34,792 nucleotides of DNA from a virus. The stretch lies in IMG/VR virus record IMGVR_UViG_3300021373_001198, positions 1 to 34,792 of that record. The stretch is one strand, 5' to 3'. Position 1 is the first letter of the stretch. The number at the start of each line of letters is the position of its first letter. Positions 1 through 34,792 of the stretch are shown here, piece after piece. The notes beneath the pieces are model-generated. The model was not told where the DNA came from. It ran no database searches and was given only the letters and a program-made list of their open reading frames with translations. Position numbers and translations under genes: made by a program.

Positions 1-140
1 GCAACCTTTTGAGGCCTTTGGGCAAATGTTTATTCCTTTGCTGTTTTGATTGTAAGGCGCTAGATATAAAATGTATGTATCCTGTTCGTTTTTATTTGTC
101 TTTGCGTTTGTGTTTCCTTTGCTTAAAAGGTTTTTTGGTT
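1..140. repeat. Terminal direct repeat, left copy
   Basis: These 140 bases recur at 34653-34792 with a single difference (A at 126, T at 34778). A gene reads in frame across the join when the two copies are superimposed, so this is most simply the overlap of a circular or circularly permuted genome of about 34,652 bp. A true short direct terminal repeat of a linear virion genome cannot be excluded from sequence alone. Confidence 0.9.
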
Positions 141-150
141 TTGTATACAT
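1..150 (-). CDS. Gp88/DUF7227-like protein, N-terminal 50 codons (gene spans the circular join)
   Basis: The ATG at 150 opens a frame that reaches the window edge after 50 codons and continues in frame from 34652 down to 34092, giving a 236-aa protein. This part carries the start of a cysteine cluster (C43 and C50 here, C54 across the join) in the pattern CPxASxGCxxxC. That pattern, followed by a GRG motif, is what I recall of the phage Gp88/DUF7227 family, whose biochemical role is not established. The gene follows the 55-aa gene at 163-330 by 12 nt in the same leftward operon. See the entry at 34092 for the rest. Confidence 0.75.
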   Translation of the reverse strand, partial: MYTKPKNLLSKGNTNAKTNKNEQDTYILYLAPYNQNSKGINICPKASKGC

Positions 151-162
151 TTTATTTAGTTT

Positions 163-330
163 TTAATAGTTTGTTTTTATTGCTGCCAATCCATGACTCA
201 GGCCTCTTTCGTATTGTGACAAAGATAAATTATATAAAATATTATTTATTTCTGTTATTTCCTGAGCCGTCAATATTAAATTTAAATTATTGATTTGTTC
301 GTATGCTGTTTTTAAATTGCTTTTTTGCAT
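163..330 (-). CDS. Small hypothetical protein (55 aa)
   Basis: The product is 55 aa, starts MQKSNLKTAYEQ and ends AAIKTNY. It is predicted helical with no recognisable domain. The ATG at 330 is preceded by a leader almost identical to the one before the gene at 804-929 (TCACTAAAA, then an AT-rich stretch, then TATCATG), which supports the start. It lies 11 nt after the gene ending at 342 and 12 nt before the Gp88-like gene, so it is an internal member of the leftward small-gene operon driven from 964-993. Function unknown. Confidence 0.6.
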   Translation of the reverse strand: MQKSNLKTAYEQINNLNLILTAQEITEINNILYNLSLSQYERGLSHGLAAIKTNY

Positions 331-341
331 GATATATTTTT

Positions 342-557
342 TTAGTGATTAATTGCATAAGATGCACCCTTTGCGCATTCTTTTAATATTTGATTTGCTT
401 TTTTTAGTATTGTTTTTATTTGTTGCATTTTAGTTGGTTTTATATTGGTTAAAATTGTTTTATTAATTTGATTTTCTAGAAACTTATAATTTTGTTTCAT
501 TTCTAAAAAATCCTTTTTTAATTGTTCAGGTGAATATGTTTTATTTATTTCTTTCAT
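342..557 (-). CDS. Small helical hypothetical protein (71 aa)
   Basis: The frame could open at a TTG at 581, but the ATG at 557 (MKEINKTYSPEQ) is preferred because it has the same leader as the neighbouring gene at 750: both are preceded by TTAATAACTAATAAA and both proteins begin MKEI. The product is lysine- and glutamine-rich and probably entirely alpha-helical or coiled-coil, with no cysteine-based or enzymatic motif. The TTG start would overlap the upstream gene (stop at 574) by 8 nt, whereas the ATG leaves a 16-nt gap. Function unknown. Confidence 0.6.
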   Translation of the reverse strand: MKEINKTYSPEQLKKDFLEMKQNYKFLENQINKTILTNIKPTKMQQIKTILKKANQILKECAKGASYAINH

Positions 558-573
558 TTTATTAGTTATTAAA

Positions 574-750
574 TTATTCAATTTCTATAATTTCCCTTTC
601 TTTTATTACAAAGTTACTCCAACCGTTAAAACGTACAGTTGGCAAGCCTCGAAAATTGCCGTTTATAATTCTTTGCGCTTTAAAATTTCCGTCCCTTGTC
701 AAACTCCTGAAAGTTATTTTTTGACCGATTTTAAAATTTATTTCTTTCAT
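574..750 (-). CDS. Small hypothetical protein (58 aa), beta-rich
   Basis: A 58-aa product beginning MKEINFKIGQKITF. The alternating hydrophobic pattern and the glycine, arginine and asparagine turns suggest a small beta-barrel-like domain, for example an SH3- or OB-like fold, but no family is recognised. The start at 750 is supported by the leader it shares with the gene starting at 557. It is the second gene of the leftward operon after the promoter at 964-993. Function unknown. Confidence 0.6.
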   Translation of the reverse strand: MKEINFKIGQKITFRSLTRDGNFKAQRIINGNFRGLPTVRFNGWSNFVIKEREIIEIE

Positions 751-803
751 TTTATTAGTTATTAAGTTAATATTTGTTTTTGTTTATTACAGATTTTCAA
801 TTG

Positions 804-929
804 TTAGTTTTTAATTATGTATTTTATTGTGTATTTCAATATGTATTTATAAACATTGATGTTGCCTTGCCATCTACCAGACTTATATATTTTCAATATG
901 GATTTAATGTTTTTAAAATATACTTTCAT
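804..929 (-). CDS. Very small basic hypothetical protein (41 aa)
   Basis: The product is 41 aa, lysine- and tyrosine-rich, beginning MKVYFKNIKSI. It is the first frame downstream of the host-type promoter at 964-993, about 30 nt after the expected transcription start, and it has the repeated TCACTAAAA leader also seen before the gene at 330. Very short AT-rich frames arise by chance, so support comes mainly from position and leader. Function unknown. Confidence 0.45.
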   Translation of the reverse strand: MKVYFKNIKSILKIYKSGRWQGNINVYKYILKYTIKYIIKN

Positions 930-963
930 GATATAAATTTTTAGTGATTAAATTAATTTTAAA

Positions 964-993
964 CAAATGTACAAAAGTTTTTCTAATACGCAA
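964..993 (-). promoter_or_regulatory. Bacteroidota housekeeping-type promoter for the leftward small-gene operon
   Basis: On the minus strand TTG (991-993) is followed by exactly 19 nt and then TACATTTG (964-971), matching the Bacteroidota primary-sigma consensus TTTG-N19-TAnnTTTG. Transcription is expected to start near 958-960, about 30 nt before the ATG at 929. The next downstream terminator on this strand is at 33102-33127 across the circular join, so the predicted transcript covers nine small genes. Confidence 0.75.
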
Positions 994-1171
994 CAAAAAA
1001 AATAAAAAACTTTGCATTAATTGAGTTTTTTTTGTGGCAATCCTATTTTTTACCTGATTAAATTTGATACATGGAATTTATTAAAATGTACATGGGCGCA
1101 AATACAAAAATATTTTCATTTATGCAAATGATATCTTTATTTGTAATGAGTATAAATAATAAAATTTATAC

Positions 1172-1255
1172 CCCCATCATATTAAACGCCCCCCATCATA
1201 TTAAACATAGGAGGCAACCCCATCATGTTAAACATACCCCATCATATTAAACATA
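1172..1255 (+). repeat. Iteron-like tandem dimers R1-R2 and R3-R4 (19-bp unit)
   Basis: Four copies of a 19-bp unit, consensus CCCCATCATATTAAACATA, lie at 1172-1190, 1191-1209, 1218-1236 and 1237-1255. They form two perfectly abutting dimers separated by 8 nt (GGAGGCAA). R1 differs at its last three bases and R3 has G for A in TATTAA. The last unit ends exactly one base before the ATG of the gene at 1256. Two more units follow that gene (1436-1473). Same-orientation, head-to-tail copies next to the cassette boundary suggest a replication origin or an operator array. Confidence 0.9.
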
Positions 1256-1432
1256 ATGCAAAAAACAGAATACACAATAAAAATATTGGAAACTAAAACA
1301 GGAAGTTTGTACGCAAAAGTTATAAATGATGAGACAGAAAAGTGTTCAAGATTTTACATAAGTACTAAGCAAAGTAAAAACCATAAGTTCATACAATACA
1401 ATCTAAGGTCTGCAATGAACAAGGTTAAGTAG
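1256..1432 (+). CDS. Small hypothetical protein (58 aa) framed by iterons
   Basis: This is the only rightward gene between 1 and 30069. The 58-aa product begins MQKTEYTIKILETKTG, has one cysteine and a basic C-terminus, and shows an alternating pattern like a small beta-alpha domain. It sits directly between repeat dimers R3-R4 (ending 1255) and R5-R6 (starting 1436), with no room for a normal leader, so the repeats themselves would be its 5' region. A repeat-binding or self-regulating protein is possible, but this is inference. No family recognised. Confidence 0.55.
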   Translation: MQKTEYTIKILETKTGSLYAKVINDETEKCSRFYISTKQSKNHKFIQYNLRSAMNKVK

Positions 1433-1435
1433 TAC

Positions 1436-1473
1436 CCCCTTCATATTAAACATACCCCTTCATGTTAAACATC
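1436..1473 (+). repeat. Iteron-like tandem dimer R5-R6
   Basis: Two abutting 19-bp units (1436-1454 and 1455-1473) match the units at 1172-1255 but carry CCCCTTCAT instead of CCCCATCAT. They follow the stop codon of the small rightward gene by 3 nt and end exactly against the terminase stop codon at 1474. The R6 unit again has the G-for-A change seen in R3. Confidence 0.9.
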
Positions 1474-2685
1474 TTATCTAATTGTGTAGACACCACTATT
1501 GATTCCTTGTATTAGATACATCATAGCGTATCTGATTGCATCAATGTAGTGATTGAATTTATCTACTGGAGCTTCACCTTTACCTTTCCAAACATAGTTA
1601 TTTATTTCTCTGATAATACCATGAGAATTCCTATCTACAATAATCTCATAATCTTGCATAAGTGCAATACCAGATAATATACTACCTTTCTTTTTTATAG
1701 TAGGTTTTATGTTAAGTCCCAATGTCTTTAGTTCTTGTATCAGTCTGGGTTCTGAATTATCACAAATAATCAAATCTAAGCCACATTCAGTCTTATTCTT
1801 CATATAAACCTGAGAAGTGCTTAAACCCTTATTACCAAATATCTCCTTGACCCATACCTTTCTAGCATTTTTATCTACTGAAATTTTTACAAGCGTTGTC
1901 AAATCCTCAGAAAATCCAAAATCTTGACCGTAGCAAGTCAATTCTGTAGGAATGTAGTCCCCAACTCTCCACTTTCTAATAATAGTTCCTTCAGCCTTAT
2001 TTAACCATCCTCCTAGTATCTGATGTTCGTATTTATCAGGTCTTTTCTTCTTCATTGTGTCTATTTGCTGTAAAAACGACTCTGAAAGGTTATCTTTGTT
2101 ATCTCTGTATGTAGTATGTATGTAAGTAACGTTATTTCGAGTCAAATTAGAGCCTTCCTTGACATTTTCTGTCAAAAACCACCTTTTGTATATCCAATGC
2201 TCTTTTGTGGTCGGATTTAGTATTAAAATGACTCTATTTTGCTTCAATTGTGAACGTATAGAGAAATCTATCTTGTCAAACGTCTCTTCATCGACTAATT
2301 CTTCTGCTTCATCCACTACAAACGTAGTTACACCATTTAAAGACTTCAAAGCAGCTGTTTGGTTACCACTAGAAGTCCTAATACCCTTAAAAATGATAGA
2401 ACTACCTGTTTTTAGGTTCATTATCTCATCTTTAGTTATCCTAAAGTCCTCATGAACACCCATAAGGTTAATTTTCTCTATAAATTCAGGAATAATTGAT
2501 GTATGAGCTGAAATCATAGTATAACGAGAGAATAATACTTTGTGACCAGCCTCATAAGTAAGGTTAAGTAGGAATACGTTAACACTAAATGACTTACCAG
2601 AACCTCTACCTCCAGTAATAACATAATATCTTGAATCCCTTTGGAATAAAGGAATGTATTTATTATGAATATTTAGTTTACTCAT
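1474..2685 (-). CDS. Terminase large subunit (TerL), PBSX/Terminase_3 type
   Basis: This is the ATP-driven DNA-packaging motor and headful/end-cutting nuclease. The 403-aa protein has a Walker A motif GGRGSGKS at residues 25-32, a Walker B motif VVDEAEEL at 123-130 with the catalytic glutamate, and a C-terminal RNase-H-like nuclease with acidic positions at D255 (YGQDFGF) and D309 (ICDN). The length is normal for the family. It overlaps the TerS-like gene by 8 nt and forms with it a two-gene block downstream of the putative late promoter at 3070-3097. Confidence 0.96.
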   Translation of the reverse strand: MSKLNIHNKYIPLFQRDSRYYVITGGRGSGKSFSVNVFLLNLTYEAGHKVLFSRYTMISAHTSIIPEFIEKINLMGVHEDFRITKDEIMNLKTGSSIIFKGIRTSSGNQTAALKSLNGVTTFVVDEAEELVDEETFDKIDFSIRSQLKQNRVILILNPTTKEHWIYKRWFLTENVKEGSNLTRNNVTYIHTTYRDNKDNLSESFLQQIDTMKKKRPDKYEHQILGGWLNKAEGTIIRKWRVGDYIPTELTCYGQDFGFSEDLTTLVKISVDKNARKVWVKEIFGNKGLSTSQVYMKNKTECGLDLIICDNSEPRLIQELKTLGLNIKPTIKKKGSILSGIALMQDYEIIVDRNSHGIIREINNYVWKGKGEAPVDKFNHYIDAIRYAMMYLIQGINSGVYTIR

Positions 2686-3067
2686 CCTTTTTGTCAGGAG
2701 TTACATCTATAACCTTGTCTTTTATCTTTTTAGTAACCTCATTGTCACCAAAGAAGTTGATTATAGGTGCTTTTATGTTATTTGTAGTAGTGTCTTTGTC
2801 TTCACCATAAGCATAGTCCATTAGAAGCTTCATGTGGTTGTAGCTACCCTTTTCTGCTTGTTTAGCTAGACTCTCAAAGGCATTTACTTCACTACCAAAC
2901 ACATTTTTGATAGCTTTCTTTGCATATTGCTTCTTTCTATTCTTCTTTGCTTGGTTAACTCTAGGCTTATTAGACCTATTCATTTCAGGTAAAGGTAGTT
3001 TGGGTATAGACTTCTTCCTAGAATTACCTTTACGACCGTCTGTGGGCTTTATTTCATTACTTTTCAT
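2678..3067 (-). CDS. Terminase small subunit-like protein
   Basis: The 129-aa protein has a very basic N-terminal half (GRKGNSRKKS, many K and R), then a helical segment around AFESLAKQAEKGSYNH and LLMDYAYG, and a C-terminal tail with IKAPIINFFGDNE. This arrangement, directly before TerL, is typical of flavobacterial phage proteins annotated as small terminase or DNA-binding packaging proteins. The assignment rests on synteny and that resemblance. The ATG at 3067 lies only 2 nt after the late motif at 3070-3080, so the mRNA from that promoter would be essentially leaderless. Confidence 0.7.
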   Translation of the reverse strand: MKSNEIKPTDGRKGNSRKKSIPKLPLPEMNRSNKPRVNQAKKNRKKQYAKKAIKNVFGSEVNAFESLAKQAEKGSYNHMKLLMDYAYGEDKDTTTNNIKAPIINFFGDNEVTKKIKDKVIDVTPDKKDE

Positions 3068-3069
3068 AC

Positions 3070-3097
3070 TAAGATAACGTAATAATAGCTGTTTTGT
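3070..3097 (-). promoter_or_regulatory. Putative phage late promoter A (before terminase genes)
   Basis: On the minus strand ACAAAA (3092-3097) is followed by 11 nt and ACGTTATCTTA (3070-3080), then GT and the TerS ATG. Four other copies of this bipartite motif exist in the window, three before other late blocks. It occupies most of the 32-nt gap between the gene ending at 3100 and TerS. Recognition by the phage sigma factor (4715-5254) is inferred. Confidence 0.75.
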
Positions 3098-3099
3098 TT

Positions 3100-3339
3100 T
3101 TACAACTCATCTTCATCATCCATTTCATGCAACTTAATTATCTCAAGTAACATAGTGTGTTCAAACTCATCTAAAGCCTTCTTTATACCTGCACAGATTA
3201 AATACTGCTCTTGTTCTTCATAATACATCATAGAGTCATACATATCATCCATAGGGCATCCTAATTCTAACTCAATTAATGCCTGAGTATAATATTCATT
3301 GATTATTTTACTATTCTCTTCCGACTCTGATTTTGTCAT
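3100..3339 (-). CDS. Small acidic hypothetical protein (79 aa)
   Basis: A strongly acidic 79-aa helical protein (MTKSESEENSKI at the start, HEMDDEDEL at the end) with two cysteines. It overlaps the 5'-nuclease gene by 29 nt and is the last gene of the early block before the late promoter for the terminase genes. No family is recognised; an accessory or DNA-mimic-like role would be speculation. Confidence 0.65.
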   Translation of the reverse strand: MTKSESEENSKIINEYYTQALIELELGCPMDDMYDSMMYYEEQEQYLICAGIKKALDEFEHTMLLEIIKLHEMDDEDEL

Positions 3340-4039
3340 TACAATCTGTTTTTAACTTTAAAAGCTCTCTACACTCTATAAACTTGTTTTTAGCCTCTGT
3401 GTCGTATATTTCTTTAAATAAGGTGTATACCCTTCGGTTTGCAGAAAAGTCACTAGAAACACCCTCTAAAAGCCTCCTAGCGTATACTTTACCATATCCT
3501 TTACAATAGTTTACATTGTCAGCTGTATCTCCAGTAATCATTTGACTATAAAAATTAAAGGTAGCTTCCTCTTCAGATATCTTACTAAGAGTCATCCTTT
3601 TGTAATGGCAATCATAAAACCAACAAGGGAACTGCTTATAGTCTTTATCCATAGAAGCTATGATAACTGAGTCAACACCTTTTTCATCAGATATTCTTTT
3701 CCATAACGTAGCAACTACATCATCTGTTTCGACCCCTATACCATAATGAGACTTATATCGTTGTTTAACTTTATCGTGTAGCTCACCAAGTATTGGAGGT
3801 CGTTCAGATGTTCTATTGGCCTTGTAGTCTTTAGATATATCTTTTCTAAAGTTACCTTTAGAGCCATTGCATACTATAAACCTTTCTATCTCCACCTGCT
3901 CTGATATCTTAGCATACAAAGAGTCCAATCCATATTGGAATTTAGTAAAAGCATCATCCAATGACAGATACTTGTCATCACCCTCACTATTAAAGCAAGA
4001 GGCATAAATCAAACTATCTGCATCAAATAATACTGTCAT
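3311..4039 (-). CDS. 5'-3' exonuclease / flap endonuclease-like nuclease
   Basis: Phage 5' nucleases of the FEN/T5-exonuclease family remove RNA primers and 5' flaps. The 242-aa protein shows the family's acidic metal-site pattern: FDADSL near the N-terminus (D6, D8), VETDDVVAT, ASMDKDY, and ITGDTADNV followed by a GxGKxxA-like helix-hairpin-helix segment (KGYGKVYARRLLEG). The basic arch segment KDYKANR is present. It overlaps the upstream 47-aa gene by 4 nt (ATGA), showing it is part of the replication operon. Confidence 0.9.
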   Translation of the reverse strand: MTVLFDADSLIYASCFNSEGDDKYLSLDDAFTKFQYGLDSLYAKISEQVEIERFIVCNGSKGNFRKDISKDYKANRTSERPPILGELHDKVKQRYKSHYGIGVETDDVVATLWKRISDEKGVDSVIIASMDKDYKQFPCWFYDCHYKRMTLSKISEEEATFNFYSQMITGDTADNVNYCKGYGKVYARRLLEGVSSDFSANRRVYTLFKEIYDTEAKNKFIECRELLKLKTDCNDKIRVGRE

Positions 4040-4179
4040 GCTAAATCTTTTTTTAATTCCTCCATTCTTATTTCCTTTCTTATCTTGGCTCTCTTTTTTT
4101 GATTAATGTATCTTTCTACACTTTCATCTTTCCACATTGTTATTGGGTTTACTCCTAGTTCCCAGAATGGTTTGCTCAT
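4036..4179 (-). CDS. Small hypothetical protein (47 aa)
   Basis: The product begins MSKPFWELGVNPITMW and has a basic, helical C-terminal half. Its stop codon overlaps the start of the nuclease gene as ATGA (4036-4039), and it fills the gap after the gene ending at 4215, so it fits the operon. An N-terminal proline/tryptophan segment followed by a charged helix is also seen in small phage accessory proteins, but no family is recognised. Confidence 0.65.
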   Translation of the reverse strand: MSKPFWELGVNPITMWKDESVERYINQKKRAKIRKEIRMEELKKDLA

Positions 4180-4214
4180 AATTATAATTTATATTTTTCC
4201 AAATATACATATAA

Positions 4215-4712
4215 TTATTGATATGCTTTAATATATCTTCTAAGATTTTTAACAATCTTTGCTACGCATGGAGTACATTGAGTATTCTTACTAAGGTTAG
4301 TTCCGAACACATAGTTGTAAATCTCAAACAATCTACACTTCTCTTCATAGGTAACCCTAGAAGCATTAGAGTCTAAGAATGTTGACAGGAACTTATAGTC
4401 ATCCTCCTTCAAGCATTTAATTACTTTATAGGGAAACTCTTGATTCCATTTGTCTTTTCTATCATCACATCCACAGTCATCACCTGATATAAACTCTACA
4501 ACCTTATCAATACCAGTAGCCTTTGTAATCTTAGCTACGGTATCTCCTAGTCCTTTAGAACGCTTCTCAATGTTAGTCTTCAGCTTCTCATAGCCTTCAT
4601 CTACTTTAGTAGCTTTCCATTCCTTATACTCTCTATAATCTTTTGACCTTTTGTCAATGGTGTTATAGTAACCTCTTTGTTCTAAATCTAAATAGTACTT
4701 ATCTGGTTTCAT
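4215..4712 (-). CDS. Conserved cysteine-containing phage protein of unknown function
   Basis: A 165-aa protein with a charged N-terminal half (PDKYYLDLEQRGYYN) and a C-terminal domain containing DDCGCDDRK, an EEKCRLFEIYNYVF helix and CTPC. The paired CxC and CxxC motifs suggest a zinc- or metal-binding fold. I recall similar CGCDxRK proteins in phages of Bacteroidota but know of no assigned function. It starts 2 nt after the sigma-factor gene ends, so the two are probably translated together; a regulatory partnership is possible but unproven. Confidence 0.75.
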   Translation of the reverse strand: MKPDKYYLDLEQRGYYNTIDKRSKDYREYKEWKATKVDEGYEKLKTNIEKRSKGLGDTVAKITKATGIDKVVEFISGDDCGCDDRKDKWNQEFPYKVIKCLKEDDYKFLSTFLDSNASRVTYEEKCRLFEIYNYVFGTNLSKNTQCTPCVAKIVKNLRRYIKAYQ

Positions 4713-4714
4713 AA

Positions 4715-5254
4715 TTAATTAATTTTATCGAAGTCTTGATTAAAGTAATCTTGTAAATCTTCAGAGAGATATATTCTCATTATCTTTTTATATTTTAGTA
4801 TTGACCTATGTATAGAGCTTAAACCTATACCAGCTCCAGTAGCAATTTTTCTTAATGAGAACCCTTGCATAAAATACAAATCAAACAACTTTATGTCGTA
4901 TGGTTTCCATGTAGAAACTATAGAGTTTACCTCTTTCATTATGTGTTCAAAAGCCCTATCCTTGCCATCATCATAAACAGACTCATCTACACAATCAGTA
5001 TCAAGATACTCAAAAGTTATGCTACTTCTTATTTTCTTTGACCTTATCTTGTCTATAAACAAACCCCTTAATACTGTCCATAAGAAATACCTATTTATAT
5101 CTCCCTTGTACATAATGGAATTAACATCCTTTACTCTTCTATGTATTACCAGGTACATATCCTGGACTAAGTCTTTAGCTTCCTCTAAATCATTAGTCAT
5201 ATTTAAAGCCATCTTTATGCACAGGTCATGGTGCTTGGCTACTTGTTCTAACAT
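4715..5254 (-). CDS. Phage RNA polymerase sigma factor (sigma-70-like, regions 2 and 4)
   Basis: This 179-aa protein has a region 2-like helical core (about residues 5-75, with EEAKDLVQDMYLVIHRR and RGLFIDKIRSKK) and a C-terminal region 4 helix-turn-helix (about 118-160, with FSLRKIATGAGIGLSSIHR). It lacks regions 1 and 3, as ECF-type sigmas do. It overlaps the RusA gene by 29 nt and lies in the early block. It is the obvious candidate to redirect host RNA polymerase to the five ACAAAA-N10/11-ACGTTATCTTA motifs; that link is inference from gene context and motif distribution. Confidence 0.88.
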   Translation of the reverse strand: MLEQVAKHHDLCIKMALNMTNDLEEAKDLVQDMYLVIHRRVKDVNSIMYKGDINRYFLWTVLRGLFIDKIRSKKIRSSITFEYLDTDCVDESVYDDGKDRAFEHIMKEVNSIVSTWKPYDIKLFDLYFMQGFSLRKIATGAGIGLSSIHRSILKYKKIMRIYLSEDLQDYFNQDFDKIN

Positions 5255-5648
5255 CTATTTCTTTTATTATAACTTCAACTCTAGGGTTATCCCTATCTAA
5301 TTCTGTTGGTAGTATTGTCTCTGTCTTTACATAATCATCATTATCATCAGTCCAGCATTCGTATTGAGTAATAGCATCTAGTAGAAACTTACTTACAACA
5401 CTAACAACATTCATTTTGTCTAGTTTTCTGTTAGAACCTTTAAACACCTTATAGGTTATCTCTACAGGTGTTTGTATTTTTAATCCGTTTAATTGTTTGT
5501 ATAGGTTTTGTGAATATATCTTTTTAGCATCATTACTTATTCTGTGGTGTAAATTTCTGTAGGCATTCATATTAAGAAACACCTTCTTATCTTTCATAGT
5601 CTTTCTAGGTAAACTAATGTACAGAGGTGATACTATGTTATGATTCAT
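5226..5648 (-). CDS. RusA-like Holliday junction resolvase
   Basis: RusA-family nucleases resolve branched DNA late in replication and recombination. The 140-aa length is typical. The protein has an N-terminal beta strand (YISLPRKTM), a central basic segment, and the characteristic aspartates in RKLDKMNVVSVVSKFLLDAI and CWTDDNDDYV, followed by a final strand with VEVIIKEI. It overlaps the nuclease-like gene upstream by 4 nt and the sigma gene downstream by 29 nt. Confidence 0.85.
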   Translation of the reverse strand: MNHNIVSPLYISLPRKTMKDKKVFLNMNAYRNLHHRISNDAKKIYSQNLYKQLNGLKIQTPVEITYKVFKGSNRKLDKMNVVSVVSKFLLDAITQYECWTDDNDDYVKTETILPTELDRDNPRVEVIIKEIDVRTSSQAP

Positions 5649-5989
5649 AACAATTCCTTTATAGGTAAAAGTATTCCTTTACTTGTATTGTTATCACCAC
5701 CAACTCTGTCTCTATCTGTTCCTATGTATTTTCTACACCTATCTTTTAATTCTTTAGTACTTATCAAATGAAATGTGTCACCAAAAGCAAAAGCATAATA
5801 GTCTGACTCTGTTGTGCTTATTCCACTTCTCTTGCCTCTTGACATGTACTCTACATAAACATTATTTGTCTTTGTAGCTTGTAGGTCATATTTGACCTCT
5901 ACTTTCTTATTTCTAAATATGTCACCTAGCTCCTTCTCTTTTGTCTGACCAACCTTTAAATCGTATTTAAAATCGTTATTGTAGTTCAT
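5645..5989 (-). CDS. PD-(D/E)XK-like nuclease, putative
   Basis: A 114-aa protein with KVEVKYDLQATKTNNVYVEY, which fits an ExK catalytic core strand preceded by an acidic residue (GDIFRNKK), followed by RSGISTTESDYYAF and a strand FGDTFHLIST. This is the usual layout of small PD-(D/E)XK nucleases of phages, which may act on branched or foreign DNA. It shares 1 nt with the metallophosphoesterase gene and overlaps the RusA gene by 4 nt. Confidence 0.65.
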   Translation of the reverse strand: MNYNNDFKYDLKVGQTKEKELGDIFRNKKVEVKYDLQATKTNNVYVEYMSRGKRSGISTTESDYYAFAFGDTFHLISTKELKDRCRKYIGTDRDRVGGDNNTSKGILLPIKELL

Positions 5990-6747
5990 TACAATTCCAT
6001 TGGTTCATTAATAGCGTGACTACCACCAAATACAACAGCACATCCAATAGCTGGTTTCTTAAAGTTCTTTCCGTAAGCCATAGCATAAGACTTGCTATTT
6101 ATTCCACATCCAACTGCACAACCAAATACTTTGTAGTTAGCACCTACAACAAACTCAGTAAACATTTCAGTATGCCTATGACCTTGTACTGTAGACATCA
6201 TATCATCCTTAGCTTTCTTGGTTGCTCTTCCTGATTCACCATGAATATATTGGACACCATCAAAAACAAAACGAGTATCGAAATTCCACTTAGGGACTTC
6301 CAATACTTCGTTAAATGATTTAATCCATCTTTTAGGTACTCCAGAGGTAAATGCTTTACGAGAGATAATTCTGTCGTGGTTACCTATACAGATATCTGCT
6401 TCAGGAAATACTTTATACCACTTCTTTAACTTATTTATAGCTAACTGAAGTTCATCACCTCCACCTAAACCATCAGGGTCAGGTTCGTGATAAGAGCTGT
6501 AGTGATTGTCTATAACATCACCGATAAACACAACCTTATTACAATTGTGCTTATCGTAAATGTTTTTACAATGTTCCAAGTAACCATCTAAACAGAATGG
6601 TTCGTGGAGGTCACCAATAACTAAAATCCTGCTTTCATCTTTTATCAAGTTCTTGAAAGCTTTTAGGATTCTACCCTTTAGTCTTGGTCTGTAATCTTTT
6701 TGTTTCACAAGGTAAATATATGTAATTAAACAAATATTTTCCACCAA
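5989..6747 (-). CDS. Calcineurin-like metallophosphoesterase
   Basis: All signature blocks of the two-metal phosphoesterase fold are visible: GDLHEP (45-50), GDVIDNH (76-82), GNHD (122-125), a histidine at 169 in YIHGE, and GHRH (189-192). The substrate is unknown; phage members include nucleases and 2',3'-cyclic phosphodiesterases. The start is uncertain: the frame opens with TTG at 6747, 5 nt after the upstream stop, but a GTG at 6708 (before KQKDYRPRLKG) would also give a full domain. Confidence 0.85.
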   Translation of the reverse strand: MVENICLITYIYLVKQKDYRPRLKGRILKAFKNLIKDESRILVIGDLHEPFCLDGYLEHCKNIYDKHNCNKVVFIGDVIDNHYSSYHEPDPDGLGGGDELQLAINKLKKWYKVFPEADICIGNHDRIISRKAFTSGVPKRWIKSFNEVLEVPKWNFDTRFVFDGVQYIHGESGRATKKAKDDMMSTVQGHRHTEMFTEFVVGANYKVFGCAVGCGINSKSYAMAYGKNFKKPAIGCAVVFGGSHAINEPMEL

Positions 6748-6752
6748 AGTTA

Positions 6753-7598
6753 TTAAAAGCTATAAACATCATCTGGATTTACAACTGTAGGTAATCCGTT
6801 TTCGTTTAGCTTAAAGTCAAATGATTCAAATGGTGTATTCCTACTTCTTTTGCAATTAACAGTTATACATCCTAATTTGTTTTCATCTTTTTCTAGTTCT
6901 ATTTGAGTTTCTGTTTTCTTCTCTAGGAATGAACCTAAATGTCCTGTTGGTTTGTCAGAGCCATAATTACTATGTATCACAGTTACGATATGGCAATTGT
7001 AGATACTTGTTAAAGACATTATCTTTTGAACTAGCTCTGAACTTTCCTCTAGATTATTTACATCGCTTACAAGGTCTGCTATACCGTCTATAATTACTAC
7101 TCCTATTTTCTTACCATCATCTACTAAACATTTTAAATAGTATTCTATAAAATCTATTCTTGTATTATGATTAATTTTTCTTAATGCAAATGTATGATAG
7201 AATTTTAAATCAATTCCTGAGTTCATCCATTGTATTCTTTTAAATACTCTTTGTGAATGCCATTCACCTTGTTCTGTATCAAAGTGTATAAATTCTCTTC
7301 CTTCTCTAAATGAATTTAGTCCTGTAGTATGTACTCCTTTTGGATTGCAATATACAGAACCTAATAGACTTACAAAAAATGTTTTCATAGATTTAGGTGG
7401 AGCTTGTATAAAAGAGAAATTACCATAAGTACCTATTGGTGTTGGAAATTCTTTTACTCCTGTCTTAGTTGTTACTTCTTTACTTTTAAAGCTAATTGCT
7501 ACTGGTGGGTGGTCTATTTTTTTATTTATATCGATAGCACATTCTTCTTGTACCCTCTGCATATGTAATGAGTGTGCGTGTTCCTCTTCTTCAGTCAT
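6753..7598 (-). CDS. RecA-like ATPase (RepA/AAA_25-type, putative replicative helicase)
   Basis: The 281-aa protein carries an atypical Walker A motif APPKSMKT (66-73), a Walker B strand VVIIDG (167-172), and a later VTVIHSN-GHLGSFLEKKTE segment typical of RepA/DnaB-like hexameric ATPases. It probably unwinds DNA or loads another helicase. A longer frame opens at 7655, but that ATG lies inside the terminator hairpin at 7632-7661, so the ATG at 7598 (MTEEEEHAHS) is chosen. It follows the SSB and annealing genes in the replication operon. Confidence 0.82.
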   Translation of the reverse strand: MTEEEEHAHSLHMQRVQEECAIDINKKIDHPPVAISFKSKEVTTKTGVKEFPTPIGTYGNFSFIQAPPKSMKTFFVSLLGSVYCNPKGVHTTGLNSFREGREFIHFDTEQGEWHSQRVFKRIQWMNSGIDLKFYHTFALRKINHNTRIDFIEYYLKCLVDDGKKIGVVIIDGIADLVSDVNNLEESSELVQKIMSLTSIYNCHIVTVIHSNYGSDKPTGHLGSFLEKKTETQIELEKDENKLGCITVNCKRSRNTPFESFDFKLNENGLPTVVNPDDVYSF

Positions 7599-7631
7599 TA
7601 TTGTTTTAATTAATAAGGTTATTGTTTGAAT

Positions 7632-7661
7632 AAAAAAGGGAGCATACGAATACACTCCCTT
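7632..7661 (-). terminator. Intrinsic terminator or attenuator after the SSB gene
   Basis: On the minus strand AAGGGAG pairs with CTCCCTT around a 12-nt loop, followed directly by six T's. It lies between the SSB stop (7684) and the ATPase start (7598). No clear promoter follows it, so it probably attenuates rather than fully separates expression of the abundant SSB and the downstream enzymes. Confidence 0.8.
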
Positions 7662-7683
7662 AAAAACTAAATTAACTCAAATA

Positions 7684-8013
7684 CTAAAACGGTAAATCTT
7701 CCGTTTCAATCTCTTTTGCAGGAACTCCAATATCAGTTGCCTGTACTTCAGGTTTTGATATTCTCCATGCCACTAAATTATTATAGTACTTACCTTTGTA
7801 TTCAGCACCTCTTAAATTAAATGACACGTTAACATCATTACCTACCTTATTGTACTTAATGAAATTATCTACATTATCTTTTACAACCTCAAACTTAACG
7901 TCTTGAGGATACTTGTCGTTTGTTGTCAATACAAACTCTACTTTTTGAAATCCAGAGTCAAACGTTTGTTTTTCTCCGATTAACTTAATTTTACCTGTTA
8001 CTGCTAAACTCAT
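7684..8013 (-). CDS. Single-stranded DNA-binding protein, DUF3127 type
   Basis: The 109-aa protein has an OB-fold-like strand pattern (VTGKIKLIGEKQTFDSGFQK, then EFVLTT, KFEVV, VNVSFNLRG) and ends in the acidic-hydrophobic tail ETEDLPF, which resembles the partner-binding tip of bacterial SSBs. DUF3127 proteins are largely confined to Bacteroidota, supporting the host assignment. It would protect replication intermediates and recruit partners. It lies 4 nt after the ERF gene and is followed by a terminator. Confidence 0.82.
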   Translation of the reverse strand: MSLAVTGKIKLIGEKQTFDSGFQKVEFVLTTNDKYPQDVKFEVVKDNVDNFIKYNKVGNDVNVSFNLRGAEYKGKYYNNLVAWRISKPEVQATDIGVPAKEIETEDLPF

Positions 8014-8017
8014 AATT

Positions 8018-8563
8018 TTACTGATTTAATGATTTTTCTATTTCTGTTGATACTATGTACTTTGTTCTAACTTGTGCTATTGTAGCTTTACCTGCTGACA
8101 ATGCTGACTTTACTCTTTTATATTCAGGACTACCTAACTTTAGTGCTGGTTTTTCTTTACCATGTGTGTTAGTCGCATCACTATCTTTAGTATCATCTAG
8201 TAACAATAAGTTACCTAAACTATACTTCTTAGCATAAGATGATGCAGCTCCTGTCCTCTGAGGCATTTGCATACCTTTAGAATCAAAATCAATAATAGCT
8301 ACTGCTTCTGAAACTATAGAGTGTTCTGTGTTAATCTCTTCTAAATCTATTAACTTAACCTCTGATTTAATAAATGGTCTACCTGCCACTTCGTTTAAAC
8401 TTTCTGTGATTTTGAAAACCACTTTGTACTTTTCCTCATAAGGTTTGATTGCCTCCAAGATATCTTCTGCTGAACGATACTTGTACTTACCAAAACTATT
8501 GTATTGGTTTTTTGGTGCTTTTAATTCTAATTGAATTCTTTGTAGTTTTTCTACGATTGTCAT
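8018..8563 (-). CDS. ERF-family single-strand annealing protein
   Basis: The 181-aa protein begins with the family's recognisable block: LKAPKNQYNSFGKYKYRSAE followed by DILEAIKPY, and later QRTGAASSYAKKYSLGNL and DDTKDSDAT. ERF proteins anneal complementary single strands in phage recombination and circularisation, normally together with SSB and an exonuclease, both of which are encoded nearby. The start at 8563 is standard for the family. Confidence 0.93.
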   Translation of the reverse strand: MTIVEKLQRIQLELKAPKNQYNSFGKYKYRSAEDILEAIKPYEEKYKVVFKITESLNEVAGRPFIKSEVKLIDLEEINTEHSIVSEAVAIIDFDSKGMQMPQRTGAASSYAKKYSLGNLLLLDDTKDSDATNTHGKEKPALKLGSPEYKRVKSALSAGKATIAQVRTKYIVSTEIEKSLNQ

Positions 8564-8576
8564 AATTTAATTTAAT

Positions 8577-8744
8577 TTACTTTAATAATTCTGTTCTTAT
8601 TACTTTTTTATAATCACTCGGACAGTCTTCATCTGTCAGTTCAAATATCCATGTTTCTAGTATAGCAATTCTTCTTTCTAGTTCTTCTTTGTTTTTGGTA
8701 AGAGCTTCGATTCTACTGTTTTTGAAGTCATTTAAGTCTTTCAT
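8577..8744 (-). CDS. Small coiled-coil protein (55 aa)
   Basis: The product begins MKDLNDFKNSRIEAL and is a single charged helix (KNKEELERRIAILE) ending in DEDCPSDYKKVIRTELLK. A longer frame opening at 8861 runs backwards through a promoter and a terminator, so the ATG at 8744, about 12 nt after the predicted transcription start, is chosen. It is the first gene of the replication operon. Function unknown. Confidence 0.7.
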   Translation of the reverse strand: MKDLNDFKNSRIEALTKNKEELERRIAILETWIFELTDEDCPSDYKKVIRTELLK

Positions 8745-8761
8745 GTTGTATTGTTTTTTGA

Positions 8762-8792
8762 CAAATCTATAATAATTTTTTGAATTACCAAA
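8762..8792 (-). promoter_or_regulatory. Bacteroidota housekeeping-type promoter for the replication operon
   Basis: On the minus strand TTTG (8789-8792), exactly 19 nt, then TAGATTTG (8762-8769) is a perfect match to the Bacteroidota primary-sigma consensus. It sits immediately downstream of the terminator at 8801-8842 and about 18 nt upstream of the ATG at 8744, so the early replication block is transcribed by unmodified host polymerase. Confidence 0.88.
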
Positions 8793-8800
8793 ATAAATGT

Positions 8801-8842
8801 AAAAAAAAAGCAGAGAGGGTAAACAATTAAATCCCTCCCTGC
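8801..8842 (-). terminator. Intrinsic terminator before the replication operon
   Basis: On the minus strand GCAGGGAGGG pairs with CCCTCTCTGC (one G-U) around a 13-nt loop and is followed by nine T's. It ends transcription from the gene at 8869-9315 and isolates the replication operon promoter just beyond it. Confidence 0.88.
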
Positions 8843-8868
8843 CGACAGAAAAACAAAACACAAAAAAA

Positions 8869-9315
8869 TTAAAAGTGTCTGAATGACAATTCTTTGTCTT
8901 TTAAATAATTATCAGTATCAAAGTAAATACTTTTATCGTATATTTTAATTCTTTCAATACCGTATTGTATTAAAGCCCTAACGAATCTAAATCTTTTAGA
9001 TGGGTTTAGGCATTTGAACTTTATAGCTTTACCAACCCTATGTGATGATTCTAACCCTAAACCAATTTTATCTGCATAAGTCTTTGAAGTGTATCCTAAA
9101 TAAATGTGACCTTTCAATCTTTCTGTTCTAAACACTTCATCTAATATAAATACTGGTTCGCTTTCCATGAACATCTTTCCACTTCCTAAAACATCAGGAC
9201 TATCAAACATAGACCATTTAAGTACATTCAATCCTTCTTCATCCATCTCCTTTGTATACTTGTCTGTGTATGTAGGAACGAAGTCATTAAAATTATGCCT
9301 CTTCCTACTCTTCAT
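8869..9315 (-). CDS. Degenerate peptidase M15-like protein (zinc site lost)
   Basis: The 148-aa protein contains the M15_3 opening FDSPDVLGSG (37-46) and then aligns without large gaps to the phage's own endolysin at 10246-10569: YTSK for YRSP, SSHRVGKAIK for SSHIKGLAVD, and SIYFD for FIHVD. The first zinc histidine is kept (H92), but the aspartate ligand is replaced by K99 and the final histidine by Y131. It is therefore unlikely to be a working zinc peptidase and may bind cell-wall or another ligand. It stands alone between the lysis cassette and a strong terminator. Confidence 0.7.
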   Translation of the reverse strand: MKSRKRHNFNDFVPTYTDKYTKEMDEEGLNVLKWSMFDSPDVLGSGKMFMESEPVFILDEVFRTERLKGHIYLGYTSKTYADKIGLGLESSHRVGKAIKFKCLNPSKRFRFVRALIQYGIERIKIYDKSIYFDTDNYLKDKELSFRHF

Positions 9316-9659
9316 ATTCTTTGTAAATATACATACGATTATATTATTATTTAAATATAATTATTATTATAAAATAACATATTGTTTATAACTTAACTTG
9401 AAATTGTAAATTTTTTCAACTAACTTCGCCTCGTCTTTTTAAGAAAGAATAATATTTTCTTCCTGATGAAATAAAATATATTCAATTATTAATAGTAGGT
9501 TGCCCACAAAGGCAACCATACAACCAGACAAAGCAAAGATTAGAAACAATATAGGATAATTATGTTCATTTTTTTTTGGGTAGATATATTTAGAAAAAAA
9601 AGTGTTTAAGTTATGAACAGTTTTTTCTAAAACTGCACCACATATGAGTGATTTTTAAA
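9316..9659. other. Gene-poor gap (344 nt) with a perfect GGTTGCC hairpin
   Basis: No well-supported gene is seen. A perfect 7-bp inverted repeat, GGTTGCC-N6-GGCAACC, lies at 9498-9517, and a second one (CAGTTTT/AAAACTG) at 9619-9636; neither is followed by a strong T tract. A minus-strand frame at 9439-9549 would give a 36-aa hydrophobic peptide with an LSGC lipobox-like motif, but it needs a TTG start and does not touch its neighbours. The gap probably contains the end of the late lysis transcript and the promoter of the gene at 9315, which I could not identify. Confidence 0.4.
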
Positions 9660-10121
9660 TCACTTGTGACGTATCTTTTCTAACGTTCTAGCACCAAAAT
9701 AACCAGCATAGACTAACATAAGTAGATTTCCAAGTAGTGATATCCATTCAGAGTCTATATTAAACTTATCTAAAGAACTATCTAGTATTACATAGCAAAA
9801 CATAGTTAATGTTAGAAATGCTAATGACAATGGTCTTATATTAGATGATAACCATGAATTACTACTCATATCTGATTGCCAACGTTTAGTTACCTCTTGC
9901 ATTTCAATAACGTCTTGCTCTAGTTCTTTGATTAACATTTGTTTTTCATCTTCTGTTAATTCTTTATCGCTACTAATAGCACTAATAATATCAGATACTT
10001 TACCACCAGTAATAGCATCAACTAACTTTGGTGCTACGCTTTTACCAGTCTTTACAACACCTCTTAGTAAATTACCAAAGAAAGTACCTTTACCGTTATT
10101 TTTAAGTTTTCTATCACTCAT
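9660..10121 (-). CDS. Holin, three-TM/GTA_holin-like family
   Basis: The 153-aa protein has a charged N-terminal half with a conserved acidic helix (KELTEDEKQMLIKELEQD), the motif RWQSDMSSNSWLSSNIRP, and two clear membrane segments (about residues 94-113 and 126-146). This layout matches the holin family PF11351 found in gene-transfer agents and phages. It would open the inner membrane for the endolysin. It overlaps the 46-aa membrane-protein gene by 4 nt (ATGA). Confidence 0.8.
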   Translation of the reverse strand: MSDRKLKNNGKGTFFGNLLRGVVKTGKSVAPKLVDAITGGKVSDIISAISSDKELTEDEKQMLIKELEQDVIEMQEVTKRWQSDMSSNSWLSSNIRPLSLAFLTLTMFCYVILDSSLDKFNIDSEWISLLGNLLMLVYAGYFGARTLEKIRHK

Positions 10122-10258
10122 ATTAAATAAATTAATAATATTATAAATATAAATAAGTTAAATAGTGTAAATAGTTTAGGGTATTTTATAAAATCTAATC
10201 TTATTATACATCCTGATAAAAACATCAGTAAATGTAACAACCCTATTAATATGTCCAA
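10118..10258 (-). CDS. Small two-TM lysis-cassette protein (46 aa, TTG start; or 35 aa from ATG at 10225)
   Basis: A frame squeezed between the endolysin and holin genes encodes two hydrophobic segments, DILIGLLHLLMFLSGCII and LFTLFNLFIFIILLIYLI, separated by a short charged loop. It overlaps the endolysin stop at one end and ends in an ATGA overlap with the holin start at the other, the usual sign of a coupled real gene. The TTG at 10258 keeps the first membrane segment whole. It could be a second holin, an antiholin or a pinholin-like protein. Confidence 0.55.
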   Translation of the reverse strand: MDILIGLLHLLMFLSGCIIRLDFIKYPKLFTLFNLFIFIILLIYLI

Positions 10259-10569
10259 ATTACATTACTTGACTTATCTTTATCATCATCTACATGGATA
10301 AACGTATCAGCAATACCAATACGATTAAATCCAACACTCATAAGTGCATCAAGTACTTTGTATCTAGTTCTACTATCAGTAGCTTTGATGTCTACTGCTA
10401 GACCTTTGATATGACTTGATAATGGATTTTTTATTGATTCTGGATGGTCTGGACTTCTGTATGCTGAGTTAATGACAAATGGCATCTTAGCATATTCTCT
10501 TGCTTTGTCTAGTTTAGCAAGAAAGTCTTTGTCCATCTTGTATTCTATTTCTTTAAAGTATTTAGTCAT
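10246..10569 (-). CDS. Endolysin, peptidase M15 (D-Ala-D-Ala-type metallopeptidase)
   Basis: The 107-aa single-domain enzyme has the M15_3 pattern: AYRSPDHP (36-42), the zinc ligands H53 and D60 in SSHIKGLAVD, the segment GFNRIGIADTFIHVD with H92, and preserved spacing. It should cut peptide cross-links in host peptidoglycan. There is no signal peptide, so it depends on the neighbouring holin(s). It overlaps the thioredoxin-like gene by 8 nt. Confidence 0.92.
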   Translation of the reverse strand: MTKYFKEIEYKMDKDFLAKLDKAREYAKMPFVINSAYRSPDHPESIKNPLSSHIKGLAVDIKATDSRTRYKVLDALMSVGFNRIGIADTFIHVDDDKDKSSNVIWTY

Positions 10570-10885
10570 TACTTATTTTGTTGATCATAGCTTGTATCTC
10601 GATTGGATTTACTTCTATCTTCATAGACAAACCACCTTGCCAAACTCTTTTTAGTTTATTATTCTCATCAAATAAAATAATGGCTGGTACAGACTTTACT
10701 TGGTCTTTTAGTTTTTGTGGTTGGTCATCATAGTTGGCTTTTAAAATCCTAACGTTTTTAAGTGAGTTTAAATGCTTGTAGTCATTGCTTTTGTTCCAAC
10801 TAGAATTTATGTAGAGTAGTTTCGCTTTCTGTGAGAATACGTTTAGGGAGAATAGGAATAGTATGGCAAGTAGTATCTTTTTCAT
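10562..10885 (-). CDS. Secreted thioredoxin-like protein lacking the CxxC
   Basis: A typical signal peptide (MKKILLAILFLFSLNVFSQ) is followed by a thioredoxin-fold pattern: strand LLYINSS, W30, helix, strand ILKANYD, then VKSVPAIILFDENNKLKRVWQGG with the conserved cis-proline at P67. The active-site WCxxC position reads WNKSN, so no redox centre exists. The fold may serve as a periplasmic binding module. It lies between the membrane-coil gene and the endolysin, with 4- and 8-nt overlaps. Confidence 0.75.
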   Translation of the reverse strand: MKKILLAILFLFSLNVFSQKAKLLYINSSWNKSNDYKHLNSLKNVRILKANYDDQPQKLKDQVKSVPAIILFDENNKLKRVWQGGLSMKIEVNPIEIQAMINKISND

Positions 10886-11163
10886 TTCTTCATTATTTGG
10901 AATAGCTTCTCATCAATCTTGTCAAGTTTCTTACTATTCTTGTCTACCTTTTCATTGATATTTATAATCGTATTTCTTATGAGTTCATCTTTTAGCTCAT
11001 ACTCTGATTTTTTTATCTCTGGCTCTGGTAGTTTCTTTGCTAGTTCTATATCTGATTGCAAAGTTGTGTATGTCATTGCTAATGAGATTGCACCAGCTAC
11101 TATTATTCCAATGGTTTTTAAGTCTAGTTGTACTTGAGTATCTTCCGATATTTTATTAGCCAT
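10882..11163 (-). CDS. Membrane-anchored coiled-coil protein of the lysis cassette
   Basis: The 93-aa protein has an N-terminal membrane segment (LKTIGIIVAGAISLAMTYT) and a long charged coiled coil (ELKDELIRNTIININEKVDK onward). An inner-membrane anchor with a periplasmic coil is the layout of i-spanins and of XhlA-like proteins, and the gene sits at the head of the lysis cassette. No o-spanin partner was identified with confidence. Similar LPEPEI-containing proteins recur in flavobacterial phages, as far as I recall. Confidence 0.65.
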   Translation of the reverse strand: MANKISEDTQVQLDLKTIGIIVAGAISLAMTYTTLQSDIELAKKLPEPEIKKSEYELKDELIRNTIININEKVDKNSKKLDKIDEKLFQIMKK

Positions 11164-11176
11164 TTTTTTTATTTCT

Positions 11177-14100
11177 TTAACTTGTTAATTTTTGTAAATC
11201 TTCATCTGACAAAGCAGTTTTATAAACTCTTAGGTCTTTGTTTTTTCCGTAGAAATTCGCTCCTCCAGTGGAATCTTCGAACCTTAATCGGTCTAAAGTA
11301 TTTGCTGTAGGTACATTAGCAGTAGTTTCTGATGCTATTTCAAAACCATCAATCCATAAAGCGTAATTATTTAATCCATACTTTAAAGCTATTTTACTGT
11401 AATCAGTTATGTCTGTCATTACATTAAAACTATTGAATTGTGTAACTCCTCCAACTCTACAAAATACCCCAAGTTGATTATTCCCACCACTAACATATCT
11501 AATTATAAATCTATTATCAGAAGTACCATCTGACAATGAAATATATCTATGATTAGAACCTGTCGCCAAAGCAGCAATCTCTGCGTACAATACACCTTCA
11601 GTACTATTTATATGGTCTTGTAAACCACTTCTACTTGCTTCGTCTTTTAAACGAGTTTGTATACTTCCGTTAGTTGGAATGTATGATGATGCGTAGCCTT
11701 CTTCAAATTGTGCTCCCCAAATGTAAACACCACTTATCCCATCACCATTAAAGGCATTAGTTTCACTTCCAGTAATACCAACAGAAAAACTTGTATAAAT
11801 TTGCCCAACATTAGTCATTTGAGATGAATCTAAAGTCACGGAGCACTTGTACCAACCATTACCATAGTTTTCGATTTTTGCACTATCAAAAGCTGCTGCA
11901 GTTGCATTTACGTTAAAAGTACCATTCTCCAAATCAAACATAACTGATATATTTGGTGCATTTCTTGTACGTAGTGCTATATAATTGTATTCGCCTTTTT
12001 TAGCAAAAACAGAATTAGTATATAAACCAGATAAACTTGTAAAATTACGACTCAAACTTCTATTGCCACCAGTACCACTGTCTGGCACAAGTTTAAAGGA
12101 ATTTTGATTGCCAGATGGGTCTGTTATAGTAGATACTGAAACAGTTGCGTTTGTTTTAAGCCAATAATTTTGACTATAATCCTCACTATAAGTAATCAAG
12201 TTCGTAGACTGAGGCTCGAGCAATAGAATAGGACATCCACTTGATGCAACTTCTTGACCAGTAACTTCTTTAACTGATACGTTGTCTATTGATAATGTAC
12301 CATTCATATACCTTGCAAAAGAAAAAGTTGCAGTTGTAGGCTCTACATAAATAGTATAAGTACCGTTAGCATTAAAATCTTGTACTTGTGATGCATCTCC
12401 AGTTCTTAACCTTACAAAACCAGAGCCAGTATAATCGGATATTGTAAAAGTAACTTTATTTGTTTTTCCAACTACTGATACATCTTGAGACAAAGTAGAG
12501 CCATCACTACCAGATGTAACAACTGCTTTACCATCAGAAATACTCCAACCAGTTCCTTTATTCCAGTTAGAATCAGTATCAAATCCACCATTAGTAATCA
12601 ATTCATCAGAAAGAGTATCTTGCCAAGTAATATCATCATAATTTAATCTTGGTAAATCAGTAGCGTCTGTTATTTCTTTGACACTAAAATTATCAATATA
12701 AAAGTATTCTCCAGCACCAGCGTTTTGCCAGTTAGCATTACCAATAGATATATCATCTGAATTACTGTCGGCTTCAAAATAGTAAGTATGTTCAACCCAA
12801 TCATTGGTTAAAGTTCTTATGTTAGCTCTGTTTTGACTACTAATATCATAACCACTTCTCAAGTATAAATTAGGAGTTCCACTAATATTTCCATTTTTTA
12901 AACTAAAAGTTGCCTTGTATTTACTACCAACAGTATAAGACATTGATTGAACTAAGAAACTACTTCTCCAATCATCATTAGATGTTTTTTCTAGCTTTAC
13001 ACCACCATCTTCTGGGGTTATAACTGCACTAGCACTTACTGCTCCGTAATCTTTAACCTCCCAATCTTGTAAAACTTCTTTGACGCTTATGTTTGTTACT
13101 GAGCCATCAAAACCACCAGAAGAGCGTACTCTAAGCGTTGTATTACTTGCAACTGTACCATAAAATGTATAAGTTCCATTATCTGTAATTGAACCTATTG
13201 TATCAGAAGATGATGTTCCAAGTCTAACATTCACTGACGAAGTTGTCATATCAGAAACAGTCAATTGAACTTTATATGTTTTACCTACGGTTGTTACTGA
13301 ATATTGGTCTAACGGAGAATTAGTTCCATCACATACCGCCTTACCATCTTCTATAATCCAATTAGTTGAAAAAACCCAATCTTGACCGACTTGTTTGATG
13401 GTAATATCGTCTATTGAGCCTTCAAAATCAGAACTTGCTCTAAACCTTAATGCAATTGTATCACTATCGTGGCTAAAATATTCTGTATAAGTTCCATCAG
13501 ATGTTCTTGGAGTACCAAAAACACTTGCAGTTGTACTTGTAAATCCCCATTTAACATCTCCACTAACATAATCACTTACTGTAAAAGTTACTTTATATGT
13601 GTTTGGAGTAGGTAAAATCATAGTTTGTAATAAGTATGAAGAAACACCACTTTCTTTAACTGCCTTACCATCGCCCATTCCCCAACCAGTACCAAAAGAC
13701 CAATCTTGACCAACTTCAACACACGACACGTTGTCTATCCAATAACTTTCTCCATTTCCTATTGTAGAATTATTTAGAGCAATATATAATCTTTGGTTAT
13801 TTCCACTTGCAGTAAAAGTAAATTCGTAATCTTGAAAATCACTTGTTAGATTAGGATTTGATATAGTATTGAAAGTAGTTGATTCTCCTATCCAATCAAA
13901 ATTAAAAGAAGAAGATGAGTCAGTTTTTGCTATAAATTTAACACGATAAATTTTACCAGATGATGTTGGAATAACTCCACCAGACATAGTAAATCCTTTA
14001 GGAGAGCCAGTATTTCCATTATCAGTCCATTTTCCAGCTTGTATAGAACTATCCCAAGACATAACACCTCTAAATTGTTGCCAATTTCCAGTAGATGAAT

Positions 14101-14764
14101 CAAAACTAGAATTATCCCCAGTAACTAATTCACTTCCTTCTTGTGAGAAATCTCCGTTGCTTACCTCCTCGTTACCTATTTGTGAGAAATCTCCGTTAGA
14201 TACTTCTTCTGAGCCAATCTCATCAAAGTTACCATTTTGAGTAAGTTCTTCACTAATGATATTTACATCTTCAACTAATCCTTGTGCATTAACTCTAGTT
14301 GCTAAACTACCTCTTGTGAAATCAAAATCTGCTGAGGTATCTTCTTTTACTGATATGTTTGTTACTGAGCCATTAAAAGTTCCGAATCCCATAAGCTCTA
14401 TTGTTGAGCCATTTGAAGTTATGTAATCTGTATAAGTTCCATTAGCAGTTGCAGTTATACCACCTACTGTGTAAGCTCTAATTCCAAAAGTACCACTAAC
14501 GTAATCTTTTACTTCATAACTTATTTTATATGTTTTACCAGAAACGATTGTAGCGTTTGGTCTTGTAACATAATTAGCTCCATTTACTGATACTAATTTA
14601 CCATCTCCTATAGACCAACCAGAGCCTATTGTCCAATCTTGACTTCCTTGTGAAAAATCTCCATTTGTAATTAATTCTTCTCCTAATCCTTCTAATGGAT
14701 AAACACTATATAATTTACCATCTTTATACCCACTTGGTATCATTCCTATACTTGGTGCATCCAT
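11177..14764 (-). CDS. Receptor-binding tail fibre with about six CBM-like modules and a C-terminal lectin-like domain
   Basis: This 1195-aa protein is the largest in the genome. After an MDAPSIGMIPSGYKDG start it carries about six carbohydrate-binding-like jelly-roll modules, each opening near NGDFSQ-DW and closing with NISVKEV-like strands, for example at residues ~30-145, 350-460, 461-565 and 715-840. A FDFTRGSLATRV linker follows module 1. The last ~150 residues (GVLYAEIAAL onward) look like a concanavalin/LamG domain. It should bind host surface glycans. Module borders near 14141-14197 show tandem duplication. Confidence 0.85.
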   Translation of the reverse strand: MDAPSIGMIPSGYKDGKLYSVYPLEGLGEELITNGDFSQGSQDWTIGSGWSIGDGKLVSVNGANYVTRPNATIVSGKTYKISYEVKDYVSGTFGIRAYTVGGITATANGTYTDYITSNGSTIELMGFGTFNGSVTNISVKEDTSADFDFTRGSLATRVNAQGLVEDVNIISEELTQNGNFDEIGSEEVSNGDFSQIGNEEVSNGDFSQEGSELVTGDNSSFDSSTGNWQQFRGVMSWDSSIQAGKWTDNGNTGSPKGFTMSGGVIPTSSGKIYRVKFIAKTDSSSSFNFDWIGESTTFNTISNPNLTSDFQDYEFTFTASGNNQRLYIALNNSTIGNGESYWIDNVSCVEVGQDWSFGTGWGMGDGKAVKESGVSSYLLQTMILPTPNTYKVTFTVSDYVSGDVKWGFTSTTASVFGTPRTSDGTYTEYFSHDSDTIALRFRASSDFEGSIDDITIKQVGQDWVFSTNWIIEDGKAVCDGTNSPLDQYSVTTVGKTYKVQLTVSDMTTSSVNVRLGTSSSDTIGSITDNGTYTFYGTVASNTTLRVRSSGGFDGSVTNISVKEVLQDWEVKDYGAVSASAVITPEDGGVKLEKTSNDDWRSSFLVQSMSYTVGSKYKATFSLKNGNISGTPNLYLRSGYDISSQNRANIRTLTNDWVEHTYYFEADSNSDDISIGNANWQNAGAGEYFYIDNFSVKEITDATDLPRLNYDDITWQDTLSDELITNGGFDTDSNWNKGTGWSISDGKAVVTSGSDGSTLSQDVSVVGKTNKVTFTISDYTGSGFVRLRTGDASQVQDFNANGTYTIYVEPTTATFSFARYMNGTLSIDNVSVKEVTGQEVASSGCPILLLEPQSTNLITYSEDYSQNYWLKTNATVSVSTITDPSGNQNSFKLVPDSGTGGNRSLSRNFTSLSGLYTNSVFAKKGEYNYIALRTRNAPNISVMFDLENGTFNVNATAAAFDSAKIENYGNGWYKCSVTLDSSQMTNVGQIYTSFSVGITGSETNAFNGDGISGVYIWGAQFEEGYASSYIPTNGSIQTRLKDEASRSGLQDHINSTEGVLYAEIAALATGSNHRYISLSDGTSDNRFIIRYVSGGNNQLGVFCRVGGVTQFNSFNVMTDITDYSKIALKYGLNNYALWIDGFEIASETTANVPTANTLDRLRFEDSTGGANFYGKNKDLRVYKTALSDEDLQKLTS

Positions 14765-14765
14765 A

Positions 14766-15107
14766 TTATTGTATTTTTAAATCTTGATATTTAATTCCGT
14801 AAAAACTATGTAAACCTTCATCGTCAATATCTATTGAATATGACTTCCAACCATAAGGATGGTCTACATTACCTTCTTCGTCTTGCTCCAAATCTCTCCA
14901 ATAAGCATCTACCATATATTTATCTCCATAGACTGCTTCTGTTAGTACATTACCCTCATCATCATAAGTAGCCTCTTGTAACACATTATATCCTAACATT
15001 ACAAATGCGTGGTTGTGTGTTGGGTTACCCTCCTCATCCATTCCAAAAGCATCAATCTTACTTTGTGCTTGTTCAAGTGAATTAAATTCGTATTTGCCTA
15101 TTTTCAT
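14766..15107 (-). CDS. Acidic structural-region protein of unknown function (113 aa)
   Basis: The protein begins MKIGKYEFNSLEQAQSKIDA and contains several DDEGN or DEEGN turns, an HNHAF segment and aromatic strands ending FYGIKYQDLKIQ. It lies one base from the fibre gene (stop of this gene at 14766, fibre start at 14764) and probably shares its function in assembly or attachment of the fibre. I recall similar short proteins next to fibre genes in flavobacterial phages; no biochemical role is known. Confidence 0.7.
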   Translation of the reverse strand: MKIGKYEFNSLEQAQSKIDAFGMDEEGNPTHNHAFVMLGYNVLQEATYDDEGNVLTEAVYGDKYMVDAYWRDLEQDEEGNVDHPYGWKSYSIDIDDEGLHSFYGIKYQDLKIQ

Positions 15108-15109
15108 TT

Positions 15110-15274
15110 TTAATCAAAGTTTATACATTCAGTTGCTTCTACGATACCACCATCAGCAATTACTCTAGCAGTATATACACTAACTACTGGATTTGCTAAA
15201 TCATAATAAATACCACCCCAGTCATTTTTAACTGGGCTTCCCCACCAACTAACTGGGTAAATTTCGTTTGCCAT
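15110..15274 (-). CDS. Small conserved structural-region protein (54 aa)
   Basis: The product begins MANEIYPVSWWGSPVKNDWG and has an aromatic, glycine-rich N-terminus followed by beta strands (VVSVYTARVIADGG). Proteins with the same MANEIYPVSWWG-like start are familiar from phages of Bacteroidota and are likely virion or fibre-associated. It overlaps the upstream 40-aa gene and sits 2 nt before the next gene. Confidence 0.7.
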   Translation of the reverse strand: MANEIYPVSWWGSPVKNDWGGIYYDLANPVVSVYTARVIADGGIVEATECINFD

Positions 15275-15371
15275 CTTGAATATCTTTTATTTTAGTGTTT
15301 TTAACCTTATCGTAAAAAGCATTTAACTTAATTACGTTAGATTTTTTTGTTTTGTAATCCCCTCTTTTCAT
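15249..15371 (-). CDS. Very small basic protein (40 aa)
   Basis: A lysine-rich 40-aa product (MKRGDYKTKKSNVIKL) that fills the gap between the head-tail adaptor gene (stop at 15374, 2 nt away) and the small structural protein, whose start it overlaps by 26 nt. Tight packing supports a real gene; nothing else is recognisable. Confidence 0.5.
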   Translation of the reverse strand: MKRGDYKTKKSNVIKLNAFYDKVKNTKIKDIQDGKRNLPS

Positions 15372-15373
15372 GA

Positions 15374-15886
15374 TTATAATACAAAGCTTGAGAAGCTATC
15401 TGCATCCTTATCTGGATACATATCTTCATTACTATTATCGTTATACTCAGGAAATTTCTGATTATGAAAACAGATATAATCTATAAATCTTCTTGTATAG
15501 AACTCAGCTCTATCAGTAACTTTGCTTTGCATTCTATCTATATCTCTATAGTCTACAGAATCAGACTCTTCACCTCTATGTTTTGATATACCTCCATTAT
15601 CTATTTTAAACATAGCAAATGGTAAGTATTCTAGTTGAGTAAACCAAATCAACATAGGCTTTATGTAATTATCTCTAAGTGACTTATAATCACTATTAGC
15701 TGCTAAATCTATATCTCCAGATAGTATTAAGGCTTGTAGCTTATCATACAATTTACTACCTAGATAATTCTGTACATGGACGTCTTGAGCAACCTCTATG
15801 TAGTGAATTAACTTGTCAGCATCTGTATTACCATCTATTATAGACTTAGCTTTCAGGTCAGCTATAGTTATGAATAATGCTTTCAT
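15374..15886 (-). CDS. Head-tail adaptor/head completion protein, DUF6712-like
   Basis: The 170-aa protein starts MKALFITIADLKAKSIIDGN and is mostly helical, with an early HYIEVAQDVHVQNYLGSKLY segment typical of the DUF6712 family, which sits next to portal genes in phages of Bacteroidota and resembles gp6/adaptor-type connector proteins in size and fold pattern. It overlaps the portal gene by 4 nt. The functional name rests on position. Confidence 0.7.
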   Translation of the reverse strand: MKALFITIADLKAKSIIDGNTDADKLIHYIEVAQDVHVQNYLGSKLYDKLQALILSGDIDLAANSDYKSLRDNYIKPMLIWFTQLEYLPFAMFKIDNGGISKHRGEESDSVDYRDIDRMQSKVTDRAEFYTRRFIDYICFHNQKFPEYNDNSNEDMYPDKDADSFSSFVL

Positions 15887-17631
15887 ATCTTTAAAATGTT
15901 TCTAATTTTACTTAAAGTACTTCTGTAAGCACCTCTGTCTGGTCTATCAATCATTCTCTCAGTCATCTCACTAGGATTATTAGGAGCTGATAAACCTTTT
16001 TCATATGCAGAATCAGGGTCAACTCTTTTATCACCTTTCTTCTTGTAGACTCTTAACTCCCAAAAATGATGGCAATTTTTTCCTCCCTTGTATTTTAGCA
16101 AACTATAATTCTGCTTATTGTGTCCTAATTCCTTATTGACACCTCTAAACGACATTTGGTTGATATCTTCTTTTCTAAATACTATATTTCTTTCTGTAAA
16201 TGTTTCCATTTTCTTACAGAACTTTCTGCTGTTAGGTGACTTTCTAACTGGCATATAAGCATATCTTATCTTGTAGATATCACTATCTTCTTTAGATGAT
16301 TTATTGCTAGACTTAATTTCAGCCATTTTAACGTCATTTAAGTCCTCTGAGTATACTTCAGTATGGATAACCTCCCAATCGTCGCTTAAAACCTCTCCTA
16401 GACCCTCTAATTGCTCTAACATGTCATCTCCTTCTTCCTCAGAAAAGTCTTCCATTGTTTGTGAAGATAATTTCTCACCTGTTTCTTCCTCTTTTCTAAT
16501 CTTAGTAGAGATGTTGTCTAACTCTGTAAATTCAATTGGTTGTAATGTTATAAAGTATAAATCTTGTTGAATTCCGTTAAACTCTAAGATGTCTTCCAGG
16601 CAATAGATTATTTCATCTTGGAATGGTCTAATGATTACATTATCCATAAGTACAGATGCAGTTCTAAGTTCTTCAGCATTGTTACCAAAACCTGTGTTAT
16701 CTTTTATACCTAGTAAGATAGGTGATACGATACCATGACCTAACATAATCTTTTCCCTAGCTTCATCAGATAGGAATTGGTATTGTGCATGAGCATCTGG
16801 TAAGTGAATAGCTTCGATATCAGCTTTAGTATCTGCTGATTCGTTAAATGCAATGATTGTTTTACCAGCATTTGAACTACCTGAGAATTTATCATTAATC
16901 TTTCTTTCAATAGCACCTTGAGTTTCTTCGTTAGGAATACCATTGTTGAAGTTAATAAATAAACTAGGCTGTAAACCTTGTTGTATATTTGAGATATGAT
17001 AGTTTGATACCTCACATTCCAAATCAGCGTATTGTAGACAAGCTTGGTAGTCAGGAGTAGCATAGTAATAGAAACCACTTCTATAAGGCTTTATGACGTA
17101 TATCTCTTCCTTTTGAGACTTACTACCATGTCTAAAGCAAGGTATTCTCTTAGGCTTGTCGCTAGGCCTCATATTAGACCACTTAGGATGATAGTAATAT
17201 GCTTTTATTACACCATCTTTATCACACTTTTCAGCCCTTAATGTTTCCATAGGGAAGTGCGATATCTTTAGTATTTTTGTTTTAGCTTTGTTGTAGGTAA
17301 GTTTTAAAGCAGCTTGACCTAACTTCTTTCTGTCTATAACTACTTTTTTTATCTCTCTAGGTTTAAGTAGTTTTTTCATCTTTACATAATCCTCTGGAAA
17401 TAAGTCAGAATTAGTTGACTCAATACCTCTACCGAAAATCATATCAGATATACCATTGTTACACCTTGCATTAGTAGGGCTAGACGTATCTAAATCTATC
17501 AATCTACCAAAGTAATCATTATCATCACCCCAAGCTACCCACTCTTTATTGTGTACCTCTTTTACTTCTGGAGCTTCATAAGAAGATAGATTAAGTATTC
17601 TTACGTTATTCTTTTTGTCTTTATTCATCAC
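15883..17631 (-). CDS. Portal protein with an extra C-terminal CHH domain
   Basis: The first ~400 residues look like an HK97/SPP1-type portal: an N-terminal segment with WVAWGDDNDY, a long helical/strand core, IMLGHGIVSPILLGIKD and a helix GFGNNAEELRTASVLMDNVI. It forms the dodecameric DNA gate at the capsid vertex. The last ~130 residues (YKIRYAYMPVRKSPNSR, then GGKNCHHFWELRVYKKKG) form a separate basic domain with a Cys-His-His motif, also seen in portal or MuF-like proteins of related phages as I recall. It overlaps both neighbours by 4 nt. Confidence 0.85.
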   Translation of the reverse strand: MMNKDKKNNVRILNLSSYEAPEVKEVHNKEWVAWGDDNDYFGRLIDLDTSSPTNARCNNGISDMIFGRGIESTNSDLFPEDYVKMKKLLKPREIKKVVIDRKKLGQAALKLTYNKAKTKILKISHFPMETLRAEKCDKDGVIKAYYYHPKWSNMRPSDKPKRIPCFRHGSKSQKEEIYVIKPYRSGFYYYATPDYQACLQYADLECEVSNYHISNIQQGLQPSLFINFNNGIPNEETQGAIERKINDKFSGSSNAGKTIIAFNESADTKADIEAIHLPDAHAQYQFLSDEAREKIMLGHGIVSPILLGIKDNTGFGNNAEELRTASVLMDNVIIRPFQDEIIYCLEDILEFNGIQQDLYFITLQPIEFTELDNISTKIRKEEETGEKLSSQTMEDFSEEEGDDMLEQLEGLGEVLSDDWEVIHTEVYSEDLNDVKMAEIKSSNKSSKEDSDIYKIRYAYMPVRKSPNSRKFCKKMETFTERNIVFRKEDINQMSFRGVNKELGHNKQNYSLLKYKGGKNCHHFWELRVYKKKGDKRVDPDSAYEKGLSAPNNPSEMTERMIDRPDRGAYRSTLSKIRNILKI

Positions 17632-17981
17632 ACTATGTATGTATTATCGTCAGCAGAACTATAAGTTGTGTATAAGTTCTGTGATACGACATGTTTAATT
17701 TTATAATCAGATTGACTAGTAGAGAATATTTTATCTCTATAAACCAATTCAGTATCTCCTGTTATCTCTAGGAAGTATGTAGAACCTTCTTTTAGTATAG
17801 TACTAGAGAAAGTTACATCAGTAAAATTACCATTAGCAGCTATAGTAGCACTTGTGATATTTTCACTTTTTCCATCACCATCTCTTCTGATTTTTAAGTT
17901 TATACTACTAAATGTAGATAAATCTTTTCTAGGCATTATAGAAATGGTTTGACTAGATGTGTTAGGTAATAATATTATCAT
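17628..17981 (-). CDS. Beta-rich structural protein of unknown function (117 aa)
   Basis: The protein begins MIILLPNTSSQTISIMPRKD and shows a repeated strand pattern (LKIRRDGDG, GNFTDVTFSSTILKEGSTY, YRDKIFST) like an immunoglobulin-like or decoration domain. It is the first gene after the late promoter at 17984-18010, whose core ends 2 nt before the ATG, so the mRNA would be nearly leaderless. It overlaps the portal gene by 4 nt. Head decoration or neck function is a guess from position. Confidence 0.7.
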   Translation of the reverse strand: MIILLPNTSSQTISIMPRKDLSTFSSINLKIRRDGDGKSENITSATIAANGNFTDVTFSSTILKEGSTYFLEITGDTELVYRDKIFSTSQSDYKIKHVVSQNLYTTYSSADDNTYIV

Positions 17982-17983
17982 AA

Positions 17984-18010
17984 TAAGATAACGTAAAAAT
18001 ATATTTTTGT
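17984..18010 (-). promoter_or_regulatory. Putative phage late promoter B (before portal block)
   Basis: On the minus strand ACAAAA (18005-18010), 10 nt, then ACGTTATCTTA (17984-17994), then TT and the ATG at 17981. It lies between the terminator at 18021-18047 and the first gene of the portal-to-lysis block, exactly where a new promoter is needed. Confidence 0.8.
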
Positions 18011-18020
18011 TTTGTTTAAA

Positions 18021-18047
18021 TAAAAAAGCCCTGCGAATGCAAGGCTT
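18021..18047 (-). terminator. Intrinsic terminator after the major tail protein gene
   Basis: On the minus strand AAGCC-T-TGC pairs with GCA-G-GGCTT around a 4-nt loop (one mismatch), followed by a run of T's. It lies 27 nt beyond the stop codon at 18074 and just upstream of late promoter B, so it separates two late transcription units. Confidence 0.82.
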
Positions 18048-18073
18048 AATTAAATAATTATTTATGTACTTGA

Positions 18074-18625
18074 TTAAGTACCTACAGTAACTGAAAATCC
18101 AGCAGCAGTAAGTGCAGCAGAAACAGATGCAGCAGAATTGATGAAGTTAGCAGGAACTTTCTCCATACCTGAGAAGGTAAGAGTGTAACCTGACATATCT
18201 CCCATTGCAGCTCCAGATACGATTGTACCTCCTGTAATATCGCATCCATGCTCTAAACCTGCAATGAATACGTTACCATTGTTATCCTCTACTAATACAG
18301 TAGGGCTTCCGTAAGCTAATAACTTAACAGTTTTATGGTCTTCTTTAGTCAACTTTGTTAACTGTAATTCTAGAACTTGCTCAAAAGCAGTAGTTCCGTT
18401 TTCTCTTGATGATTGAACGTTTTCTGTGTAAGTAGAACCTCCCTTTATATCAAACTTAAAAGCAGATACAGAAGTTCCAACACTTGTAATTACGTCAGTA
18501 TCTGTCGAATCGTAAGTAACGTCAGCTAAATCAATAGCTCCTTTATTTACGAAGTAGACAGCATTCAACCCACCGACATTGTCTTTACATGGTTCTAAAC
18601 GCCCTCTTGAAATATCACAACTCAT
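18074..18625 (-). CDS. Major tail (tube) protein
   Basis: The 183-aa protein starts MSCDISRGRLEPCKDNVGGL, a beginning I recognise from major tail proteins of flavobacterial siphophages, followed by alternating beta strands (AFKFDIKGG, EQVLELQLTKL, VLVEDNNGNVFIAGLE) and a Gly/Ala-rich C-terminal tail with SAASVSAALTAAGF. It is bracketed by two strong terminators and lies next to the major capsid gene, consistent with abundant, separately tuned expression. Confidence 0.8.
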   Translation of the reverse strand: MSCDISRGRLEPCKDNVGGLNAVYFVNKGAIDLADVTYDSTDTDVITSVGTSVSAFKFDIKGGSTYTENVQSSRENGTTAFEQVLELQLTKLTKEDHKTVKLLAYGSPTVLVEDNNGNVFIAGLEHGCDITGGTIVSGAAMGDMSGYTLTFSGMEKVPANFINSAASVSAALTAAGFSVTVGT

Positions 18626-18650
18626 TTTATATTATTTTTTTATAGTTATT

Positions 18651-18680
18651 AAAAAAGGGTAGGCAGACAACCACCTACCC
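18651..18680 (-). terminator. Intrinsic terminator after the major capsid gene
   Basis: On the minus strand GGGTAGG pairs perfectly with CCTACCC around a 10-nt loop and is followed by six T's, 24 nt beyond the capsid stop codon. No late motif lies between it and the major tail gene at 18625, so it is probably a partial terminator that sets the capsid-to-tail protein ratio. Confidence 0.9.
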
Positions 18681-18703
18681 CTTATATTTATTGGAAGCTA
18701 ATA

Positions 18704-19651
18704 TTAGTTAGCAGAGTTGGTGATTCCGTAAGTTACGATATCTTCAACTACACCATACTGAACACCAGCAAGGAAACGCATAATTACTCTTACGTTTTGA
18801 GAACCGTCAAGTTCAGCCATGTCTAAGATTTTCACCTCGTTTGCATCAGAAGTCAATCCAGTTCCGAAGAAAAGGTTGTCTTTAGTAGTAGCAATCATTA
18901 CGTTATCAGCTAATCCATTTGCCATGAAGATTTTGATACCATCATAGTATTGGATGTTGATGTCTTGGTTGTTACCTCTATCTTGGAAACCTGCAGCTCC
19001 AACGTTAGATTGGAATCCTCCTAAAGCTCTCTTGTAAGCTCTAAAGATGTGCTGAGATACATAGATATGCAAGTCTTCTCTTCCGTATAATGCAGAAGGA
19101 ATAGCATCAGCAACTTTTCCTAATTCCTCAACAACGTTACCAGCAGTTACAGTAGTTCCTGAAACTTCGTTTGCAGCTGGTAAAGCAGCATCAGCAGCTA
19201 ATAATGTAGAGAAACCATCAAACTCACCATCAGTAGCGTCAGTTCCACCCCAGATGTTTTGTTCGTTCTTTTGAGCAACTTTAGCAGCAACATAGCTGAT
19301 TAAGTAATCTTGGAAAGAAGAAGGTAATGAGTCAAATGCTGAATATCCCATTTGGATTGCTTCCCAATCTGAACGGAAATCTTTTTTACATAACTCTAAG
19401 TTTACTTGAAACTCTTCTGGTTGAAGAATTCTTTCAGTAAGAGTTAAAGTTGAAGTGTCTGCGAAATCACATGAACCGTTTTTTACGATACCATCTAATT
19501 CCATTCTTTTCACTACCTCTTTAAACTTTACGTTTGGTCTAACAGTTAATCCACCGTTAGCGATAGTGTTACCTGCCAAAAGAGCTGCTGAAATGTATTT
19601 CCCAGCAAATTCTCCTGCGTAAGTAGTAGTAATACTAGTTGTTGTAGCCAT
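18704..19651 (-). CDS. Major capsid protein (HK97-like fold)
   Basis: The 315-aa protein starts MATTTSITTTYAGEFAGKYI and shows features of HK97-type capsids: an N-terminal helical region, a spine-helix-like segment (VVEELGKVADAIPSALYGRE), FRAYKRALGG and a C-terminal strand region (VRVIMRFLAGVQYGVVEDI). It follows the scaffold gene and is followed by a strong terminator. Alanine- and glutamate-codon use is more GC-rich than in the neighbours, as is usual for highly expressed phage capsid genes. Confidence 0.88.
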   Translation of the reverse strand: MATTTSITTTYAGEFAGKYISAALLAGNTIANGGLTVRPNVKFKEVVKRMELDGIVKNGSCDFADTSTLTLTERILQPEEFQVNLELCKKDFRSDWEAIQMGYSAFDSLPSSFQDYLISYVAAKVAQKNEQNIWGGTDATDGEFDGFSTLLAADAALPAANEVSGTTVTAGNVVEELGKVADAIPSALYGREDLHIYVSQHIFRAYKRALGGFQSNVGAAGFQDRGNNQDINIQYYDGIKIFMANGLADNVMIATTKDNLFFGTGLTSDANEVKILDMAELDGSQNVRVIMRFLAGVQYGVVEDIVTYGITNSAN

Positions 19652-19663
19652 TTAAATTTAATT

Positions 19664-20146
19664 TTAATTGTTAATCATCCAAGCTACTCTTTCAGCAGTA
19701 GTCATTGGTCTTTTGTTAATAAATGAATTTACTCGTTGTTCTGTTTTATTTTCAGGGGAGTGAACAATCTCCTCTTTTATTTCAGAAAGTTCTACTTCTT
19801 CAGATTGCTCTTCAGAAACTTCCTCTTGTTTTGATAATTCAGCAGGAACATCAGCTTCGCTATAATCAGACTTGTCTTCCATCATAGCTTTAATCATAGA
19901 TAATAATTCTTGCTTTAACTCAGCCATTTCAGCTTTAGTTGCATAAGAAGGAGCTTCTTCAACAGGCTCTTCTTTAGGCTCTTCAGTAGGCTCTTCTTCT
20001 AATTCAGCAACTTCAGCTTTAGGCTCTTCAATTACTTCCTCTTCAGATAAAACCACCTCTTCTACCGTATCAATTTCATTAGCTTCTTCTTGTTTAGCAA
20101 GACCAACTAATTCTTTGATATTCTTAAGAATTTCTTTTTGGTTCAT
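19664..20146 (-). CDS. Scaffolding-like acidic protein
   Basis: The 160-aa protein is extremely glutamate-rich (repeated EEEV, EEPTEEPKEEPVEEAP segments), with a coiled-coil stretch ATKAEMAELKQELLSMIKAM and a more basic C-terminal tail (VNSFINKRPMTTAERVAWM). Acidic, helical proteins directly before the capsid gene are characteristic scaffolds, with the basic tail contacting the coat protein. The start is preceded by the recurring TCACTAAAATT-ATG leader. Confidence 0.75.
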   Translation of the reverse strand: MNQKEILKNIKELVGLAKQEEANEIDTVEEVVLSEEEVIEEPKAEVAELEEEPTEEPKEEPVEEAPSYATKAEMAELKQELLSMIKAMMEDKSDYSEADVPAELSKQEEVSEEQSEEVELSEIKEEIVHSPENKTEQRVNSFINKRPMTTAERVAWMINN

Positions 20147-20205
20147 AATTTTAGTGATTTAATATATTAATAAAACGTTTAAATGTTAAAAGTGTCTTGT
20201 TTTCG

Positions 20206-20673
20206 TTATGCTTTCTTCTGAATGATAAACCACTCATTACCATCACTCCACAGCTGAACACCTTCATAAGATTTGTTTATTTCATAGTAATTTGTACTAC
20301 CATCTAAGTTCTGTCCAGAAGCAGGTGTTAGATAAACTCTAGTGTTTGAAGAGAATGTACTATCTGATATAAACCTCATAAGTCTATGTGAACTATTTGC
20401 AGAAGTACAATCAGGTAAAGTCATAGTCATATTTCCATTTGCTCCTGACCATGATAACTTTATCATTTCTGAATCATCATAAGTTGAACTACCTAAATCA
20501 ATATTATTACCAGCAGAAACTGTTACTGAATGAGGTGTTACATAATTAAGTATTTCTTTTTGTAAATTACTAAAAGATATTTTCTTAGTAATGCTGCTAT
20601 GAACTACAACAAACTCATCACTACTATTCAATTCTGATGTTGATGATAATTCTGATATTTTCTTATTAGACAT
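20206..20673 (-). CDS. Head fibre or decoration-like protein (155 aa)
   Basis: The N-terminus (KKISELSSTSELNSSDEFVV) matches the short repeat-like attachment domain often seen at the start of phage fibre proteins. The rest is beta-rich (SVTVSAGNNIDLG, MTMTLPDCTSAN, RVYLTPASGQNL, WFIIQKK). Its location between protease and scaffold suggests a capsid-attached fibre or decoration protein rather than a tail fibre. Its ATG overlaps the stop of the Cys-rich gene (TAATG). Confidence 0.6.
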   Translation of the reverse strand: MSNKKISELSSTSELNSSDEFVVVHSSITKKISFSNLQKEILNYVTPHSVTVSAGNNIDLGSSTYDDSEMIKLSWSGANGNMTMTLPDCTSANSSHRLMRFISDSTFSSNTRVYLTPASGQNLDGSTNYYEINKSYEGVQLWSDGNEWFIIQKKA

Positions 20674-20852
20674 TATATTATTATTTTATAATTATTTTCT
20701 TGTAATATATTAAACCCATCTTCCTGTAATAAATAGTCTTCAGGAATAGCAGTTATATTACCTATACCTTGTTTCCAATATTCAGGTGCTTTACATTTTT
20801 TACAACAGTTTATGCAATATGTATTTTTACACTTACAATACTTAGCTCTCAT
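20673..20852 (-). CDS. Small Cys-rich (zinc-ribbon-like) protein, 59 aa
   Basis: The product begins MRAKYCKCKNTYCINCCKKC, with six cysteines in the first 20 residues, followed by an ordinary tail. The clustered CxC, CxxCC and CxxC pairs suggest a zinc-binding knuckle. It overlaps the protease stop codon at one end and shares a TAATG with the following gene, so it is embedded in the head operon. Role unknown. Confidence 0.65.
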   Translation of the reverse strand: MRAKYCKCKNTYCINCCKKCKAPEYWKQGIGNITAIPEDYLLQEDGFNILQENNYKIII

Positions 20853-21753
20853 TATCTATCTGCTTTAGTTTAGATATAGCCCAATTCACACCAGCAGAAC
20901 CACCCCAAGCATCCCACATAAGACCACCACATCCTTCAGAATAAGGCACATCTTTATGTTGCTGATGTCTTTTAAATGAAGCCATACGAGCAATTGTAGA
21001 ACGAGATAAGGCAGCACCACTAGCTAGTTGAGATGCTCTAGTCCAGCCAACAGAAGTACCACAACTAGAACCATTCTCCTTTTTCCATTTTAAAGCCTTT
21101 TTAGCGTTGTTTCTAGCAGCTTTAGGGTAGTCGGAGTATGATTTTAACTCTTCAGCCTCTAAAGTCTCTATAATGTCTTTAATTAGCTCATCTGCATCTT
21201 GTTCTGATAAGTTTTCTACATCATCACTATCAATCTTATCTTTGTCGCTAAACATTCCTTCAATACTTAAGCCTAAATACTTTCCTTCTTTAACATCTTC
21301 CCATACCTCATCATTATCTATCTTCATAGTAACAGCCCAAGCACCTTCTACAGCATTTAATCCGTATAAAGCACTTTTATCTTTCTCAGGGTCTTCTACT
21401 ATCCAAGATTCTATAACAGATACTCCTGAAGTAGTTACTTTGTGTTCTAGAGTTGTATTGTTGTTATTTAGTCTTTTTAAATATAGTTCTGAAGCCTTTC
21501 TAACAGTTTCTTTTGAGAATACTATGTTGTATTCATAGTCTCCTTTTCTTCTGTATATTAGTTTATCTGGAACTAAAGCCAATCCAATGATTATTCTTTT
21601 CTCATCATTTATAGTCTTAAACTCAACCTTGTGTTTGTTAAGTGCTACAAAGTTCTCTTCTATGGCAGGTGACTCTACTAATGATATAGCATTTATACCA
21701 TCATCCTCAACCTGCTCATCTATTATAAGTTCTATTATATCTAAATTATCCAT
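20842..21753 (-). CDS. Prohead protease (XkdF/S78-like) with a C-terminal accessory domain
   Basis: The N-terminal ~180 residues resemble XkdF-like serine proteases: IIIGLALVPDKLIYRR, the TLEHKV segment with a likely catalytic histidine, VIESWIVEDPEKDKS, and WEDVKEGKYLGLSIEGMF with a likely catalytic serine. The C-terminal ~100 residues (YPKAARNNAKKALKWKKENG onward, CGGLMWDAWGGSAGVNWA) form a separate domain seen in other phages of Bacteroidota. It matures the capsid. It is the first gene after late promoter D. Confidence 0.78.
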   Translation of the reverse strand: MDNLDIIELIIDEQVEDDGINAISLVESPAIEENFVALNKHKVEFKTINDEKRIIIGLALVPDKLIYRRKGDYEYNIVFSKETVRKASELYLKRLNNNNTTLEHKVTTSGVSVIESWIVEDPEKDKSALYGLNAVEGAWAVTMKIDNDEVWEDVKEGKYLGLSIEGMFSDKDKIDSDDVENLSEQDADELIKDIIETLEAEELKSYSDYPKAARNNAKKALKWKKENGSSCGTSVGWTRASQLASGAALSRSTIARMASFKRHQQHKDVPYSEGCGGLMWDAWGGSAGVNWAISKLKQIDNES

Positions 21754-21767
21754 GAATGGTTATTTAT

Positions 21768-21794
21768 TAAGTTAACGTAATTTTTACTTTTTGT
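21768..21794 (-). promoter_or_regulatory. Putative phage late promoter D (before head block)
   Basis: On the minus strand ACAAAA (21789-21794), 10 nt, then ACGTTAACTTA (21768-21778), one base different from the other copies, and an ATG 15 nt further on. It sits in the 47-nt gap between the tape measure stop and the protease start. Confidence 0.72.
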
Positions 21795-21800
21795 CTTTTT

Positions 21801-23822
21801 TTAACCAAAACTAGCATTGTTTTGAATATCCTCTTGCAATTGTTGTGCGTTTGTTATATCTCTAGATACTACATAGGCTTGTAGAGGTTGGTCAAATCTA
21901 CCTTGCAATGTTTGTGCTAGTTGGTTTTCACCAGTACTTCCTGCTAGGTTGAAGTTAAATGACCTACTAGCTCTTTCTCCACCACCACCACTTCCTAAAG
22001 CTCCAGCTGAAGGTGTTGCTCCAGCAGATGACTGAAACTTTTGCCTAGCAATCATTGCTACGTTAGCTAAACCAGCAGCCAAAGCAACCCCTTGTGCTAT
22101 TTGCGCTCTAAGTGGTGATGAAGGGTCTCCTATAATAAGTTGAGAACCATAAGCTGTTACACCATTTCTGTATGTATCTACTAATGCGTTTGCTATATTT
22201 ATAGCTTTCTGTATTCTAAACCTTTTCTTTTCAATCTGCTCTTGTTTTTTTCTCAAAGCCTCATCATTAGCAGCTATCTGCAATTGTATTCTTTTTCTTT
22301 CTTCTTTAGATAGGTTTTCATTAAGAAGCCTTTGATTCAATTCATTATTTAAAGCATTTGTCTTATTTTGCTCTATAGTTAGTTGTCTGTCAAATTCACC
22401 ATTAAGAAAATCAGTAAGACCTCTTTGTAATTCCATGTAATGATTAAAAGCATCTTCTATCTTATAAGTATCTTCATCTTCATCATCTTTACCCAACCCT
22501 AATCTCAATGCTTTAGTTGCTTCTGAAGCTTTTTTTATAAGCCTTTCATGCTCTCCATTTATCAAATCTACTTTTTCCTGAGTCTTTATGAAAGCTATTT
22601 GCTTAGCTTTTTCGGCCTCATCTTCATCCATTTTGCCAGACTTAACTAATGCATCTAACTTGTCTTCATATTTAAACAACTCATCGTAAGCAGCGTCCTC
22701 TCTTTCTTTTCTTCTTAATTCTTGTTTTTTCTTATAAAATATCAGTTCTAATTGAAGTAACTGGTCTTTATTTTTTGTAGCAGCTAACAACATTTTTTTA
22801 TCCCAAGAATCAATTTCTGATTGAAGACTTAAAGATTCTGTAATAAATTCTTCTGGAGTTTGAAGTATTGTCGATTTACCTTCTTTTTCATCTTCTGGAA
22901 ACAATTCCTTTTCTAATCTACCCATTTCAGATAGAGCTGCAATATAACTCCTTCTTGTTTCGTCTATTTTGCTTTGTATAGGCTCAGATATTGTTTTTAA
23001 ATCCTCTTCTAGATTTTTTTTAAGTATTTTTTGATACCTAACATTCTGACCTACATCAGCTAAGTCTTTAGCAAACTTATCTCTTCTTTCTTTAATTTTT
23101 TTATCTAAATCAGAACCTAAATCTTTTAATTTATTTAGTTTGTTTTCATTCTCTACCTCTAATTCTTTTAATCTTAAATATTTTTGAACTAATTTATTTT
23201 TTTCGTCTTGCGTTTTATTTTCATCATTTAATATATCTTTAAGTTCCTTGCTATGCTTTATTAATGCTTGAGTATAAAAGTCTAGTGAATACTGGTCATT
23301 ACTAGCAGTTGAATATCTTTTAGCTAGCTCTTTTAAAATAAGGTCTTGTTTTTTTAATTCTTTGTTAAGCTCACTAACCTCTTTTTTGGCTTTCTTTTGA
23401 CTACCTGCAAAAAAATCCCATGCCGAAATTGCAGCAGTTATAGCCAAAACTATACCTAAAGGCCCAGTTAAAGCTTTATACATTTCTTTAAAAGCAGCAG
23501 AAAGACTACCAGCTGACTTTACAGTAAACCCTAGCTGAGAAACAAGTTGTGTAAGGTTATTCGCCATACCTCTAATACCATAAGGAGCATCAGATATAAC
23601 TCTACCAAGCTCCATTACGGATGCTGTAGCACCTCCAGTTGCAGATTTAGTTTGTTTTAGGTTATTGTTTAACCCACCTAAACCTTTGTCAATATTCTTT
23701 TTTAACTTATTAAATGATTTGTCAGCTTTCTCAAATCCTTTAGTAATACCTTCTATATTGACTTGTCCAGTTTTAGTATTTACTTCAATATTATAAGTAA
23801 TGAATTCGGTACTATTTGCCAT
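21801..23822 (-). CDS. Tail tape measure protein
   Basis: The 673-aa protein starts MANSTEFITYNIEVNTKTG and has the usual layout: an N-terminal charged helix, the conserved RVISDAPYGIRGMANNLTQL segment, a hydrophobic stretch (LGIVLAITAAISAWDFF, about residues 118-134), long coiled coils, a second hydrophobic/Gly-Ala region near the C-terminus (IAQGVALAAGLANVAMIA), and a GGGG linker. It sets tail length, roughly 100 nm by the usual 0.15 nm per residue, and may form the DNA channel in the host membrane. Confidence 0.92.
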   Translation of the reverse strand: MANSTEFITYNIEVNTKTGQVNIEGITKGFEKADKSFNKLKKNIDKGLGGLNNNLKQTKSATGGATASVMELGRVISDAPYGIRGMANNLTQLVSQLGFTVKSAGSLSAAFKEMYKALTGPLGIVLAITAAISAWDFFAGSQKKAKKEVSELNKELKKQDLILKELAKRYSTASNDQYSLDFYTQALIKHSKELKDILNDENKTQDEKNKLVQKYLRLKELEVENENKLNKLKDLGSDLDKKIKERRDKFAKDLADVGQNVRYQKILKKNLEEDLKTISEPIQSKIDETRRSYIAALSEMGRLEKELFPEDEKEGKSTILQTPEEFITESLSLQSEIDSWDKKMLLAATKNKDQLLQLELIFYKKKQELRRKEREDAAYDELFKYEDKLDALVKSGKMDEDEAEKAKQIAFIKTQEKVDLINGEHERLIKKASEATKALRLGLGKDDEDEDTYKIEDAFNHYMELQRGLTDFLNGEFDRQLTIEQNKTNALNNELNQRLLNENLSKEERKRIQLQIAANDEALRKKQEQIEKKRFRIQKAINIANALVDTYRNGVTAYGSQLIIGDPSSPLRAQIAQGVALAAGLANVAMIARQKFQSSAGATPSAGALGSGGGGERASRSFNFNLAGSTGENQLAQTLQGRFDQPLQAYVVSRDITNAQQLQEDIQNNASFG

Positions 23823-23967
23823 TTGTTAATTTTTTACGTTTATTGTTTGTTCTTAGTTCCTTAAATGTTGTTGGTAATTCATACAACCCTTTAGCTATTT
23901 GAATATCCTTATCTTCTATTAACCAATCATCCCCAGCTAATAAATCTAATGCATGTCTTATTATCAT
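23812..23967 (-). CDS. Small hypothetical protein (51 aa) between tape measure and tip genes
   Basis: The product begins MIIRHALDLLAGDDWLIEDK and ends with a basic tail (NNKRKKLTNGK). It overlaps the stop codon of the tip protein gene as ATGA and overlaps the tape measure start by 11 nt, so coupling is tight at both ends. Acidic head and basic tail suggest a binding adaptor, but no family is recognised. Confidence 0.65.
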   Translation of the reverse strand: MIIRHALDLLAGDDWLIEDKDIQIAKGLYELPTTFKELRTNNKRKKLTNGK

Positions 23968-26783
23968 AATGTTCTAACTTGTAATAGGTTACTAAATCCT
24001 GATTCATTTCCTGCTCCATCTTTTGCTCTAACTTGTATATCGTAGGTAGTATTGCTAGACAATCCTAGTATAGTAGCAGTAGTTGATGTTACTGTTTGAT
24101 TCAATACTGAATCTAAAAAAACTTCATACCCAGTAACACCTACATTATCTGTACTAGCATTCCATGATATACCTATACTTAAATCAGTTACACTTGTAGA
24201 TACTAAATTAGTAGGAGCTGTAGGAGGCTCTGTATCAGCACCTTGAGTACTCATAGATACAGCAGATGATAATGCTGATTCATTATTTTGAGAATCATAA
24301 GCAGATACTTGTATACTGTAAGAAGTACTAGCTGATAATCCTGACAATGTATAAGAAGTATAAAGCAATATAGTGTCTGTAAGTACGCTATCTACATAAA
24401 TCTTGTATCCTTTAATGTTTTGGTCTGTTGGATTAGCATTCCAATTGAAAGATATTCTATCGTAACCAAAGAAAAGTTGAGACAATCCTGTAGGTGCAGT
24501 TAATGTTCCACCTATTGGAGCTGCAGCAGCTGTTATATCAAACTTCAATATTAACTCTAGTTTTGTTATACCTGTAGTTAAATTAGTTCTTATATTGTTG
24601 ATTATAAACTGCTCTCCTTCTATAAGTAAAGTGTCGTTTAGTTCGTAATTAAGCAAGAAGGCTAAATCAGCTTTCATCTCTAATTCAAAAATTCTAGTAC
24701 CTCTATCAAATACTGTCGCTATGTATTCACTATAATACTTGTTAAACAGACTTCCAACACCTACCTCAGATAAAGTAAATTCATCAAACTCACTACCAAA
24801 ATTCAAAGACTTAGTACCTTGAACTGTAACAAAAGCACTACCATTCCAATACAATTCAGCATTAGTATTTGAAGCTCTGTTATATCTAGATACTAAATTG
24901 TTTTCATTTAAGAATCCAATCTGATACTTTGAAGTATCTACGTCTTGAACTATATTGTAAAATAATATTGGGGATGTTACTACTTCGTTTTGGTCTTTGT
25001 CAACTAACCATCCGTTACCCATAAGAGTTTGGTCTGTAGCACTATCCTCGTCACGCAGTCTTTCAAAATATACTTTCTCAAAAGGCAAACTAACTTTGTA
25101 GTCTTTACCATCAAAAACTAAATTAGAGGCAGTACCGTTTGCTGTAGACTCGTATTCTAGGTTACCAAATTCTACTTGAGATATTTCGTTTTTATTTATT
25201 GTACCAAATGTTTTAGGCTCTTTGTATTTAAATTCAATATTTTTAAACAGAGGCATTCTTTTAACTGCAATATCTTCATTATCAATCATAGATGTTATAT
25301 CTATGGTATTTCCTGTGTCGTAATATTCAGATAATGGCTTAACAACAATAACATTATTGTCATCTACATAAGCAGTTAAATTAAAAGCATTATAGATACC
25401 TTTTAAGAAATCTATAATCTTCATTTTTGGCATATTTGCAGTTATATCGACTTCAGAACCGAAAGTTTGAGTTGCATCAGGCGTAGAATAAAAACTAGAC
25501 AAAGTATCAGGAGTTCCACTATAATTAGATACATCACATATTGTTGATGGAGGTAAAAACCTATTCATCCTATATCTAACTTGTTTTACTTCTAAATCTA
25601 ACTCAAAAGTAGTCAAGTCACCACTAGAGCTAATCATCACTCTTATGTCATCCCATTCTCTAGGGTCTTGAGTACATAGTACTGCTGTTAAAGACTGAGT
25701 TCCTGATAGGTTTTCTGCTTTATTTATAATTCTAGGGCCATCTAGTATCGTTATTGTATAAGAACTATTTGATGCAGGTGTCAGCACGGTTACAGTAGGT
25801 ATGATGTGATATTGTTGAACATCTGCGTTTCCAACACCAGCATTACCCCATTTAGTCAGCATTGGTCTTTGTTCTTCATAACCACTATCTAATTCAAAAT
25901 CAGAATCCTCGTTTGAAGACCCTACTCTGTATGTTATTGAAGTATTGTAATTAGTTAATGAGGTAGGCTCTAATTGACCTTTGTTTTTATGAAGCAACAT
26001 GTATAAGTTGTCAAATTCAGCAGTACCAAAAAAGTCATCAGAAAAGTCTATGCTCTCGTATTTGTCTTCTATAGCAGTAATTATGTGCTTTACTTTTATA
26101 GCAGGTTTTAGGTTTATGTATGATATTCCGTAATCACCATTACTATCTGGATTATAGATATTTCTAGAAACACCTTCCTTAAATTCTATAGGGTCACTAA
26201 CATCAGAACTATCATAATACCATTTATCATTGACAGATATAGAAGGATATACTATATCTCTATTATCTGAAGCAACCATATCAGCTCCAGACAATCCTAA
26301 ACCTTGTATAAATCCGTTATGTACATTATCTCTAGTGTAGTCATGATTATATTTATCTAATGTAGATAATTCAGAAAGCTCAGTATCACCCATAACATTT
26401 TTTAATGATGATAATCCTCCAAAGAAAGTAAGTCTATAAGACTTAGGCTTACCTCTTTTTATTGATGATTGGCTTAATCTAACAAAACCAGACTTAAAAA
26501 GCATCCCATTTAAGTGTATTTCTGCTTTTTGCTTTATACGAGCATCAAAACCATCAATAACACCAACATTATAGTAGTGTTTAAATATTTTATTGTTCTT
26601 TTTAGATGCAGGAACAGAAAAACCTTGAGAATAGTCAGTAAACACCTTTGCGATGTCCCTAACGTCTTGTATAGATGAGTTAAGTTCTATCGATTCGAAG
26701 TCAAAGAACTCTACCCTTTCGAATACTGATTCTCCTAGTGGGTTTCCACTAATATCTACATAAAGTTGTGGTTGTAATCTCAT
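23964..26783 (-). CDS. Tail tip / baseplate hub protein with two C-terminal FN3 domains
   Basis: This 939-aa protein begins MRLQPQLYVDISGNPLGES and has an N-terminal structural region with DVRDIAKVFTDYSQGFSVPA, a large central beta-rich part, and a segment TLLIEGEQFIINNIRTNLTT. Residues ~755-840 and ~850-939 are two fibronectin type III-like repeats (GYKIYVDSVL / GYEVFLDSVL), ending RTL. Position after the distal tail gene and before the tape measure suggests a Tal/gpJ-like hub. It overlaps the upstream gene by one base. Confidence 0.8.
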   Translation of the reverse strand: MRLQPQLYVDISGNPLGESVFERVEFFDFESIELNSSIQDVRDIAKVFTDYSQGFSVPASKKNNKIFKHYYNVGVIDGFDARIKQKAEIHLNGMLFKSGFVRLSQSSIKRGKPKSYRLTFFGGLSSLKNVMGDTELSELSTLDKYNHDYTRDNVHNGFIQGLGLSGADMVASDNRDIVYPSISVNDKWYYDSSDVSDPIEFKEGVSRNIYNPDSNGDYGISYINLKPAIKVKHIITAIEDKYESIDFSDDFFGTAEFDNLYMLLHKNKGQLEPTSLTNYNTSITYRVGSSNEDSDFELDSGYEEQRPMLTKWGNAGVGNADVQQYHIIPTVTVLTPASNSSYTITILDGPRIINKAENLSGTQSLTAVLCTQDPREWDDIRVMISSSGDLTTFELDLEVKQVRYRMNRFLPPSTICDVSNYSGTPDTLSSFYSTPDATQTFGSEVDITANMPKMKIIDFLKGIYNAFNLTAYVDDNNVIVVKPLSEYYDTGNTIDITSMIDNEDIAVKRMPLFKNIEFKYKEPKTFGTINKNEISQVEFGNLEYESTANGTASNLVFDGKDYKVSLPFEKVYFERLRDEDSATDQTLMGNGWLVDKDQNEVVTSPILFYNIVQDVDTSKYQIGFLNENNLVSRYNRASNTNAELYWNGSAFVTVQGTKSLNFGSEFDEFTLSEVGVGSLFNKYYSEYIATVFDRGTRIFELEMKADLAFLLNYELNDTLLIEGEQFIINNIRTNLTTGITKLELILKFDITAAAAPIGGTLTAPTGLSQLFFGYDRISFNWNANPTDQNIKGYKIYVDSVLTDTILLYTSYTLSGLSASTSYSIQVSAYDSQNNESALSSAVSMSTQGADTEPPTAPTNLVSTSVTDLSIGISWNASTDNVGVTGYEVFLDSVLNQTVTSTTATILGLSSNTTYDIQVRAKDGAGNESGFSNLLQVRTL

Positions 26784-28225
26784 TAAACAATATTATCTAT
26801 AGTATTATTACTAAATTCTACATTTATAGTGTAATTTATCAACTTATCATTGACTACAGTCTTAAATTCTAAACTACTAGACGTTATTTTTATTGCAAAC
26901 TCAGTACTATTGTCAAAATCAAACATAGTAACCTCTTCAGATAGCATAAGTTGCTTGAAAGACTCATTTAACTCTTCTTTAACAAAACCTGAGTTAAGAA
27001 CCATCTTCTCAGTAGCGTTTTTGTTATATTCTCTCATTGACCTAGTGGTTAATCCTGCACTTCTTTCTTTGAATTGATTAGCTCTAAAGTCTTCAGAAGT
27101 AACCTCTATTGTTTTAGATGAACGTTTAAAGAACCATAAGTCTTCTTCTACTCCATACTTATTTAAAAAAGTAAGTCTAAAAGGACTGTACTTGCATTCC
27201 GATATAGTTTCTACATTTATTGATTTAGTACCATGACTTGTAGTGATTGCAATCTCATCTATATTCGTAGGTGTAAAATTAACCTTTTGATTTACTGAAC
27301 TTGTATCTGAGTAAAATGATATATTTTTTGTTTGTACTGTAGAGCCATTGTATTTAGCTCTCAAAACCATTGTCTCGTAATTATTTGAGTTTAATTCACC
27401 CATAAATACATTTCTTATATTACCAGTAAACCCACTACTACTATACAAAGAAAACACGTTACTACTTGTTTGAGTTTGTGTAAATTGATATGAGTAAATT
27501 CCATCTGCAGTTAAAAACCCACTAATATTTTCACCTCCACTACCATCAAATAGAGCTATGTTTCCACTTTGATAATCTAATATCTCAAACTGAACCTTGT
27601 AAACGTTTCCAGTCGTTGGTGTAAACGCTGTGTAGTTTCTAGCACCTATGTCTCCAGTACATTTTAAGACACCACTACTAAAAGCATCTCCAGATTGTAC
27701 TGACCAGCCAGTTGAGGTTAAGTAATAACCATTAGCTATTTTGTTATCTATTAATGCAGATAAAGAAGAATTTATTATAGGTACATTTAAGCTAGAGTCA
27801 CTTAATTTATAAATAGTATCAGAGCTACCAGCATAGTATCCATTAGTTCTAAGTGTAGATGAGAAGTCTTGGTTTATACTATCTGTAGAATATAAATATC
27901 CATCAGTAGTATAGTATTCAGAAACAACATCAGACTGAGCTACATCATTTATCGTTCCAGACAATGTTGTTCTAACTAGTAAAACATCACTACTAGAACC
28001 TTCATAACTACCAGTAGAACTATTGTAAGTAAATACATTTACGAATTCACTATTTACTAGGTTAGATATATCTATGAAGTTATTATTCCTGAAACTCAAC
28101 GTGTAAGTATTCCTTGTTGTAGAAATACCTTCATTATACTCAAATATCTCTACAACCAAACCTGCGTTTGGGTCTAATGCTCCCCTGCTTATGTGAAAAG
28201 GACTTCTAGTTAGTATTAATGCCAT
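26783..28225 (-). CDS. Distal tail-like protein with an inserted CBM-like module
   Basis: The 480-aa protein starts MALILTRSPFHISRGALDPN; the C-terminal half (KYSPFRLTFLNKYGVEEDLW, then FKRSSKTIEVTSEDFRANQF) is conserved in proteins I recall as distal-tail or minor tail proteins of flavobacterial phages. In between, about residues 165-290, lies a module with GYYLTSTGWSVQSGDA, VYKVQFEILDYQSGNI and GFTGNIRNVFMGEL that closely matches the repeats of the 1195-aa fibre. An inserted glycan-binding module in a tail hub component is a known arrangement. Confidence 0.7.
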   Translation of the reverse strand: MALILTRSPFHISRGALDPNAGLVVEIFEYNEGISTTRNTYTLSFRNNNFIDISNLVNSEFVNVFTYNSSTGSYEGSSSDVLLVRTTLSGTINDVAQSDVVSEYYTTDGYLYSTDSINQDFSSTLRTNGYYAGSSDTIYKLSDSSLNVPIINSSLSALIDNKIANGYYLTSTGWSVQSGDAFSSGVLKCTGDIGARNYTAFTPTTGNVYKVQFEILDYQSGNIALFDGSGGENISGFLTADGIYSYQFTQTQTSSNVFSLYSSSGFTGNIRNVFMGELNSNNYETMVLRAKYNGSTVQTKNISFYSDTSSVNQKVNFTPTNIDEIAITTSHGTKSINVETISECKYSPFRLTFLNKYGVEEDLWFFKRSSKTIEVTSEDFRANQFKERSAGLTTRSMREYNKNATEKMVLNSGFVKEELNESFKQLMLSEEVTMFDFDNSTEFAIKITSSSLEFKTVVNDKLINYTINVEFSNNTIDNIV

Positions 28226-28754
28226 CTCTCTTTATTTGTAATTTTAAATCTTTTTTATAGCTTTCGCTTAATATTGTTCTTATCTGTTCTTTTAATTGGT
28301 CTTCCATAGTCTGAAAGAAACCACTACCTTTGTATCCAAATCTTTTTGATATACCTCCCTTTTCGTTTTTAGGCTCTCTTGCGTTAGATTTTCCAGCTAT
28401 ACTTCTTGCTAAAACAAATCCTAAAGATTTGAAACTACTTTCAGATACCTTTCTAAATCTACCCTTACTGTCTCTAAATAACGGTCTCATGCCTTTTGAC
28501 CTAGCCCAGCTAGCTAAGTTATTAGACATTTCCTTACTATATTTACCTTTATTTTTTATACCATCAGATAATGCTCTAGCGTATTTAGCACTAAAAATAG
28601 CTAGGTTGTTAGCTGTGGTTTCGTATCTAAAAGACCTTATTAAGTCACCACTATCCTTAAATCCTTGCTCATCAGCTAATACCTTTAGTTTACTTACTAT
28701 CAGCTTACCTACTTGCTCTAAACCCTCATTTAAGTTTTCGTTTTCCACTAGCAA
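28206..28754 (-). CDS. HK97 gp10-like head-tail/tail completion protein
   Basis: The 182-aa protein contains the gp10-like pattern of an N-terminal helix, then FKDSGDLIRSFRYETTANNLAIF and KYARALSDG, where a strand follows a short S/D-rich turn. The remainder is basic and helical. These proteins join tail tube and head connector. It overlaps its neighbours by 7 and 20 nt in the first tail block. Confidence 0.75.
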   Translation of the reverse strand: MLVENENLNEGLEQVGKLIVSKLKVLADEQGFKDSGDLIRSFRYETTANNLAIFSAKYARALSDGIKNKGKYSKEMSNNLASWARSKGMRPLFRDSKGRFRKVSESSFKSLGFVLARSIAGKSNAREPKNEKGGISKRFGYKGSGFFQTMEDQLKEQIRTILSESYKKDLKLQIKRDGINTN

Positions 28755-29206
28755 ATACTTATTCCGTTAGGTATCTCTATTTGGAATGTAGCAGCCCATC
28801 CTGCTAACACATTACCAAATCTTTCCTTGAATGGTTCTGCTGTAGGAGCTGTTGTTACATGATAGTTGCTTTTAAACAAATCACCTCTCATCAATTTCAT
28901 AGTTAGTGAATTAACTACTTGAAACTGAGTATTCATAACGTCATGTAAGTTGTCATTCCCATAAAATTCATCAAAATCAGATGGTGACTGATTGTAATCA
29001 ACTATATCAGCACATAATATTCTTATACTAAAAGTAACTGTTCTTTCTCCATAAGTAGCATTCTCAATCAATATGTGTGATAAAGGAAAGATAGTTGTTT
29101 TATCTAAATCTATATCAGCAATGTCACCATAAGTAACTGTATTTACAGATGGACTTAACCTAAGCTCGTCTTTTATTACATCTAGTATGTCGTAAACGTG
29201 TTTCAT
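28748..29206 (-). CDS. Tail terminator-like protein
   Basis: A 152-aa protein beginning MKHVYDILDVIKDELRL, with the conserved strand TIFPLSHILIENATYGERTV, FSIRILCADIVD, a YGNDNLHDVMNTQ helix and a final GWAATFQIEIPNGISIC. Gene position next to the gp10-like protein and before the tail chaperones, and the small-domain layout, suit a tail terminator, but the name is inferred from synteny. Its ATG overlaps the stop of the frameshifted chaperone frame (TAATG at 29204-29208). Confidence 0.65.
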   Translation of the reverse strand: MKHVYDILDVIKDELRLSPSVNTVTYGDIADIDLDKTTIFPLSHILIENATYGERTVTFSIRILCADIVDYNQSPSDFDEFYGNDNLHDVMNTQFQVVNSLTMKLMRGDLFKSNYHVTTAPTAEPFKERFGNVLAGWAATFQIEIPNGISIC

Positions 29207-29466
29207 TATCTTGAATGTTGTTTAATTAACTTATTTTCTAAATCATTTCTATCTTTAACATATTCTAAATACATTAAGCATTGATGTAATGGGAGTGCTG
29301 TAACTTCGTCAATTCTTCTGACATCTCCTTTTGCAAGCTCAAATATTGCTTGATAACCTCCCCATTTTTTGCCGAAACCCCTTTTGAGGTGGTCTCCTGC
29401 TCCATCTGATATTCTTTCAGAGTAGAGGCTATCGTATAGTCCCCTAATTTTTTCACTAAACGATAA
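29206..29466 (-). CDS. Frameshift extension of tail assembly chaperone (-1 frame, 86 codons)
   Basis: From a T9 run at 29465-29473 the -1 frame stays open for 86 codons and ends at 29206. It encodes a convincing domain with GDHLKRGFGKKWGGYQAIFE, LAKGDVRRIDEV and LPLHQCLMYLEYVKDRND. No ATG, GTG or TTG occurs in this frame between the T run and codon 66, so the segment needs a -1 ribosomal frameshift at T TTT TTT from the gene at 29274-29984. The fusion would be 259 aa, like the lambda gpGT tail chaperone. Its stop overlaps the next ATG. Confidence 0.75.
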   Translation of the reverse strand, partial: LSFSEKIRGLYDSLYSERISDGAGDHLKRGFGKKWGGYQAIFELAKGDVRRIDEVTALPLHQCLMYLEYVKDRNDLENKLIKQHSR

Positions 29467-29984
29467 AAAAAAACCTTCGCACCTAACGCTATATCTATTG
29501 GCATATCTTTCATCACTTCTGCATAGAAGTCAGTACCCTGATATTCATGTATTCTATATTTACCACCTAATTGCCAAACCAACGGCCTGTACAATACGGC
29601 CATAGCTCTGTGCATATTCTTATTGTCAAATATGTAATTCTCTAAATCTTCCCATTCACCATAAGTCATTTTATCAAGATTAGGAATAAACCCAAATTCA
29701 ACTTCTACTCCATCAGTACCTTTCATTTTGAAAGTATTTACTAATGGTGTCTTAGAGTTTAGTATCTTATAGAGATGTTCTATTACAGAATCAAAGCTAG
29801 ATACTGGTATTTTGTATAATTCTTTAAGAGAAACACCACAGAATATCTCTAATAGCTTTTTATTTATAAACTCGTCAGACTCATTGTCTTTATTCTTTTC
29901 ATAGATGTCTAAAAATTTAACCCATTGTTTTAGTTTAACATTTCGGAGTGTTTTAGGTATGTCTAATGTAAATGTATAATTCAT
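29274..29984 (-). CDS. Tail assembly chaperone, short (gpG-like) form
   Basis: The 236-aa protein starts MNYTFTLDIPKTLRNV and contains FGFIPNLDKMTYGEWEDLEN, HRAMAVLYRPLVW and a MPIDIALGAKVFFY helix, as in tail chaperones of phages of Bacteroidota as I recall them. After V171-F-F (29474-29466) a T9 run can shift ribosomes into the -1 frame (separate entry), producing a 259-aa fused form. Both C-termini look like real proteins. It is the first gene downstream of late promoter C. Confidence 0.8.
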   Translation of the reverse strand: MNYTFTLDIPKTLRNVKLKQWVKFLDIYEKNKDNESDEFINKKLLEIFCGVSLKELYKIPVSSFDSVIEHLYKILNSKTPLVNTFKMKGTDGVEVEFGFIPNLDKMTYGEWEDLENYIFDNKNMHRAMAVLYRPLVWQLGGKYRIHEYQGTDFYAEVMKDMPIDIALGAKVFFYRLVKKLGDYTIASTLKEYQMEQETTSKGVSAKNGEVIKQYLSLQKEMSEELTKLQHSHYINA

Positions 29985-30001
29985 AAAATAATTTTCTATA
30001 A

Positions 30002-30028
30002 TAAGATAACGTAATTTATATTTTTTGT
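30002..30028 (-). promoter_or_regulatory. Putative phage late promoter C (before tail block)
   Basis: On the minus strand ACAAAA (30023-30028), 10 nt, ACGTTATCTTA (30002-30012), then TTATAG and an ATG at 29984. It lies in an 85-nt divergent intergenic region whose other side carries the host-type promoter of the rightward operon, so early and late control meet here. Confidence 0.8.
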
Positions 30029-30057
30029 GTTAATTTTTTTTTATTAAATATTTTCAC

Positions 30058-30065
30058 TATGTTTG
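30058..30065 (+). promoter_or_regulatory. Bacteroidota -7 box (TATGTTTG) for the rightward early operon
   Basis: TATGTTTG matches TAnnTTTG exactly. No good -33 TTG lies 19 nt upstream (the region is a T tract), so it may be a weaker or regulated promoter. Transcription would start about 4-5 nt downstream, essentially on the A of the ATG at 30070, giving a leaderless mRNA. Confidence 0.6.
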
Positions 30066-30069
30066 TTAC

Positions 30070-30294
30070 ATGAATTTAATAGATGAAGACAAAACAATTA
30101 AATTTACTAGATTCAAGTGTCTAATTACTGAATTTAATTACGAAGTAGTGAATACAAAGTCTACAGGAAAAGGTATGACTAGAATTGTGGACACCTTAGT
30201 AAGAGAAGATGGTATGAGGAAAGATTTTACAAGAACAGAATTATTAACTAGATTTAAAAACGTACAGAAAGATGAAACAAAAAGAAATTATTGA
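30070..30294 (+). CDS. Hypothetical protein (74 aa), first gene of the rightward operon
   Basis: A charged 74-aa protein beginning MNLIDEDKTIKFTRFKCLIT, with a beta-rich first half and a basic C-terminal helix (KDFTRTELLTRFKNVQKDE). It is immediately downstream of the TATGTTTG box and is probably made early after infection. It overlaps the next gene by 23 nt. No family recognised; early phage proteins of this size often modify host functions. Confidence 0.65.
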   Translation: MNLIDEDKTIKFTRFKCLITEFNYEVVNTKSTGKGMTRIVDTLVREDGMRKDFTRTELLTRFKNVQKDETKRNY

Positions 30295-30562
30295 ACAATT
30301 TAGGCTATGCCACAAAGAAATTAGTGAAGATGGTGTATTTATAGACTATAATAGCGAAGGTCATAGCTTTTTAGCTACTTGGGACTACAATGACTGTGGT
30401 TTAGAGGTTTGTGTTACTAATAACAGCACTCATGAGATATTAGACGTATTGAGTGAAACTATATCTGAGATTTATGACATCATATGGGATGCTCATAGAG
30501 AATGGGTAGAAGACAGTAGAGACTACTACTGGACATCTAGAGGATTAGTTTATTCAAAGTAA
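30272..30562 (+). CDS. Hypothetical acidic protein (96 aa)
   Basis: The 96-aa protein begins MKQKEIIEQFRLCHKEISED and is acidic and aromatic, with FIDYNSEGHSFLATWDYND and a C-terminal HREWVEDSRDYYWTSRG segment rich in W and Y. Predicted alpha/beta. It overlaps the first gene and lies 4 nt before the next. No family recognised. Confidence 0.65.
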   Translation: MKQKEIIEQFRLCHKEISEDGVFIDYNSEGHSFLATWDYNDCGLEVCVTNNSTHEILDVLSETISEIYDIIWDAHREWVEDSRDYYWTSRGLVYSK

Positions 30563-30566
30563 TTGT

Positions 30567-30824
30567 ATGGAGTTTCAAGATGTAACCTCGTATGAAGATG
30601 ATGAATCTATAATCACCATCTACATGGAAGCAAATAAAGATAAAAACTACTACTTCTTCAAACACATAGAAGATAAAACTACAGGTATGGAGGAGGTAAG
30701 AAGACAATCATTAAAATCATTTTTACTAGAATTTTATCTTATAGAGAAATTTATAAAAGGTAACCTAGTAAAAGATAGAGAATTTTTTAAGCAAGTAATG
30801 AATATTAAAACAAGTAAATTATGA
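30567..30824 (+). CDS. Hypothetical protein (85 aa)
   Basis: The product starts MEFQDVTSYEDDESIITIYM and continues with KNYYFFKHIEDKTTGM, then a helical C-terminus ending KQVMNIKTSKL. Acidic N-terminus, basic C-terminus. Its TGA overlaps the next ATG (ATGA), which supports both genes. No family recognised. Confidence 0.65.
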   Translation: MEFQDVTSYEDDESIITIYMEANKDKNYYFFKHIEDKTTGMEEVRRQSLKSFLLEFYLIEKFIKGNLVKDREFFKQVMNIKTSKL

Positions 30825-30964
30825 ATAACGTAGAAATTAAACCAACAAAGAAAGACTATTTTAGATTATTCCTAAATGGAGTAGATGTAACAGGTGAACA
30901 AGAAAGAAGTACTTTTAGACATATCCTAGAGGTAATTGATAACGGAATAGGAACAGGATTATAA
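30821..30964 (+). CDS. Small hypothetical protein (47 aa)
   Basis: The product begins MNNVEIKPTKKDYFRLFLNG and ends GIGTGL. It starts in an ATGA overlap with the previous gene and ends 2 nt before the next, so it fits the compact operon. Strand-turn-strand-helix pattern; no family recognised. Confidence 0.6.
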   Translation: MNNVEIKPTKKDYFRLFLNGVDVTGEQERSTFRHILEVIDNGIGTGL

Positions 30965-30966
30965 TT

Positions 30967-31323
30967 ATGGAAGTAAGTAAAGAACAAATTAGCTTTCTAA
31001 AAGCAGTATTAACGTCTCAGTTGCTATTAGAGGCAAATGAAGAGTTAGTTTTAACAACAAGGTACAATAATGCCTTAAAACAGCAGATAAATAGAGTAAA
31101 TAGGATGTTAGAACCTATTGTAAGAGAGAATTTTGACTCTGTATACAATACTGACCCTGAAATGGCTACAAACATACTTAATAAGATAGACTCTATCATA
31201 AATAAGGTAGCTAATCTAGATATAGATGAGTTAGTAATAGTAGATGCTGTAGTAGACAAGTACCTAGATAACAAAGAATGGTTCTTGAAACATGCAGAAA
31301 GTGAATTTTTAAGAATAGATTAA
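30967..31323 (+). CDS. Helical hypothetical protein (118 aa)
   Basis: An all-helical 118-aa protein (EVSKEQISFLKAVLTSQLLL onward) with heptad-like leucine/isoleucine spacing through ALKQQINRVNRMLEPIV and LNKIDSIINKVANLDI. Probably dimeric. Acidic overall; no enzymatic motif. Function unknown. Confidence 0.65.
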   Translation: MEVSKEQISFLKAVLTSQLLLEANEELVLTTRYNNALKQQINRVNRMLEPIVRENFDSVYNTDPEMATNILNKIDSIINKVANLDIDELVIVDAVVDKYLDNKEWFLKHAESEFLRID

Positions 31324-31324
31324 T

Positions 31325-31474
31325 ATGCAAAAAAGAATATGCGACTGCTGGTTAAGAGTTGGTGGTTGCTTTTGCGAACTAATAACAACAGAAAATAATG
31401 GAAACACAGATAATGGAACAAAAACTAATAACAAAGCAAGACATAATAAACGAAGTAATAAGTCAAGTAAATGA
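31325..31474 (+). CDS. Possible small Cys-rich protein (49 aa)
   Basis: The frame begins MQKRICDCWLRVGGCFCELI, with four cysteines in CxC and CxC pairs, followed by a low-complexity N/K/T tail that lies antagonistically over the start of the DnaA-like gene (overlap 77 nt). The Cys-rich head occupies exactly the gap between genes; the tail may be incidental. Uncertain. Confidence 0.4.
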   Translation: MQKRICDCWLRVGGCFCELITTENNGNTDNGTKTNNKARHNKRSNKSSK

Positions 31475-31835
31475 TTTTTTCGCTACAGACTGTACTCAGA
31501 ACAATAGAAGAAGAGATGTAGTAATCCCTAGAATGTATGCTTGTTGTATTATATCGGAAGTTATGCCTAGCTTAACACTAAGTGAGATAGGTAAAGCGTT
31601 TAATGTTAGTCATTGTACTATCATACACTACAAGAAAAAGATAGAAGATATGCTAAGTGTATATCCTAGAGAAAGGATGAACTACATAAGGATAAAATCA
31701 TTGGTAGAGAAATCAGACGTATACAAAAACTCTGAGTTTGTTAAATCAATTACTCAACAAACATTACTAATGGAATTGTATGATAAAATCTTATCTAAAG
31801 ATATACATGAACTAAGAGAACTATTAGCTAAATAA
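31398..31835 (+). CDS. DnaA domain IV-like DNA-binding protein
   Basis: Residues ~38-86 (RRDVVIPRMYACCIISEVMP, SLTLSEIGKAFNVSHCTIIH, YKKKIEDML) match the C-terminal DNA-binding domain of DnaA: the basic loop, the 'LSEIGKAF' helix and the 'xHxTxIHxxKKI' recognition helix. No AAA+ ATPase part exists, so this cannot open an origin like DnaA but could bind DnaA-box-like sites or repress. It might bind the 19-bp iterons at 1172-1473. A second Met at residue 6 is an alternative start. Confidence 0.75.
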   Translation: METQIMEQKLITKQDIINEVISQVNDFFATDCTQNNRRRDVVIPRMYACCIISEVMPSLTLSEIGKAFNVSHCTIIHYKKKIEDMLSVYPRERMNYIRIKSLVEKSDVYKNSEFVKSITQQTLLMELYDKILSKDIHELRELLAK

Positions 31836-31836
31836 T

Positions 31837-32187
31837 ATGAATACAAGAGAAAAATACGCAGAGATGCAAGAAGAGAAAGATATCCTTAGTGGATTTAATA
31901 AAGTTCCAGACAGAAAAGGTATGCCAGTATTTACAGGTGTACTAAAATACTTCCCTAATGCCTTAAAAGAGGTGTCTAAGTGTTCTAAAGCTGGTAACGA
32001 CCAACATCATCCAGACAAACCTCTTCATTGGGATAAGAATAAGTCTACAGATGATTATGATGCTTTATGCAGACACTTAATTGACCATACACTAAATCCT
32101 ATTGATGATGATGGACAACTACATTTAACTAAAGTAGCTTGGAGAGCATTAGCAGGATTAGAAAGATACTTAACTGATAAGAAATAA
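31837..32187 (+). CDS. dATP/dGTP diphosphohydrolase-like protein (DUF5664/PF18909-like)
   Basis: The 116-aa protein has the family pattern: DRKGMPVFTGVLKYFPNALKEVS, KPLHWDKNKSTDDYDALCRHL, and GQLHLTKVAWRALAGLE, with D/H/E residues arranged as in the MazG-like all-alpha NTP pyrophosphatases. Phage members remove dATP or dGTP pools or serve modified-base pathways. No purine-substituting genes (PurZ, DatZ) are visible. It starts 1 nt after the DnaA-like stop. Confidence 0.7.
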   Translation: MNTREKYAEMQEEKDILSGFNKVPDRKGMPVFTGVLKYFPNALKEVSKCSKAGNDQHHPDKPLHWDKNKSTDDYDALCRHLIDHTLNPIDDDGQLHLTKVAWRALAGLERYLTDKK

Positions 32188-32189
32188 TT

Positions 32190-32348
32190 ATGTACAGAAA
32201 GAAACTAATACAAAAATTACAACAATTAATAGACAGATTACCTGCTTGTAAAAAGAGACAGGAGGCTAAGAAAGATTTACTGGATTTAAAACTAAGTAAA
32301 ACTGACTACCATTACATATCACTACAAAATAAATATAGAGATTTATAA
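32190..32348 (+). CDS. Small basic helical protein (52 aa)
   Basis: A lysine-rich 52-aa product (MYRKKLIQKLQQLIDRLPAC onward) predicted as two helices. It starts 2 nt after the diphosphohydrolase stop. It may bind nucleic acid, but no family is recognised. Confidence 0.55.
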   Translation: MYRKKLIQKLQQLIDRLPACKKRQEAKKDLLDLKLSKTDYHYISLQNKYRDL

Positions 32349-32356
32349 TAAATAGA

Positions 32357-32500
32357 ATGACAGAGGAACAAGCAGAAGCTGGAAGAAGCGTATATCAATC
32401 ATTAGTAATCAACTTACCAAAAGGATATTCAGAAGGAGAACCGTTGTATCTTGCTGAAGGACTATGGGTGTATCCTGATGGAAGAATGCAGGAATTATAA
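32357..32500 (+). CDS. Small hypothetical protein (47 aa), last gene of the rightward operon
   Basis: A 47-aa product beginning MTEEQAEAGRSVYQSLVINL, with a compact beta C-terminus (GLWVYPDGRMQEL). It follows the previous gene by 8 nt and precedes the hairpin at 32520-32550. No family recognised. Confidence 0.55.
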   Translation: MTEEQAEAGRSVYQSLVINLPKGYSEGEPLYLAEGLWVYPDGRMQEL

Positions 32501-32519
32501 ATAAAACCTATAGTAGTAT

Positions 32520-32550
32520 AGCCTATTATAATATTTTTCTATAGTAGGCT
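32520..32550 (+). terminator. Hairpin at the end of the rightward operon
   Basis: AGCCTATTATA (32520-32530) pairs with TATAGTAGGCT (32540-32550) over 11 bp with one G-U and a T-rich 9-nt loop. It lies 19 nt after the last stop codon. No T tract follows, so termination may be weak, factor-dependent or the element may be an RNA-stability hairpin. The late promoter E starts 11 nt further on. Confidence 0.55.
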
Positions 32551-32561
32551 GTATCTACCAA

Positions 32562-32588
32562 ACAAAAATAAAAAAATACGTTATCTTA
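32562..32588 (+). promoter_or_regulatory. Putative phage late promoter E (facing a gene-free region)
   Basis: ACAAAA (32562-32567), 10 nt, ACGTTATCTTA (32578-32588) on the plus strand, the only rightward copy. It is identical in core to copies A, B and C. Nothing resembling a gene follows for about 500 nt, so its transcript would be non-coding or regulatory. Confidence 0.75.
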
Positions 32589-33101
32589 ATATAACAATCA
32601 CAGATGAGGTTCTGTATAACCCTCCAAACTTTAGTCACAATCGTAAGGCTATTGGCTCAGATACAATAAACCTCCTTAGGAACTGCACTTATAACCTTTA
32701 TTGTTTTCGTACTCAGCACCCAGTAAGTATCCAACCTAACGAGTATCCTCATGCTAATAAGTTAACTAGCAATAACAACAACAAAAAAACAATAGGAGGG
32801 TGCATAAATTACTTTCCAAATAAACCTATGCGATATATCTTGAATTCATTGAAATGGGTTACTACACATCCCAATCCTTCGATTTACGTTGAATTCATTT
32901 AATTGAGTTACTACGATATCACACTATTCATATCACGTCAAATAAGCCATTCTAAGCGATTATAATTGTGTTACTGGTATGTTAGTATACATTGAGTTGA
33001 TTAAGTTGATTAGAGGGCTTAAAAATGAGTTTAAAAGTTGGGTTTAACTTTATAAATAATTCTCATATTGTTTTTACTATAGTTTACAAAATATTTGTAA
33101 T
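32589..33101 (+). ncRNA. Candidate phage late non-coding RNA / intergenic region without genes
   Basis: No frame on either strand exceeds about 25 codons (the best are 21 and 24). The region is less AT-biased than other gaps and contains two 26-bp repeats (32840, 32889), a 13-bp third relative (32963) and possible long-range pairing, such as ACCCTCC near 32620 with GGAGGGT near 32797. With promoter E at its head, it may be a structured late RNA; alternatively it may be an origin or packaging site. Evidence is indirect. Confidence 0.45.
32840..32914 (+). repeat. Imperfect 26-bp direct repeats in the gene-free region
   Basis: TTGAATTCATT-initiated units at 32840-32865 and 32889-32914 match at 23 of 26 positions and both end GTTACTAC; a shorter relative (TAATTGTGTTACT) follows at 32963-32975. 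All have the same orientation with about 49-nt spacing. Confidence 0.75.
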
Positions 33102-33127
33102 AAAAAAAGCACCTGCTAAAAGGTGCT
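33102..33127 (-). terminator. Intrinsic terminator of the leftward small-gene operon
   Basis: On the minus strand AGCACCT pairs perfectly with AGGTGCT around a 6-nt loop, directly followed by seven T's. It lies 25 nt after the stop of the last small gene (33152) and marks the end of the operon that starts at 964-993 across the circular join. Confidence 0.92.
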
Positions 33128-33151
33128 ATTTGTGTAGTTTATTAATTGTTT

Positions 33152-33310
33152 TTATTCTATTTGTTCGTAGCCAATAACCTCAACAAATCCTCTGTTTAAA
33201 CTATTGGTGAGTTGTTTATATATTTTTGTTCGTTTTGGGTACTTACATTGTCTTACTCCTGCAATGTGTTTTGTGCCTCCTTCTTTAAAATAGTAGTGAA
33301 ATTGTATCAT
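33152..33310 (-). CDS. Small basic hypothetical protein (52 aa)
   Basis: The product begins MIQFHYYFKEGGTKHIAGVR and continues basic, ending FVEVIGYEQIE. It is the last gene before the terminator at 33102-33127 and follows its neighbour by 6 nt. A compact alpha/beta pattern; no family recognised. Confidence 0.65.
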   Translation of the reverse strand: MIQFHYYFKEGGTKHIAGVRQCKYPKRTKIYKQLTNSLNRGFVEVIGYEQIE

Positions 33311-33316
33311 GATTTT

Positions 33317-33478
33317 TTATTTACTTAATTGTTTTATTATCTTATTATAAATTTTCTTTGCATCTTTATTACTTTTTTCGTTAAGCATTGAAGCAATTAA
33401 AATACTTATGATTTGCTTTTGTTCGTACTCATAAAGACAAAGTATTTCTTTTATTATTTGTTCTGTTCTTTTGTTCAT
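33317..33478 (-). CDS. Small helical hypothetical protein (53 aa)
   Basis: The product begins MNKRTEQIIKEILCLYEYEQ and is lysine-rich and helical throughout. It lies 13 nt after the 59-aa gene and 6 nt before the 52-aa gene. No family recognised. Confidence 0.6.
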   Translation of the reverse strand: MNKRTEQIIKEILCLYEYEQKQIISILIASMLNEKSNKDAKKIYNKIIKQLSK

Positions 33479-33491
33479 TGTGTTGTATTTT

Positions 33492-33671
33492 TTACATTCT
33501 TAATTTTATTTGATTATAAACTAAATTATAAAGGTGTTGACTATCTTTAAAGTTTAAGTTATTACCTGAATATGTGCTAAAATCATCAACAACCTTTTTA
33601 AATATTATATCCTCTAAATTGTATTGTATTATATTATCAGCACATTGTATTATTTTTTCTCTTTGTGTCAT
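33492..33671 (-). CDS. Small hypothetical protein (59 aa)
   Basis: The product begins MTQREKIIQCADNIIQYNLE and ends LVYNQIKLRM. Charged and helical, one cysteine. It starts 1 nt after the stop of the gene at 33673-33867. No family recognised. Confidence 0.6.
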   Translation of the reverse strand: MTQREKIIQCADNIIQYNLEDIIFKKVVDDFSTYSGNNLNFKDSQHLYNLVYNQIKLRM

Positions 33672-33672
33672 C

Positions 33673-33867
33673 TTAATAGTTGTTTAAATAGTTTGTGATT
33701 GCGTCGTATTCGCTTAAATTATATTCATCATTATAATCAGAATTAAAAAACTCATCGTAATACTTAGGCACTAGATTGAAAGCCAAATCATAAGATAAAT
33801 TTTTCAATGGGTGCTTTGTGTCTGTCACCTGTGTTAAGTTGTAAAATAAAAATTCGTTGTAGTTCAT
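33673..33867 (-). CDS. Small acidic hypothetical protein (64 aa)
   Basis: A 64-aa product beginning MNYNEFLFYNLTQVTDTKHP, rich in Asn, Asp and Tyr (YDEFFNSDYNDEYNLSEYD). Its start codon overlaps the stop of the 68-aa gene by one base (33867). Acidic aromatic surface might mimic DNA, but this is only a guess. Confidence 0.6.
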   Translation of the reverse strand: MNYNEFLFYNLTQVTDTKHPLKNLSYDLAFNLVPKYYDEFFNSDYNDEYNLSEYDAITNYLNNY

Positions 33868-34073
33868 TATATTTCAATTGTTAATTTATTAATATTTGGT
33901 TTTATTATTTCTGTTAACCTGAACTGTTGATATTTCAAACGGTACCTTGTCAGGTCGTTAGTTAATTTATAATTAGTTATTTTTTCATTTTCAGTATTGA
34001 ATAATAAAAATACTTTTTTTGTGTTACTTAATTTTAATAGTAAGTTTAAATTAATCTTATATTTTTTTTGCAT
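33867..34073 (-). CDS. Small basic hypothetical protein (68 aa)
   Basis: The product begins MQKKYKINLNLLLKLSNTKK and alternates strands and basic loops (FLLFNTENEKI, TRYRLKYQQFRLTEII). It lies 18 nt after the Gp88-like gene. Its start has the TATCATG ending also seen before the genes at 330 and 929. No family recognised. Confidence 0.6.
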   Translation of the reverse strand: MQKKYKINLNLLLKLSNTKKVFLLFNTENEKITNYKLTNDLTRYRLKYQQFRLTEIIKPNINKLTIEI

Positions 34074-34091
34074 GATATTGTTTTTTATTTA

Positions 34092-34792
34092 TTAATAGTT
34101 ATTTATTACAAAACCTGTTTTGTCTGTCTTTGCTTTTCCTTTTGCTTTTAAGCCTAAAATAAAACCTTTGTATTTTAACATTTCGTTATCTGTTTTATCA
34201 CCGTCAACAACTGGGATGCCTTTGTACGATTTTGGCAAAGAACCATTAAAAACGGCCGAAACATTTGCGCCATATTGTACGGCCTTAAAAATATCCTTTT
34301 CGTTATCCTCAGCCCTCGAAAATGTTAACGTGTAGTTTCTGTTATCCTGATATTTTTTTACCTTGCCTAAAATTTTTGTATAGTCATAGAAATGTAAATT
34401 TTTATAATTGTTTATATTAAAATTGGCATACTTTCTTAACAGGTAAATAAAATCTAGGTCGCTAGTTCCGTTTAGTCTTATCAAAGTTTGATTTATATTT
34501 TTACTTGCCTTTTTATCAATCTTTATTAATTCATTGGCCAATTGAATAACGAAACCTTTTTTGTCATGCAAAAAATATTCGGTTTTGTTTTGCCTTGCTT
34601 TTATTACATTTGAGAAAGCGCCACGCCCAGCAGTAAATAAACAAGCCTTTGCGCAACCTTTTGAGGCCTTTGGGCAAATGTTTATTCCTTTGCTGTTTTG
34701 ATTGTAAGGCGCTAGATATAAAATGTATGTATCCTGTTCGTTTTTATTTGTCTTTGCGTTTGTGTTTCCTTTGCTTATAAGGTTTTTTGGTT
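34092..34792 (-). CDS. Gp88/DUF7227-like protein (main part; N-terminus continues at 1-150)
   Basis: Here the gene runs off the right edge; with the 50 codons at 1-150 it gives 236 aa. Visible features are the cysteine cluster CPKASKGCAKACLF with TAGRGAFSN, a segment KARQNKTEYFLHDKKGF, a helical core RLNGTSDLDFIYLLRKYA, and LTFSRAEDNEKDIFKAVQYG. These follow the order of phage Gp88-like/DUF7227 proteins as I recall them, common in phages and plasmids of Bacteroidota but without a known reaction. The right-hand repeat copy carries one base change (CTT-TTA to CTT-ATA, Leu to Ile). Confidence 0.75.
   Translation of the reverse strand, partial: PKNLISKGNTNAKTNKNEQDTYILYLAPYNQNSKGINICPKASKGCAKACLFTAGRGAFSNVIKARQNKTEYFLHDKKGFVIQLANELIKIDKKASKNINQTLIRLNGTSDLDFIYLLRKYANFNINNYKNLHFYDYTKILGKVKKYQDNRNYTLTFSRAEDNEKDIFKAVQYGANVSAVFNGSLPKSYKGIPVVDGDKTDNEMLKYKGFILGLKAKGKAKTDKTGFVINNY
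34653..34792. repeat. Terminal direct repeat, right copy
   Basis: Same 140 bases as 1-140 with one mismatch at 34778. See the left copy for interpretation. Confidence 0.9.

Follow-up and report, generated by a model that had tools for sequence, protein, structure and literature searches.

A conserved bipartite motif before the late operons of a marine phage, and the phage-encoded ECF-type sigma factor likely to read it

We analysed the full 34,792 nucleotides of one viral record ("the window"), which derives from a marine phage. The features of interest are given below by window coordinates and strand, with candidate promoters numbered P1 to P5 and scored in bits with the weight matrix described in the next paragraph.

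2678..3067, minus strand: putative small terminase, first gene after P1 (position before TerL; weak PHROG 35029 match)
3070..3097, minus strand: P1, candidate promoter of the terminase block (-35-like AAAACAAAAC, -10 ACGTTATCTTA; 30.2 bits)
4215..4712, minus strand: conserved 165-aa protein adjoining the sigma gene (PHROG 32048)
4715..5254, minus strand: predicted ECF-type sigma factor, 179 aa (sigma2 at about 1-74, flexible linker at about 75-95, sigma4 at about 96-171)
17628..17981, minus strand: first gene of the portal block (conserved N-terminus M[IL]IL..P)
17984..18010, minus strand: P2, candidate promoter of the portal-to-lysis block (29.1 bits; predicted start at the A of the ATG at 17981, leaderless)
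18026..18047, minus strand: intrinsic-terminator-like site directly upstream of P2, between the head and portal blocks
20842..21753, minus strand: prohead protease (domain match, Peptidase_S78_2), first gene after P3
21768..21794, minus strand: P3, candidate promoter of the protease/head block (18.0 bits, the lowest of the five; predicted start about 21765)
29274..29984, minus strand: first gene of the tail block (ORF and PHROGs)
30002..30028, minus strand: P4, candidate promoter of the tail block (27.3 bits; predicted start about 29999)
30058..30065, plus strand: host-type -7 box TATGTTTG, lying 4 nt ahead of the rightward early operon (ORF at 30070)
32562..32588, plus strand: P5, candidate promoter of a non-coding RNA (24.8 bits; predicted start about 32591)
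32591..32811, plus strand: conserved, probably structured non-coding RNA candidate of about 220 nt (covariation)

The initial annotation had reported five copies of a bipartite motif, with a 10-nt gap in all but one, where it is 11 nt, the leftward copies standing before the terminase, portal-to-lysis, head and tail blocks. All five are present exactly at P1 to P5 with those gaps, and the open reading frames together with Pfam and PHROGs uphold the four block assignments. No copy of the full motif is expected by chance in the window (100 dinucleotide shuffles), against the five observed. A weight matrix trained on relatives' sites alone, using no window sites, scored the five at 18-30 bits, compared with 3.6 for the next best site in the window and a best score of 15.7 over 30 shuffles. 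The 11-mer alone, with 2 mismatches allowed, showed no enrichment (22 observed vs 18.9 expected), so the signal is the full-length bipartite motif. It is confined to late operons, as expected of a phage late-sigma regulon of the phiEco32 or Kayvirus kind. The bipartite motif as first described is thus real, but its letters and extent require amendment: the C of ACGTTA lies outside the family core, most close relatives having AGT where the window has CGT, and the conserved core runs 3-4 nt further downstream than had been noted.

Searching for the motif in sigma-bearing relatives, as the initial annotation suggested, showed that orthologous late-gene starts retain it. Dozens of relatives in IMG/VR carry it at orthologous positions before small-terminase, portal-block, protease and tail genes, with the conserved core AAAACA(R)AA - N~10-12 - GTTAwCwTA-n-TAt. 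The P2 motif is present in 42/42 distinct orthologous upstream regions, the P3 motif in 34/35, and the P4 motif in 16 of 20, with GTTATCTTT in the remaining 4. The -10 element varies among relatives (TATCATA, TAACATA, TACCATA) with GTTA and the A-rich -35 unchanged. Members of clade I with the motif all have GTTATCTTA, and those of clade II mostly GTTAnCATA, with several exceptions; no one-to-one fit of -10 letters to the sigma tree was found within the family. A AAAACAATATAAGACAAAAGAGGTTAACATAA match seen in relatives was discounted because its reading frame makes an intragenic position probable.

On profile and structure-model evidence, the protein at 4715-5254 is an ECF-type (sigma2/sigma4) sigma factor. 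Its sigma2 domain matches PF04542 at 29.8 bits (cut-off 24), and residues 5-161 match the curated sigma70-ECF model TIGR02937 at 46.6 bits (cut-off 42.9). AlphaFold places helices within 2-74 and 96-171, with low confidence at 76-91; overall confidence is modest (pTM 0.57), and the best Foldseek matches are the solved ECF sigma factors SigL, SigE and SigH, with low TM-scores over both domains jointly. A scan of bacterial and archaeal genomes returned a single partial match at 38%, so the family looks virus-restricted. The adjoining 165-aa protein, in which no known domain was found (Pfam, PHROGs, curated models), is a possible co-factor; no anti-sigma factor was identified beside the sigma gene.

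Most relative contigs are fragments, and sigma presence was scored only where the sigma interval was covered; the gene is present in 108/108 loci spanning both neighbouring genes, many of which overlap. The case named beforehand as refuting, a relative keeping the motif while lacking the sigma gene, was not found at any of these loci. Long contigs such as G041 were rejected as sigma-less cases since the whole sigma interval is missing from them. In three phages with no detectable sigma gene (phi46:1, RAP44 and Harreka_1), the family motif was not found.

A cultured relative extends this comparison. Although a tblastn search of cultured phages with the window sigma gave no match, the Nonlabens phages P12024S/L (Inhavirus), reached via capsid protein and annotation, carry a sigma homologue (B617_gp33) at the corresponding place in the locus; a profile comparison limited to sigma2 confirmed the relationship. 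P12024S has seven promoters before the same kinds of genes as the window motifs, with the same -35 (AAAACAAA) and the same ATG spacing (12 nt in 6/7, 11 nt in one) but a different -10 (CGTTAATATA); matches to this promoter type (AAAACAAA - N - CGTTA) arise by chance 0.26 times per shuffle, against the seven found. No account of the P12024S/L promoters was found in the literature searched. In G060, a still more distant sigma accompanies CGT[A/T]TTA boxes; at four of these an ATG stands at a distance of exactly 12 nt (P about 5e-4, a value calculated once the pattern had been noticed), and the motif there is too weak for modelling. Across three phage lineages, one of which is in culture (P12024S), sigma and promoters change in concert.

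The spacing between promoter and start codon is a new observation here. In P12024S, as in the terminase and portal promoters of the window, exactly 12 nt separate the C/A of [C/A]GTTA from the start codon. Over 86 family promoters, the distance from the G to the start codon is bimodal: 11 nt in 49/86, never 12-21, and 22-36 in the rest. At P1 the ATG begins exactly 11 nt past the G of GTTA, which would put the transcript start on the A of the ATG at 3067. A +1 at the usual distance of some 11-12 nt past the -10 core would fall on the start-codon A at both the terminase and portal promoters, and the mRNAs there should thus be leaderless; leaders of 12 nt (to the ATG at 21753) and 15 nt (to the ATG at 29984) are predicted for P3 and P4. 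Codon-level constraint is seen near the start codon after P1 in relatives, and amino-acid constraint in the portal-block gene begins at codon 2. Leaderless transcripts make up only 5.5% in Flavobacterium psychrophilum (PMC9723704).

P5 precedes a conserved non-coding RNA candidate. In relatives the motif likewise precedes the same RNA, which has 9 pairs with two-sided compensatory changes and indel lengths that are not multiples of three. Rfam holds no family for it, its matches at P5 being attributable to chance, and the window RNA, folded as a single sequence, shows no unusual stability (z -0.9), so support for structure rests on covariation. Taken from these sequence patterns, 32591-32811 is probably a structured, conserved non-coding RNA.

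We consider it very likely that, in this flavobacterial-type phage, the five motifs serve as late promoters and are recognised by host polymerase carrying the phage ECF-type sigma. No late motif precedes the sigma gene, which belongs to the replication operon, so sigma should be produced early, by way of host-type promoters. Of its domains, sigma4 would recognise the A-rich -35 (AAAACAAA) and sigma2 the -10 ([C/A]GTTAwCwTA), at a spacing like that of classical ECF promoters (AAC - N15-17 - CGT), and sigma would then activate one non-coding RNA together with four gene blocks: terminase, portal/lysis, head and tail. The ECF rule of AAC in the -35 and CGT in the -10 (PMC3426412) describes the window well, with CGT in 5/5 sites and AAC 15-17 nt away in 4/5; the motif also fits SM6, a CGT-box ECF motif mapped in F. 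psychrophilum (PMC9723704). That this protein reads the late motif, as the initial annotation had proposed, gains strong support from the ECF match, the orthologous conservation, the co-divergence in P12024S and the sigma-less phages; we infer recognition from these, and late timing from gene content alone. Some observations run against this reading: the A that most close relatives have for the C of CGT makes the ECF -10 match imperfect, and the -10 variants depart from strict sigma-tree order within the family.

A host ECF sigma, or a phage activator such as the 165-aa protein, might instead read the sites while the phage sigma serves something else. Flavobacteria have several ECF sigmas and a regulon with a CGT box (PMC9723704), and the 165-aa gene shows linkage as strict as that of the sigma gene. 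We nevertheless regard this as improbable: phage lineages whose own sigmas differ also differ in the -10 element, only one Sigma70_r2 match was found in the phage, and the P12024S counterpart of the 165-aa gene carries its own late promoter (21280), so that gene is probably late. Slightly less credible again are variant host sigma-A promoters with TATCTTAN as the -7 box and late activation by something else. TATCTTAN does have TA..TT in common with the TAnnTTTG consensus (PMC9723704), and a host-type box exists at 30058. Yet the late motifs lack TAnnTTTG, no TTTG lies at their -33, and the box is broken in the relatives' -10 variants and in TTAATATA of P12024S, all of which retain GTTA and the A-rich -35. 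If a sigma-A box occupied -12 to -5 (PMC9723704), +1 would fall within the start codon or beyond it at the terminase and portal genes. The assignment of TAnnTTTG promoters to the replication genes in the initial annotation holds clearly for only one operon (TATGTTTG, 30058-30065), but no exact box lies upstream of the leftward operon at 9315. Conserved non-promoter sites (e.g. packaging, replication or recombination signals) that merely precede late genes would suit the strong conservation and the non-coding conserved sequence after P5, but we give them almost no credence given the fixed orientation and start-codon distance in three lineages, the promoter-like bipartite architecture and the location of P2 just past a terminator-like site.

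A broader proposal builds on late promoters read by the phage sigma, and we rate its chances as about even: a virus-restricted ECF sigma lineage would co-evolve with its promoters in Bacteroidetes phages, the CGT-N9-ATG fusion would make the late switch a leaderless-translation switch in hosts without Shine-Dalgarno, and the same sigma would drive a new structured late non-coding RNA. Bacteroidetes are common marine and gut bacteria, and the literature searched yielded no account of how their phages control late genes. The three-lineage series offers natural material on ECF promoter-specificity change, a promoter fused to the start codon makes translation of leaderless mRNA testable in a bacterium without Shine-Dalgarno use, and the motif also locates late operons in uncultured marine phages.

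Among known systems, phiEco32 likewise uses a phage ECF-type sigma (gp36) guiding host polymerase to middle/late genes, with a motif before structural genes. In its promoters the start lies 6-8 nt downstream of the box tAATGTATAtA (PMC4281155, PMC4331800), whereas the window has a bipartite motif with a clear -35-like element and a GTTA-type -10 (GTTAwCwTA), and start codons that abut the promoter. Late promoters of the Kayvirus sigma (phage K / 515A1) are TGTTATATTA with the start 6 nt past the box (PMC7698491); phage sigma, late structural genes and similar letters (GTTATATTA, also in some relatives here) are shared, but Kayvirus late promoters have no -35 box and the host is a member of the Firmicutes. 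Counted from the whole box, either distance would place +1 beyond the ATG in the window, which speaks against our preferred reading. Cellular ECF sigma promoters share the two-domain sigma, the AAC-like -35, the CGT-like -10 and the 15-17 nt spacing; cellular ECF sigmas are usually paired with an anti-sigma factor, and the window differs further in a -10 that extends to GTTAwCwTAnTA.

All five copies of the bipartite motif, a proposed late promoter, described in the initial annotation are present in the window, against 0 expected in shuffles, and ORFs with Pfam and PHROGs matches bear out that the four leftward copies precede the terminase, portal-to-lysis, protease/head and tail blocks:

3070-3097 (-), P1, before the terminase block
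17984-18010 (-), P2, before the portal-to-lysis block
21768-21794 (-), P3, before the protease/head block
30002-30028 (-), P4, before the tail block
32562-32588 (+), P5, no ORF behind it
32591-32811 (+), RNA candidate after P5, ~220 nt
4715-5254 (-), ECF-type sigma factor, 179 aa
4215-4712 (-), 165-aa protein adjoining the sigma

A search upstream of structural blocks in IMG/VR relatives, counting distinct regions upstream of orthologues, finds the motif again at orthologous gene starts: the small terminase (46/49), the first portal-block gene (42/42), the protease (34/35) and the first tail gene (16/20, the other four having GTTATCTTT). By these comparisons the motif is under selection, with the family consensus AAAACA(R)AA - N10-12 - [A/C]GTTAwCwTA-n-TAt. 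A two-block weight matrix trained on 98 sites, 0 of them from the window, gives 30.2, 29.1, 27.3, 24.8 and 18.0 bits for the five motif copies in the window; the sixth-ranked window site reaches 3.6 bits, and among 30 shuffles the highest score is 15.7 bits.

The window sigma matches Pfam Sigma70_r2 above cut-off (residues 5-74) and passes the threshold of NCBIfam TIGR02937 (sigma70-ECF). AlphaFold, using 33 relatives, gives two helical domains and a low-confidence linker (mean pLDDT 80, pTM 0.57), for which the ECF sigmas SigL, SigE and SigH are the best solved-structure matches in Foldseek, and searching PDB sequences by HMM leads to the same family. Relatives turned up in viral contigs, and a genome collection of 84,980 species yielded one partial match and no others. 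The relatives are only 47-59% identical to the window sigma, yet the C-terminal SEDLxDYFNxDF is nearly invariant; this acidic/aromatic end of an otherwise diverging protein might be a docking tail. Because the sigma gene sits within the replication operon with no copy of the motif before it, an early-to-late cascade would fit.

Typical ECF promoters carry CGT in the -10 and AAC in the -35 (PMC3426412), and a CGT-box ECF motif is known in Flavobacterium psychrophilum (PMC9723704); CGT is found in 5/5 window sites, with AAC 15-17 nt upstream in 4/5. Among the 86 window-family promoters with a nearby ORF, 49 have the start codon 11 nt beyond the G in GTTA, and the remainder have it at 22-36 nt, never at 12-21 nt; start-codon spacing is the same in nearly all sites of the Nonlabens phage P12024S and its relatives. 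The portal-block ATG is the real start, since amino acids are constrained while codons change synonymously from codon 2 on (for example P codon 6, CCA/CCG/CCT; I codon 13, ATA/ATT/ATC) and the ORFs of the window show no in-frame start upstream. This ATG must be transcribed, placing +1 at or before it, and with the usual ECF distance from -10 to +1 the predicted +1 is the A of ATG; promoters with longer spacing would give leaders of 11 nt or more. In F. psychrophilum, leaderless mRNAs make up only 5.5% of those mapped (PMC9723704).

The proposal that this sigma reads the motif draws comparative support from other phages. Related phages keeping the motif but lacking the gene were sought, and none of the 108 loci in which the RusA gene and the gene for the 165-aa protein, the two neighbours, both occur is without the sigma (108/108), many of these loci being overlapping, near-identical or fetched via the sigma itself and hence not independent; five further loci fetched via RusA alone all carry it (5/5). 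P12024S/L, the nearest cultured relatives (capsid identity 35%), encode at the same genomic position a Sigma70_r2 protein, B617_gp33, which matches the window sigma over sigma2 only (profile comparison, E 2.5e-10). P12024S has seven promoters of the form AAAACAAA - N - CGTTAATATA-like (179, 3031, 5412, 21280, 23961, 25201 and 26802), each abutted by an ATG, against 0.26 matches per shuffle, and the pattern is repeated in IMG/VR relatives of B617_gp33. A third, more distant sigma (G060, E 8.6e-27) accompanies four CGT[A/T]TTA boxes with ATG exactly 12 nt away (binomial P ~5e-4, computed post hoc). Phages phi46:1, RAP44 and Harreka_1 share capsid or terminase ancestry; they have no detectable Sigma70_r2 protein, lack the window-family motif, and match the P12024S pattern 0, 1 and 2 times, which is chance level. 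Thus the -35 is common to two lineages, and the -10 varies with the sigma lineage, as expected of a cognate sigma and not of a fixed host factor.

The 165-aa protein carries GLGDTxxKxTKxxGI and CGCxxRK motifs, and P12024S encodes a shorter protein resembling it (L214:21280-21639) with its own late promoter. Contig G048 (58,119 bases) has two sigma genes with identical scores, 5162-5689 and 42032-42559, 37 kb apart, and is probably one phage assembled as a concatemer.

We read the stretch after P5 as a candidate late phage non-coding RNA, conserved in nine aligned sequences; relatives carry it at L036:12121-12327, L041:15961-16167 and L046:9567-9758(-), and in loci L144, L145, L148, L184 and L197. 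A late promoter precedes each of the nine at equal offset, indels are not multiples of three, and RNAalifold finds 39 pairs, of which nine show compensatory changes on both sides; AGGAGGGTGCATA is invariant near the 3' end. Folding of the window sequence alone gives no unusual stability, and Rfam holds no matching family. Two imperfect 35-nt repeats (TTGAATTCATTGAAATGGGTTACTAC) lie 3' of the candidate at 32831-32914, and relatives carry similar stretches. Iterated repeats CCCCATCATATTAAACAT form two groups, 1172-1274 and 1417-1473, and may be a replication origin or iterons bound by a regulator. The IMG/VR virus record from which the window comes is probably a complete genome, because its ends form a 140-nt direct terminal repeat (1-140 and 34653-34792, one mismatch, 139/140 identical).

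The literature searched, mostly non-subscription papers, yielded no description of a phage late-sigma system in Bacteroidetes phages. Phage late sigmas as such are known: phages already have sigmas for late genes, an ECF-type one in phiEco32 (PMC4281155, PMC4331800), and the Kayvirus late promoter is TGTTATATTA (PMC7698491).
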